Below, piece after piece: positions 1 through 64,000 of a stretch of 64,000 nt of DNA. The notes under the pieces were generated by a model. It did not search any database. It was not told where the DNA came from and was given only the letters and a program-made list of their open reading frames with translations. A program made the position numbers and the translations under genes. Origin of the DNA: Aradus depressus (taxonomy: Eukaryota > Arthropoda > Insecta > Hemiptera > Aradidae); NCBI GenBank assembly GCA_963662175.1, contig OY759224.1, forward strand, positions 36,527,489 through 36,591,488. Direction: 5' to 3'. Position 1 is the stretch's first letter; each line of letters opens with the position of its first letter.

Positions 1-154
1 GACCTAAGTGCCTCAGCTAGATTTCAAAGTGGCGATCCTGAGCTCGGTAGACTCCATTCTTCAAATTTCTCGCTCTTTAACGGTTTATAGATTTAATATT
101 TGTTAAAACTGATAGAGAACGACCGGATTATCTGAATGCTACACAAAAATCAAA

Positions 155-494
155 ATAAAAATCTATATGTATAATAAAAATTACTGGCTAATTTTGCTAA
201 GCGCAAAACTCGAGAACGGCTGGACCAATTCGGCTCATTTTTTTTTTCAAATATTCGTTGAAATGAAAAATAGAGTGTGTGACATCTCAACATTTTGAAA
301 GGGAGGGGGGTGTTTGGGGTAGGCCTTAGCATAAAATAGTTGTAGCTCAGAAACATTGCAAGGCTCTTACTATCTAAGGTGCCCGGCGTTCTTAAGTAGG
401 AACTTGCTGTGGTTCCAAGTAAAAAAAAGAAAAAAAAAAAAATCCAGTCCAATAGCTTTTGGCAGAACGACGTCTTTCGGGTCAGCTAGTTTAA
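155..494 (-). repeat. Dispersed repeat family X, single-unit copy
   Basis: Read on the minus strand, this begins with ACTAGCTGACCCGAAAGACG and ends with a TTATTATACATATAGAT-like tail preceded by a 'gaattggtccagccgttctcgag' segment. The same start and end recur at 2942-3886 and the same tail at 4333-4428. It carries a long A tract (T tract on the other strand) and one G-rich unit. No coding capacity was seen. The class is unknown; it could be non-autonomous DNA-element or LINE-tail material. Confidence 0.6.
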
Positions 495-669
495 AATAAA
501 AGGGATCTAGATCACTGCTCTACTTTAATGACACAAAGTTGATTAAAATTAAGTTTTACACCAGTGTTGGAATTTGTGATAAAATCGGAGTTGGCAACTG
601 AATTATTAAGAACTTTAAAATCTTTGTGGCACAGTTCGTGGGCGCGAAATCTATATCCTTTTATTCGCG
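488..669 (+). repeat. Left arm of a 182-bp inverted repeat
   Basis: This segment is repeated almost exactly in reverse complement at 1629-1810. It runs from AGTTTAAAATAAAAGGGATC to CTTTTATTCGCG. The two arms bracket a solo LTR, so the arrangement is either a foldback-type element split by an LTR insertion or two opposite insertions of one repeat. Confidence 0.8.
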
Positions 670-750
670 CATTACTTATAATGGAAGAGTAATGGGCAGG
701 AAAATCGTCTGTCGGGTCAGCTAGATAAAATATAAAAAAATAATATATAT

Positions 751-1613
751 TGTGATATATTGCATATCACAGACCGCTTGATAATTATAGTTATGAGAGC
801 GACCACGAGAAGCGCACTAGTAGAAAGATACATAAAGTGGAGGGGATGGAAATTCAAGGGTTCCTCGCTGAAGTGCGGTATGAGAAGAGACAGTCCTCAT
901 TCAGCTACCAGAGGAGACAGTCACTCCTGTTTGAGTGGCCGGAGGAGGTAGTCATTCCGAGTTCAGCTGTTGAGCTGGGCAGTTATTCAGAGTTGAGCTG
1001 TTGGAGGAGAAGACATTCCTGGCTGAGCTGTAGGAGGAAGGAGACTCCTGTTTGAGCTGACGTAGGAGACCGAAGACTCTCATTTTGCTGCTGAAGGGAG
1101 ATCATCCCTGCTGCCAACTTCGCAGGGACTGGAAGTTCCTCAATCTTTGTGAATTCTGGAGGAGAGACCACAGGCTTGAGTGTGGTTAAGATAAAGAAGA
1201 CTTTCAAGGTAACGGCATCATTTATTTTACATTTTTCTCCGACATCGAGACGAATGGCTGGCTGATCATCAATAGACACCTTCATGTTGCGGGAGTTACC
1301 AGAACATTTAAGTCTATATAAATTATTTCATGTTTAATAGATATTTTATTCCAGATGTGCGATTATGGAGGGACGCCTCACTAATATATGTCAATAATTG
1401 TGTTAATAAATGTATGTTGTCTTATAAATTGTTCTCTAAATTCTCTATAGCCTAGTTCACCTTCTGAGTACGCATGTTAACCCCAAAAGTAAAATCATTT
1501 TCATAGTAATTAATAAAAGTTTAAAGACCTCAAGCTAGGTCACTTCAATTTATGGTGTAGGATACCGGGTATACTTCAATTTATGGTGTAGGACGCCGGG
1601 TATACTTCAATTT
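751..1613 (+). repeat. Solo LTR (same family as the element at 36581-39726)
   Basis: It starts TGTGATATATTG and follows the sequence of the LTRs at 36581 and 38839 through the 'cctagttcaccttctgagtacgc' segment to an AT-repeat end. No internal region is attached, as expected after LTR-LTR recombination. It is more diverged from the other two copies than they are from each other. The 3' boundary is approximate because the last 60 bp contain a short local duplication ending in (TA)n. Confidence 0.7.
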
Positions 1614-1628
1614 ATATATATATATATA

Positions 1629-1810
1629 CGCGAATAAAAGGCTATAGATTTCGCGTCCACGAACTGTGCCACAAAGATTTTAAAGTTCTTAATAAATCAG
1701 TTGCCAACTCCGATTTTATCACAAATTCCAACACTGGTGTAAAACTTAATTTTAATCAACTTTGTGTCATTAAAGTAGAGCAGTGATCTAGATCCCTTTT
1801 ATTTTAAACT
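1629..1810 (-). repeat. Right arm of the 182-bp inverted repeat
   Basis: Reverse complement of 488-669, with only scattered differences. It ends where family Y begins. Confidence 0.8.
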
Positions 1811-1811
1811 A

Positions 1812-2940
1812 GCAGTAATACCCGGCGTTGCCCGGGGGAACTTTGAGTTTTCTCCCGAAATCTCCTATAAGGCTATTCAATTCTTCGGCAGTACATTCAT
1901 GATGTTATAATTTTCAATTATTCATACGGAATAAGGCTTATAGTCCTTCAACTATAGTAACGCTAGTAAGTTTTTAGGACCCCTGGGCACCACAGCTAGT
2001 ATGTGCCTTGCAACTGCGGACACCACAGCTAGTACGTAGTTAGGAACGCTGGGCACCACAGTTAGTATATGCCTTGCAACAGCGGACCCCACATCTTGTA
2101 CGTAGATAGGAACACTGAGCATCACAGCTAGTATGTGTCTTGCGACGGCGGACCCCATAGCCAGTACGTAGTTAGGAACGTTGGGCAACACAGCTAGTAA
2201 GTGCCTTGCAACAGCAGACCCCACAGCTAGTACAAAGTTAGGAACGCTGGGCACTACAGGTATTAAGTGCCTTGCAACAGCGGACACCACAGCTAGTATG
2301 TGCCTTGCAACCGCGGACACCACAGCTAGTACGTAGTTAGGAACGCTGGGCACCACAGCGAGTATGTGCCTTGCCACAGCGGACACCACAGCTAGTTCGT
2401 AGTTGCTACTACTACATGTGAAATTCATGACAATCTGACCAACCGTTAATGAGCTAGCTCTATATTTATACTTAGGCCCCCCCACAACCCCCCCTCCCGT
2501 TCAAAACTTTGGGACACCACACACCTTTTCTATTTGGCCTTCAGGAATACTACATGGGAAATTTCGTGACAATACGATCAACCGTTAAAGAGTTTGCTCT
2601 ATATTTATACTTAGGCCCCCCCACAACCCCTCCTCCCATTAAAAATTTTGGGACGCCACACAATATTTTTGAATTTGGCCTTTAAGAATACTACATGTGA
2701 AATTTCATGACAATCTCATCATCCGTTAAAGAGTTAGCACTATTTATATACTTAGGCCCCCCCTACAACACCCCCTCCCGTTCAAAATTTTGGGACGCCA
2801 CATAGCCTATTATTCAATCGGGCTCAAAAGAATGCTACATGTGAAGTTTCATAAAAATCCGTCCTGCCGTTTGGGCGTGATGCTGGAAGAAACCCACAAA
2901 TCCACAAACAAACCCCGTTTCAGCTTTATTAATATAGATA
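1812..2940 (+). repeat. Dispersed repeat family Y with internal satellite
   Basis: It begins with AGTAATACCCGGCGTTGCCC, a G+C-rich hairpin-like motif also found at the start of 32784-33455, and ends near a TTATTAATATAGAT tail. Between these lie a minisatellite (about 1975-2400) and three 120-130-bp units ending in C-rich tracts. The long minus-strand open frame across 1952-2485 encodes only the repetitive translation of the minisatellite and is not a gene. Confidence 0.6.
1975..2400. repeat. About 66-bp minisatellite
   Basis: A composite unit built from CACCACAGCTAGTACGTAGT, a 'aggaacgctgggcacc' piece and a 'gtgccttgcaacagcgga' piece is repeated about six times with substitutions. A degenerate trace of the same unit is at 32955-33070 in the other family Y copy. 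Confidence 0.75.
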
Positions 2941-2941
2941 G

Positions 2942-3886
2942 ACTAGCTGACCCGACAGACGTCGTTCTGTCAAAAGCTATTGGACTGGATTTTTTTTTTT
3001 TTTCTTTTTTTTACTTGGAACCACAGCAAGTTCCTACTTAAGAACGCCGGGCACCTTAGATAGTATGCGCCTTGCAATGCTAATAAGCTACAACTATTTT
3101 GTGCTAAGGCCTACCCCCAAAACCCCCCTCCCTTTCAAAATGTTGAGATGTCACACACCCTATTTTTGAATTCGGGCTTTAAGAATACTACATGTGAAAT
3201 TCCATGACAATCCGATCATCTGTTAATGACCTATCAGTATCTTCATATTTACGCTTACCCCCACAACCTCCCTCCCTTTTGTGACGTCACACAGTTTATT
3301 TTTCAATTTGACTTTCAAGAATTCGACATGTGAAATTCTATGACATTACGATCATCCGTTAAAGACCTATCACTATCTTTATATGTAGGCCTACCTCCAC
3401 AACCCCCCCTCCCGTTCAAAATTATGAGATATCACGTAGCGTATTTTTCAAATTTGCCTTTAAGAATACTACATGTCAAATTCCATGACATTCCGATCAT
3501 CCGTTAAAAACCTATCACTATCTTTATATGTAGGCCTACCCCCACAACCCCCCTCCCGTTCAAAATTTTGAGTTGTCACGTAGGGTATTTTTCAATTTGG
3601 CCTTTAAGAATACTACATGTGAAATTCCATGACAATCCGATCATCCGTTAAAGACCTATCACTATCTTTATATTAGGCCTGCCCCCCCCCCCCCCCCCCC
3701 CTGCCTTTAAAATTTTGAGACCACACATCCTATTTTTAAATTTGGCTTTTTAGAATACTACATGTGAAATTCCATGACAATTCGACTATTAGTTAATGTT
3801 ACCGGTATCTTTATACTAAGGCCTACCCCCACAACCCCCGCTCCCGTGCAAAATTTAGCCAATCATTTTTATTATATAGATGTAGA
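2942..3886 (+). repeat. Family X copy expanded by a ~125-bp satellite
   Basis: The start (ACTAGCTGACCCGACAGACG) and end (TTTTTATTATATAGAT) match the short family X copy at 155-494. The middle holds about six tandem 120-130-bp units, each with a 'actacatgtgaaattcc' part, a 'cgatcatccgttaaag' part and a C-rich tract; one C tract exceeds 20 bases. The same unit recurs at 2410-2900 and 49300-49890. Confidence 0.7.
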
Positions 3887-3890
3887 CATG

Positions 3891-4182
3891 TAAAAACTGA
3901 ATAAAACGAAACAGTAAGTAAATGACAAAGATGACAACCAAAGATAAATCGAGGAACTTGCCAGAACATGGCCAGAAGCGAAGATTTAAAAACAACCAAG
4001 AAAATAACACGCACTAAAAACTGATAACACGCACTAAAAACTGAATAAAACGAAACAGTAAGTAAATGACAAAGATGACAACGAAAGATAAATCGAGGAA
4101 CTTGCCAGAAGCGAAGATTTAAAAAAACCAAGAAAATAACGCACTAAAAACTGAATAAAACGAAACGGTAAGTAAATGATTT
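3891..4182. repeat. 110-144-bp tandem repeat
   Basis: Two full units and part of a third contain ACTGAATAAAACGAAACAGT followed by a 'aaatcgaggaacttgccag' block. Length differences come from small internal duplications. No coding signal is seen. Confidence 0.75.
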
Positions 4183-4332
4183 TAGGGTGTCCGAGATCGA
4201 TTCACTTGATCGATTCATTGTTCACATCGATCATTATGACCCCAAACATCGATTCTTGGATTAATCTATCTCAGATCGCCATCCCTAGAATTAACAGCTA
4301 AGAACTCTTCATAAGAACCTTCCTCGGACTTC

Positions 4333-4428
4333 AACGAATATTTGAAAAAAAAAATTAGCCGAATTGGTCCAGCCGTTCTCGAGTTTTCGCTTAACAAAAA
4401 TAGGCAGTCATTTTTATTATATAGATTG
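4333..4428 (+). repeat. 3' end fragment of family X
   Basis: It contains the 'gaattggtccagccgttctc' segment and the TTTTTATTATATAGAT tail of family X, with no upstream part. The flank from 4430 to about 5690 is A+T-rich with stop-filled frames; I see no gene in it. Confidence 0.6.
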
Positions 4429-4429
4429 T

Positions 4430-5690
4430 CGTACAAAGATGAAGAATTTAATCCTGTCGAAATCCGGACAAGGAAACTATTCAGCAATTTCAAAGAAGTC
4501 TCCCTTAAAACCGCTTACCAACAAACCATGCCCAATTCAAAGAAGAAATACGACGATTTACAAGTCTATTAAATAATAGATCAATACCAATGGTACATCA
4601 AGATTTTTAACAGAATTTGAAATTTTTTACCAAATGAAATTATTGAAGACTGAACTGCTGTTGTTAAGTCTTAATTTTACGACTACTTACCAAGTTAGTC
4701 AATAACTAACAAATAGTTAATATTTGTTACCAAGCATTCCCACCAATTTTTTTCTAAGTTCTACTACTAGTCTTAATACTTATTGTACTTTGATGAGAAC
4801 CTCAAACTCTTCCTTGTGGTATTTGTTACCTACCTATGTTAGTTATTACGAAGTGCAATTTTTTTTTATACCTACCAAGCATGCCTTTTGTTTTATTTTT
4901 TACACATGATTCAATAAAAATTGTTTAAACATAATTTTATTTTATTGTATTTTTTTTTACATCACCTTTCAAGTCACCCCTTCAATCCCAAAATTGCATC
5001 ATAATTTACGTAATAGTGGTGAAACTATTTAAAAAAATCTTAATTCGGGGTTTTTAATACCACGACCAGTTGTGCCTATTAAAGATACTAAAATTAAAAG
5101 GAAAAGCGAAAGAAAAAATTTGGTTAGGTCAATTGTTGCCCTGTTCATTAAGTTTATAGTTTTGTATAACTTTGAAACGCTCTTTTCTCTAGATGATGAA
5201 TTACGGACTTACGCCACTATGATTCTCAACAGGCGATATGACCTCGCTAGCTAAAGCCCGGGCATGAGTTCTGGTAAAATAATAAAAGAGAACGTTCTTT
5301 TTTCTTTTTATTATGAAACAATTTGAGATTTGTCTTAAAATAATGTCGTAGTAATAACAGAAAACAGACAAATAAATACTTCATACTTACAGGTGGTCGT
5401 TCATTTTTCTTCGCCGAATATAGTTTGTAAATAAGCTAATGAAACTTATTTCTGTTTTTTTTTTTTAATATTAAGGAATGTTAAAGCTTGAAAAATGTTT
5501 ACACATAACCACAGCTATTTGTCTTTATGGTTAAGTTAAAATATATTAGAAAAATTACATAACATAAGGTCGCATCGTCATGTGTAAACGTAGATCTATT
5601 TGACATATCAGAAATAAATATTATTCACGTTTTTTTTTTAATTATTATTTTTATTTAACGTCGCATCGACTTCAGGGTCATTAGTGACGA
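4430..5690. other. AT-rich non-coding stretch
   Basis: Only short random open frames occur. A piece near 5235-5265 (AAAGCCCGGGCATGAGT) resembles the 3' end of the SINE family found at 10180, 15510 and 32216. No RNA gene or exon was recognised. Confidence 0.5.
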
Positions 5691-5699
5691 CTATTGTGT

Positions 5700-5756
5700 C
5701 TACATGTCCTCGTAGAGTTTCGCATCTTTAAAGAAGTGGATGAGTCCGTTGTATTC
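5700..5756 (-). CDS. Candidate terminal cNBD exon of channel gene A (weak)
   Basis: An AG acceptor at 5757-5758 is followed by 18 codons (EYNGLIHFFKDAKLYEDM) and a TAG. The phase (0) fits the donor of the exon at 7171-7269, and the FF..A.LYEDM pattern could be the end of a cyclic-nucleotide-binding domain. No counterpart was found in gene B, and a short exon like this can occur by chance. Confidence 0.3.
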   Translation of the reverse strand, partial: EYNGLIHFFKDAKLYEDM

Positions 5757-5970
5757 CTAGTTGGATATTTGCAGTAGTTTTTTCATGTCAGTCGGTAGTT
5801 TGTATTTGTTTCTTAATTTGATACTCCACTTGATGGGTTTTCTTGGCTTTCGATGTTTACAGTTTGACAATACGTCGGCCAGCGTCCGAATCAGATGTCA
5901 TATACATAACTCAATAAAATCGATCCAGCTGTTTAGACTCTCCGAGTGAACAAAGAATATATGAGGGAGC

Positions 5971-6198
5971 CATGGTGGCCGTGCGGGCTAGAGCGTAGGG
6001 ATCCATGGTGGCCGTGCGGGCTAGAGCGTAGGGCTTTGGGAGCATGGTCTCACCATGGTTTGCGGGTTCGAATCCCGTCTGGGAATGAGTTTATTTCGTA
6101 GATAAAACTGCCTCCCGGGGCCATTGATGTTGTAAATAACTAACTATATAAGACAATGGCTAATATGCATCGTACATAAGGCAAAAAAAAAAAAAAAG
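5971..6198 (+). mobile_element. tRNA-derived SINE with poly(A) tail and duplicated head
   Basis: It has an A-box-like TGGCCGTGCGGGCTAGAGCG and a B-box GGTTCGAATCCC at tRNA-like spacing, an unrelated body, and a terminal A run at about 6183-6198. The A-box region is present twice in tandem (from 5971 and from 6003), about 32 bp apart. It lacks tRNA folding beyond the promoter, so it is a SINE rather than a tRNA gene. Confidence 0.75.
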
Positions 6199-6199
6199 A

Positions 6200-7165
6200 A
6201 TATATCATATATACATTAAAAAAACAATATCCTCCCTTCGAATTCCGCAGTCAGGTAAAAAGTCCAACTCGGATTAACGAAGTTCAAATTATCGAGACTA
6301 TTGTACTTTGATCGAAAGCAATCAAGGTAAGGAAAACTATAAGTTGATAAATCAAGTCATATACATTAGGAAGTGTCGGTTCTGGGGGAGGAACCGTGCC
6401 TCGGATAATATACACAGATAAAACCTATATAATATAATATCCAGAAACAGATATAGCAAGGTTTTTACAATAAAGCTTTATTCAGAAAAAATTTGACATT
6501 TTGAACAAAATTAAGGTTTTATGTTTGTCTTCTTTCCAGTTTTTATGTCGAAAAGTGATATTTTATCATATAATCCTGGATATAGCCGAGTTATTCTCAG
6601 AAATCTGTTTCTTGGCAATTTCAAAATCTGAAAAATCCCATAATTATGGGTAATAATGAGTTAATCAACATAACTGAAATCATAATTTACAGTGAGGGGG
6701 GGGGGGGGAGAGGGGGGGGGGGGGGGGGGGGGGGGAGCAAACGTGCCAGCAATAGTACACTCAGCTGTTAAATTAAACATCAATATTTTTTGGATGGATT
6801 TTTTGAAATAAAACAGTATATGCATTTTCGAAAGCATAATATATTTTTCGATATTTAATATCAAAAGCCTTCATATCCATTGGTGGCAAATGTTGGGAAA
6901 TCAAGAGAAGAAGAAAGTAATTTATTTGGTCAGGCATTCTAGTGCCTTTCACAAAAATGACAGATTATAATACAAAAAAAAAAAAAATAAAATAAAAAAA
7001 ATAAAATATATAATATATATCATATGACCATATATTATATGGTCATATAATATATGATATATATTATATATTTTATTATATATGATTTGTATTATATATG
7101 ACCGCATTTGGGACTTAATAAACAGTCAGGAATTCCAATTTGAATATGGATAAAACCAAATGGTA
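6200..7165. other. AT-rich stretch with a homopolymer and an AT palindrome
   Basis: No gene was recognised. A G tract interrupted by single A residues lies at 6697-6735. A palindromic A+T block with central CATATGACCATATA lies at about 7000-7075. Short frames across the G tract encode only poly-Pro and are artefacts. Confidence 0.5.
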
Positions 7166-7170
7166 CTTAC

Positions 7171-7269
7171 TTCAGTATTGTCTACTGCTATAGCTTTGTC
7201 ATCTCGTCTCGACTTGTTATGTAGCAGACTCCAGGAACCAAAGAAGTCGCCCACATTCATCGTACAGTC
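7171..7269 (-). CDS. Gene A exon: cNBD phosphate-binding cassette region
   Basis: AG acceptor at 7270-7271, GTAAGT donor at 7165-7170, 33 codons, phase 0. It contains MNVGDFFGSWSLL, which aligns with the GxxFGExxLL turn of cyclic-nucleotide-binding domains, followed by RRDDKAIAV. The Glu of FGE, which contacts the ribose in HCN channels, is Ser here, and the Thr after RR is Asp. The second Arg is kept. The gene B exon at 41968-42066 has exactly the same length. Confidence 0.85.
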
Positions 7270-7519
7270 CTGAAATTAAATGAAAAATAACTTTCATTCT
7301 GGGAAATTCGAGGCATAGGTATGGGGAGGGTAAAGAGGGTAATAACCACCCACCCCTCAGAAGCCAGAACCAAAAATAGTACTTAGAGAATAAAATACTA
7401 AATAATGATCAATGTTTTTTTAAAAATCTTTAGTTAATAAAAAATGGGATATTAAGGATAATAATACACAATACCTAGGATACATCGATGTCACACTGGT
7501 GTCGAGTAGACTGTACCCA

Positions 7520-8960
7520 GCTGTGAGCAGTTGGTGTGTCCGAGAAGTCAAGGATAGCGACCACGGTGTACTAGACGTTTTCTCTTTGACAACCGCCTTC
7601 CCGCAACCAGGCCCAAAGACCCCGATACGCTACACGCAAAACAATATCTGACGCCTTTGTGACCGCCATTGCTGCCTACTCCTGTGAAGAAGAATGGGAA
7701 GGTCTCAGGAGTTCTGACCCGGTTGACCACATTGAGGATGAGGTTGGCAAACTCAATAGTTTATTCAGGCTGCTGACAAGATCATCCCCAAGAATGTCCA
7801 CCGGGTTAAGAAGGTACCCTGGTGGAGCGAAGACCTTACCCTCGATAAGAGGACCGTTTATCGTACCAGGCGGAGGTACCAGCGGTGCCGAGACCCAACC
7901 CAAAGGGAGACGCGAAGGGAGGAGTACCGGTAGCTTAGCAGGGCGTATGGCAGGAGAGTCGAGGCGGCAAAAAAGGAGAGTTGGAGAAGTTTTGTTGAGG
8001 AAGAAATCAGTAGGAACCCGTGGGGATTACCTTACCGTGTCGTCACTGGGAGACTGAAATCAATTCCACTTGTAGTCTCCATAAGGGATGGCCACCTGCA
8101 CGCTCGCTATGTCCCTGGAGGAGACGAACAGGTTATTCCTGGAAGAAGCCTTTTCCGCTGACGATCCAGCACAGGATTCGCCCGGCCAACGCGATATCAG
8201 GAGCGCTGCCAGTACCCCTGCCATAGACGGAAGATGCACCTGATTGGGAGGAGATCGATCTGCTCTTGGTGGTTGGGAAGCGGAAGAGTGGCGATCTCAT
8301 CGACGCCGCTGTAATCAAGAAAGCATTCCCGACCATCAAGACAGATCTACATCTATTCATGCTTGTCTAGAGCGAGGCCATGTCCCAAGCGCTTGGAAGC
8401 GCGCACTAATATGCATCTTTGTTAAGCCTAGGGACCTCTCTTTGGCAAAGAGCTATGGACCAATCATCCTGCTCCCCGTCTTTGGGAAGGTACTGGAGAC
8501 CCTTATTTTCAACGGAATTCACACGCAAGTACACGCCTTAGTACCCCCCGTTGGCAATTTGGCTGCATTAGGGGTAGATCTGCCGAGGACGCATTGAGGA
8601 TGCTGAGAGCAGACATAGAAGAACAAGAAGGCAAAAATGCCCTCTGCGGTTTCTTCGATATTGCGTCGGTCTTTCGATTACACCTGGTGGTAAGCCATCC
8701 TCACGAGACTGCGGGCCATGGGATTGCCTATGAATTTATTTGCGCTGATCTCTAGCTTCCTCTGCGATCGATCCGCCACCTTAAGCCAGCTGTATACTTG
8801 TACTGCAGTGGATGTTACTAGAGGCTGTCCTCAGGGCTCGGTTCTCGGACCAACGCCGTGGAATATACTCTTTGTCGGGTTGCTCCGTGATCTCGGATCC
8901 GGGGGGCGAAGGGGGTGATCCCTGGCAGAGTTGGCGAGGGAAATATCGCAAAGTCGGAGC
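7520..8960 (+). mobile_element. Decayed R1-type LINE (reverse transcriptase relic)
   Basis: Plus-strand pieces of a non-LTR retrotransposon ORF2 are split by frameshifts and stops. In order: a post-endonuclease segment with VHRVKKVPWWSEDLTL and a following Arg-rich stretch, then an RT block with AWKRAL, SYGPI and PVFGKVLETL, then GFFDIASVF, and finally DVTRGCPQGSVLGPTPWN. The YADD region is missing or unrecognisable. It lies in the intron between the two gene A cNBD exons. The clade call (R1-like) rests on motif style alone. Confidence 0.75.
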
Positions 8961-8997
8961 CCCTTTAAGATATAAAATATATAAAATAACATGTCAC

Positions 8998-9208
8998 CTC
9001 CTTTCTATCCTGCGAACAAGATATAAACAGTGCCTTTCGTTATAAAGTAGAGACCTTCCACGACCGAGTTGACATCGTAGATCACCTCACCCCTCAGATA
9101 GATCTCTTCATAAAGACTTTTCATTATCTTATCGGTAACGAACTCAGGAAGGTCCATGAAGAAGTACGTCTTCATCAGTAGCGTCTGATACTTCTCAATC
9201 AGCATCCC
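8998..9208 (-). pseudogene. Gene A exon: C-linker end and start of cNBD, with in-frame stop
   Basis: Acceptor AG at 9209-9210. The exon encodes GMLIEKYQTLL, DLPEFVTDKIMK, then the beta-roll start YLRGEVIYDVNSVVEGLYF. It aligns without gaps to gene B 42232-42438 for 67 codons; codon 68 is TAG (9005-9007). Where gene B has a GTAACA donor, this copy has GGAGGT; the nearest GT donor (8997) is out of phase with the next exon. The homology is clear, and both the stop and the donor problem can be read directly. Confidence 0.85.
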
Positions 9209-9254
9209 CTGAAAGTGGACTATAATCACGCTCTCCCTATACTTGTATTTCAAA

Positions 9255-10140
9255 TTTGGAACTAGTCCCTAATGATAATTATAAAATGTATCAAAAAAAA
9301 AAAACATAGGAATTTAAAATTTGTTGCCATTTGTTACAAATAAAACATTAATTTCATCTATTTCCTACGAAAATTTATTGTACATTCTTCGGAGTGCTCG
9401 AACTATGATCGTGATGGTCCTATCAAATCTGAGAGCGTTTTGCTAGTTGCACATTTAATATATATTTTTCGATAGACAGTTGAAGAACTTTCATGTTCAT
9501 TTTATTTTATCTTTATTATTATTTTATTTTTATGTTTATGATTATTATTTATTTAATATTTTCTTTTTGTTTTGTACATATTATATTATTTGCATAGTTT
9601 TTTTTTTTTTTTCTTTACTATTATTTTGTAAGTACATAATCATATTCTTTCGATGTATATACTATATATATATATATATTTTTTTATTATTATTTTTTTT
9701 CTTTCTTTTATGTATATTTTAATGTTTTGTCATTCATAAAATTTACTCATGGTTTTATACCGATTGTAAATATTCAAAATAAAGAATTTAAAAAATATAT
9801 ATATATTTTCACTTATGGTTGACTATTATCTTTTCTGGTTGAAGCCTATCTACCGATACTGCCTGTATTAATGTGTTTTTCAGATAATATAAGGAATCGG
9901 CTATTTTAGTTAGGAGCAACCAGAATATATTTGTCATCTTTACTTTTGGGAGACATGGTATGCTATGGAGCCCTCCGGTCCACGGTTCCTGACTTGAACC
10001 CAGGTAGACGGGACTTTCGGACCGGGAATTTCGGATATCGGTCCGTGAAAAAACGGATACCGGAACCGAAAATGTTCGATTTCTCGACAGCCCTAATATA
10101 TATGACCAACCGTTCAAAAAGTAGGTAGCACTCATATATT
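9255..10140. other. Intronic AT-rich DNA without a recognised gene
   Basis: It includes a strongly T-rich block at 9480-9720 and an (AT)n at 9795-9805. A mixed-composition block at 9815-10130 has short overlapping frames on both strands that resemble no protein I know. Confidence 0.45.
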
Positions 10141-10179
10141 GTCATGGGCTCATGAGTGTAGTTATCCGGAGTTATCCAT

Positions 10180-10475
10180 ATCTGGGCATTACCTTCGAGG
10201 TCATATCGCCTACAACCAGAGCGCTCTTTCGTTCACTCTGGTGGATGTGAGCCCGACTCTATTATGGGAGTCCTAAATGTTGCCTACCCTAAATTTTTAC
10301 TCACCTAGGATAGGGGTCTTTTAACGAGTACCTGACATCGTATCCGAAGGACGGCCTGCTTAGGTTATTTTACCTTCTAGATAAAATAAACTAAGGGCCT
10401 CGGCCGGGTTTCGAACCCGCGATCTTGAGCTCAGTAAGCAAGCACGCATACAACTGATCTACATACGCCCTCTAG
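10180..10475 (-). mobile_element. tRNA-derived SINE, family S
   Basis: On the minus strand the head has an A-box-like TATGTAGATCAGTTGTATG and a B-box GGGTTCGAAACCC, followed by a body with GGCCGTCCTTCGGATACGAT and a 'cctatcctaggtgagta' block. Related copies are at 15510-15805, 32216-32517 and (head plus part of body) 17731-17870. Three of the four sit on the minus strand, the same strand as the channel genes. Confidence 0.7.
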
Positions 10476-10500
10476 ATGAATATATATAAAAGTAGCACTT

Positions 10501-10529
10501 ATCCCCCCCCCCCCCCCCCCCCCCCCCCC
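10501..10529. repeat. Poly(C) tract
   Basis: An uninterrupted run of C of about 26-28 bases on the plus strand. Similar C tracts occur at 3680, 31160, 43390, 49559 and 49855. Confidence 0.9.
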
Positions 10530-10625
10530 TCTTACTTCACGCATAGACAACACTTAAATTATCCACAATAGTTAATACAATCATTTTCTTATTTATATAC
10601 TCTTAATAACGTCTAATAATATAGG

Positions 10626-10698
10626 TGGGAGGGCACATCTGGGAGGGCACATCTGGGAGAGCCCATCTGGGAGGGCACATCTGGGAGGGCACATCTGC
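10626..10698. repeat. 14-bp tandem repeat beside a gene A exon
   Basis: Five copies of GGGAGGGCACATCT (one with two changes). The array is about 40 bp into the intron downstream of the C-linker exon, next to the exon's abnormal donor. On the minus strand it reads as C-rich AGATGTGCCCTCCC units. Confidence 0.9.
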
Positions 10699-10739
10699 CC
10701 GTGGTCCCGATGTATTATGGTAAGGTATGGTATACCCGC

Positions 10740-10945
10740 CTTCTTGAGTCTGCTGGTCATGATGTCAATTAGTTCTGATTCGTTGTAATATTCAGGAAAG
10801 TATCTGTAGTCATAATGGTCGAGAATGAGCTTCTGGTCGGAGAGAGAGAGCTGCCGTTTGGGGAAGTGATCAATGAGCATGTTCCGGATGTCTTCATAGC
10901 TACAAGAAGTATGGTTCAGATAGAGGAACAGAATAATCACCTGAC
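10740..10945 (-). CDS. Gene A exon: S6 end and C-linker
   Basis: AG acceptor at 10946-10947, 206 bp, entering in phase 1 and leaving in phase 0. The product starts GQVIILFLYLNHTS, then SYEDIRNMLIDHFPK, LILDHYDYRYFPEYYNESEL and MTSRLKK, matching the helical C-linker that couples S6 to the cNBD in HCN/CNG channels. Gene B 43430-43635 has the same length and about 60% identical residues by eye. The donor position by homology reads AAG|GCGGGT, a GC rather than GT donor. Confidence 0.88.
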
Positions 10946-11043
10946 CTGAACAAAAAAAAAAAAGTTAAGTGATGTGGCCATAACAGGAGTTTCTTAACTT
11001 CTAAGTTGACTGGACTTGGATATCAAAATTATATAACAACAAA

Positions 11044-11250
11044 TTCGAATTTAGCATTCACAGAAAACCGACAACAACAGATACTGTTATACACCCATCT
11101 TCTAACTGTCCTTCCAGTTTCAAATACGCGGCCTTTTATTCGATGTTCCATAGAGCCTACACAATTCCAATGAGCCATCAATCAAAATATAAAGAACTCA
11201 AGATCATTAAGGAAATAGCCAAAAACAATAGCTACCCACAAAAACCATAA
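11044..11250 (+). pseudogene. Penelope-like element 1: reverse-transcriptase C-terminal fragment
   Basis: An open stretch of 68 codons contains FSIHRKPTTTDTVIHPSSN, KYAAFYSMFHRAY and KELKIIKEIAKNN, matching the end of the Penelope-like reverse transcriptase (HRKPT..D..IH motif and a following helix). It ends at TAA just before a perfect palindrome. It is the 5' visible part of a plus-strand element that continues to about 12160. Confidence 0.8.
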
Positions 11251-11263
11251 ATAAAATTGAAAA

Positions 11264-11328
11264 TAGGGTCAAAACTCATAATTTTAGGAATAAACAGTTT
11301 ATTCCTAAAATTATGAGTTTTGACCCTA
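11264..11328. repeat. Perfect 32-bp inverted repeat with 1-nt centre
   Basis: Left arm 11264-11295, single A at 11296, right arm 11297-11328. The arms are exact reverse complements. It lies inside the Penelope-like element between its RT remnant and its GIY-YIG remnant. Confidence 0.97.
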
Positions 11329-11459
11329 CTTTCCTACTAGAAAAACTAAATAAAGACTCCACTAATAGATGGGTCAGCTTAACTTATTACGGAAAAATTT
11401 CAGAGAAAGTAGGTAAATTGTTAAAAAAGTAAGGTTTTAATATCGGGTTTAAAACTATC

Positions 11460-12160
11460 AATCCCATAAGCCAGTGCTTAGAGAGAGGTAGGGACAAAAC
11501 CGATATTGAGAATAAAAGCGGAAATTGGACAGACGGGACGTCATTTTAAAGATAGAATCAAGGAACACACAGCCGAAATAAAGAACCGTGGCAACCGCTC
11601 TATATTCGCTACTCACATTATTGACAATAGCCACACTTTTGACCCATCTACGGGCATAAAATACCTCCATTGTTGCTCAAAAAGCAGTACTTGATAGCTT
11701 AGAACAATAAGAAATAAATAAAGCTACCAAAAGGAACATTTACATGAATGACCAAATTTATTTTAACTATTCCCCTTTGTTAATACCCTGAACCGGTTCT
11801 AGTTCTACATATACCTATGTTTGTTATTATCTGTTATTATTATAGGTCTCCACATATATGTTTATTATTATCTGTTATCATTATTTGGTTCCACATATTT
11901 GTTTTATGTTTTTAGTTTTATTCTTTACTTATTAGTCAAAGGATGTTATTTTATGTAAATTAAGAAAATTTAGTGTTTTGTCAAATATTTCATGATGTAG
12001 CTAACGGTAAAGCCGGGGGATTCCCTAGTTGAAGTGGCACCTTTCACCAGAGATGTATTGGAGGGGTCGCACTCTGCAAACTGACTTAGTTCACAACTAG
12101 ACCTGACGATGGTGTGAGGCCGAAACCGGTAGTTTTATAAATATCTTTAGTAGAATAGAC
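11460..12160 (+). mobile_element. Penelope-like element 1: GIY-YIG remnant and 3' end
   Basis: The frame near 11516-11694 encodes EIGQTGRHFKDRIKEHTAEI, FATHIIDNSHTFDPSTGIKY and a premature stop, the GIY-YIG endonuclease segment typical of Penelope-like elements. The following non-coding part ends in a hammerhead-like block (12104-12135) and an 'aatatctttagtagaatagac' tail. A better-preserved relative lies on the minus strand at 51780-52461. Confidence 0.8.
12104..12135 (+). ncRNA. Hammerhead-ribozyme-like motif of Penelope-like element 1
   Basis: CTGACGA, a short GGT/GCC hairpin with a GTGAG loop, then GAAAC. This follows the CUGANGA-stem II-GAAA core order of hammerhead ribozymes, but one U is left over between the core and the stem. 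Penelope-like elements are known to carry minimal hammerheads, so context supports it. Activity is unknown. Confidence 0.45.
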
Positions 12161-12164
12161 AATA

Positions 12165-12960
12165 TTTCAAAAAATATGCAACATACATTGGACAGACAGG
12201 AAGAAGAAGAAAACTACACATACGGATTAAGAAACATCTACGAAGAAGGGATTGCGAGTTCTTTCTTCATTTTCAAAATGAGGGCCATAGTGGTACCCAT
12301 AGAGTGGCACTGTTGCACGAGGTACCAAGGGAAGATGTACTGATATCTTAGAAGACTTGTAGACCGACTTTCGTTATATGAGGTTAAGAACAGCCTTAAC
12401 AAAAAAGTAGATGTTAAGAACTCCCTTCTGCCTGACCTACCTGCTGTGAGAGACTCGTTCCAAACTAAGGCAAGTGGCTGTCCTGTAGGAGGTGTATTGT
12501 AAACGTTTTTTGGCACGTTTTTATAAAGATATTTATTATGTATAATTTATCTTATATATTTTTCAAGTCTGTGATAATATTTTTAAAAAATTGTATTTAT
12601 TTACTTTTATTTTATTTTATTTATTATATTTTATGACAACAAAAAATTTCTTTGGCTGTATGGTGAATTTTATATTATCTACAGACTTGTTTTAGTTATT
12701 GTGTATATTAGAATGAATGGTTTTGTATGTAGAGAGAGTGAGTGAACCTAGCTATCCCCACCCGTTAGAGCCATGCCAGTTGTCCTTTAACCGCTGTGCT
12801 GTATGGGTGGGATAAGTTTATAATTTTTACCTTGTTACTCTGTGCCCTGATTTATAGTTTTCATTATTTGTATATTTTGTTATTCTATCATAGATGAACC
12901 ACTGATGATGACGCTGTTGCGACGAAAACCGCAACAGAAAAATAAAAAAGTGGGAAGACA
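12165..12960 (+). mobile_element. Penelope-like element 2: GIY-YIG fragment and 3' end
   Basis: It encodes TYIGQTGRRRKLHIRIKKHL followed by RRDCEFFLHFQNEGHSG, a second, different GIY-YIG family, then loses the frame at 12340. The non-coding tail ends with CTGATGATGACGCTG and CGACGAAAACC at 12908-12937, another hammerhead-like CTGATGA...GAAA arrangement. It lies between the pore-S6 and C-linker exons of gene A. Confidence 0.7.
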
Positions 12961-13017
12961 ACGTCTTTTATTTCTATGAGAAACAAATATTTTTTTTATA
13001 AAATACTCATTTCTGAC

Positions 13018-13205
13018 CCATGAAGATATACTTGAAGAAAACGCCGACAATCTGGAGTAAGAGACCGAGGATGTTGTCCATCTGCCCGTTAGCTGAAGTT
13101 TTGGTTGTCTTAAGAGTGATGAGGGCTATTGCTCGCTCCAGCGTGTAGAAGTACATACTCTCCAAAGTCCACGACTCGTGGCAGAAAGCTTCAGCCCAGT
13201 TGTCT
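13018..13205 (-). CDS. Gene A exon: pore helix, filter position and S6
   Basis: AG acceptor at 13206-13207, 62 full codons plus split codons, phase 2 in and phase 1 out. The product has a DNWAEAFCHESWT turret, YFYTLERAIALITL pore helix, then QMDNILGLLLQIVGVFFKYI for S6. Ungapped alignment of S6 (IVG...MG) to HCN channels puts T-T-K at the positions of the GYG potassium filter. The donor is GTCAGA, weaker than the GTGAGT of gene B at the same place. Confidence 0.85.
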
Positions 13206-13238
13206 CTAGACAAACAAAAATATTTGAACTCATGATTC

Positions 13239-14207
13239 TTAACCCTGGAATGCCCCGGTGGGGTCTGATGGACCCCAGTCGCACTTTGAAGTTAGTTTAC
13301 ATGTTGAATACTGCAGGCATTGCGCCTCTTGCTCCCTCTTATATTACCCCCCACCACTGCTTCTGATGTTACAGACATTCCTCAGTTTATTATGTTCTCG
13401 GCTTTCGTGTAGTGAAGTAGTCTATATAAGTTTGGGGTCCGACAGACCCCACCGGGGAGTTATCGACCAGTGTTTTTGTCCTTATTTGAGTTTCGTGAAG
13501 TGTCGTTTCTTGTCAATTTTTTATTTGTTAATTTTTTTTCTGCACTCAAAATGTCTAAAAGACGTAAATTGAGTGAAGAAGATATTAGAGATATTTTGGT
13601 TCAGATGGAAGAGAATGATGAGTACTTTGGAGGACAAGCTTTTGATACTGAAGATCACTTATTTTCTTCAATATGTGATGCATCTACCTCACAAGTAGTG
13701 ACCATTTTGGGAAAGAAAGTTCGATGTTGCTTCTGCGACCGAAAAGAAGACAAGAAAACTAAATATTTATGCTCAACCTGCCAGAGAGCCATGTGTTTAG
13801 ATCATAGATCATAGAAGTGCTGTGAATGTTGACATTTTTATGAGCAATTTCATCTTACCATTACACATTAAATCATTCATGTTAAGTATTCACTTGTTGT
13901 TTCATGTTATTTTATATGAAAAACATTCGAATTTTGTGTGAAATGTTGTGAATTTTCTTGCAAACTTGAGCTTTCTTTAGGTACTCATTCTTCCTACATT
14001 TTTTTCCTTTAAAGTTCGTTTTTCATTACTATTATTCATCCATCCTCTGTATAAATAAAAACCTGATTAAAGTTTTAGTTATTTCAATTTTTTATCATTG
14101 TTTCCTTCAATCCTTTCACTCAATTTAGTGAAATTCAATGTTGGGGTCTGACAGACACCACACGGGAGTTATGTGATGTGTTTTAGACCGGGGCATTCTA
14201 GGGTTAA
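13239..14207 (+). mobile_element. Internally deleted piggyBac element with TTAA target duplication
   Basis: TTAA at 13239-13242 and 14204-14207 flank a 961-bp element whose ends are CCCTGGAATGCCCCGGT and, inverted, CCCTAGAATGCCCCGGT (one mismatch). Subterminal GGGGTC..GACCCC boxes occur near both ends. TTAA duplication and CCC.. termini are diagnostic of piggyBac. The transposase inside is reduced to 87 codons, so the copy is non-autonomous. It sits in the intron between S5 and the pore exon of gene A. Confidence 0.92.
13551..13814 (+). pseudogene. piggyBac transposase N-C fusion remnant
   Basis: The ATG at 13551 starts an 87-residue frame. The first ~50 residues (MSKRRKLSEEDIRDILVQ and an acidic stretch) are the transposase N-terminus; they join directly to the C-terminal cysteine-rich domain (CCFCDRKEDKK, LCSTCQRAMCLDH). 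The DDD catalytic core is absent. A TAG stops it one step before the last KCCEC pair, next to a tandem GATCATA duplication. It could still bind element ends but cannot catalyse transposition. Confidence 0.8.
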
Positions 14208-14209
14208 GA

Positions 14210-15010
14210 TGATTGACCCGGGAGTAAATGTTGGATAAAGTGATAAGGTGGGTCTCAGAGCGGAGCAACTAACAATATCAGTCTTGCGTCATAATACATA
14301 GACATTTCGGGTATACTTCACATCATCAGTTCCTGAAATTAATTAGTAACCATCATTACGAAACATTATGGAGTGGCAGCTCTCATACGTTATTATACAC
14401 TCAAAATCTCCTAACACATGCCAACAATTCAATTCAAAACCTGAATAAATGTCGATATAATCGACAGAGCGAAGCTAAGTCTTTCTTTTTGGGTTAGCAA
14501 ACTTTGAGTTTGTTTGTTACACGATGTCTGTCACATCTGGATCCAGAGTTACATCAAATTTTGCATAAACGTTAATTAGTTTAGTTCAGAGAGACCATGT
14601 TGTTTTTAGTTATGATCCAACAAGTAAAAGACACTAAAAAAATAATAATATCAAACAGCTTGGGTTTTACTGTCTATCAGTGATGTCATATGCACTTTTT
14701 TTTTTACGATTCGTATTGCATTGTAAAGGTTTTCTTTGAACGAATAGAAAATTAAATGGTCTCCAACTAAAACAAATCTTCTTACAATATGAAAATAATT
14801 TTTAGGGTGGAATTCAATGCAAATCGTACGCTTCTTCCATATTTAAAAAAATATTTGGATAGTAAAAAAACCAACGGTAACGTGCCAACATGTGTCAATC
14901 TAGTCATAGGAAACATCTTGGGGGGGAGGCTGGCAGGCATCCAAAAAAATTCTGGTAAAAAATAGTCTTAATTGGCCACCCCTAATCTAGTATATATAAA
15001 AAAAAATACG
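14210..15010. other. Intronic DNA without a recognised gene
   Basis: No coding frame of interest. A CTGATGATGTGAAG...CCCGAAATG arrangement on the minus strand near 14312-14342 loosely resembles the Penelope-type hammerhead block but lacks a convincing stem. Confidence 0.4.
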
Positions 15011-15013
15011 TAC

Positions 15014-15147
15014 TTGGGTAGCTCCCATTCGAAGTAGCGTTGTATCAGCGTGGCGAACCAGAGACATTTTGCACCCAAATCAGTCAAAAAAACGAATACT
15101 AACAACATGACTAAAATTCGAATATATGGAGTATCAATACTTATCGC
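15014..15147 (-). CDS. Gene A exon: S5 helix
   Basis: A strong acceptor (CCCCTCTGTTCTAG, ending at 15148) and a GTACGT donor (15008-15013) give 134 bp, phase 0 in and 2 out. Product: AISIDTPYIRILVMLLVFVF, then LTDLGAKCLWFATLIQRYFE and WELP. This fits S5 of HCN-type channels (hydrophobic run followed by ..C/G.L..L...). Gene B 55323-55456 has an exon of the same length with LTDLGAK at the same place. Confidence 0.85.
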
Positions 15148-15509
15148 CTAGAACAGAGGGGAATGTAAGTCAACATTTGCAATAAGTTTGACGTAATACA
15201 GGAAACAGTTTGAGGAACAATTCGATTTCGAATAAGTGAACCTGTTTCCTCCATTGTTAGTTAGATAGTTATTGTGACTCATGCCCGGGCTTTAATTACG
15301 AGGTCATATGTGTTGTCATATGAATGTTCTCATATTCATAGATCATATGATAATACTTCAGAATTTGATCCTGACTTTAGAGATGTATAGATTTTCAGGC
15401 TATTGACTTATGGTGAATTAGGCATACCGAGAAGTTAGTTAAAATGACTTATGCCTGGGCTCTAATTACCATAATAAGTCATTTTAACTGTCATTTTAAG
15501 AAAGCTCTG

Positions 15510-15805
15510 GTAGTAGGAGATATTATCTCCTACTACCAGAGCGTTCTTTCGTCACGGGTGGACATAAGTCCTAATCTACTGTGGGAGTCCTAAATGTTGC
15601 CTATTTTTATTCACCTAGGATAAGAGGTCTTTAAAGAGTATCTGACATCGTACAGGCTCGGGACCATCACATAACATCCCATCCGAAGGACGGCGTGCTT
15701 AAGTATATTTTACCTCCCAAATAAAAAAAATCTAAGGGCGTCGTCCGGGTTTCGAATCCACGATCTTGAGCTGAGTAAGCAAGCACCCACACCCATACCC
15801 CTACC
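15510..15805 (-). mobile_element. tRNA-derived SINE, family S
   Basis: It has the same body as the copy at 10180-10475 (GACGGCGTGCTTAAG block, B-box GGATTCGAAACCCGG on the minus strand). A hairpin of GGAGATA/TATCTCC type sits at its 3' end near 15514-15540. Loose copies of the SINE tail are at 15280-15480. Confidence 0.65.
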
Positions 15806-16350
15806 AGATGTTACCTAAAGACATGTTTCAAATTACATTTATATTGATTTGTTTTGTCTATACAACGAACGGATTCCAGTTTCATTGACCAACACAGTTT
15901 TTAGAGGACACCACTTGTTGGTTATGAAGTTGGTCTTGTTATCAGACAAGACACTTCATCATTATGCTAAAATAGGAATACGAACACTCAAAGCAAATGA
16001 ACAGATGTTTTGGAGCCAACGCCATTGTAAATAAACATAGTTTTGAGGCAAAGGGAATCTTTTTAAATAAATAAATTAATTTTTGATGCAAATTGAGGTG
16101 ATATTCTGATTCAGTTTCTTCAAATTAACAAATACAAAAAAATTACAGTTAATGCAATTTTGGACTTTTTTTTTCGGGCTAAGTAGAGATCGCTTGTCTC
16201 GTACTCTTTTGAGCAGTCCAAATGGTCCTTTCATTTTCTGTCGAGTCTGCGTAACGTGTTTACTCATTGTCGTCAGTCGTCTGTCAAAGTATCGTTTAAA
16301 ACTCAAATGTTTTCATATATAGCATAATAAATTTAATTGATAAGCAACTT
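15806..16350. other. Intronic DNA, nothing recognised
   Basis: Short frames on both strands have no known motif. The longer minus-strand frame from 16306 to 16076 has a basic, low-complexity translation and no splice context; I do not treat it as a gene. Confidence 0.4.
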
Positions 16351-16352
16351 AC

Positions 16353-16530
16353 TTCAGCTGATAGATTCACATAACGAATAGTTGGGAACAAATGAAAAAA
16401 CTTCATTATTTGGACCATAGTGAGCAGGTCATACAGGTTTCTTGAAATAAAATATTTGAATAATAGCAATAACACTTCAAACGGAAAACATCGCAGGAAG
16501 TCAATGGTAAAATGTGTTCTCAAGTAATGT
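16353..16530 (-). CDS. Gene A exon: S3 and reduced S4
   Basis: Acceptor ATGTTTCAG and donor GTAAGT give 178 bp. The entering A completes an Arg codon with the previous exon, giving R-HYLRTHFTIDFLRCFPFE, the S3 signature (HYLRTWF.DF-type) of HCN/CNG channels. S4 follows as MVQIMKFFHLFPTIRYVN. Aligned from the IRY end, the four canonical S4 arginine positions read K, H, P, R. The exon ends LSAE. Confidence 0.85.
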
Positions 16531-16739
16531 CTGAAACATATAGCTGCATATAATGACAGAAGGAGGTGAAAGCTGCACGGAACTTTTACATTTGGTTACA
16601 CATGAACTTTGGGGAGTCTGAGCATGTAATTGTACACGGACAGTGCAAGTTACCCATGCTTAAAGTGAATTTATTAAACCCATGCGGTTTTTACTGGAAA
16701 ATGAGAACGTATGAGCCTTGGTGGAAATCTCGAATTTTA

Positions 16740-17720
16740 ATTCCTCAGCCATACAAAATATAGGAGAAATTATGAAATCGGTCATTAATTCAACGATACT
16801 TTTCACCGGAATTTTATGTTTTCCGACGCCTTGTAACTGGCATCGTATGAGCTCGTTATCGCTCAACGTCTCATCCGAAGGATGGCATGCTCACCTCCAA
16901 ATTAATCAATTACATTTTAGCTCTCCTTCCGAAACCAATCGACCGTTTGGGCTAAAACTCAATATTTCACTTACATAGTGGCTTCTGAATCCTTATACTA
17001 AATGTTGTCTCGATACATTAATTACATTAGAGTATTTGAGTCGAACCACCCTTCTCTGATACCCCTTCTTTACTTCAACCGATTTCGCGGGAAATTGATG
17101 TGTCATCCTTATGGTGTATCGAATTTAAGTATAAAATTTCAGGTCGATACATTCATTACATCGGAAATTATTGGGATTTTTGATCCCCCTCAGATCCTCC
17201 CCTCCCCTTGGACTGATTCCGCTGAAAATTATTAGATGATGTTCTTATAGGGCTTTGAATATACACATCAAATTTCGTGTCAATACATTCATTACAACGA
17301 CGGTTATCGACAAATAACTACACACAAACAGAGAGAAATTATTACTTCCCCAGCTATTCAAAGCATAGGGAAAAAAAAACTTGTGCCTATCTGTGAACAC
17401 GATGAAAGAAAAGGGAGATTCGGTGGGAGACATAACAAAACAACTCTAATAAGTACCGATAGAATAAATGTATCGACACACAATTTCAAAACCCTATAAG
17501 GTCGACATTTATTAATTTTCAGCGGAATCGGCAGAAGAGAAGGGGGGATCTGAGGGAGAGCTCAACTCAAAAACCCCAATAACGGCCGATGAAATGAATA
17601 TGTCGCATGAAATTTAATATTTAAAGTCAAAGCCCTATGAGGACATAAACTGTCAAATTTCAGCGATATCGGCTGAAGGGAAGGGGGTTTCAGGGGAGAA
17701 GGCTTCATTCAAAAAACCTA
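16740..17720. repeat. Satellite family R-A, imperfect ~110-130-bp units
   Basis: Units contain 'aaatttcgtgtcaatacattcattac' and 'ttcagccgattccgctgaaaatt'-like blocks joined by C-rich 'ccccctcagatcctcccctcccc' stretches, in both orientations. The same family occurs at 30190-30470, 31440-31960, 49880-50330, 55570-55830 and 56250-56470. Frames within it are not genes. Confidence 0.6.
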
Positions 17721-17730
17721 AAAGTTGTCT

Positions 17731-17870
17731 GAAAGCCCGGTAGCTCAGATGTATGCGTGCTTGCTTACTGAGCTGAAGATCGCGGCTTAAAAAAAAACCG
17801 AGGTAAAAAAACCTTAAGCACTCCGTCCTTCGGGTGGTCCCGAGCTTGTACAATGTCGGATTTAGGAGCC
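17731..17870 (+). mobile_element. SINE family S, partial
   Basis: It starts GCCCGGTAGCTCAGATGTATG, keeps the 'cgtgcttgcttactgagct' part of the head, has a damaged B-box region replaced by an A run, and ends after the TCCGTCCTTCGGGTGG block. Opposite in orientation to the other copies of the family. Confidence 0.6.
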
Positions 17871-18142
17871 TCTATGTAAGTCAACAATAGAATATTAGCG
17901 AAAACGGTCGACTGATTTTGGAGGGGGAGCGAAAAGTTAATGGATTAATTCCTTCTGGGGAAGTACATGGTCGGTGAATCACCGATTTTTTTTTTTCTTA
18001 AAAGTTATTATCACTTCATTTACTTCTCGTTTATTCACATCCACTCGTCAATTTTTTTGGAAATATTAAAACTAGGTAAGATATATAAATATGTTTTTTA
18101 AGGAACAGTTTGAGAGGAAATAGAAGACAAATATGGCCCCAC

Positions 18143-18349
18143 CTGAATATTGTCTTAATGTCGAGCTGAATTTTATAATCCTCATCCAGGTATCCAGTGA
18201 TGCAGTTCAAACAGGCATCTATAAAGCAGATGTAGTGAGCACTTAGGGTAATGCCACCCCACAAGTCTATGTCATCCATACTGCTGCTATAATGTATGTT
18301 GAGGGCAGCCAACACCAAGACTGGGATCATGAACAGCTGCCATCCGAAT
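18143..18349 (-). CDS. Gene A exon: S1 and S2
   Basis: Acceptor TTGTTTTAG at 18350, donor GTGGGG at 18137-18142; 207 bp. The first A completes an Arg with the preceding exon, then FGWQLFMIPVLVLAALNIHY (S1), an acidic loop, and LSAHYICFIDACLNCITGYL (S2) followed by DEDYKIQLDIKTIF. The ..D..LN..TGY.DED pattern is the conserved end of S2 in HCN/CNG channels. Confidence 0.88.
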
Positions 18350-18359
18350 CTAAAACAAA

Positions 18360-18392
<33 letters not shown>

Positions 18393-18534
18393 CTCTCAGT
18401 TATGGCCTAACACACATTTAATATACCAGAAAACAATGTCCGAATACATTTTTGGGATCTGTTTCAATATAATAGAAAAACTGAAGAAAAAAAAAAGAAA
18501 AAAAACCGTAACATTTAATTGTTAGGTTGGCATA

Positions 18535-18780
18535 TTATTAGGGCTGATGGACAGTTCCGGGCTTCTGGCGCCCATTCCACCGATCCCGAGCTCTCTCGGT
18601 GCCACCAGGCAGCCGCAATACGAGGGGGTCTGGGAGCGCCAGTCTGTCCCGCAAGGGACCAGAGGCTGTCGCCCCCAGACACCCATAGCAACAAATAGTA
18701 TTTTAAAAAATAAATAAATAAAAAAAATAAAATAAAAAAAAAATGTGTACTACCTCCTTCCCCGACAATGAGCGGCCGGG
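18535..18780. repeat. GC-rich island with A-rich tail, unclassified insertion
   Basis: A G+C-rich block (18535-18685) stands out from its AT-rich surroundings and is followed by an A-rich 'aaataaataaataaaaaa' run and a second short GC-rich piece. The arrangement resembles a retrotransposed sequence with its tail. No protein family was recognised. Confidence 0.4.
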
Positions 18781-18964
18781 TGATTAACCGGAGCACCCGA
18801 AAAAAAACAAAAAAGTTCATTATTTGCTCATTTTAAGCCAAGAACGAGTTATTTTAAATACTGTTTAATTTGTTTCGTTTTGTTCTACTACTCTTGACAT
18901 GCTGTAACACTGATTTGTACTTTGTGCTTACAATATACGATGTAAGATAAGATAATCTTTTATT

Positions 18965-19327
18965 TTACTTACCTTTATATAAGACTGAAGAACATAAAAT
19001 AGGGATTGAGATGTGTCCCATATTGCCTGGCTGATAACAGCTGGTGACATTAGAACCGAGAGTTTTAATATTCCTTCCAGTAGCAAGAAATCTTAACGTT
19101 TCAGCCAGTTTTTCTTCAGCAGTTATCGACTTCCTCATGCACGTACCTTGTTTTCTCAAGTACTTAACCTTTTCCAAGTCATCAAAACAGACAACTTTCA
19201 TATGATAATAATTTTCGTAGTCCTCCTCTTCTTTAGTGTCTCTTATTTTCCTCAATAAATTCAAATGCGTGTTGAGATCTCTTTTCACTAGCCACTCTTT
19301 AGTCCATAGTTTCCTTTTAATACTTTT
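18965..19327 (-). pseudogene. PIF/Harbinger transposase N-terminal fragment
   Basis: A minus-strand frame encodes RKLWTKEWLVKRDLNTHLNL, then EDYENYYHMKVVCFDDL, and ITAEEKLAETLRFLATGRNI. This is the conserved N-terminal region of Harbinger/ALP1-like nuclease proteins (W...WL..R...H..L, followed by the E.L..TLRFLATG helix). The DDE catalytic part is absent and the frame ends at 18965. It is not an exon of the channel, although it shares its strand and intron. Confidence 0.8.
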
Positions 19328-19841
19328 TCAAGGCAACACTTTCTCTTTTTCGGGATCTCCTGGGGGGTGGGGAGCAGGGGGAGGCGATGGTCACCCCCGC
19401 AACACCTCAACCCTCTAGTAGCTTCCGACGGGAGGAAATTGGGCCTCTCGAGAGAAAGTGGCGGATCGGGCTCTGGCGACAAACATACGCTTAACTCACA
19501 CCTCCACCGGCGCCTATTTGGTTACAACACGGGTGGGGCACTTGGGTGATCGGGTGCTGGGGTGCCTGGATGCTCGGGTGCGAGTGCGTCGGAGAGCCTG
19601 GGTACCTCGGTGCAGGGATGCTCAAGTCTGCCCGATACACAACAACACACTGGTTAGTCTGGTATTGACCAGACTGACCATGCACACGGAGAGGAAAGGT
19701 CCCCAACACCGGAAGGCGGCAGCTACCTGAGGAGACAACAAAGGTAGTTGCCAGGGAAAGGAACCTCAAACCTCCATACACCACTCATGAAACATATACA
19801 TCCTACATAACACACCTCCCCTCTCCTTTCAAGCAAACAAA

Positions 19842-20772
19842 ATGGAAAGTTCAATCGGCCCAGGCCCTCAGTCCATGGCAAAAGAGGGTGCTAAAATCTC
19901 CATGAAGGGCGCTGCGGATGTTGTGGACCAAGGCATCGCAGACGTCAAAACTACTTGCTCCAAACAAAACAAAGGTAAGGGTAAGAAAGGTGATGTAGTC
20001 CCCGGAAGGCAGTCCACCCCCACAGGGGAGACTGCCGAAAAACGGAGTGCCTCTCTAGATGAGGCAACTCTGGGGGACAAACCATCTGGCTCTGGGGTCG
20101 GGGGTAGCGACTTCACCCTGGTAAGTAAGAAAAAGAAAAAGAAGAAGAAGCGTCCGCAGGAGGAAACACCAACGAGCGTGGAGAAAGCAACTAAAAGGCC
20201 CAAACTAGGAACTACGAAGACGGAACTCCAAGTTGCCATCATTCGTACAGACGAGACCGACGTCCAGGAGGCGGACGTCAAACATATTAGGACTGCCTTC
20301 ATCAAACAGATTGGCGATCTAGAAGGTAGGAAGGCACGAGTCTGGAGGACTGTTGGCCAAGGTACGAGGAGTCTGGACTGGTGAGTGAGGGCATGGTGAC
20401 GAGGAGACGAAAGAATGGACGGTAAAGCTGGCCATTCCACCCAGAGGAGAGGTAATCTATGAGATGAGGACGGGGGCGGACATACCCCGTATGGAGAAAG
20501 TCTCCGTCTACATCCCAGGTGAGGACAAAGAACCAGTGGAGAAGATACTAGTATGGCTCAAGGGTCAGAACAAAGGTCTTAGGACAGAGAAATGGAAAGT
20601 GATAGGATACTATCCATCAGAGAAAGGGTGCAAACTATCACGACTGATAGACTCTGTATCTATACAAGTCTTAGAAAGTCTCAACTGGAGGCCCTACTAC
20701 CAGATGACTCGTATCCACGTAGAGAGGATAGGGGCACCGGCAGAGGGAGACACAGCAAAAGAGCGAAGGTAA
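19842..20772 (+). pseudogene. LOA LINE ORF1, one frameshift
   Basis: RNA-binding/structural ORF1 protein. The first part (ATG 19842, 180 codons to 20384) is Lys/Ser/Thr-rich with a poly-Lys run (VSKKKKKKKKRPQ) and the start of a folded domain (TKTELQVAIIRTDE). The second part resumes in another frame at about 20404 and reads EWTVKLAIPPRGEVIYEMRT, then VSVYIPGEDKEPVEKILVWL, and ends at TAA 20770-20772. The C-terminal domain resembles the DUF4780-type domain of LOA ORF1 proteins; no CCHC knuckle was seen. The shift lies between 20375 and 20405. Confidence 0.7.
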
Positions 20773-20773
20773 G

Positions 20774-23700
20774 ATGGGTGAATTACATTGTTTGCAATGT
20801 AATTTGCACAAGAGTAGGGCCGCGGTGGCGGAGTGCTCCAGGGTGCTCTCCACTATGAGCAGGAGTATGTGTCTGGTCCAGGAACCGTACACCGCCCGGG
20901 GCCATATAGCTGGCTGGGGCGGTGGCGGACTAAGGGTGTGGAGTGGAGAGCATCCTGGAGCACGAGCATGCATTGTCACCACCGCGGACATAGAATGCAT
21001 ACTGCTTAATGAGTTCTGTTCCAGAGATTTGACAGCGGTTAGTATTGGAACAGAAAACGGGAATAGGATGGTGCTTGCATCGTCCTATCTTCCCTACGAC
21101 GCAGAGACGCCTCCCCAGTCGATTGAGATGGAACGGTTGGCGGAGAGATGCAAGACAGTAGGACTTCCCCTAATTATCGGCTGCGACTCGAACTCGCACC
21201 ATACAGCCTGGGGAAGCTCGGACTGCAACAGGAGAGGGATTGAGCTATTGGAGTTTCTGGTAAGTCAAACTTTATTCACTATGAATAGAGGGGTAGAACC
21301 AACGTTCATAGTAAGAAATAGAAGTGAGGTTATAGATATTACTACAGTCTCGGAGGATATGTTAGATAAAATTCTAGACTGGAAGGTCTCAGACATACTG
21401 ACACAATCAGACCACAGACCGATAAGTTTTAAAATTAAAGCTAAAATTAAAGCTTTAAAATTAAAGCTGGAGAAATCCAAGAAAGGTGAACTGGAGAATC
21501 TTCGATAGGGAGATAGACACAGCAGTAGGAAATCTGGGGGAAACCACATTCTCAAATATAGAACAGATGGAAGAGACACTCAGAAGGATTGCGCTGGACG
21601 CCTTTGAGGCTGCCTGTCCGCAAATACGCAGAGAAACAAAGAGGGCACCGTGGTGGGGAGCCACATTAAGCTCCCTACAAAAACGATGCAGAAAACTAAA
21701 GAAGAAAGCAAGGAGATCTAAAGAGGAACCACAGTGGGTCCTTTACAAAGAAGCAAAGAAAGAATATAGCAAGGAAGTAAGAAAAGCCAAATGGGAAAAC
21801 TGGAAACGGTTTTGCGAGGAAGTTGAAGGGGCAAGAGAATCGTCGAGAATAATGAGGATCCTGAGCAAGTGCGGTGAAGCAAGGCTTGGGACGGTGAAAA
21901 GAAACGACGGAATTGGAACCCTCACTAATGAGGAAACGTTAGAAATAATGCTAAGGTCACATCTACCAGGTGCGACCTGGGAGAGACGAAAAGAGGAGGA
22001 TACAGAGAGGTCGAGCAATAGGCAAGACCAAACAATGGCTAGGGCAATTATTAGTGAACGAGCGGCTAAATGGGCTATAAGCTCGTTTGGACCGTTCAAA
22101 TCGGCAGGACCAGATGGACTTCCACCCATAATTCTTCAAAGAAGTTGGGGAAGACTAGGACAACTATGGAGTGAGTTAATGAGAATGAGCATTTCTACTG
22201 GATATATACCTAAGAAATGGAGAGAAGTTAGAGCAGTGTTCACACCCAAACCAGGGAAGGCAGACTACATGCAGCCAAAATCATACAAAATGATCAGTCT
22301 ATCGTCATTTCTTTTGAAAGGGACGGAGAAGCTGGTTGATAAGTACATCATGGAAGAGGGCAAGGTAGGAAAAACCCTACACAGAAACCAACATGCGTAT
22401 CTGAAGGGTACATCAACAACTACAGCCCTTCGCAGCCTAGTAGGTAGGATTGAGGAAACCATCGAGCACAAAGAGTACGCTTTCGGATGCTTCTTCGATA
22501 TCGAGGGGGCATTTGACAGCATATCCTTTCATAGATTTGAAGAGGCCCTACAGAAAAGTCAGGTAAACCCGACCATCATTAGATGGATCAGTAACCTATT
22601 AGCAACAAGAAGAGTGATTGCCAAACATGGCAGCGCCATAGCGGAGGTAAACGCCACCAAGGGCAGTCCGAAAGGAGGGTGTCTGTCACCTCATCTCTGG
22701 TGCCTGGTGGTGGACGAGCTCATCTGCAAACTGAACAGAGAGGGATATTACATGCAGGCCTACTCTGATGATGGAGTCATCCTGATCAGAGGAAAGTTTC
22801 TGGATACTCTCTGCTCTGCGATGCAAGCAGCCCTAGATATTGTAGGAGAGTGGTGCGAAGATAAGGGACTGACCGTTAGTCCGAACAAAACGAAACTAGT
22901 CCTCTTCACCAGAAAGAGGAAGAGAGAGGGTCTCTTTAGACCCAAACTGTTCGGACGAGAGCTGGAACTGAGTGATAATGTGAAATATCTGGGAATACAC
23001 CTGGACACTTCATTGTCATGGAGAATACACATCCAGGCCACCCACAATAAATCTATTGGGGCGTTCTGGCAGTGTAGAAGAGCAATCGGGAGAACCTGGG
23101 GTATTAGCCCTAAATCAGTAGTTTGGATATACGAGGCGGTGATCAAACCACTAGTCACTTATGCTGCGTTATGCTGGTGGCACAAGGTGGCGCAACAGAG
23201 TGTAAGCAGTAAACTTCAAAAGATAGTACGTCTAGTATGCCTTGCAGCAACCGGAGCAATGAGAACAACGCCCACGGCTGCTATGGCTATGATAGTAGGA
23301 ATTGAGCCTCTGGATGTATGTGTACAGACTTCAGCAATGAATACCTGCTGCATCCTCGAGGCTAAAGGAGAGCGGAATAGGGCGTTCAGAGGGGGACACT
23401 CCAGAATCAAAGAAGTATCAAGCGAAATAGACCCTATATTTAGATGGAGAAAAGATGAGATGGTACAGCGCACCAACCTAAATAGGAAGTATGCAGTAAC
23501 TATCGGGAGTAGAGAGAGAGCACAGCAAGAAGCAACAGAAGTCACTGGGAAGCATATACGATGCTTTACAGACGGTCCTAGACAGAAGGACACAGGACTC
23601 ACAGGAGGGGGTGTATGGATCCCTAGTCTGGAAGTGGGGGCCGTCATCCCGCTGGGATCCCATGCTATGGTATTTCAAGCGGAGGTGATGTCCATCCTGG

Positions 23701-24401
23701 AATACGCGTCTAGAAGAGAGGTAATGAACAGCGACATGGAGGAGGTGAAAATCTTCTCCGATAGTCAAACAGCACTCCAAGCACTTGCCAGCGCAGAAAT
23801 CAAATCAAAGCTGGTAAGGGAGTGCGCAAATCAGTTAAACACCCTAGGAAACTGCAAGAAGGTTGGACTCTACTTGGTTCCCGGACACTCGAGGATCCAG
23901 GGAAACGAAGAGGCGGACCGGCTAGCCAAGGAAGGTTCAAGTAAGCCTTTCATAGGACCAGAACCGGTGCTAGGAATATCTCGGGAGACATACCGAACCC
24001 GAATCAAAGAATGGACTAAGGACCTTTTGGAGAATACTTGGAAAGAAAAGACCACATGCAGGCAGTCGGAGATGTTCCTGGGAGGAGAGTCCAGGGTTCT
24101 GAAGGACGGGATCCTGAACCTCAAAAGGAACGAGCTCAGGCAACTGACTGGAGTTCTCACAGGACACGGTCCGTTCAATAGACACCTACACACTGTGGGA
24201 GTCAAGGACAGTCCTACCTGCGATAGATGTGGGGAAGAAGACGAAACGGCGGCACACTTCCTGGGTATCTGCTCGGGATATGCGCGAATGAGATTCCACA
24301 TCTTTGGTAGAGATGTAATCGCAGAGGAAGACTTTAGAAAATTAGACTATGAGAGCATTCTTAGGTTCATTAAGGAAACTGGGAGACTGAGCACTCCATG
24401 A
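20774..24401 (+). pseudogene. LOA LINE ORF2: endonuclease, reverse transcriptase, RNase H; one frameshift
   Basis: ATG at 20774, one base after the ORF1 stop. About 1200 codons once a 2-nt shift near 21455 is allowed for. Domains in order: apurinic-like endonuclease (QEPY, IIGCDSNSHHTAWGS, SDHRPISF); a WRNPRKVNWR linker; reverse transcriptase with PGKADY, GCFFDIEGAFDS and YSDDGVIL (Ser in place of the usual Ala of YADD); RNase H (CFTDG, QAEVMS, FSDSQTAL, GHSRIQGNEEAD); and a C-terminal CDRCGEEDETAAHFLGIC knuckle. Apart from the shift and the matching one in ORF1, the frame is intact. Confidence 0.88.
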
Positions 24402-24548
24402 AGGGCTTGGTTCAGGTAGTATAAGTACAGTATAAATATAAACGTATAGTTAATATAATAAGGGGGAAGCCCAGCGCTTCCAGGGAAGGGATAGAAGCAC
24501 TGGATGCTTAGGTCCCTAGGTGTATACACCAGCCCACCATATATATAT

Positions 24549-25397
24549 TGTAATGTTCTATATTGTCCATTACATGTAATATTTAAGAAATGGAAAATAA
24601 GATACTTAAATACAATCATTTTATTAGACCTAAGGAAGGTTACTGGGGGTTATCAAATCGATTTGTACCAGGGTCGATATAGTATCAAAATATATCAATT
24701 CATTTATTTCAATTATGTCATAAAATTAAATGATAAGCTAATAATTAGTTAACAATAAATGTAAGCAATTAGGATTGTATACGGGAATATGAAAATGTTA
24801 AAAAAAAACCCCAGATGTTTAGTGTTAAAGGCTGTAAAAATTGTGGCCAATGACAGAGCGGAATCAAAAACGAGAGAGAAGTGGGCTGTCCCCTCGTGGA
24901 GAGTAGGTAGTAGATGTATGAGAGAACTGTGCAGAGAGAGATGGTTCAGTGAAAGTGAGTGTGGTGAATGGTAGAAAATGTAAGTGATTTCTTAAAGGCT
25001 GTGATAAGAAGGAAGAGTAGCTGAAATACTTGGAATCCAGAAGAGAGGAGAGGACGTGGCCGCAGTTGCGACACCCCATATTCAACGTACCACGATGGAA
25101 ACATCATTTTACCCACCAGCACAATAGAAGAAAAGAAAGCTGTCCCGCAGGTTTAGTTGAATGTTGTGTTTACAAAGAAAAATCTCTATGTATGTAAAAT
25201 TTTTATGTGTTACTAACCCATAAAAACGTGTCTTGATGAATTTTAAATATAAAAAATTGTAACAAATTATTTTAAAGTCTTTATTTTTATTTATAAATTA
25301 TACATAACCAGGTCCTCTAATAATCGTTATTGCATATAACTATTATTAATATAAATTTAAATAAGAATTTCAAGTAGCGCAATAAGAGAGCGTTACA
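24549..25397 (+). repeat. 5' LTR (849 bp)
   Basis: TGTAATG...GTTACA, containing a 'cccataaaaacgtg' block and an AATAAA-poor AT-rich 3' half. Same length as the 3' LTR. Confidence 0.93.
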
Positions 25398-25399
25398 AA

Positions 25400-25470
25400 T
25401 GTCGCTTCGAACAGGGACTTGAAACATTAAGGACTTGAAATATTAAATTTTTATATGGCGCCCGAAAAGA
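25400..25470 (+). promoter_or_regulatory. Primer-binding-site region with two tRNA-like matches
   Basis: Immediately after the LTR, GTCGCTTCGAACAGGGACTT resembles the complement of a tRNA T-arm (CGAAC plus stem) but lacks a TGG start. About 55 bp further, TGGCGCCCGA is a lysine-tRNA-type primer site start. Position favours the first, sequence favours the second. Confidence 0.5.
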
Positions 25471-25555
25471 AAATTATAAAAGGACCTTATGTGTAATTTT
25501 GTAGAAATATTTGTAAAAATTAATTTCAAAACTGTATAAAAAGTTAGCGTCCAAA

Positions 25556-26461
25556 ATGGCCGACTATAATAGAGGTTCTCAGAGAACGAATCCGAACAAT
25601 AATGGCGGACAAAATAGAGTAACTAATGATAATTGCCTTCAGCCGGAGAGTGAGACGAATGTAAATTTAAACACAATGATGGAAATGATGATAAAAAATT
25701 TTGGGCAACAATCAAAAAATTTTGAGCAACAATCCAAAAATTTTAATGAAATGAAGGTAGAACTAAATTCAAAAATTGATGAAATAAAGGAGGATGTAAG
25801 CATAAAATTTGAAAATGTAAAAAAGAATGTAAACAAACGTTTCGATCAATTTAATAAAATTGTTGATCTGAAATTTAGTGATCAAAGTTTAGAAATAAAT
25901 CATAAATGTGAACAATTAAATAATAAGATAGAAAGTGCGGTAGAAGCTGTCGAGAGTAAATTAAATCGAAATATGATTGTAGATAGACAGGAAAATGGAG
26001 AAATAAAGGAAAATAATGAAACACAGAAGAAAATAAAATTCAATAAGAAGATAGACAAATTTAAATTTATTAAAACCATAATAACTAATGGTATTGTTAT
26101 AAAAAAACATAAGTATGATAATTGTAGAAAAATAAAAGTATTATATCATAAAAAGATCCCGAACTTAAGAAAACATGAAAGAAATAAAAGGAAGAGTCCT
26201 AAAAAATTTGGATGTAGAGAAATAAATTCAGATAAATGTGTAAATATAATTAACAAAAATTACAGTTATAAAAATTATAAGAGATCAAATTTTAAACATA
26301 ATAATAAAGAATATTTTGAAAATTCAAAAACATTATACCTAGGTCAAAGGCAGGAACAGAAAGACAGAAAAATAATTATAAATAACAATCATAAATATCG
26401 GAGAAAAGATAATCGTAAACTAAATTATAAATATAAAAGAAAGAAAATAATAAGTGTTTAA
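25556..26461 (+). CDS. Gag-like protein of the LTR element
   Basis: ATG 25556, 301 codons, extremely A-rich. Residues 1-40 are Asn/Gln-rich, and 45-150 form a likely coiled coil (repeats of QQSKNF, then FENVKKNVNKRFDQF and heptad-like CEQLNNKIESAVEAVESKL). The remainder is highly basic (Lys/Asn/Arg/Tyr-rich). No CCHC knuckle, protease or polymerase motif is present. By position it is the gag product, which would assemble particles and bind RNA. The low-complexity tail may instead be drifted sequence. Confidence 0.6.
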   Translation: MADYNRGSQRTNPNNNGGQNRVTNDNCLQPESETNVNLNTMMEMMIKNFGQQSKNFEQQSKNFNEMKVELNSKIDEIKEDVSIKFENVKKNVNKRFDQFNKIVDLKFSDQSLEINHKCEQLNNKIESAVEAVESKLNRNMIVDRQENGEIKENNETQKKIKFNKKIDKFKFIKTIITNGIVIKKHKYDNCRKIKVLYHKKIPNLRKHERNKRKSPKKFGCREINSDKCVNIINKNYSYKNYKRSNFKHNNKEYFENSKTLYLGQRQEQKDRKIIINNNHKYRRKDNRKLNYKYKRKKIISV

Positions 26462-27630
26462 CCGATGAAATTTTGGATATTGAAAATTGCTTGTCTAGGA
26501 TTATGATCTGGAACTATAAAATGTAACATTAAAATTAATAAAATAAAATAAACATAGAAAGTATCAGTCAATATGTTAAATTTTGTCGAAATGAATAATT
26601 GCAAAATAAAATGATATAATTAAGTGATGGAAAAATGTACCTGTGTTAGTTTGCGTATAAAATTTGAGTTAATAAAAATCAATAAAAATGAATAAAATTA
26701 ATGTAAACAAAGAAGTTGTCACTCGAGATGTAAATAGGGTCTAATTAATAAATAATTGAAAATAAAGAATAAATTAAACTAAAGTTAGAAATAAAAATAT
26801 GGAGCGTAGTTAACATGATATGTCAACCAAGTCTAGATTGAGGAGACGAACTGATGAATAGATAAAGGATAAGACAGCTGTTAGAGTCTTTTATGATAAA
26901 CAACTGATATGTGTAAACAGTCCAACAAATGTCAATATTGGGTGTGTGTATTTTATTTAATGGTATGTCTTGTTATTTTTTTTATATGATGTATGCTATT
27001 TTTTTTGTATTAGAGTGGTTGTATTATAAAAGTGATAATAATGACCAATTTTGGGTCTGAGACTGATTAAGAATATGAGAGTGGGTGATGCTCTGTCAAA
27101 GAATAAAAATAAAAAAAAAAAAAAATAAATAATAATTATAATTAAATTAAATTATATGTAAATAATGTGTAGTGTACTCTGCATTCTGTACAGAAAATTT
27201 ATTATTTTTAAATGTTTTTAAATAAAAACATATTTATTTATTGAAATATTATATTTATGGTGGTTATTTGATGGGAAATTTTATAATAAGGGTTAGTATC
27301 GATGTTGAACTATTTATTGATATTTATGCATGCGTTTTTTTTTTTTATGGTATTGGGGATAAAAAAATAATAAAAAAAAAAAAAAAAAAAAAATATTAGT
27401 TTAAAGGGTTTGTTAGTGTTATTGAACCGTAATTGTCAACAACGTGGGCCATGTTGATTTAAGGAGTTTGGCGTCCTTACGGAAACGAGCTATATTAACC
27501 CACAAATGGTTTTTGAGAGCGATAATCGCTAGTAGTTTCAGAATAATAAGTGATGAAATTAGAACATCCACATGGATGCATAGATTACAAACATATAATA
27601 TTCCAATCATAACCTTGTAAGTAATTCCGT

Positions 27631-27661
<31 letters not shown>

Positions 27662-28542
27662 TTTTTGTAAGTGAAACGGGGAAAATGTTATAAGAATATT
27701 TTTTTTAAGAATATCATCTTAAGAGCATTATATAAAAATTAGTGCAGTAAATCAATAGGGAAAGTAAGTCGAGATAGCGTAAATAAAAGTAGTAAAATAT
27801 AAATAATTATCTGAGTTATGTCTAATTGTGATAGTGATGTTATTAATAAATGGAAGATTAAATAATAAATAAATATGGTAATGAAGGAAGTAAATAAAAA
27901 AAAAAATATATAGATAATTGAAAGGAGAGAGGGAATTGTACTTTTAAATAGAAGGAAGGATTAAAGAATGATTATTAAAAATTTTTTAGGCTTAGCCTAT
28001 AGGTGGGAAGGAATTGGATTATGAGTATTTTATGGTAGTAGGCGAAGATCCAAGGAGATCAGGATGGTTAAGAGATACCAGGGAGATTATTTAATAATTT
28101 TAGATTATATTAAGGAGTGTGGGTAAATTGTATGGCAAATTAATGATTAGTGTTGGAATTTTGAATGTAGAATTTGCGTATGGAGAATAGAGTAGTGGTA
28201 GATAGAAGAGATGAGAAGGTTAAAGTAATATATTTCAAGAAAATAAAGTAATATAAGAAAGTAAATCTAATATAACATTATGGTAAGACGTAAATAAAAT
28301 AATTGAATTGGATTTGTTACCTAATTGTTGTGTAATATTATTAAAGAGAGTTACCTTGAAGAATGTATTCCATAATAGACAAAAAAAATTTGTGTGTAAT
28401 TAATTAATTATAGAAACTGGGTCACCATGTTGTTTTGAGTCGCCATGTGGTACATATAACCATAAGATTATGAAATAGTTTGGTACTAAACACTTATGTA
28501 AGCAAATGAATGATATATTTTGATATTTTTAGCAGAGGGCAA
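26462..28542. other. Non-coding interior of the LTR element
   Basis: AT-rich with stops in all frames, poly(A) runs at 27110-27125 and 27370-27392, and a (TAA)n at 27632-27650. This stands where pol would be in an autonomous element. Confidence 0.7.
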
Positions 28543-29391
28543 TGTAATGTTCTATATTGTCCATTACATGTAATATTTAAGAAATGGAAAATAAGATACT
28601 TAAATACAATCATTTTATTAGACCTAAGGAAGGTTACTGGGGGTTATCAAATCGATTTGTACCAGGGTCGATATAGTATCAAAATATATCAATTCATTTA
28701 TTTCAATTATGTCATAAAATTAAATGATAAGCTAATAATTAGTTAACAATAAATGTAAGCAATTAGGATTGTATACGGGAATATGAAAATGTTAAAAAAA
28801 AAACCCAGATGTTTAGTGTTAAAGGCTGTAAAAATTGTGGCCAATGACAGAGCGGAATCAAAAACGAGAGAGAAGTGGGCTGTCCCCTCGTGGAGAGTAG
28901 GTAGTAGATGTATGAGAGAACTGTGCAGAGAGAGATGGTTCAGTGAAAGTGAGTGTGGTGAATGGTAGAAAATGTAAGTGATTTCTTAAAGGCTGTGATA
29001 AGAAGGAAGAGTAGCTGAAATACTTGGAATCCAGAAGAGAGGAGAGGACGTGGCCGCAGTTGCGACACCCCATATTCAACGTACCACGATGGAAACATCA
29101 TTTTACCCACCAGCACAATAGAAGAAAAGAAAGCTGTCCCGCAGGTTTAGTTGAATGTTGTGTTTACAAAGAAAAATCTCTATGTATGTAAAATTTTTAT
29201 GTGTTACTAACCCATAAAAACGTGTCTTGATGAATTTTAAATATAAAAAATTGTAACAAATTATTTTAAAGTCTTTATTTTTATTTATAAATTATACATA
29301 ACCAGGTCCTCTAATAATCGTTATTGCATATAACTATTATTAATATAAATTTAAATAAGAATTTCAAGTAGCGCAATAAGAGAGCGTTACA
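28543..29391 (+). repeat. 3' LTR (849 bp)
   Basis: Same start, end and length as the 5' LTR. It is preceded by the purine-rich AGCAGAGGGCAA. Confidence 0.93.
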
Positions 29392-29394
29392 ATA

Positions 29395-29905
29395 TATATA
29401 TATAATACTTTTTTTGTAGCCATTGCTATTATTACTGCAATAGAAGCTTTTCCCTTCCGGCAACACATCGTTTTTGCGGGGGAAACATGTTAATCCGACA
29501 ACGTTCTTGAGGAGACATATCAGTCTGGACTGATTGTGTAATATCATCTGTGAGTCCATCAGTGTGCCATCAGTCAAGTTACGATCAAGGTCATGGACTT
29601 AACTGATGCCAGACTGAGCTTGTAACACCCGCATGAAGATGCTCTTACCGTTGAAACTGTAATTTTAATATGTACCTATGTTTAACCTACAAATAGCTGT
29701 TATGCAAGTGATTTTCACATATAAATAAAAGGAATTGTTTAAAAAATATAGGTTGTTTTCATTGTATTACGATACCATTTATTACTAAACAACATTCGCA
29801 ACAATATTTTTAATTTTTCTGCGAATTCGAATACGAATGCAAATATTATAGTGGGCGAGTATTGGTTACATGCCTAGTTGTGATTATATAAGATAACTTA
29901 TGGTT
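29395..29905. other. Unassigned intronic sequence
   Basis: 29430-29680 has moderate G+C and includes 'aagcttttcccttccggcaac' and 'cccgcatgaagatgctctt' pieces reminiscent of a Penelope-type 3' end, but no protein match or hammerhead core was found. Confidence 0.35.
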
Positions 29906-29912
29906 GGTTTAC

Positions 29913-30104
29913 CTGAACAAACTGTACGGATGTATGGTGAAGCGGTGCTCCCCTTGATGCTCCCCTATCTCCCGCTGTCGCTCTCTGTGGGTGAGGAAGA
30001 AGTCACTCTGACAGACGCGTTGGTTCCCAGGCCAGAGGCAGAACAGTCCCGATCTGAACATCTCCTCTTTGTGAAGACATTGGTGGGGTCCTGCATTCTG
30101 ATTC
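29913..30104 (-). CDS. Gene A exon: cytoplasmic N-terminus up to S1
   Basis: Acceptor TTTTTTTTGACAG and donor GTAAACC enclose 192 bp open in the required frame: 63 codons plus split bases. The product includes MFRSGLFCLWPGNQRVCQS, a charged stretch, and ends GEHRFTIHPYSLF. IHPYS.FR.. just before S1 is a hallmark of the HCN/CNG N-terminal region. The two leftover bases AG plus the A of the exon at 18349 make the Arg codon, so the 11.5-kb intron between them is well supported. An upstream exon is needed but was not found. Confidence 0.85.
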
Positions 30105-30189
30105 CTGTCAAAAAAAATATATATATATATATAGCAATGACCAGTAATATATGTCCCCAGCGCGTATCAATCATGTTTTCACTCTTTCT

Positions 30190-30470
30190 CTGAAATCAAT
30201 TCACCGATTTAGTTGAATATCGATAGGTATCTTATTCAGGGACGTCTAAATTTCGTCTCGATAATTTTATTATGTGGTCTGATATTATTATTAGGGTTTT
30301 TGGATTGAGTCGACTTTCTCTGATCCCCGCTTCCCTTCGGCCGATTTAGCTGAAGAAGCGTCATCCGTTTGGGTTTTGAGTTTATATATAAAATTTCGTT
30401 TCGATGTATTCTATCTACCAGAAGATAAGTTTATGATGAGCCATGTATTTTTTTTTTTTTTCATTTTTTG
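30190..30470. repeat. Satellite family R-A copy
   Basis: Units with 'aaatttcgtctcgataatttta' and 'tccccgcttcccttcggccgatttagctg', ending in a 'ggtcggaaaacatggaattccgg' block at about 30478. Confidence 0.55.
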
Positions 30471-30499
30471 GAATCAGATGGTCGGAAAACATGGAATTC

Positions 30500-31430
30500 C
30501 GGTGAATTTTTAAACGTTTTAATGCTTATATATCGACAACTAAACGTTTTAGCTATGAATAATTTGTATTTTGAACTCTTTATTCACTGCTGGCATACAG
30601 TTTATCAAGAAGGTGTTTAGTTTTCATATCTCTTATAATTCTCGAGAGATATTCTTCCCTATTCCTTGTTTTTTCCCTTTATTTTTTAGTAAACTCAATG
30701 TTTTAAATCGTATTTTCTTTTAATAAGCCTACGTAATTTATACAGGTTTAAGTTGTTTCAATTATGGTCAAGTTCACATCCCAGTATTATCAGCTAACGG
30801 AACAAATGAGGCTGAAAACAACGAATTAACTTATTGTACTTTATTGATTATTCAAGAAAATATCTCTTAGAAGTTCCCGTGAAAACACAACACAGATTTT
30901 TGTCGTATTATGTACATTACTACTTATATTAATGTATTAGAAAAGTCACTTGAACAAAGAACGAAAAGTGATGCAAAGCATTATAATGGTTTTAGCAGAA
31001 TATTATAACCCCTAAGTTGTAAAACTAAAATAAGATCTCTGATCAGCTCGTTCACTCAGTCTACTTCCAAACATTTGTTAAAATGTTGTGAGAAGGAGGG
31101 GGGAGGGTGGTGGGGTATGGTAATAAGAGAGGTTAATCGGTAAATTGGATAATTGAATCCCCCCCCCCCCCCCCCCCCAAACTGTGTAATTATTCAAAAT
31201 CAACTTACATATCGTTAATAATCGTCTAAATACGAAAGATCGTAGAATTAAAATATATTTGATAATTCTACTGTACTTTCTGTGACAATTTGAAGTGCAC
31301 CACATACATTTACTTATTAATAAATGACATATGATTTATAATGTTTATTTTTTAAAATAGTTTTATTACAAACCGATTAATTTATTGTACTTTTGTTTAT
31401 AGCTGGAAATGCCAACTAAATCTTAACTGA
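30500..31430. other. AT-rich DNA without a recognised gene
   Basis: Stop-filled frames; a C run interrupted at 31158-31178. Nothing else recognised. Confidence 0.45.
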
Positions 31431-31439
31431 TATTTTACT

Positions 31440-31960
31440 TGCCCGCAGGTATACATAGCATAGGGAAAGTTATGTAATCGGTCAATAATTGTATGCGTAG
31501 TTTACGACAGAATCCCATGTTTTCCGCCCTCCAGATTCCAAAAATTAATAATATAGAATGAATGTATTGATTTTAAACCCATTGAGTTGCAGAAATTAAG
31601 AAAAACCAGTCTGTCTGTGTGTCAGTACTTGTGTGTGTCTGTGAAAACGATAACTTCCGATTCAATAAATATATGAACACAGCATTTCATAAGTTAATGG
31701 TTTAAGGACACTTACTGATTTTCAGCCATTTCGGCCCTAATAAATGCTAATGAAATGCATGAATCGACATGAAAGTAAGGGAAATTCAAGTCCAAAACGT
31801 CATATAGGCGACACCAATCTATTTTCGGTCGAAACAGCATAAGGGAAGGGTGTGGGGGTCCAAAAGTAAAACTTTTACTAATTTTCAGTCTAATCGGGGA
31901 AAGGGGAAGGAGGGTTTTACGGGAGATCGAAAACTTGGTTCATTATAAATTATTCGAGAT
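31440..31960. repeat. Satellite family R-A copy
   Basis: It contains 'aaagttatgtaatcggtcaataatt', 'gattttcagccatttcggcc' and 'tttacgggagatcg' blocks matching the array at 16740-17720. Confidence 0.55.
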
Positions 31961-32215
31961 GAGGAAGTAAAATGACCGTGATTCATCGATTACTGGAGGT
32001 ATCGTAATCGTGCAAAATCCGCTCCTCAATTGACCTCGAATTTCCAATATTTCCTCACAATTGTATATCACGGAAAAAAATAGCCCCATTGGAAGTTTTT
32101 TACAGCTCCAATAGTTTTCAAGATCCCTTTTGTGGCTTCTGTAATCAGAACACCATACATAGGGTAATACAAAAATAACAGTTTATTGTCAATAAAAATA
32201 TGTAATTAGTTATTA

Positions 32216-32517
32216 TGACTCATGCCAGGGCTTTAATTATGAGGTTATATCGTCTACTACCAGAGCGCTCTTTCATCGCTCTGGTGGAGATGGGCCCGAC
32301 ACTTCCCTAAGTTTTTATTCACCTAGGATAGGGGTAATTAACGAGTACCTGACATTGTACTCGCTCGGGACCGTCGCTTAACTTCCTCTTCCGAAGAACG
32401 GCGTGCTCAAAATTGTTTATTCTCCCAAACCAAGCGATGAGCCTCGGCATGGTTCGAACCCGTGATCTTGAGCTTAGTAAGCAAGCACACTACCTCTGAG
32501 CTAACGGCGCCCTCTAA
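32216..32517 (-). mobile_element. tRNA-derived SINE, family S
   Basis: Minus-strand head GGGCGCCGTTAGCTCAGAGGT with B-box GGGTTCGAACC, then the family body with the TTCTTCGGAAGAGGAAG and 'cctatcctaggtgaataaa' blocks. It is the best preserved head of the family; the A-box (TTAGCTCAGAGGTAG) is clear. Confidence 0.75.
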
Positions 32518-32636
32518 TAGTATATTATTATTGTATTACATACAACAAACAATGTGTTGATTGGTCAGTAGGGCGACAAAAAAAACGTTGAGGGATAGTA
32601 CCCCTCGTTTACAACAAAAAAACCCATCGAATTCAG

Positions 32637-32755
32637 GTGTTTTCAGATTTGTTATCATCTAAGTTGTTATTATTCTCTTCTTCAAAATAACAACATGCTC
32701 TCTTCCGAAGAAGAGAATTATAACCGATTAGGCGCGACACAAATCTGAAAACACT
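32637..32755. repeat. Imperfect inverted repeat (foldback)
   Basis: GTGTTTTCAGATTTGT at the left matches ACAAATCTGAAAACAC at the right, with an inner TTATTCTCTTCTTC/GAAGAAGAGAATTATAA pair. It could be a small MITE or a transcript hairpin. Confidence 0.7.
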
Positions 32756-32783
32756 AACCTGAGAATCCTGTGTTTATATATAT

Positions 32784-33455
32784 AGCAGTAATACCCGGCG
32801 TTGCCCGGGGAACTTTGACTTTTCTCCTAATATCTCTCGTTCGAATCCATTTCAATTCTTCAATAGTACATTCATGATGTTATAATTTTCAATTATTCAT
32901 ACGGAATAACGCTTATAGTCCTTCAACGGCAGACAGCCGTAAGTTTTTAGGACCCCTGGGCACCATGGCTAGTACGCGCCATTCAACGGCGGAAACCACA
33001 GCTAGTGAATACTTAGCATCAGTGGACGTCCTAGCCAGTGCGTACTTGAGAACGCTTGTGACCACCAGGTTGCTTAAAACATAGACTTCAACCATCCTGG
33101 AGCTAAAACTAATTTATTCAAAAAGATTTCTCATTAATCGTTGCAATGGTTTTCGAGTTACAAAGATTGCGTGAATGGATGCTGGGATGGACCAGGGGTT
33201 GATTAAAAAATAGACCTTAACCTATGGTAGATAAAACTTATCTATTCAAAAAGATTCCTCATTAATCATTGCAGTGGTTTTTGAGTTACAAAGATTGCGT
33301 GGGTAGATGCTGGGATGGACCAGATATTGAGGTATTAATACGCCTATAACCTTCCACAGACGATGACGAACAAATTAAAAAAAAATTAATCAAATCCATC
33401 AAGCCGTTCGTGAGTTATAGCGGTACAACGCACAGACATTTTCAACTTTATATAT
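32784..33455 (+). repeat. Dispersed repeat family Y copy
   Basis: It starts like 1812 (AGTAATACCCGGCGTTGCCC) and shares the first ~150 bp with that copy. It then has two ~113-bp tandem units ('aaaagattcctcattaatc' ... 'tgctgggatggaccag') and ends with a 'ttcgtgagttatagcggtac' block and TTTATATATAAGAT. Confidence 0.6.
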
Positions 33456-33659
33456 AAGATATATATATATATTATTATTATCAATAAAATGAAAGTATTC
33501 TACAAGAATTATGGTGTCTATCAGCTACCGCATTGCTTAACTTATGTTTTTTGTAACTCTCATGATCTCACAAAATGTTATTAAACACAATTTTTAATAT
33601 AGATATTTGCTAGCGACTGTAGAATTCAAAATTCTGGGGGTATTGAGGGTCAGTCAATG

Positions 33660-34645
33660 ATGGAAACACTATTCAAATGCCAACGTTTCGATATATTTCA
33701 TATCATCATCAGGGCCTAACAAAAACAAGACAAACATGGGGGAATCAAGATTGGAAAAATATAATGAGTGATCGATTAAAATTATATATAGGTACATAAA
33801 TATACACTCACAACATACAAATATCCACATAAATACATATATACATAACTATACATCCATATACACATTGATGAACAACAAAAAAACTTACTATGAATAT
33901 AGATGGTTGAGGAGAAGGCATGAAGACTGTTAAGTCTTACGTTCAACTAAGGGTGCAGAAGGGTAGAGGGTAACAGATAATAAATCCGGGGAAAACCCCA
34001 GTTAACCGGACTTGAATTTGTAGAGAACTACTTACTGACTACAAGATATTTTACTATGTTAAGAAAAAAAGAAAAACAAAAAACTCAATAATTATATAAA
34101 TAGTAACATAATTTAACTTATTAATTAAATGAAGAATTTTCGACAGAAGTGACACTAACCAAAAATGAAATAATACATAATAAAAAATAAATAGACACAC
34201 AATGAAATTAATCTATAAATAAACTCGGTGAATGTAGACACTGAAAAAGACAGTTTTATATTTTAAATATAATTGGAGACAGAACTATGGATTCAGCAGT
34301 TTTGAAACAAATTGGCATAAATGTTGCTCAGGTTATTGGTATCTGTGCGAAAATTGACAGTATTTGAGGTTTTGGCAATATACACCATTTCCAGTGTCAG
34401 CCTTTTATAGTAACTGATTTCTCTGTAGAGAATTTTGGTATTAGCGAAATCAAACTTAAGTTTGTTCAGGCTATGGTGTTTGATTAGGGCGCTGCAATTA
34501 TCGGTGTCAGTTTTTGTTCTACAATCATACTCATGCTGGTATAATCTCTTTTTTAAATATTGAGATGTCATGCCAACATAGGATGATGAACAATCTGAAC
34601 AGGGTATCGGATAGATGAGGTTTACAATTGATGCAGGGTATCTGA
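33660..34645 (-). mobile_element. Penelope-like element 3: GIY-YIG fragment and 3' end
   Basis: From 34640 down the minus strand encodes IYPIPCSDCSSSYVGMTSQY, then LKKRLYQHEYDC and NCSALIKHHSLN. These are GIY-YIG (here IYP..YVG) endonuclease residues with the catalytic Arg (KKRL) and the His region. The frame stays open to 34293. A non-coding part follows, down to a hammerhead-like block at 33683-33714. Confidence 0.8.
33683..33714 (-). ncRNA. Hammerhead-like motif of Penelope-like element 3
   Basis: Minus strand: CTGATGA, one U, a 5-bp stem GATAT/ATATC, then GAAACGTTGGC. The core order and GAAA are right; the unpaired U is the same departure seen in the other copies here. Confidence 0.45.
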
Positions 34646-34649
34646 TAGA

Positions 34650-35884
34650 TGAGGTTTATAATTTTTAATATTTTAGATCGATATCTTTACCGAAAAAAGA
34701 AGCTATCATGGATTGTAATACACCATTTGAACGTATATTAAGTGAAGAACCTCTGAGATGTCACCATCGTGTAAGTGCAATTGCGAAAATGAAAATTGAA
34801 TCCACCTGTTAACAATGTAAAAAGGCTTTCAGGAAAATAAAATTAAATTACGTTTCAAGTTGATGAGGAGCTCAAAAATGCGATATTTCTGCGAAGTAAT
34901 CCAATTAACCAAAAATCGGAAAAAATTGCACGCCTTGCAGTTTTATTTATATACATCGGTTTTTGAGGTGTGTAAGTTTCTTTGCTTTTCGCCTTAACGT
35001 CCTCACTGCTAGATGTTACATTTGAAGTAGAATACTACTGCATCGGCAATATTCTTCATTTTATACAATTCTTGTTCTTGTTCATAAAATACAGAAACAC
35101 AAATACAACCAAATGAATAAATCCAATTTAGTTTTGGTTTCGAAGCAAACTGTGATTGTATAAATTATGTAAAAGAAATAATTACAGTAAATATCGTTTA
35201 TAAGAATATCTATGAGACCTTAAAAACTTGATTATTATAACCGATAGTTTTTATAGCGGTAGCTTACTTAAAAATGTTAGGAACCCCGATTTCATGTACA
35301 TAATTCTGTATTTACTATCTACAACTGAAAAATAATGTTTAAGGTTCAAGATCAAGCGATAACAAAAAATGTATGTACATATAAATAAATTAATTTTTGC
35401 AACGATACATAGTAGGTATACAAACTTCTGAAAAAAATAATTAAAGGAAAAACTGAGAAAGAAGAAATTAATACAATGTTACGTTAATACAAAAAAATCT
35501 ATTGGAAATGATGTAATTACTGATATTCGTTGTTTAGTTCTTTTTAGTAAATGAAATGCATTTTCGGTTTTCGCAACAAGTTCTTTACCGTGTATTTAAC
35601 TGAATCCTCCATGAAATCGTCATTGCAAGACAAAAAATTATTATCAATATTGAACATTTCTTCTAAACTCGTTTTGAAAGATCTTGTGCATTGGGAAATT
35701 TCCGTTTGAATACATTCTTATAAACGATGTTCTTATAACCAGATTTTTTTCTACAATAAATTATATGAAAACCAGCCGGGAACTAGTAACTCTGTTCTAT
35801 TGGGCGACATGTTTTTATAACCGGTGTTCTTATAAACGATTTTTACTGAAATAAGAAATTGTAAATCGATATAATATCTTGTTT

Positions 35885-35946
<62 letters not shown>

Positions 35947-36575
35947 GATTTAAATGTAAAATAATAATAAACAGTTATCTGCCAGCAATTATTAAATCCT
36001 CCTTTACTCGTTGCAATTTTCATCCTCATAACAGAGGCATTGAATGCGGAATGTGGATTTCATCTAACTGACGGGTAGGTGCCTTATTTCAGGAAAGAAA
36101 GAAGACTACATCCAAATCCAAGACCAACAGTCGCTCTTCAACTAATAGTTTCTTTTATCCACTTTTTGCATTTTGGCATGTACTTGCGGAAATTCTTTTA
36201 TTATTTTTAGAAATTTCTTTCGTGGCAATTTTAAGATCTGAAAAAAAAAAAAAAAATACAGTAAATTATCAATAAGTTCTAAATATAAAAAAATCATCAT
36301 TCAAACAGGTAAAATATGACTGTCAATCTTAATTTCCTGACAATATTATAATAATTTCGTTTTTGTTTTGCTTAACGTATATGTACTCCCAACTAGGGCA
36401 GAAAGGACCAGCTAATATTTATATTAAGCGTATGAAATATTTTTAGAGTTTAATTATATTTTCTTTACTAGTAATTTCATCGGTAAACTGGATTTTCCTT
36501 AACTTTTAGACGTCTATAAACTAAGGTAACGTTTGTTCATTAATACTGTCTCTTGGCTTTTATGAATATCCATAT
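34650..36575. other. AT-rich DNA without a recognised gene
   Basis: It includes a poly(A) run of about 55 bases at 35889-35945. A block at 35200-35850 has repeated 'ttcttataaacgatgttcttataacc' phrases. No exon or RNA gene was recognised. Confidence 0.45.
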
Positions 36576-37649
36576 AATATTGTGATATATTGAATATCAG
36601 AGACCTAGTGGTAGATATAGTTCTGAGAGCGACCACGAATAGCGCACTAGTTGGAAGATACATAAAGTGGAGGGGATGAAAATTCAAGTCTGTTCCTGTG
36701 TCGGAGAAGAGAAGACTACCGTTTGAAGTGTCAGAGGAGGTAGACATTCCTGGTTGAGTGGCCGTGGAAGACGGACTTTGATAGTTGAGCCGTCGGAGGA
36801 GGTAGAGACTCCTGTTTAAGTGGCCGAGGTAGGCAGTCATTCCTGGTTGAGTGGCCGCAGGAGACAGACCTTCGAGTTGAGCTGTCGGAGGAAGGAGACT
36901 CCCGTTTGAGCTGACGTAGGAGACAGAAGACTCTCATTTTAGCTGCTGGAGGGAGATCATCCCCGCTGTCTATTTCCAAGGGACTGGAAGTTCCTCACCT
37001 CTTCGTGAATTCTGGATGAGAGACCGCAGGCTGGAGTGTGGTTTGAAAATAGAAGACTTTTAAGGTAACGCAACCATTTATTTTACATTTTTCTCCGACA
37101 TCGAGACGAATTGCTGGCTGATCATCAATAGACATCTTCATATTGCGGGGGTTACAAGAACATTTAAGATCATATAAATTGTTTCATGTTTTATAGATAA
37201 GTTATTCCAGATGTTCGAGTCTTGGAGGGACGCCTCACTATTATATGGTCAATGATTGTTTTAATAAATGTATGTTGTCTTATAAATTGTTCTCTGAACC
37301 CTCTATAGCCTAGCTCACATATACTTTAGCTAACCCAGATACAGGACAGAAAAGGGGACGTTTTCGTATTTCTCTTTTGAAAAGATATAAGAGAAAAGGG
37401 TTGAAATTGACGCAGGGAATTGACAAGGGGAGAAACCGAAACTAACTTAACGCCGCAGACGGAATTGACCAGGATTCTTGGGGTCCTACGAACCCCCGGC
37501 TAGTTGAGTGATAATTGGGTATTTTTCGAAATTCGGGAAAATATCCATACTGGGCACTTTTGTAAATAAAAATTGTAATTAATGTATCATATAGTTTAGC
37601 GTTCATATATTTTTTTTGTTTTGTTTTGTGTTAATATTTTAGTTATTTT

Positions 37650-38005
37650 ATTTGGCGGGCTTCAGGTTTCAACCTGACAACAATACTAGACAGGATAGTT
37701 CAAGAAATGTAAATATCAAATTAATTTTAAAACAGTATTAAGATAGCGGCTTGCAGGTCTAAACACGACAATACAAGACAGGATATTTAGAGATAAGTAA
37801 AAACCAAATTAATTTTAGAAGTATTAAGATAGCGGGCTTCAGGTCTCAACATGACAAGACAGGATAGTTCAAGATAAATAAAAACCAAATTAACTTCGAA
37901 GTATTATGATAGCGGTTTGCAGGTCTAAACATGAACATACAGGACAGAACATTTGTAGATAAGTAAAAATCAAATTAACTTCGAAGCATTGTTAGGATGG
38001 CGGGT
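37650..38005. repeat. 80-90-bp tandem repeat inside the LTR element
   Basis: Four units contain GCGGGCTTCAGG or GCGGCTTGCAGG, 'tctaaacacgacaatacaagacagg' and 'ataagtaaaaaccaaatta'. Confidence 0.8.
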
Positions 38006-38838
38006 TCACTTTGGAAAGATATCTCAACAGACATGATATTTTAATTCTTTTGACTGTCGGCTGATTAAATATAATTGATAGATAAATAATGAAAATTCTT
38101 ATTAACATTGTTAGAAATACTTTTGGATGCCTTGATGATTAAATATGGTGCGAAGTAAAGAATTAAAAATGGTAATGGTAATTATTATATAGAGAAGGAT
38201 ATTTGACGATAAATAGTGATACGAAAGTTTATGGAGAATTTTGTGAGCCGAAAGAGGGCCAATCTACGATGTCAGGAAAGGCATTCTTCGTCGATATTTG
38301 TGGTAATTGTGGATATAGATGCGTTGAGAACATTTTTCGTCGTTATTAGTATTTCAATGCTGTGGAAGCATTCTTCGTCGGTCGTCGTTAATAATTGATA
38401 CCTAAGTGGGGTATTTGGAATGAGATTTGATAGCAAGGAAATGAATGTTGATAATTAAAGAAGAATTTCATTATCAAGGCACATGTATAGATAAATAATA
38501 AAGAATTTGAAGAATAAATAATAAAGAATTTAAGGAGTAATGAGGAATAAATAATGAAAAATAAATAATTTTAAGTAATAATTTAATTAAATAAGCCGAC
38601 AGGACAAAGCTGATAAAATATGAGACAGACAGACAGACAAACATATTCAAGCCATTTTAAGCCATTGTTAATTATATTGTTAAATTGTATTATTGTAAAA
38701 AATTGTAATATTGTATAAGATTGTAACCGTGTAATATGTTCATAAGTGAGTGAAATTAGAATCAAGTAGAAAAGAAAAAATTACGTCGCTACCTTAACAA
38801 ATGTATCTCCGAAATTTTTTTAATCAAAGGGAGGCAAT

Positions 38839-39726
38839 TGTGATATATTGAATATCAGAGACCTAGTGGTAGATATAGTTCTGAGAGCGACCACGAGTAG
38901 CGCACTAGTTGGAAGATACATAAAGTGGAGGGGATGAAAATTCAAGTCTATTCCTGTGTCGGAGAAGAGAAGACTACCGTTTGAAGTGTCAGAGGAGGTA
39001 GACATTCCTGGTTGAGTGGCCGTGGAAGACGGACTTTGATAGTTGAGCCGTCGGAGGAGGTAGAGACTCCTGTTTAAGTGGCCGAGGTAGGCAGTCATTC
39101 CTGGTTGAGTGGCCGCAGGAGACAGACCTTCGAGTTGAGCTGTCGGAGGAAGGAGACTCCCGTTTGAGCTGACGTAGGAGACAGAAGACTCTCATTTTAG
39201 CTGCTGGAGGGAGATCATCCCCGCTATCTATTTCCAAGGGACTGGAAGTTCCTCACCTCTTCGTGAATTCTGGATGAGAGACCGCAGGCTGGAGTGTGGT
39301 TTGAAAATAGAAGACTTTTAAGGTAACGCAACCATTTATTTTACATTTTTCTCCGACATCGAGACGAATTGCTGGCTGATCATCAATAGACATCTTCATA
39401 TTGCGGGGGTTACAAGAACATTTAAGATCATATAAATTGTTTCATGTTTTATAGATAAGTTATTCCAGATGTTCGAGTCTTGGAGGGACGCCTCACTATT
39501 ATATGGTCAATGATTGTTTTAATAAATGTATGTTGTCTTATAAATTGTTCTCTGAACCCTCTATAGCCTAGCTCACCTTCTGAGTACGCACGTTAACCCC
39601 AAAAGTAAATTTATTTTCATATTAAATAATAAAAGTTACAAAGAACCCTAGGAAGATCATCACAATGTATGATGAACTGCGCCGGGTAAAGCTTAAAATT
39701 AATAATAAGAGGTAAAGAGCATCACA
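38839..39726 (+). repeat. 3' LTR of the element
   Basis: 888 bp from TGTGAT to ATCACA; the termini are complementary. It is the fullest copy of the family in the window. Confidence 0.7.
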
Positions 39727-39729
39727 ATA

Positions 39730-40110
39730 TATATATTTATTAAATAGTTATTTATAAAATTAGACATTTTCTTCTTAATAATAATGTCACTTTAATATAG
39801 TAAAAATACTTCAAAAGAGTTTATTAATTACTGTTTATTATTTATAAATAGCTAAGATGTTCTCCAGTAGTGCTAGTGCTGCCACTAAGAACAGATCCTT
39901 TATTTAGGTCCATGGCAGAACTAACCATTTCATATTTTTTATGTAAAAAATTAATCTTTTTGTATTTATTTGTTTATGAAACATGTATTTATAAATACAA
40001 ATATTTGCTAATGAATGAATATTGTTTAATGAATTGTCAATGTTTTAATAAATCTTGTAACATATTTGTGAACTACTTTTGTCTACCACATTTGTACTAT
40101 GCTTGAGGGA
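39730..40110. other. AT-rich DNA, nothing recognised
   Basis: No coding or structural signal beyond short random frames. Confidence 0.4.
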
Positions 40111-40124
40111 TGCAGTTTTTCTGA

Positions 40125-40490
40125 TAGCGACTCACAAAAATCCTTCTTGTCCCAAAGATTTGGACTCATCAGAACAAAGCACATGTACACAATCTTCCAC
40201 TGTGTCGTCTTTCTAGCCCAGAGCCAAATCTAAATGTTTTTTTCTTCTTATTTTCCGCTCATAATAATGGTTCAGATGCAACTCTTCCAGTTAAACGTCA
40301 ATCCAATCACGCAGGGGCCGTGGAAACAGATATTGGTCTGGAACCAGATTTCAGGCGCTGTGAGTCGTCGGTTCCTATTACTGCTTAAAACATCGTCGCC
40401 GTTTCGGGTCTTCTTGATCGATGTATTTCTTAAAGTGTTCATTAGTACAGTGAACCAAATTTTTTGAAAGTTCAAGTTCAGCCTCAATTT
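40125..40490 (-). pseudogene. Tc1-type transposase fragment
   Basis: Minus-strand pieces read RKKHLDLALG, then KDDTVEDCVHVLCSDESKSL, matching the WTVEDW..VL.SDESKF region that carries the second catalytic Asp of Tc1 transposases. Several stops and frameshifts interrupt it. No terminal repeats were found. Confidence 0.6.
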
Positions 40491-40984
40491 TTTGTTCTTT
40501 TATTTCATAGGAACATTCAATTCTCTGACTTTACTAATTTTATAAAGAGTCGAGGGAAAATAATTGGGACCAATGTCAAAAAATAACTAATAATGTATCG
40601 ATAACAGGTAATGAATAATTAAAATGTTTGTTAATTGTTAAACTAGAGGCAAAATATGGAACCATTGGATGGTGTAAAATTGAAGTTGTGAGCTACGTGA
40701 ACAATTCAGAGAAGGGACGAAAAGTAACCACTGATATAATAACAAACAGGATCAGTCTTATAGCATTATGAGAAACACACTTTTTTTAAATTATAGTCCC
40801 AAGTCCCTAAATAAACATTTATAAAAAGCTTTAAGGTATAATATAACATATTATATGTTTTGAATGTTATTTAATTTATTTTCATAAAAGCACTAATTTA
40901 TTGCTCTAATTTCCAGGAGTTTTTGGATTGCGCGCCAACGGACAGGTTGCAGCATTAGTAGTGACTCTTCCTAAGCTCAGCTGT

Positions 40985-41694
40985 TTTTATAAATTCAATT
41001 CAAATTCATCTACTTTTTTCGTGTTTGGCTATTTTGTCAAATGAATCAAAAAGAAGAGCAACGCGTTTGTATCAAGTTGTGTGTGAAGTTTTCAGATGTT
41101 GCAAGAGATTTTGGGAATGAATGTCTGAGTCGATCACGGTGTCATGAGTGGTACAAGACAACAATCGTCAAGATCATGCTCACTGTTTTCTTCGACTGGA
41201 TTGGGTGTTGTTTACTACGAATTTCTTCTACGAGGTGAGACAATTAATCGTTTTCGTTACATTGCAACCCCGAGACATTTGCGCAGGACTGTGAGGTGCT
41301 GTAGCGAAATGGGGAGTGGGTGCTGCATCTTGACAACGCGCCTTTTTATTCTGCGTTGCTCATTCGCGATTATTGCACAAAATGGCCGTCATCTCCCAGC
41401 CCCCGTACTCACCAGACCTGGCCACCGCGGCCTTTTTCCTGTTTTCGAAACTCAACAGACCCTTAAAAGGGCAGACATTTCACTCAACTGACGAAATTAA
41501 CGAAAAATCGCCGGAGAAATGCCTTTGCTGAACAGCATTGCAGAAGATGAGTTCTCAGGGTCCTTCCAGAAGTGGGAACGGTGGTGGGAAGAACGTATAG
41601 CTTCCCAATGGGAGTACTTTGAAGAGGACAATGTCCTCCAATAACTTGTACTTTTTTGAAAATCAGTCCTGGTACTTTTTGATCACCCCTCGTA
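40985..41694 (+). pseudogene. Mariner transposase relic
   Basis: A start-like MNQKEEQRVCIKLCVKFSD is followed, after an internal deletion, by IVKIMLTVFFDWIGVVYYEF and LLRGETINRFRYIA, then LHLDNAPFYSALLIRDY, PPYSPDLATAAFFLFSKLNR and PLKGQTFHSTDEI, across frameshifts. HDNA and YSPDLAP-type motifs are diagnostic of mariner. The 3' end ATCACCCCTCGTA at 41681-41694 is the mariner-type terminal sequence. The first catalytic Asp block is present and the HTH region is mostly deleted. Confidence 0.85.
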
Positions 41695-41967
41695 TCATTC
41701 CTGCAACCCAGTGCACGAAAAGACAACAGTTGGTAAAGGTAATTTCAGTAAAGCAAAAAATATCATGTCACATTTGAACATGTGGCGCTTTTTTGTTTCC
41801 TTTATTTAAATTTCTATATTTTGGACAATACTAAACTTAGAACATTATTTCACCAAAATATTGAAAATTGTATGCACTGTTTAGATAAACATAAAAATTC
41901 AAAAATGAAATTTCGTAGTTTAGGTCCCCTTTACTTATCAGTTAGTAAAAAGGAGATAATGTTTTAC

Positions 41968-42066
41968 GTGAGAGTTGTCTATAGCAATTGTCTGGTTATC
42001 TCTTCTTGGGTTATACTTTAATAAACTTCGGGCGCCGAAAAAATCTCCAGCATTAAGAATATATTC
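41968..42066 (-). CDS. Gene B exon: cNBD phosphate-binding cassette region
   Basis: Acceptor AG at 42067-42068, donor GTAAAA, 33 codons. LNAGDFFGARSLL replaces the FGE motif with FGA, and RRDNQTIAI follows. Same length and phase as gene A 7171-7269. Confidence 0.85.
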
Positions 42067-45000
42067 CTGAAATGAAAACATTAGATTAATAGTAATTACA
42101 ACAATTTACAACTACAAGTCTCCCGTGTTACAGCATTATCTATGTACTGAACAGAATTCTTCTAAGTCAAACAAAATATAGCTGTATAGCTTAAATAAGG
42201 TACAAATTCATCATATACATATGTTTGTTACCTGATGTTCTTTGGTCTGTAACAAAATAGCCCCTTTAGTTACAAAGTACATTCCTTCAACAATAGAATC
42301 TATTTCATAAATTACTTCTCCTCTCAGATATATGTCTTCGTACAGGTACTTCATGAACTTATCGAATACTTCTGTAGGAAGTTCTTGGAAAAGATGTGAG
42401 TTTATCAGTATTTTTTTATATCTTTCATACAGAAGCCCCTGTTGTGCATAATAAACAATTCTATTGTATTTAAAAACTATAAAAATCAAGCAAAATTAAT
42501 TTTCATTAAAAAATAATTAACATTTAATGTTAATAAATTCCTACATTTATTTTGATGTAGGTACTATAATTCCTAGTAACTGGTTAACCTTTGCTTTTAA
42601 AGATTGAGTTCAGAAATGTAAAAATAAAAAGTTTTCTGTCACGATTGAAGAGAGTTTAGACGATGCATTTTTCGAAGAAGCCAAGTCAATGATATTTGCA
42701 GACCATCTTCCAAAAGTTTATAATAGCATGTTACGAAATAATGAATAAAGTTTCGAAAATTAGAGATAGAAAACAAGGATGGCACAAAGAAAATGATAAA
42801 ACCTCCATTTTCTTGGATGTTCAATAATGTCAGTTAGGACAACTGAAGTAACAAGGCAGTCATGTAATGGGTCACAGATTTCATGATGAGTTTTCATGTT
42901 TTCCGAACCTATTCTATATCTAAAATGAAAAACCTTGTGAATCAGCAGCAACGTACATTCCAAGCTCTCAAGTTCATTAAATTGGGGGGTAATTTGAGAG
43001 GAATACCCCAACTTTGATATCTAGCTTCAGTTCATTCTATTGAGAGTAATCATATCCAGAAACACACACAGCTACCACAGTAATCATATCCAGAAACACG
43101 CACAGCTACCACAGTAATCATATCCAGAAACACGCACAGCTACCTACCACAGTAATCATATCCAGAAACACGCACAGCTACCACAGTAATCATATCCAGA
43201 AACACGCACAGCTACCACAGTAATCATATCCAGAAACACGCACACAGTCAGACAGCAATTTGAATATAATTTCAGTTTTATCGGAATCAGGGGATCGGAA
43301 AACATGAAATTCTGGTGGAAACCCAACATCACATTTAGATAGTCGGTAGAGAGGGTAAGGAGGTTGAGATAGTCATCCCCATTAACCGCCCCCCCCCCCC
43401 CCACCCATAAATTCGCCACTGTATCTTACCCTTTTGAGACGGGTACTCAACATGTCAACAACCTCAGACTCATTATAGTAATCAGAGAAAAATTTGTACT
43501 CATAGTGTTCCAAGAGAAGCTTTTGTACTGAGGGGGTGATGTGCCTCTTGGGGAAGTGATCAGTGAGCATACACTTGACCTGCTCATAGCTGGAGGCAGT
43601 GTGATTCAGGTAGAGGAACAACAAGATAACCTGACCTGCGTGCGCAAACAGAACAATGATTAGATACATCGGCAATTTCTCGGAGAACGGGGAAACCTCC
43701 CGAGAGATATTTATACCGTCTGATTCGAGAAAAAAAAACTACTTTTCTGTTGCTTAATTGCATTAATTAAACATTTGAAAATAAAAAGTATCGTAAACAA
43801 CACTTAGAAACAACCAGTAGAATAACGGCTACCTGAGCCAGACAGACTTTTCACTTTTCGTCTGGCGCCAGTCCCTTTCACTTTCGGGGCACCTGAGGAA
43901 TCCTACGACCTCCAAACCATCGAAACAGTCTTAACCATTTCCTTTCTCTTTTTACCCCCCTCCCTTTCTGGGGCACCTTGGTTGCTCCCTCACTTTGTAC
44001 TTCACCAGGTCAAAATGAGTATGCCGTCCTTCGGAGTGAAAGTCAGTCTTCTCCACCAACTGGCCTCTTATTATTGATACTATGTGAAAGGATTCTCGCA
44101 ACGCCCTCTTCTTTGTGTACCCCTTACCGCCCTACGCCCTATTATAGTTCTTGATCTACTTATGCCGCTTCTTTGTGAACCACTTTTCCGCCTTTTTTCT
44201 CTTTTTGTTCTTTTATGTATGGCATGCCGCTCCTTTGTGTACCACTTGCCGCCCCCTACCCACCTCTTATTGTTCTTTGATCTACTTATACCGCTTCTTT
44301 GTGAACCCCTTGCCGCCTTACCCCTTCTTATTATTCTTTTATCTACGGTATGCCGCTCCTTTGTGTACCGCTTGCCGCCCCCTTCCCACTTCTTATTGTT
44401 CTTTGATCTACTGTGCCGGTTCTTTTTGTAACCGCTTGCCGTCTTTTGTATCCTATTCATCTGTCATCTCTCTCCAAAGTTTCCTCTCTCCCTCTAAACC
44501 TACCTCAAAGTCTACATACTATACATGTGTTTTTGAAATTGTACTATTGGGTAGTGCGTAGGTTTTTCTGGAATGAAGCACTAATACAGGTTAATGTAAG
44601 TATAATTGAAATTTTCTTATGTACGTGAACTATCTAAACCAATCAACAAGTGTATTTCGAAAATATTTTTGTTTTGAAATGTATTGCTGTTTTATTTTTC
44701 TCATTATATGAAAATAAATAAATTTATTATTACAGAATACCCCTACAGTGTCTACGTACAAACCCTGCGTCAATCATTTAGAAATATAATAAAAATAACT
44801 TTAACACGGAGATTCGAACTCGAAAACAAAAAATAATTCAAAAGATTTACACCGATAGCTGGTTCATTTTCACAAACAGCTATCGGTGTAAATCTAATCT
44901 TATAACTAAATTTAAGGGGTATAATATGAGACTATACATTTATGCTACGCCGCTGTACTGAGGGTAGAAAGAGAGTTAACCCTAGAATGACACCGTGAAT

Positions 45001-48000
45001 TTCGTCACCACTATTGACATCGTGGGGTGTCTGACACCCCAAGCCCTTTATATAATTTTCTTGTAATTTATTTTTCATATTAATCCAAAATTAATGCAGA
45101 TTTAATATTTTAGAATGTATGTAATGGATATAAAACAAACAAACAAAATTAGAAAGTTATTTTAACTGAATAGGAAAAAAATCAAATAAGGATGTAACAT
45201 GTTGAAACAGTTAAAAAGTAGATATAGATAAAAATACTGGACGAAATTTTATTTGTAAGAAAGGTAAAAACTATTATTTTTTTAAAAAACTCAAGTATTG
45301 TGACTATGTAAAAAAATCACTTTAACAAGAAATATATACAACAGCACAGTTACACTCAGTCACAATCGGTGCACTTCATTAGACGATGATCGTTGCACAT
45401 CGGCCTCTGGCAGCTCATGCAAACCATTTTGTATTTTCTATCCTTATCTCTGTTGCATAAAGAGCATCTCATATATTTGCCAGATGGTATAACAATTGCA
45501 GTAGATGGAGTTGAGCTTGAGGGTTGACCCAAAATTTCATGTATGAGTACTTTCAAAGTTCTACTTAAATGATTGATCTTGGGCCGTTCCACTAAATATG
45601 GTTTGAGTAATTGGAATCCAAGTTCATTAAAAAAATCTTTTCTGGGCATTGGCTTCCTCCAATTGACCATGTCATACAGTACACCTGCGTTGACATGCGG
45701 GGACATCGTCTTGGCACAATGTGGTCGAAGAGTCTTCACATGTGCTGGGCTCCTCATGTCTCACGAATGTGTCATCTAATTCCTCTTCAGAGTCTGAATG
45801 AACATGGGTTTCTACATATTCTTCTTCAGAAGAACTGCTCCCAGTTCCTCAATATCCTCTCTCCTCAATTCTTCGAGATACACCAACAGTTCCTCATCAG
45901 TCCACTGCCTCTTTTGAGATGCCATAACTTTCCTAAAATATATAAATATACATATATAAAACATATAAAATATATAGTTATAAAGAAACCTATTGGCGCA
46001 AAACCCACTTCCAACTCCACAGTAAACATTAACTATAACGATTTAACACATAAACTATAAACAAAGCCATAAAAAAAAGAACTTACCTGTAATAGGGGAA
46101 AAAAAAAGAATGACGTCAATAACACCGTGGGGTGTGAGACACCCCAAGATCACTTCAATGTTGATTCCTGAAGTCACAAGGGCCTACTAAAGGTGTTAGA
46201 AGTCCCAGTAAGGTTAGGCAGGAGATGACTGTGATTTACATAGGGTCGGGGGACTTCTGTGAACTATAGGAAATTAAGTAATACACTTTAACTTGCCAGT
46301 CTCTTGGTTTGAAAAATACTTTTAAAAATACATTCTGGGACCGAGGTATCCTAAGAATAAATACATACAGAGTAAAGAAAATGAAACAATGAAATATAGT
46401 ATCAGTACAAAGAAATAAAAATATAGGTAGGTAAATAAAAATTAGTGCTACATTGGAGAAAAACTATACAACTAAAAAATAGATAAACAAAAGATAAACA
46501 GGAAATAAAAAAACAGAAAAAAACATAAAATTAACAACTTCAATATGATGAAAAAAAAAATAAAATAAAAGTATCTACAAAAATAAAAGAGAATAAGTAA
46601 AAAAGAAAAAAAGCAAATCTATATAACTAAAAAATAAATAAAATTGATAATATAAATCGACCTAGCATAATACTATGATGGTTGATTATAAAAGAGAAGG
46701 AAGGATGCCCAGCCAAGGTTAAAAATAAAAATAATTTAGAAAGCAGAAAATAAGATAAGATAAAAATAAATAAATGCATAATAAAAATATATTAATGTGT
46801 AAATGAGCCAAAAAGGAATACTATTGGTTACGATAATGAATAATTTAGGAAATATGATAAAAAATATATAATAAAAATAGAGAATGACAAAGACAAAAAT
46901 GATGTAAGATTGAATCATGAAATAAAAAGATAGGTAGGTAAATAAAAATTAGTGCTACATTGGAGAAAAACTATACAACTAAAAAACAGATAAACAAAAG
47001 ATAAACAGGAAAAAACATAAAATTAACAACTACAATATGATGAAAAAAAATAAAAAAATAAAAGTATCTACAAAAATAAAAGAGAATCAGTAAAAAAGAA
47101 AAAAAGCAAATCTATATAACTAAGAAATAAATAAAATTGATAATATAAATCGACCGAGCATAATACTATGATGGTTGATTATAAAAGAGAAGGAAGGATG
47201 CTCAGCCAAGGTTAAAAATAAAAATAATTTAGAAAGCAGAAAATAAGATAAGATAAAAATAAATAAATGCATAATAAAAATATATTATTGTGTAAATGAG
47301 CCAAAAAGTAATACTATTGGTTATGATAATGAATAATTTAGGAAATATGATAAAAAAAATATAATAAAAATAGAGAATGACAAAGACAAAAATGATCTGC
47401 GAAGGGGCGGGTTAAAAATATTAATGGCCCCAGAGGGTAGGTTGTGGTGGGAGAGAGCTGGGGAAGTGATTCAAGCGAGAGAGGAAAAATCTAGTGGAGG
47501 ATGACGTCATAGGGTTGAGCTGGGGAGGTACAATGGGTGAAGAGTTGCGTGATACATTGATTGTGATTCAAGGCATAAATTGAGACATCGTAGTGGCTGC
47601 TGTAATGTGATGATAAATAGAAGGTGTAAAGTTTTTGGGATGGGCGATTGGCTGCGCCAACTTGTGAAAAAATTAGATAACTGATGTGGTATGTAAGACT
47701 AGATTGAAAAAGGAGGAAAAATTAGAAGAAATTAGGATCTGTTCATAAGGATGACCTTGCATTGGGGAAGTTCATATGTGATTGAGTGGGGGCTATCTCA
47801 GAAAAACCTATGCACAACCCAATAGTACAATTTCAAAGACGCATGAATATGTAGACTTTGAGGTAGGTTTAGGGGGAGAGCGGAAACTTTGGAGAGTAAG
47901 AGAGAGATGACAGATGAATAGTATACAAAAGACGGCAAGTGGTTACAAAAAGAACCGGCATAGTAGATCAAAAAACAATAAGAAATGGGGAGGGGGCGGC

Positions 48001-51000
48001 AAGCGGTACACAAAGAAGCGGTATATATAAATCAAAGAGGGCGTAGGGCGGCAAGCGGTACACAAAGCAGCAGTATAAGTACCTAGATCAAAGAACAATA
48101 AGATGGGGTAAGGCGGAAAAGTGGTTTACAAAGAAGCGGCAAACGTAAATCATATAGTATAATAAAATAGGGAGAGTGGCAACAAGAGGTACACAAAGGA
48201 GCGGTATATTTAAACCAAAGAACAATAATAAGACGTAGGGTGGCAAGGGGTCCACAAAGAAGTGGCAAACATAGATCACATAGCATAATAAAATGTGGAG
48301 GGCGGCAACAAGAGGTACACAAAGGAACGGTATATTTAAATCAAAGAGCAATAAGAGGTGGGGAGGGGGCGGCAAGCGGTACACAAAGGAGTGGCATACC
48401 GTAGATAAAAGAATAATAAGAAGGGGTAAGGCGGCAAAGGGGTTCACAAAGAAGCGGCATAAGTAGATAAAAGAACAATAAGAGGTGGGTAGGGGGCGGC
48501 AAGCGGTACACAAAGAAGCGGGAACCGCAGATCATATAGCATAATAAAATAGGGAGAGCGGTACACAAAGAAGCTGTATATTTAAATCAAAGAACAATAA
48601 TAGGGCGTAGGGCGGCAAGGGGTACACAAAGAAGAGGGCGGTGCGAGAAACCTTTCACATAGTATCAATAAGAGGCCAGTTGGTGGAGAAGACTGACTTT
48701 CACTCCGAAGGACAGCATGCTCATTTTGACCCGGTGGAGTACAAAGTGAGGGAACAGCCAAGGTTTGAGTGAAGGGGAGATAATCGATAGTTGATATCGA
48801 CCTTTCACGTAGTATCAATAATAAGAGACCAATTGGTGGAGAAGACTGACTTTCACTCCGAAGGACGGCATGCTCATTTTGGCCTGGTGAAGTACAAAGT
48901 GAGGGAGCAACCAAGGTGCCCCAGAAGGGGAGGGGGGTAAAAAGAGAAAGGAAATGGTTAAGACTGTTTCCATGGTTCACATAGTATCAATAATAAGAGA
49001 CGAGTTGGTGGAGAAGACTAACTTTCACTCCGAAGGAGGGCATGCTCATTTTGACCTGGTGAAGTACAAAGTGAGGTAGCAACCAAGGTGCCCCAGAAGG
49101 GGAGGAGGGTAAAAAGAGTAAGGAAATGGTTAAGACTGTTTCGATGGTTTGGAGGTCGTAGGATTCCTCAAGTGCCCCGAAAGAGAAAGGGACTGGCGCC
49201 AGACGAAAAGTGAAAGGTTCGTCTGGCTCAGGTAGCCGTTATTCTACTACAACCTATATTTTTTACGATTCCATACATAGATTTTTAATTGATATGCAAA
49301 TGCACATAGGTCACATAGCCTATTTTTAAAATTTTGCTTTTAAAACTACTACATGTAAAATTTTATGACAATCGGATAATCCGTTGATGAGGTTGAACTA
49401 TTTTTATGCTCAACCTCCATTCACAGTCCCCCCTCCCCATAGGATTTTCAAGACGCCACATACCCTTTCTTTCAATTTGGCTTTTAAGAACACTACATGT
49501 GAAATTTCATTACAATCCAATTATCTGTTAATATGTTAGCATAATTTTTATGCTTAGCCCCCCCCCCCCCCCCCCTCCCCCTAATAGCCCCTGTTAAGAA
49601 TTTGGAGACACCACACACCCTATTTTTCAATTTGGCTTTTAAGAATACTATATGTTAAATTTAATTAAAATGCGATCATCCGTTGATGAGCTAGACCTAT
49701 TTTTATGCTTAACCCCATCACAACCCCTCTTTCCCTTAAGAATTTTGTGACGTCAGATAGTCTATATCTCAATTGGCTCTTAAGAATACAACATGTGGAA
49801 TTTCATCACGATACGACCATCTATTTATGAGCTAGCACTATATTTATGCATGCCCCCCCCCCCCCCCCCCCCTTTAAGAATTTTGAGACCTCATTGGGTT
49901 TTGACTTTAAATATGAAATTTATGTTGATCATTTTACTCGGCAGTTATTAGGATTTTTGAATTGTGCCCTCTATCCTCAGCCCTCTCCCCCCTTCAGCTG
50001 ATTCCGCTGAAAATTGATAATATGTCGTCCTTGTGGAGATTTGAATTCACTTATGAACTTTGGTGTCGAAACATTAATTCTATTGGTAATTATTAGAGCT
50101 TTCAAGTTATGCTTCTCCCGTAATCCCCTTTCCTTTTGGTCGAGATTTGGCTGAAAAACAATAGGTTCGTCGTCATAGGGTTCTGGATTCACATATAAAA
50201 TGTTGTGTTTATACATTCATTCTATTGGGAGTTATCGTGTTCACAGACAGACAATTGTTTCTTCATATTTGGAATCTAGAGGTCGGAAAACATGAAATTC
50301 CGTTTAAAAGTCCGTATCGAATTTTCGACCGATTACATAAGTTGCCAACAAGTCTAGACCATAGCTGGGCAAGTGAACCGCACCTTGAGCTACATTTAAT
50401 TGTACATTTAGTATTACCCAAATATTTGACATTTGGATGTCTGAAACTTGTTAAAATAACCTCATAACAATATACGAGAAGAAAAAAAATAAAGATGAAA
50501 ACAGTTTTTCTTTATTGCTGTAATGTTCGGGTTCTGGTGCTTGCTATGACGTTTCACCAATTTAACTTCTGCACAGGTCTATGGATGCCCCATGGACTGT
50601 TCGCAACAGCCCAACCCATAACTAAGTGGGTTCTGATCAGATGTGTAACTATCGTTTTTGATCCAGTGGGTTACTTTTAGCCCCTGATGGACTGATTCTG
50701 AGGGGACCAGCACACACATAAAAAGTTTACTGACTCTCACCATGAAAATGTCTATGGATGCCAGGGATCAATTAATTATACTAACAGCACACTGACCTGT
50801 AAATTCCAAAGGCGTGAGTAAGCGGAGGCCTATGTGAGTTGTACTGGAACTTAGGAGAGTGCTAGCAATGTCTTTGCTAAATTAAATTATCTACTCATAT
50901 GTAAAAAGAGATATATAGAATAAAGAAAAATAGGTTACAATTAAGTAACAAAACAGTAGTACGACGACCATCTATCTCAAACATGTTTAATTCTATTCCG

Positions 51001-54000
51001 TATGTAAATTATAATATCCAAAATCATTTAATTTACATTTTTATACCTTAAACAAGGAAGAGAAGGAGTGCATTTATTAACATTGAAATATAAAAAAAGA
51101 AAGGTATATTGGTTTCAAGAACATCATACCTAGGACAGATGTCGAATATCGAGTAGATCAGAGGTACCTACCAGGGGCTCCTAGATCACACACACGATAC
51201 TTTTACTCACGAGTAGTATCGAAAAAACGTTCGATACTACTCACATATCGAATAAAAGTGTCGACACCTACTCGTATCGATTGAATCGAGTAGTTCGTTA
51301 TAATTAATTTTTAAAAATGTATAAATCTATGTAAGATATTGATAAAAATAGTATCAATTGAATCGAATACTTCGTTATAAATAATTTTAAAACTATTTAT
51401 AATATATACACTTATATAATAATAATAAAAAACATAATAAAATTTGAAAGGTATAAATGAGATATTGTAGCGGGTATAAGAAACAAGTAAATCAAATCGA
51501 ATAAGATAAAATTATATAATTAAAAACGTACTGAAAATAATAAAAAGCTTATAAAATAAACATACAATTTATTTTTACTATGGATATAAAACTACTGGAG
51601 ACTATTCGTATTCCCACAATATTTCACTTTTTTAAAACACTTTTTGCAAGTCGCTGAGATCGAATCGTTCTTAGTGTAATACATTTACGAGGCATTATAA
51701 TTTGTAACTGACAAAATGGAATGTAAAAATAAAATAAAATGCTGAATATATTATAAATAAATAAAACAAACTTATTTTTGAAATATTGTCTATTCCACTA
51801 AAGATATATATACATATATAACTACCGGTTTCGGCTTTATACCATCGTCAGGTCTAGATATGAACTAAGTCAGTTTGCAGAGAGCGACCCTTCAAATACA
51901 TCTCAGGTCAAAGGGGGCTATTAGAACTTGGGAGTCCCCCGGCTGTACCGTTAGCTAACTCATGAAATATTTCTTAACAAAACCTAGTTCTAAATTTACA
52001 TAAAACAATGTCACTAGACTAATACGGGAAAAATAACAAATAAATAAGTACAAATACAAGTAAATAATAAAAAATAGAAATAAAATTAATAACAATGTTA
52101 AGATTTAGATAACTTGAAACATATATGTGGAACCAAATATTAATAACAGATAATACAAACATATATGTGGAAACAGAACTGGTTTAGGGTGTTAACAAAG
52201 GGGAATAGTTGAAATAAATTTGGTCATTCATACAAATGTTCCTTTTGTTAGCTTTATTTATTTCTAATTGTTCTAAGCTATTAAGTAGCCTGCTTTTTGG
52301 GCAATAATGGAGATATTTGATGCCTGTAGATGGGTCGAAAGTGTGGCTATTGTCAATTATGTGGGTCGCGAATGTAGAACGGTTTCCTCGGTTCTTTATT
52401 TCGGCCGTGTGTTCTTTAATTCTTTCAACTAAACCGTTCTACATTCGCGACCCACATAATTATTGTCCGGCATATTCAAATTCACAACACTATTTTTATT
52501 AATTAAACCAGATGGTCTTAATTCAATGATTTTATGTCTTTAGGATTTTTATTGGAATTAATGGTATGTCGCATGAGCTCATGAGAAATAGAATTTTCCT
52601 ACTTATTGAGTTGGGGTTGGTGTTTTCTTCCTCGTACTCGGATATTCATTTCGTCATTGGCCATGTTCTGTCCTCTTCTATCCATAGCACAACCAGCTCG
52701 AGCCTATGCAATATACTTCTTACATAGTCGCCGCTGTTGAAGGGACCGTTCAACCATGACTGCCGATTGCCGACTGCTGACTGTCGACTTTTTATCTTGT
52801 TCCATGCTCCTCCCTCCTGTACTGCTTCCTTCATTATTATTATTTTTTTTTACTATGTGGCAGATACACAGATTGCCACAATATATGTACCTATATCATT
52901 GGTCAGTGGACCGTAATTTGAGTTTAGTATTTTATTGCAAGAACAAATAAAAGAAAATTGTAAGAAATTAAACGGTGAACGATTTTGATGAATTGAAAAA
53001 TTTATATAATTGTTGAAATTTGAAACGAGTACTTTGAATCGATACAAGTAATTTTTATTCGATAACTATTTGGTACGTACCAAAAGAACTAGGTGTCGGC
53101 CAAAATAACACACTCGCCCCTCAACCTTTAGGGGCAGTGGACCTGCAGACGCTGGTTGTGGACAAATGTTCAACTATGGCAGTGATAGTTTTTTATATTA
53201 AATTCTGTGCTGTTTTGTCCCAGGATTTATTTGATAATAGTGATATAAATTAGACAATGATTTTGGATATTACAAGATAAATAAAACAAACTTCCTTCTC
53301 AAGTATTGTGTATTCTACCAACAAAAAGCAATCTGACGATAGTGCAATGCCGAAACCGGTAAAATACTCGTATGTATAACAATTTTCGTGAAATAGTAAT
53401 TTCAATATAAATTTTTTTTTTTACTCAATAATACTAGATTCTACAATATATTCAATTTTCTCAACTAATTGTTCTATTGCGTACCTTTATACATTATTTC
53501 AATCAAGTAATACCGAAGTATGTTGCCGGCACACAGTTAAGTGGCCAGATACCCCAATTTACAAAAATTTCCGAAAATTCTATTTTAATAAAATATTAAA
53601 ATAATTATTATTGTTTTCTCTTTCTTCAAGTTTTTGGCCTTCCGAATCGAATAGAACTACTCTCAAACTGAAAAGCTTAACCGTTTTGAAAATATATACG
53701 ATTTTTAACCTGAAATTTCTTTAAAATATCCAATTTTTTTTTATAAATTTTATAATTTTAAAATGACTATTAAAAAATAACTTTTAGCAAATAAGTTCTT
53801 TGGAAATTAAAATCTATTTAAATTAAAAAGTTTTAAAAGAATGTCGGTGCATGAGGTGTAATAATCTAATGCTCGATTTAGCTCACGAAAATTCCATGAT
53901 TACAGCTTGAAAAATTTGCATAAAAATGGCGGAAATTTTCTAGAGGTTGTTTCTTTGATTTTACTCCAATTTTAGAACGGTCAAGTGCGGTAAACCGAAC

Positions 54001-54493
54001 TAAAGTCAATGTACAACATTTTTTTTAATTGTAAAAAATATGAATTATGAATCCCAAATTCACTCTCTTAAAAAAAATTGACTTATCTCCCATAATGTTA
54101 TCAGTTTTTGAAATATGAAGTTACACGCCCTAGCCTAGTTATATGTACATTTCATATGTTACAAGCGGATCGTTGAAAGTTACTCACCCATCACAATTAG
54201 CATATATATAGTTCCGGTGATCCGGAGTAGGAGTGTGATTATGTTGTCCAAATCAGTGTTGCCCTTCACTTTAGTACTGGTCATGGTCAGGAAGGCCAAG
54301 GACCGTTCCATAGAAGTCAAATAAAATGACCGAAAACTCATATTTTTTTCTCGATAGAAGTGTATCGCCCAGTTGTCTCTGTATATTCGAATGTTGTACA
54401 TAATAATATTAGTAGGTACCTATGTAATTGGGTTCAATATATATATATATAAATAAGCTTCTACGTCATGGGTTGGTGAGAGCTATATATATA

Positions 54494-54547
<54 letters not shown>

Positions 54548-55456
54548 TATATATACTTAGAATGCTTGGTGAGATCTATTTTTATCAAACTTGCTCCCTT
54601 GAACATGATTTGAGGAGTCGTTCAAATTCTTATTTGCATATATACGTCTGTTCGAGCTGTAACTTTTGACTTTTGGACGCTTATCGAAACATTGCAGAAA
54701 AATCGTTTTTGTAAAAAAGGAAGATCAACTTCGTTAAGGAGAAAAACTGGACCACCGAATGAGAGAAATGGCACAAACTTTCAAAAAATCGTAATATGGA
54801 GCTCGTCTCTCGAATTCCTCATTTTCGGTTATGTATTGATCATAGAGAGGGTTCTCTTTATGTATTGATCATAGAGAGGGTTCTCTTTATGTACTGATCA
54901 TAGAGAGGGTTCTCTTTAATTTGAGCTTCGAAACTACGTCCCAGAGCAGGGCCACCTCACCTCTAAACGAACTGCTTCTGTCAATTAGTAAATACTGAGT
55001 TCTGTCTTTCCATCTTTGCATCTAGCCATATCACAAATCTTTATAAAAATAAACAGTGGAATTTCGCTAATGTAGGACTTTGAGCTGAGTTATGGATTTT
55101 ATAATATCCTAATCAGAAAACATTTGGTGCTGCCTCGTTTATCCGAATGTGGAAATTGATGATCTTGGATATTCGGTTATGAGGTCCTCAGTATGCCTTA
55201 ATTTTAGGTCAAGCCTCTGCACTGTCCGTTACAGTTCCATTACTTCATTGTTCGGGCGAGTTCGTGCAAAACACAGTTAAGATGTAGTCTAATTAATAAA
55301 CTATAATAAATACTTCACTTACTTTGGAATGTCCATGTAAGCATGAAGTTGAATATGAAAAACTAGCCGCAACAGTTTGGCTCCAAGATCAGTCAAATAG
55401 CAAAACATAACAACCAATGCAAAAGATCGGGAATAGACCCATTCAATGCCCAGGGC
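41968..55456 (-). CDS. Channel gene B: divergent HCN/CNG-like channel, 5' part not found
   Basis: Paralogue of gene A, same strand, 11.9 kb away. Exons in transcript order: 55323-55456 (S5), 54188-54378 (pore-S6), 43430-43635 (C-linker), 42232-42438 and 41968-42066 (cNBD). Every junction has a GT donor and AG acceptor and the phases join without a stop, unlike gene A. Exons for the N-terminus and S1-S4 were not found between 55457 and 59100, so they may lie beyond the window or be lost. A last exon after 41968 was also not found. The 10.5-kb intron between 54188 and 43635 holds the long inverted-repeat element. The product would be a membrane channel subunit with an unusual pore. Function is not established. 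Confidence 0.75.
42232..42438 (-). CDS. Gene B exon: C-linker end and start of cNBD
   Basis: Acceptor AG at 42439-42440, donor GTAACA, 69 codons. GLLYERYKKILINSHLFQEL, then LPTEVFDKFMKYLYEDIYLR and GEVIYEIDSIVEGMYFVTKG. The RGEVIY..D..EGMYF..KG run is the cNBD beta-roll start; the exon closes with LLQTKEHQ. Intact where gene A has a stop. Confidence 0.88.
42475..43030. other. Intronic sequence of gene B
   Basis: A minus-strand frame at 42770-42935 begins after an AG but is not in a phase compatible with the neighbouring exons. Part of it matches the 'ggtcggaaaacatgaaattcc' phrase of the R-A satellites. I do not call a gene. Confidence 0.4.
43046..43245. repeat. 34-bp minisatellite
   Basis: Six copies of AGTAATCATATCCAGAAACA followed by CGCACAGCTACCAC; one copy has a 4-bp insertion. 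Confidence 0.92.
43430..43635 (-). CDS. Gene B exon: S6 end and C-linker
   Basis: Acceptor GCACGCAG, donor GTAAGA, 206 bp, the same as gene A. GQVILLFLYLNHTASSYEQV, CMLTDHFPKR, LLLEHYEYKFFSDYYNESEV and STRLKR follow the HCN C-linker pattern. The donor is normal, which identifies the gene A donor as the changed one. Confidence 0.88.
43816..44572 (+). repeat. Left inverted repeat of the 5.4-kb element
   Basis: The outer ~270 bp is unique; the inner part (44090-44460) is a tandem repeat of ~65 bp with TTCTTTGTGTACCCCTTACC-like units. The open frames on both strands here are repeat translations rather than genes. Confidence 0.85.
44843..44895. repeat. Perfect 19-bp hairpin
   Basis: AGATTTACACCGATAGCTG at 44843-44861 is the exact reverse complement of 44877-44895, with a 15-nt loop. 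It lies inside the 5.4-kb element, 80 bp from the piggyBac end. Confidence 0.95.
44976..46180 (-). mobile_element. Second piggyBac element, one end recognised
   Basis: TTAA at 44976-44979 is followed by CCCTAGAATGACACCGTG and a subterminal GGGGTGTCTGACACCCC box. Near 46123-46145 the same box recurs (CCGTGGGGTGTGAGACACCCC), but a terminal CCC..TTAA was not found, so the right end is lost or changed. It encodes an internally deleted transposase on the minus strand and is nested in the 5.4-kb element. Confidence 0.75.
45359..45925 (-). pseudogene. piggyBac transposase remnant, frameshifted
   Basis: ATG at about 45925 on the minus strand: MASQKRQWTDEELLVYLEEL, an acidic SSSEEEYVETHVHSDSEEE stretch in a second frame, then at 45757-45359 in a third frame NAGVLYDMVNWRKPMPRKDF, LGFQLLKPYLVERP and the cysteine-rich end (MRCSLCNRDKDRK, MVCMSCQRPMCNDH, KCTDCD). 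The catalytic DDD region is deleted. The complete C-terminal cysteine domain helps to read the shorter copy at 13551. Confidence 0.8.
46409..47400. repeat. Tandem duplication of a ~507-bp AT-rich unit
   Basis: The sequence from 46409 recurs 507 bp later (TAGGTAGGTAAATAAAAATT at 46424 and 46931). The copies differ by small gaps and scattered substitutions. No coding function. Confidence 0.88.
47803..49248 (-). repeat. Right inverted repeat of the 5.4-kb element, expanded
   Basis: Complement of the left arm but about twice as long: the ~65-bp units occupy 47930-48640 and a ~180-bp block (TTTCACTCCGAAGGA, 'gaagtacaaagtgagg') is present three times at 48650-49160, against once on the left. Confidence 0.85.
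49300..49890. repeat. ~125-bp satellite (family X unit)
   Basis: Four to five units with 'actacatgtgaaatttcat', 'aatccgttgatgagg' and long C tracts (49559-49575 and 49855-49872), the same unit as at 2410-3850. Confidence 0.75.
49880..50330. repeat. Satellite family R-A copy
   Basis: 'ctgattccgctgaaaattgat', 'cacatataaaatgttgtg' and 'ggtcggaaaacatgaaattccg' blocks identify the family. Confidence 0.55.
50340..51775. other. AT-rich DNA without a recognised gene
   Basis: A block at 51180-51310 contains alternating CGATACTACTC/GAGTAGTATCG phrases forming weak hairpins. No exon or RNA gene was recognised. Confidence 0.4.
51828..51858 (-). ncRNA. Hammerhead-like motif of Penelope-like element 4
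   Basis: Minus strand CTGACGATGGTATAAAGCCG then AAACC. Compared with 12104-12135, the GGT/GCC stem is constant while the loop changes from GTGAG to ATAAA, as expected of a conserved stem. Confidence 0.45.
52355..52461. repeat. 31-bp inverted repeat at the broken end of a Penelope-like element
   Basis: 52355-52385 (AATTATGTGGGTCGCGAATG...) is the exact reverse complement of 52431-52461; the loop is 45 nt. The right arm is an inverted copy of part of the element's own coding sequence. Confidence 0.93.
53331..53362 (+). ncRNA. Isolated hammerhead-like motif
   Basis: CTGACGATAGTGCAATGCCG followed by AAACCGGT, related to the Penelope-like blocks at 12104 and 51828. No coding remnant lies next to it. 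The surroundings (53050-54180) are otherwise AT-rich and unassigned. Confidence 0.35.
54188..54378 (-). CDS. Gene B exon: pore helix, filter position and S6
   Basis: Acceptor ATATACAG, donor GTGAGT, 63 codons plus split bases. DNWAIHFYREKNMSF turret, YLTSMERSLAFLTMTSTK pore segment, DLDNIITLLLRITGTIYMLI S6. Ungapped alignment of S6 places S-T-K where HCN/K+ channels have GYG. Compared with gene A, the turret is one residue longer and the DN...LLL.I.G S6 frame is conserved. Confidence 0.87.
54483..54545. repeat. (TA)n microsatellite
   Basis: An uninterrupted TA run of about 50 bp flanked by shorter TATATAC/GTATATA palindromic ends. Confidence 0.95.
54830..54920. repeat. 31-bp tandem repeat, three copies
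   Basis: TATGTATTGATCATAGAGAG plus GGTTCTCTTTA repeated three times in the intron between the S5 and pore exons of gene B. Confidence 0.92.
55323..55456 (-). CDS. Gene B exon: S5 helix
   Basis: Acceptor CTTTCTACCAG, donor GTAAGT, 134 bp. ALGIEWVYSRSFALVVMFCY, then LTDLGAKLLRLVFHIQLHAY and MDIP. Same length and phases as gene A 15014-15147; LTDLGAK is shared. This is the most 5' exon of gene B found in the window. Confidence 0.85.
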
Positions 55457-55569
55457 CTGGTAGAAAGATGAAAAAACACAGGTATAATGTCAAATTACAA
55501 AACTTGGGTGGCCACCCTAAGATAGCCCACAATGATTAATGCTAAATAAAAAGTCTTGGGTTTTGACCG

Positions 55570-55830
55570 GATGATAGCTCAGATAGGTATAATGTTTTGG
55601 CTGAAAAGAGGAATGATTTTCTCTCTTGAATCGAAAAACCGATAAAATAGGAAAGTAATTTTTACTTGCTTATACTTGAGTATAACGAAGTATTGTAATA
55701 GAACAAAAATTCCAAATTGAGTTTTCATCGGAATTCCACGGTTGAAGCTCCTCAACTCGATTTGATAATTTCCGTGTTGGTCTGTGTATATGTGGTTGGA
55801 TCTTTGTGAGCACTGTAACTCAGAAAAAAT
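55570..55830. repeat. Satellite family R-A-like copy
   Basis: 'catcggaattccacggttgaag' and neighbouring phrases match other R-A arrays. The 88-codon minus-strand frame here is a repeat translation. Confidence 0.45.
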
Positions 55831-55889
55831 TGTAGCAAATAACATGATATTTAAAATGAAGAAGTCATATATTCTTAGTTAAATCTGAT

Positions 55890-56130
55890 TAGATGTTGGC
55901 CAAGGTCGGACAAAGAAAGATGCCTCCTAAGTACAGGTTACAGCTTACATTACATTCATGACTTAATTAGATGATGGCAGAGATCGGACAAAGAAAGATG
56001 CCACCTAAGTACAGGTTACAGCTTACATACAGCTTACATTACATTCATGACTTAATTAGATGTTGGCCAAGATCGGACAAAGAAAGATGCCACCTAAGTA
56101 CAGTTACAGCTTACATTACATTCAGGACTT
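55890..56130. repeat. Tandem repeat, about 78-90 bp, three copies
   Basis: Each unit has GGTCGGACAAAGAAAGATGC (or GATCGG...), 'taagtacaggttacagctta' and 'acattcatgacttaattag'; the second carries an extra 'acatacagctt'. Confidence 0.9.
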
Positions 56131-56249
56131 AATAAAAATAATCGTTAGAGAATCACAGGCGCAATGCACTTCCCCAGAACGAATTAATCAATTAACTTTT
56201 TGCTCCCCCTCCAAAACTAGTCCACCGTTTGCGCTAATATTCAACAGTT

Positions 56250-56470
56250 GACTTACATAGGGGGCTCCTAAATCATACTAAATTTGTCTATAAATAATTA
56301 CATCGGTAGTTATTAGGATTCTGAAATGAGTCTCCTCCCTTGAACCCCCGCTTCTCTTCAGCCGATATCTCTGAAATTTTACTGGTTATGTTCTCAATGG
56401 GTTTTGACTTTAATATGAAATTTCATGTCGATCATGTCGTTATTGGGGTTATGGAGTTGAGTCCAGTAGA
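56250..56470. repeat. Satellite family R-A copy
   Basis: 'cttctcttcagccgatatctctgaaatttt' and 'tatgaaatttcatgtcgatcatg' blocks, as at 49890. Confidence 0.5.
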
Positions 56471-56599
56471 AGGGAAATGGGGACTCTGGCCCAGTTGCCC
56501 CACATGACCTTTGACCCCACGGGGTCACGTGACTCATCACCACCCACCCCAACCACTCCCCCCCCCCACCGCTCCGTATCACCCACCATAGTACATCCC

Positions 56600-56760
56600 C
56601 AGCGCAATAAGTTTCCACTCTCCCTCTAAACCTCAATAAGTTTCCACTCTCCCTCTAAACCTCAATAAGTTTCCGCTATCCCTCTAAACCTCAATAAGTT
56701 TCCGCTCTCCCTCTAAACCCTACTTTAAATTTTTAACCCACCCCTCGCCTGTGCCCCTAA
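56600..56760. repeat. 29-bp tandem repeat related to the 5.4-kb element
   Basis: CAATAAGTTTCCACTCTCCC plus TCTAAACCT is repeated four to five times, followed by a 'tttttaacccacccctcgcc' piece. The unit matches the inner end of the inverted repeats near 44480 and 47870, and the piece after it matches the element interior at 47400. Confidence 0.75.
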
Positions 56761-56864
56761 ATTTTGTTTAATTAGCCCACTAGCGCTCCCAAGCGTCTAG
56801 AAATCAAATTATTATTGATATTAAATCAATTAGGTGTGACTTCTTAAGAAAACAAAAAAAAAAA

Positions 56865-56960
56865 AAAAAACCATTCCTAACGGGATTCGAACTCACCACC
56901 TTCCGTATAGGAGTCTGGCTTGCTAGCCCCTCCCTCGTCTATCGTGACATGGTTGTATAA
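56865..56960 (-). mobile_element. tRNA-derived SINE head
   Basis: Minus strand GAGTTCGAATCCCGTTAGG (B-box) with an upstream GCTAGCAAGCCAGACTCC part and a terminal run of 18 A on the plus strand side near 56852. Too little folds as a tRNA to call a tRNA gene. Confidence 0.5.
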
Positions 56961-57109
56961 GAAATCTGAAATCTAGGTATATAACATTCAAGTCATACAT
57001 TTTCAGATATCAAGTAACTATTTTGATATTTTTAAAGCCTGATTTCGTGATCTTGAACAGGCACTTGCATGATCAAGCATGTCGAACCCTGCATTCGTGT
57101 AGCCTACCT

Positions 57110-58920
57110 TATCATGTCCTAGCATGATCATCATCATCATTGTATTCAGTATTATTTTAAACTTTCTTTCTCATTCAAACCACTTCTATCCCACCTCTCA
57201 CTCAGACATACCTGCACACTTGCATCACTTTCAGAAAATCAAATTTAAATGCTTCTCCCTACCTAAACCACCAGGTCAACACCCCCACAGTTCTCGTCGA
57301 TATTTAGATTCGCATTTCCAATATTACTTTACCATCACTATTTTTACGACTAATAACCTACAATCTATCAGGAACTTAAATCATCCCCCTGCACAACACT
57401 ACTCCGGATATATTCAGAACCCACTCCCACACATCTGAGCACCAATAGAACTCTAACCTAGGACCCCTGCTGTGTAGGCTCACTCACATTGGTACCTGTC
57501 AACCCATCTTTATAACTGCAAAAGCCGGGGGTAATTTCATATTCAAGTATTTTTCCTAAGATTTCATACTGATGAAGGCTCTAGACCCCTTCATCACCAA
57601 CGAGATCAGTTAAAGAACTATTTTATAACACAGCCCCAACGTACATATAAGGTGTGTCCAATACAATAGGAACTCTTCTTATATAGCTATCCTAAGAAGA
57701 AGTCATTGAAAACTTTACCCACTGAGCCGGATAATTATTTATAGTAGAGATACTAATATTTTTTGAATGGGTAGGCGGCCTTGTGTAACATTTCATTATC
57801 AGAGATTAGCTGTGATCTACTTTTCTACAAATCAGAGACTATGTATATTTCCTACAATAGAATCCTTCCGAGAGATCCAATATATCGTCACGACACAACA
57901 CTTCACAAAAATACGGAATTGTTCACCTATCCCTATAAACATCACTCAACTGCAACTTCCCCAAATCTAAAAAACTTAGAAGTCGCTCGGACACATTTTA
58001 AAAACCCCACCACTCTTCTATATACTTCCTCAGCTAAATTCTTTCCCTGGTTCCCCTCTATAGTATATCTTAAACTCTAAAGTAACCCCAACCCGAACAC
58101 CATTCCTATCAATCTAAACTTTTATTTTCAGTCATGCACCATAGATAGGGTTTTCTATAGGTGCTACCACCAATCTCCTACATGCATATATATATGATAT
58201 ATTTTCTATAGTTCCCCCGACATTTTTCTACAACAAACACTCAACAGTTCCTCAATTAATATTATAACGCAGCCCTCACACCCATACTCCATTGTATTTA
58301 TTTTTCAAGTCCCAAGCTCTTCGTCTAATATACATCACAGTTCCCACCGGTATTTGAGAACCCATAAAGTATTATTGTTCCATCCTCACCCACATCTCAT
58401 GGACCCCACAATTCAGCCCTCCTTCCCCGCATATATGGTATTGAGAGCCAAAACACTTACGATGACCCAATACAACAGTTATTTTACCGATTCATCTTCA
58501 TAGCCACAAAACCGCCTACTCCACTCAACTGTTTTTTCTTAAAGTCCTATACATATCTTACATCCTTTCATATATTTATTTTTTATTTAGTCATATTATT
58601 TTATATTTTATGCGATTAATATTTATTTACATTTTCGAAAATTTACGTAAATTATGAAAATTTTGTAGCATATTCAGGAACATTTTTTGTGATGAATGTG
58701 ACTGCGTAATAACTATCGTGATTATAAGAAAAATTGGTGAGTACAAGCTGGTCAGTATTAAGAAATAAAAATCGTATATAGGTTCCATATCATAGGCAGT
58801 TTCTTATTGTTGTTGGGGCTAGGTGTATTGCTGGAAACCCATTAATGATCGGCTCTTCTCGGCTCGTCTCGGATTTTATCGGCTCCTTTCGTTGCATGTA
58901 GGATGAAAAAACTATAAATA
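57110..58920. other. C-rich unassigned stretch
   Basis: The plus strand is C/A/T-rich with few G between 57130 and 58560. Open frames have Ser/Pro/His-rich, family-free translations. A weak CTGATGAAGGCTC block at 57563 lacks GAAA. No channel exon was found although S1-S4 of gene B was sought here. Confidence 0.4.
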
Positions 58921-59128
58921 CGTTCTGTTTGGTCAGTAGTTATCTGTTTTCATTGTGAACGTGTTAACAACGTTGAGATAAATATAATCTGATCATTCAC
59001 TATTTATTGAACCGAAGTTGTCAACCCTGTTACAATAAATACGGTCTGTTTGGTGATTATTAGGCAGACTTCATTGATCTAGTAATCCACAGCTGGTTAG
59101 ATACCATGGGGGTCAAACGAAACGCTCT

Positions 59129-59142
59129 CACTATAGAAAATA
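59129..59142 (+). repeat. Left 14-bp target-site duplication of the jockey-like LINE
   Basis: CACTATAGAAAATA, identical to 63362-63375. Confidence 0.93.
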
Positions 59143-59226
59143 GGAAGAAGATGAAAAACATTTTATTTGGACCAGTACTAAGTATGTACTTTACACAAAA
59201 TGAGCAAATAAACAAGAAAATTATAA

Positions 59227-61917
59227 TTAAAACAAAAAGTCTTGGTACAGTCTTGGTTGCAGCCTGCGAGCTACAGGCTGGCCGAGACTGTAGTGAACCG
59301 CACCAGAGCAGGTTGGCAGACCTTCATGGAAGCTTCGGGTGAGTTTCTCAATGTGGGCTGCAAAAGGAGCAACTCCCAGTTCCCGATGGATTTGGGTGTT
59401 CCTGATAAACCAAGGTGCGTTCACCGCTATCCGGAGGACTTTGTTTTGGAATGTTTGTAATCGTGTTATGTTAGTGTGGCTAGTACAGAACCATACGGGG
59501 CAAGCGTAGGTTAAGAGTGGAAGTATTAGTGTTTTGTAAAGTAAGGATGTGCATGTGTGTCTGAGTGGTGTATTCCTGTTTATGAGTGGGTAGATGAGCC
59601 TGAGTCGTGTGTGTGCTTGTTGGAGTTTTATGTTGATATGTAGGCGCCATGTTAGTCTTGTGTCAAGGTGCACTCCAAGATAGCGCACACCCTGGTCTTT
59701 AGGATTCCATGGAATTGGGAGTTGGTCGATTTGCAGCCTTCTGAGGTGTTCTATCGAGAAGCGGCGTAAAGCGAACACCTTCGCCTCCGTCTTCCCACCG
59801 TTCAACTTAAGCTTCCATTTTCCAAACCACTGGCCGATCTCATCCACCTGGATTTGTAGGGAGTCGATGGCCGCTTCCAGATCTATGTTTTGACTGAGGA
59901 TCAACGTGTCGTCAGCGTAAGTCGCCAGGGTTGCAGAGACTGGTTCTGGCATGTCGTGACAGAACAGATCAAACAAGAGTGGACTGAGGATCGCACCTTG
60001 TGGGACTCCCGCTGATATCTTCTTTCTGGAGCTCAGTGTGTTATTCACCCTTATTTGGAATGTTCTGTCACGAAGAAAAGAGCTAATGATGTTCTGGATG
60101 TATTGCGGAGGCCAGGTCTGTTTTAATTTGAAGAGCAAGCCCTCGTGCCAGACGGTGTCGAAGGCAGCTGCGACGTCCAAGAAGGCTGCTACTGTGTACT
60201 GCTTCCGCTCAAAGCCCCCCACAATGGTCTCAGCAACTCTCTGTAGCTGATGGACGGCTGAGTGGTTTGATTTAAACCCAAACTGGTGTGCAGGGATGGT
60301 CCCTGCAGTCTCCAGATGACGGAGGAGCCTCTTGTGAATTATTTTCTCAAGAAGTTTTGAGAGGCTATTTAAAAGGCTTATTGGTCTATAGCTGCCTGGA
60401 TCGTTTTTTGCCTTACCTGGCTTGTGAAATGTTAGAACAACGGCGTTTTTCCAGTCTGCAGGAAAGTAGCCGTGGCGAAGACAGGCGTTGAACACACTTG
60501 CCAGGTAGGCTATGCTCTTCGGAGGAAGCTTCTTCAGCACCAGGTTGGGGATGATGTCTTCACCGGGGGCCTTCTTGATGTGTAGTCGTGTAATGTGGGC
60601 GTGTATTTCTGATGGTGTGGTATGCTGAATGGGTGCTTCGACTGTGTGAAGTGTATTTGAGAGGTATGATTCAACTGTGATGAGTGTTTCATGATCGTCA
60701 GCGTCTGACGTTGTGAATTTATTTTCCAAATGGGTCGCCATTAATTCGGTTTTCTCTTTGTCAGTTGTGGCAGTCATTTGTCCGTCAGTTAAGATGGGTA
60801 GGGGTGTCCTTTGGTTTAGAAGTCGTCGTGTCTCTTTCCATAAGTTGTTGTCGCCCGGAGTCATATCAGTCAAGTATTTTCGATAGTTCGCGATTCTGTC
60901 TTTGTCAAGTTCCCATCGTATGCGTCGGGTCAGGCGATTCAGTTCTCTTTTCTCAAGGGGATCTCTTGTTCTTTGCCAGTGTTGTCGTAGTGTGTTCTTT
61001 GTACGGATCATATCCATTATGTGTGTTGGTGTCTTGTTGTGGAATAGGTGTCGTTTGTCAGTGAAATGTCGGTATGTTGCTTCATGTACTGAGGTATGTA
61101 TGGTTTGTGTGAACGTCCTAACTGCATTGTCAATGTCGTCCGTCGTGCTATAATGATGGGGGACCCCGAGACAGTTCATTCCGTCTTCAAACGTGGCCCA
61201 GTCGATCTTCCCCGTGATCAACCTTGGAAGATATTCCTCCTTCTGTGGCCGTGCTAGGAAGGTGCAGATAACTGGGAGATGGTCTGAGTCGGTCAGTGTC
61301 TCGTGAAACAGGGGCAAGTTAAAGTTGTGTATCAGTCCTATGTCCAGTATGTCGGGTTGGTATGTTCGTTGAGTTGGGTAGAATGTCGGTTCGTCAGGTG
61401 TCGATATTTGTATCCCCAGGTTTTCTGAGATGGATTGTAGTCTAGTCCCGTTGTTATTCTGTCTTCTGCATCCCCATAGAGTGTGTTTGCTGTTGAGGTC
61501 CCCGATCATTATAGTCGGTAGTCCTGTGAAAATATGTTCGAAGTCAGTCTGTACCAGTCTTGTGTTCGGTCGATGGTATGCTGATATGATGTTGAGTGTG
61601 CCGGAGAGTGTGGTGAGGGTGACTCCAACTGCCTCCAAGTTCTGGAGAGGGGGAATGTTAATCTGTGAATGTTTCAGGTGTCGTTTGATGAAAATGCCAA
61701 CACCACCGAAACGTGTCGGTCGGTCCAGTCTATATGAACAGTAGCCAGAGAGTTTGAGTTTGTCTGTCGGTTTGAGGTGGGTCTCAGTTATGCATGCAAT
61801 GTCGACATTATATCGTGATAAAAAGTTGGTTAATGACGGTTGCCTTATCTTTAAGCCGTCCGCATTCCAGTTTAATATAGTTAAATTTTGAAAAGTTCCC
61901 AGATTAGGGTTTGCTAT
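59227..61917 (-). CDS. Jockey-type ORF2: endonuclease and reverse transcriptase
   Basis: 896 open codons. The frame opens at 61917, overlapping the ORF1 end, with no ATG before the endonuclease, so it is probably translated by reinitiation or another non-standard route. Endonuclease motifs: LNWNADGLKIRQPSL, IACITETHLK, IMIGDLNSKHTLWGCR, SDHLPV. Reverse transcriptase: KAPGEDIIPN, FHKPGKAKNDPGSYRPISL, FLDVAAAFDTVW, GVPQGAILSPLLF, TYADDTLIL, and the thumb RYLGVHLDTRLTWRLHI. It ends LYQDFLF. It nicks target DNA and copies its own RNA into the site. Length fits the family. Confidence 0.92.
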   Translation of the reverse strand: MANPNLGTFQNLTILNWNADGLKIRQPSLTNFLSRYNVDIACITETHLKPTDKLKLSGYCSYRLDRPTRFGGVGIFIKRHLKHSQINIPPLQNLEAVGVTLTTLSGTLNIISAYHRPNTRLVQTDFEHIFTGLPTIMIGDLNSKHTLWGCRRQNNNGTRLQSISENLGIQISTPDEPTFYPTQRTYQPDILDIGLIHNFNLPLFHETLTDSDHLPVICTFLARPQKEEYLPRLITGKIDWATFEDGMNCLGVPHHYSTTDDIDNAVRTFTQTIHTSVHEATYRHFTDKRHLFHNKTPTHIMDMIRTKNTLRQHWQRTRDPLEKRELNRLTRRIRWELDKDRIANYRKYLTDMTPGDNNLWKETRRLLNQRTPLPILTDGQMTATTDKEKTELMATHLENKFTTSDADDHETLITVESYLSNTLHTVEAPIQHTTPSEIHAHITRLHIKKAPGEDIIPNLVLKKLPPKSIAYLASVFNACLRHGYFPADWKNAVVLTFHKPGKAKNDPGSYRPISLLNSLSKLLEKIIHKRLLRHLETAGTIPAHQFGFKSNHSAVHQLQRVAETIVGGFERKQYTVAAFLDVAAAFDTVWHEGLLFKLKQTWPPQYIQNIISSFLRDRTFQIRVNNTLSSRKKISAGVPQGAILSPLLFDLFCHDMPEPVSATLATYADDTLILSQNIDLEAAIDSLQIQVDEIGQWFGKWKLKLNGGKTEAKVFALRRFSIEHLRRLQIDQLPIPWNPKDQGVRYLGVHLDTRLTWRLHINIKLQQAHTRLRLIYPLINRNTPLRHTCTSLLYKTLILPLLTYACPVWFCTSHTNITRLQTFQNKVLRIAVNAPWFIRNTQIHRELGVAPFAAHIEKLTRSFHEGLPTCSGAVHYSLGQPVARRLQPRLYQDFLF

Positions 61918-63229
61918 GATTCATCGAAAAAAGGTTAGTGAATAAATTGGATAAGAAAGCTTGGATGTGGGGGATGAATGGTTTGATGAGGTTCATGATG
62001 AGTCCAGTCAGGTCAGTCGTTGCCTCAGAGCTAATTCCATTGTTTGCAGTATTAGGTTGCGGTGGTGTTGGCCTACTTCGATTTTTGTCAAACCAAAAGT
62101 TCGTAGGTGGTTTGGGCTCCGGGGAAGTAGGTGCGTATGGTGGTGTATTGGGTGTGTTGGCTGAATGTGCGTGTGTGTGTTGCGGAGGTTGATTAGTATT
62201 AGTGTGAAATGTTTGGCTTGCGGTGGTGCCTGCGGAAGCTGACTGTAGTTGCCGTTTCGGTGGTCGTTTCAGACAGCCTCCAAAGTTAGCGGTATGGTCG
62301 CCCCCACAGTTGGCGCACTTCGGTTTGTCAGTTTTTTGGAAAGGACAAACTTTATAATGGTGATTCCCTGCACACTTAACGCAGGTCGACTCAAGGCGGC
62401 AGTAGTTCTTGGTGTGCCCGAATTTTTGACAGTTCATGCATTGAGGAACGTGCAGGGACCGGCGTCTTTCCTCCACGTGGATCCGACTGTAATATAGTTT
62501 TGTAAGTGAAAATATGGCTTTTCCCTGATCGTTATTAGTTAGTTCGACTGCGCACAATGGCGTGGGCATTTTGTCTCTATTGTGCAACCTGGTGACCGAA
62601 ATAACTGGGTAGTGAGGGAGCAATTCATTTTTGACGTCTTCTTCACTGAACGCGTATGGCACACCTCGGAGAATCACCGATACATTTTTAGTTTCTGGAT
62701 TAACATAAGTATAATAGTTAATTTTATGCGTATCGTAGAATTTTGTCAGGGCCCTAAAATCGTCTGACGAGGTCGCTTGAATTTTAATTTTTTCTTTTAG
62801 GCATTGTTTGGTTTCAAACGGTGATGCAGCCACCTTTAATATGTCAGCTGTTATTTCTTTTAGGTTATTGTAACCTACAATAAAAATTGGAGGTATTTTA
62901 ATTTTTTTACTATTTTCGGAATTTGAATCGGCCGGTTGGGGCTTGGAAGTGTCTAAATTGGTTAGAGCGGAATACCTGTTAGAAACTATGACTGGTGAGT
63001 TGTAAGATTTATACCTCTTGGTGACGGCGAGGTGTGAGGCGGGTGTCTCCTGGTCAGGCTGGTCTAGGGTCCTCTTCTTGCCGCTAAGGCCTGGATGGTC
63101 AACGGCCATCGATGCTGTGGCCAGGGGCTGGTGTGGTACCTGTTTGATGTTACTTGGCTGGCTGTGGCTGGCCGTGGGTACTGGTGCACTCTCTTCAACC
63201 CAGGAAGAGCGCGCCCCGCTGCAACTCAT
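61904..63229 (-). CDS. Jockey-type ORF1: nucleic-acid-binding gag-like protein
   Basis: First ATG at 63229, 441 codons; an upstream GTG at 63268 is in frame but less likely. A Ser/Pro-rich N-terminus (about 1-110) is followed by a domain with PPIFIVGYNNLKEI, YYTYVNPETKNVSVILRGVP and YSRIHVEERRR (the pre-zinc-finger domain of jockey ORF1). Three zinc knuckles come next: CMNCQKFGHTKNYC, CVKCAGNHHYKVC and CANCGGDHTANFGGC. The C-terminus is Thr/Pro/His-rich. It binds the element RNA in a particle. It overlaps ORF2 by 14 nt. Confidence 0.9.
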   Translation of the reverse strand: MSCSGARSSWVEESAPVPTASHSQPSNIKQVPHQPLATASMAVDHPGLSGKKRTLDQPDQETPASHLAVTKRYKSYNSPVIVSNRYSALTNLDTSKPQPADSNSENSKKIKIPPIFIVGYNNLKEITADILKVAASPFETKQCLKEKIKIQATSSDDFRALTKFYDTHKINYYTYVNPETKNVSVILRGVPYAFSEEDVKNELLPHYPVISVTRLHNRDKMPTPLCAVELTNNDQGKAIFSLTKLYYSRIHVEERRRSLHVPQCMNCQKFGHTKNYCRLESTCVKCAGNHHYKVCPFQKTDKPKCANCGGDHTANFGGCLKRPPKRQLQSASAGTTASQTFHTNTNQPPQHTHAHSANTPNTPPYAPTSPEPKPPTNFWFDKNRSRPTPPQPNTANNGISSEATTDLTGLIMNLIKPFIPHIQAFLSNLFTNLFSMNHSKP

Positions 63230-63361
63230 TCCGTTTGGTGAAAAGGTCCTCTCCCTGATACTTTTCACTGTTTCACGTTTTTACAAACACAGTAAAAACC
63301 GCACTATTAATTATTTTTTTGAAGAGCAATTTTATAACACTATTTTTGTTTAACGTGAACC

Positions 63362-63375
63362 CACTATAGAAAATA
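63362..63375 (+). repeat. Right 14-bp target-site duplication of the jockey-like LINE
   Basis: CACTATAGAAAATA, identical to 59129-59142. Confidence 0.93.
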
Positions 63376-63924
63376 AAATTAAAATAATTAAACTTTTTGA
63401 TGAAGGAGAAAAGGTTGGAGAAATATCGAAACATTTCAAGATTCCTCAATCCACGATTTCTTCAATTTTAAAGAGACGAGAAACCATTTTTCAATTAAAT
63501 ACATGTGGTAAAAGACATATTAAACGAATTAGAACTAATGGTGATTATCCAATGGAACAAGATGAAACTGAGGATACATCCCCTCTTGCCTTCAACGGAG
63601 AGAATTACACACAACAACACACAGACTCTTCAGAGGACGATGTGGGTGAACACTCCAGTTCATCACAACAGCAAACGGACTCTTCACAGCATGATTCGGG
63701 TGAAGACGGAAGTGAACGAATTCATTCAACAGAACACCGACGAGTAGTATATGGTGATAAAAAACCAACAAAAAAGTTCAACCTTCCTAAACCCGTAAAA
63801 GGCTTAATACCTCTTTCTAAGGAAAATATGACGTATAGATGTTAGATTTGGATAGTTCAAAGAGGGGTTCGGATATCATTCTCATTACCGAAACCATCAG
63901 GGGTATAGATGGAATAAGAAAATC

Positions 63925-63996
63925 TGTTAGACATAACGATATCGTTATAACTACAGTAATATCGTTATAAATATAGCGATATCGTTATAACTACTG
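63925..63996. repeat. Clustered CGATATCGTTATA inverted motifs
   Basis: Three ATATCGTTATA motifs in 70 bp, ending with CTACTG. Inverted, this reads CAGTAGTTATAACGATATCG, like a Tigger/pogo terminal repeat beginning CAGT. A short CAGTAGTTAT lies at 58934, upstream of the HTH gene, and could be the other end. The window ends here, so the boundary cannot be fixed. Confidence 0.45.
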
Positions 63997-64000
63997 TGAT

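Follow-up and report, generated by a model that had tools for sequence, protein, structure and literature searches.

The pacemaker channels HCN1-4 are built, in order, of an HCN domain, S1-S6, a C-linker and a CNBD, with a CIGYG filter in the pore. In functional HCN channels the pore ranks with the most conserved parts, and their cAMP contacts are the glutamate of an FGE motif, an arginine, and the C-helix. Many insect proteins are labeled “HCN-like” in databases. Other channels have part of this plan: six transmembrane segments, a C-linker and a CNBD in the case of the CNG channels, and six transmembrane segments with a CNBD-like domain in the case of the KCNH (eag-type) channels. According to the excerpt available, a study of CNG evolution rooted its trees with human HCN1-4 (PMC9803222).

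In the open-access literature searched, no HCN relative other than fish HCNL1 came up as having a dead pore. As excerpted, a review describes for it a pore that is non-functional through filter changes, a nucleotide site lacking an essential arginine, and protons passing through the voltage sensor, with methionine at the third S4 arginine position (PMC10651576); the excerpt of another terms the pore domain non-conducting (PMC11700363). The two genes described below, A and B, resemble zebrafish sperm HCNL1, so far as these partial sources describe it, in being HCN relatives with an altered filter, a probably degenerate nucleotide site, and, in A, an altered S4 (PMC10651576; PMC11700363). Proton conduction, however, is a property of HCNL1, and the likeness is one of description and does not imply orthology. 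Among the titles and abstract openings listed there for insect or invertebrate HCN genes, altered filters, duplication, or silent pores, none describes genes of this kind.

The window (the whole stretch of DNA analyzed, 64 kb) contains a tandem pair of HCN-like genes, both on the minus strand and arranged head to tail: gene A extends from ~30.1 to 6.5 kb, and gene B from above 55.4 to 36.1 kb (Table 1). The positions that an earlier note on this DNA gave for the two pore-S6 exons are exact. Beyond these, each gene has an S5 exon, a pair of CNBD exons and a terminal exon; an HCN-domain exon and S1-S4 were found in gene A only. Both proteins end shortly past the CNBD.

Table 1. Exons of the two HCN-like genes, in window coordinates.
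Gene	Feature	Position	Strand	Evidence
A	HCN-domain exon, ending IHPYSLFR across splice	29913..30104	-	HCN1 alignment; motif simulation; no Pfam match
A	S1-S2 exon	18143..18349	-	HCN1 alignment
A	S3-S4 exon, S4 charge-poor	16353..16530	-	
A	S5 exon	15014..15147	-	tblastn with S5 of B, E 1.4e-4
A	Pore-S6 exon, filter region TLKTTK, weak donor	13018..13205	-	
A	C-linker exon, in-frame donor GC	10740..10945	-	
A	CNBD exon 1, in-frame stop at end	9005..9208	-	
A	CNBD exon 2	7171..7269	-	tblastn E 4.7e-6
A	Terminal coding exon, AATAAA downstream	6511..6627	-	
B	S5 exon	55323..55456	-	
B	Pore-S6 exon, filter region TMTSTK	54188..54378	-	
B	C-linker exon	43430..43635	-	
B	CNBD exon 1	42232..42438	-	cNMP_binding 2.4e-13 for joined B
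B	CNBD exon 2	41968..42066	-	
B	Terminal coding exon	36142..36237	-	

Chance is excluded as the source of the HCN matches of A and B, and the proposal that both genes are HCN-related holds up, with HCN1 and HCN4 as the best matches among solved structures. A profile of the two proteins places HCN4 and HCN1 in the lead (8.2e-22 for HCN4), far ahead of CNGA1 (9.5e-7) and KCNH1 (9e-5). With phmmer, 365 residues of gene A have HCN1 as their top solved-structure match (7e-16), and a 368-residue version that includes the HCN-domain exon and omits the CNBD matches it at 3.2e-17. For gene B, the 279 residues searched in the same way give HCN4 at 1.7e-10, with SthK, a bacterial CNG-like channel, close behind at 2.8e-10; this near-tie is confined to B, as SthK falls far below HCN for gene A and for the profile. 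The pore and C-linker exons of B by themselves find nothing significant among solved structures (best 0.27, again SthK).

S1-S6, C-linker and CNBD are collinear with HCN in gene A, in an A-B chimera, and in the profile, and in gene B from the pore region on only. The N-terminal exon of gene A reads IHPYSLFR followed, across the splice, by FGWQL, and aligns with IHPYSDFRFYWDL of HCN1; by this alignment an HCN domain ending in IHPYSxFR is present in A, and none was seen for B. A single copy of IHPYS.FR was found in the window, and none in any of 100 simulated windows.

The single Pfam match above the curated cut-off is that of the complete B protein to cNMP_binding (50.3 bits; E-value in Table 1); single exons and gene A, including its first 368 residues, have no Pfam match. 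Protein searches with B (709 candidates, none at E<=1e-3) and A (1771 candidates, none at E<=1) brought up no relatives, but neither returned any HCN at all, so that the collection is taken to be poor in animal proteins and the absence means little. Among viral contigs 30 pattern stretches were picked out and none confirmed, and among bacterial and archaeal genome contigs 57, likewise with none confirmed.

GYG, GFG, and TIGE are all absent from the two pore exons, as the earlier note had said for GYG and TIGE, and the CIGYG of pacemaker HCN is not found in A or B. Between pore helix and S6 both genes lack one residue relative to HCN, so that the filter can be aligned in more than one register. 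Single-sequence phmmer alignments put T-T-K (A) and S-T-K (B) at the GYG positions, with a gap between filter and S6. All three MAFFT modes place K-T-T (A) and T-S-T (B) there, with the shared lysine next; the profile gives the same register against HCN4, and the match of gene B to SthK, itself insignificant, also has T-S-T with lysine following. The claims that the alignment is ungapped and that T-T-K and S-T-K stand at GYG are thus incompatible, given the missing residue, and by most alignments the residues named are one position off. In the K-T-T register gene A has an extra lysine inside the filter, and the lysine common to A and B comes just after it. Two threonines and a lysine of the filter region are shared by A and B, which also retain the S6 glycines. 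The shared residues of the filter region suggest that GYG was lost before the duplication, although two sequences cannot prove it.

The earlier note had held that GYG in an alternative pore exon would count against its claim. The window, read in six frames, contains eight GYG or TIGE matches, and no frame that holds one resembles a pore. Two of them fall between the S5 and C-linker exons of a gene: the first, at 12133, is in a frame of 26 aa on the same strand as the gene, and the second, at 51821, in one of 28 aa on the strand opposite; neither is pore-like. The one tblastn match to the HCN1 pore in the intron of gene B, at 48045-47893 (E 0.009, 24.5% identity), contains a stop and no GYG, and is taken as chance. 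The known A and B pore exons were not among the best five matches listed from this search, which would therefore detect only exons much closer to HCN1. Comparison at the sequence level supports a diverged HCN-derived pair with a non-GYG filter.

The differences from HCN1-4 extend beyond the pore. The S4 stretch of gene A has lysine or arginine at 2 of 31 residues, against 9 of 39 in the HCN1 chain; every third residue along it gives Q K H P R N A I, as compared with R R K C R R R R in the HCN1 chain, so that the ladder of Lys/Arg at every third position is not found. Aligning gene A with HCN1, phmmer opens a nine-residue gap after S4, between it and S5. At the nucleotide site, the FGE of HCN is FGA in B and FGS in A, the CNBD glutamate being replaced in both; an arginine pair follows in both, in ambiguous register, and the C-helix is short. 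S5 is poorly kept between the copies (16 of 44 residues identical), apart from an LTDLGAK that is invariant in the S5 exons of both genes and places an aspartate and a lysine within a predicted membrane helix.

Comparison of the two copies shows where selection has acted. The 267 codons that were paired encode 132 identical residues, with a pN of 0.30 (0.72 for randomly paired codons) and a pS of 0.79, which is saturated, so that no dN/dS ratio can be given for the pair. The count runs from S5 to CNBD2 and takes in neither the terminal exons nor, for A, the HCN domain and S1-S4; a single pore codon of B and the last part of CNBD1 are also outside it. A saturated pS with a pN this low means that the proteins of both genes were selected. 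By exon, pN is 0.43 in S5, 0.41 in the pore, 0.20 in the C-linker, 0.24 in CNBD1, and 0.26 in CNBD2; for S5 and pore together it is 0.42, against 0.23 for C-linker and CNBD, an excess reached in none of 2000 permutations. Past purifying selection was stronger in the C-linker and CNBD than in S5 and the pore. Within the pore exon the filter block is identical at 3 of 9 positions and the rest at 22 of 53, so the filter shows no more conservation than the residues around it. Against HCN4, the P-loop and S6 are identical at 15 (A) and 12 (B) of 64 positions and the C-linker at 11 and 10 of 69; the pore is thus not worse kept than the C-linker in this comparison, and the contrast holds between the copies only and does not imply assembly with HCN.

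The two genes are in different states. Gene B runs for 310 codons without a stop from S5 to the terminal exon, with GT-AG at all five introns, and shows no damage in the part seen. Its S1-S4 were not found in 55457-64000 by tblastn with those of A (best E 0.46), and a frame at 55666-55818 considered as its S2-S3 exon was dropped, having no similarity. In gene A, the in-frame donor that follows the C-linker exon is GC where GT is expected, the donor of the pore exon is the weak GTCAGA, and CNBD1 has an in-frame TAG at its end. Of the two, B is probably the functional copy, and gene A is probably decaying or carrying assembly errors.

It could be that both genes are relics, now neutral, in which the filter decayed along with the rest. 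The stop and the two poor donors of gene A are what such decay would leave, and introns filled with transposons and the S1-S4 of gene B not seen in the window would also be in keeping with it. This is nevertheless unlikely: the pN of 0.30 against a saturated pS of 0.79 over the 267 codons opposes neutral evolution of both copies, an outcome that the earlier note had allowed for, and we infer from it that for most of their separate history neither was neutral, though A now looks damaged. Gene B, moreover, is still open with all its introns canonical, and the terminal exons of A and B are still alike. What was selected might be a conducting channel with a new filter, in which threonine and serine side chains and a ring of lysines select other ions or invert cation selectivity. 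The residues shared in the filter region and the retained S6 glycines would fit, as would purifying selection on the protein, but this reading is decidedly unlikely with just 3 of 9 filter-block residues identical, S5 and the pore diverging fastest, and the shared lysine lying beyond the filter in most alignments. The same points weaken the suggestion of the earlier note that a lysine in the filter could alter selectivity.

The products of the pair are probably channel-shaped proteins that conduct ions in some new manner or do not conduct at all. The ~2-fold faster divergence of S5 and pore relative to C-linker and CNBD, together with a filter no more conserved than the residues around it, favors over a new filter the reading preferred here, to which we would give about an even chance: A and B would be a tandem pair descended from HCN genes, their central pore having ceased to be a K+/Na+ filter of the known type, and would encode non-conducting pseudo-channel subunits comparable to HCNL1. 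Their products would still fold and assemble, the HCN scaffold being retained for assembly or signaling, while the central pore would no longer pass cations selectively; the subunits might silence or retune a partner channel, or alternatively couple voltage or ligand to another partner. Against this, fast divergence of the pore could also reflect adaptation to a new permeant ion, the comparison is of two sequences with saturated synonymous sites, the S1-S4 of B were not seen in the window, and the damage in A would also fit decay of the whole cluster. A dead central pore might go together with protons passing through the voltage sensor, as in HCNL1 with its methionine in S4 (PMC10651576 and PMC11700363, both as excerpted). 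Gene A has a histidine at the third S4 position in steps of three, and the Hv1 gene is reported, in the excerpt available, to be missing from hemipteran and holometabolan insects (PMC10377628). Such a pathway is very doubtful, however: the S4 concerned is that of damaged gene A alone, its alignment has the nine-residue gap, and HCNL1 is known here by description and not by sequence. It would likewise be a long shot that in an insect lineage a tandem HCN family lost both filter and S4 ladder and turned into another kind of device, such as a sensor proton pathway that arose, in animals lacking Hv1, independently of fish HCNL1, or a Thr/Lys pore of new selectivity.

If A and B are indeed pseudo-channel subunits, they would be a second case of a dead pore, one with purifying selection in its past, and would show that HCN scaffolds have been reused beyond pacemaking; the pair would also offer natural substitutions in filter and S4 with which to test the role of each part.

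The window is rich in retrotransposons. One non-LTR element (20732-24398, plus strand), with matches to endonuclease, reverse transcriptase, and RNase H, lies in gene A, within the intron that separates the HCN-domain exon from the S1-S2 exon; another (59230-63280, minus strand) lies upstream of S5 in gene B and has a 458-codon PRE_C2HC frame and an 897-codon endonuclease/reverse transcriptase frame. Frames at 13416-13814 (plus strand) and 45356-45760 (minus strand), without Pfam matches, may be related to parts of piggyBac-type transposases. The gene A intron that follows the TAG-ended CNBD1 contains frames that we take to be reverse-transcriptase-like; two were tested and had no Pfam match. 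An inverted repeat in the pore-to-C-linker intron of gene B (43816-44088 and 48976-49248) has 273-nt arms that are 95% complementary, and there are direct repeats at 36579-36878 and 38837-39136 (99% identical) and at 46551-46850 and 47044-47343 (97%). A further pair, at 24549-24848 and 28543-28842, is reported as 100% identical over 300 nt, with its copies 3994 apart and a 314-codon frame (25517-26458) between them; these repeats are perhaps the ends of a young mobile element.
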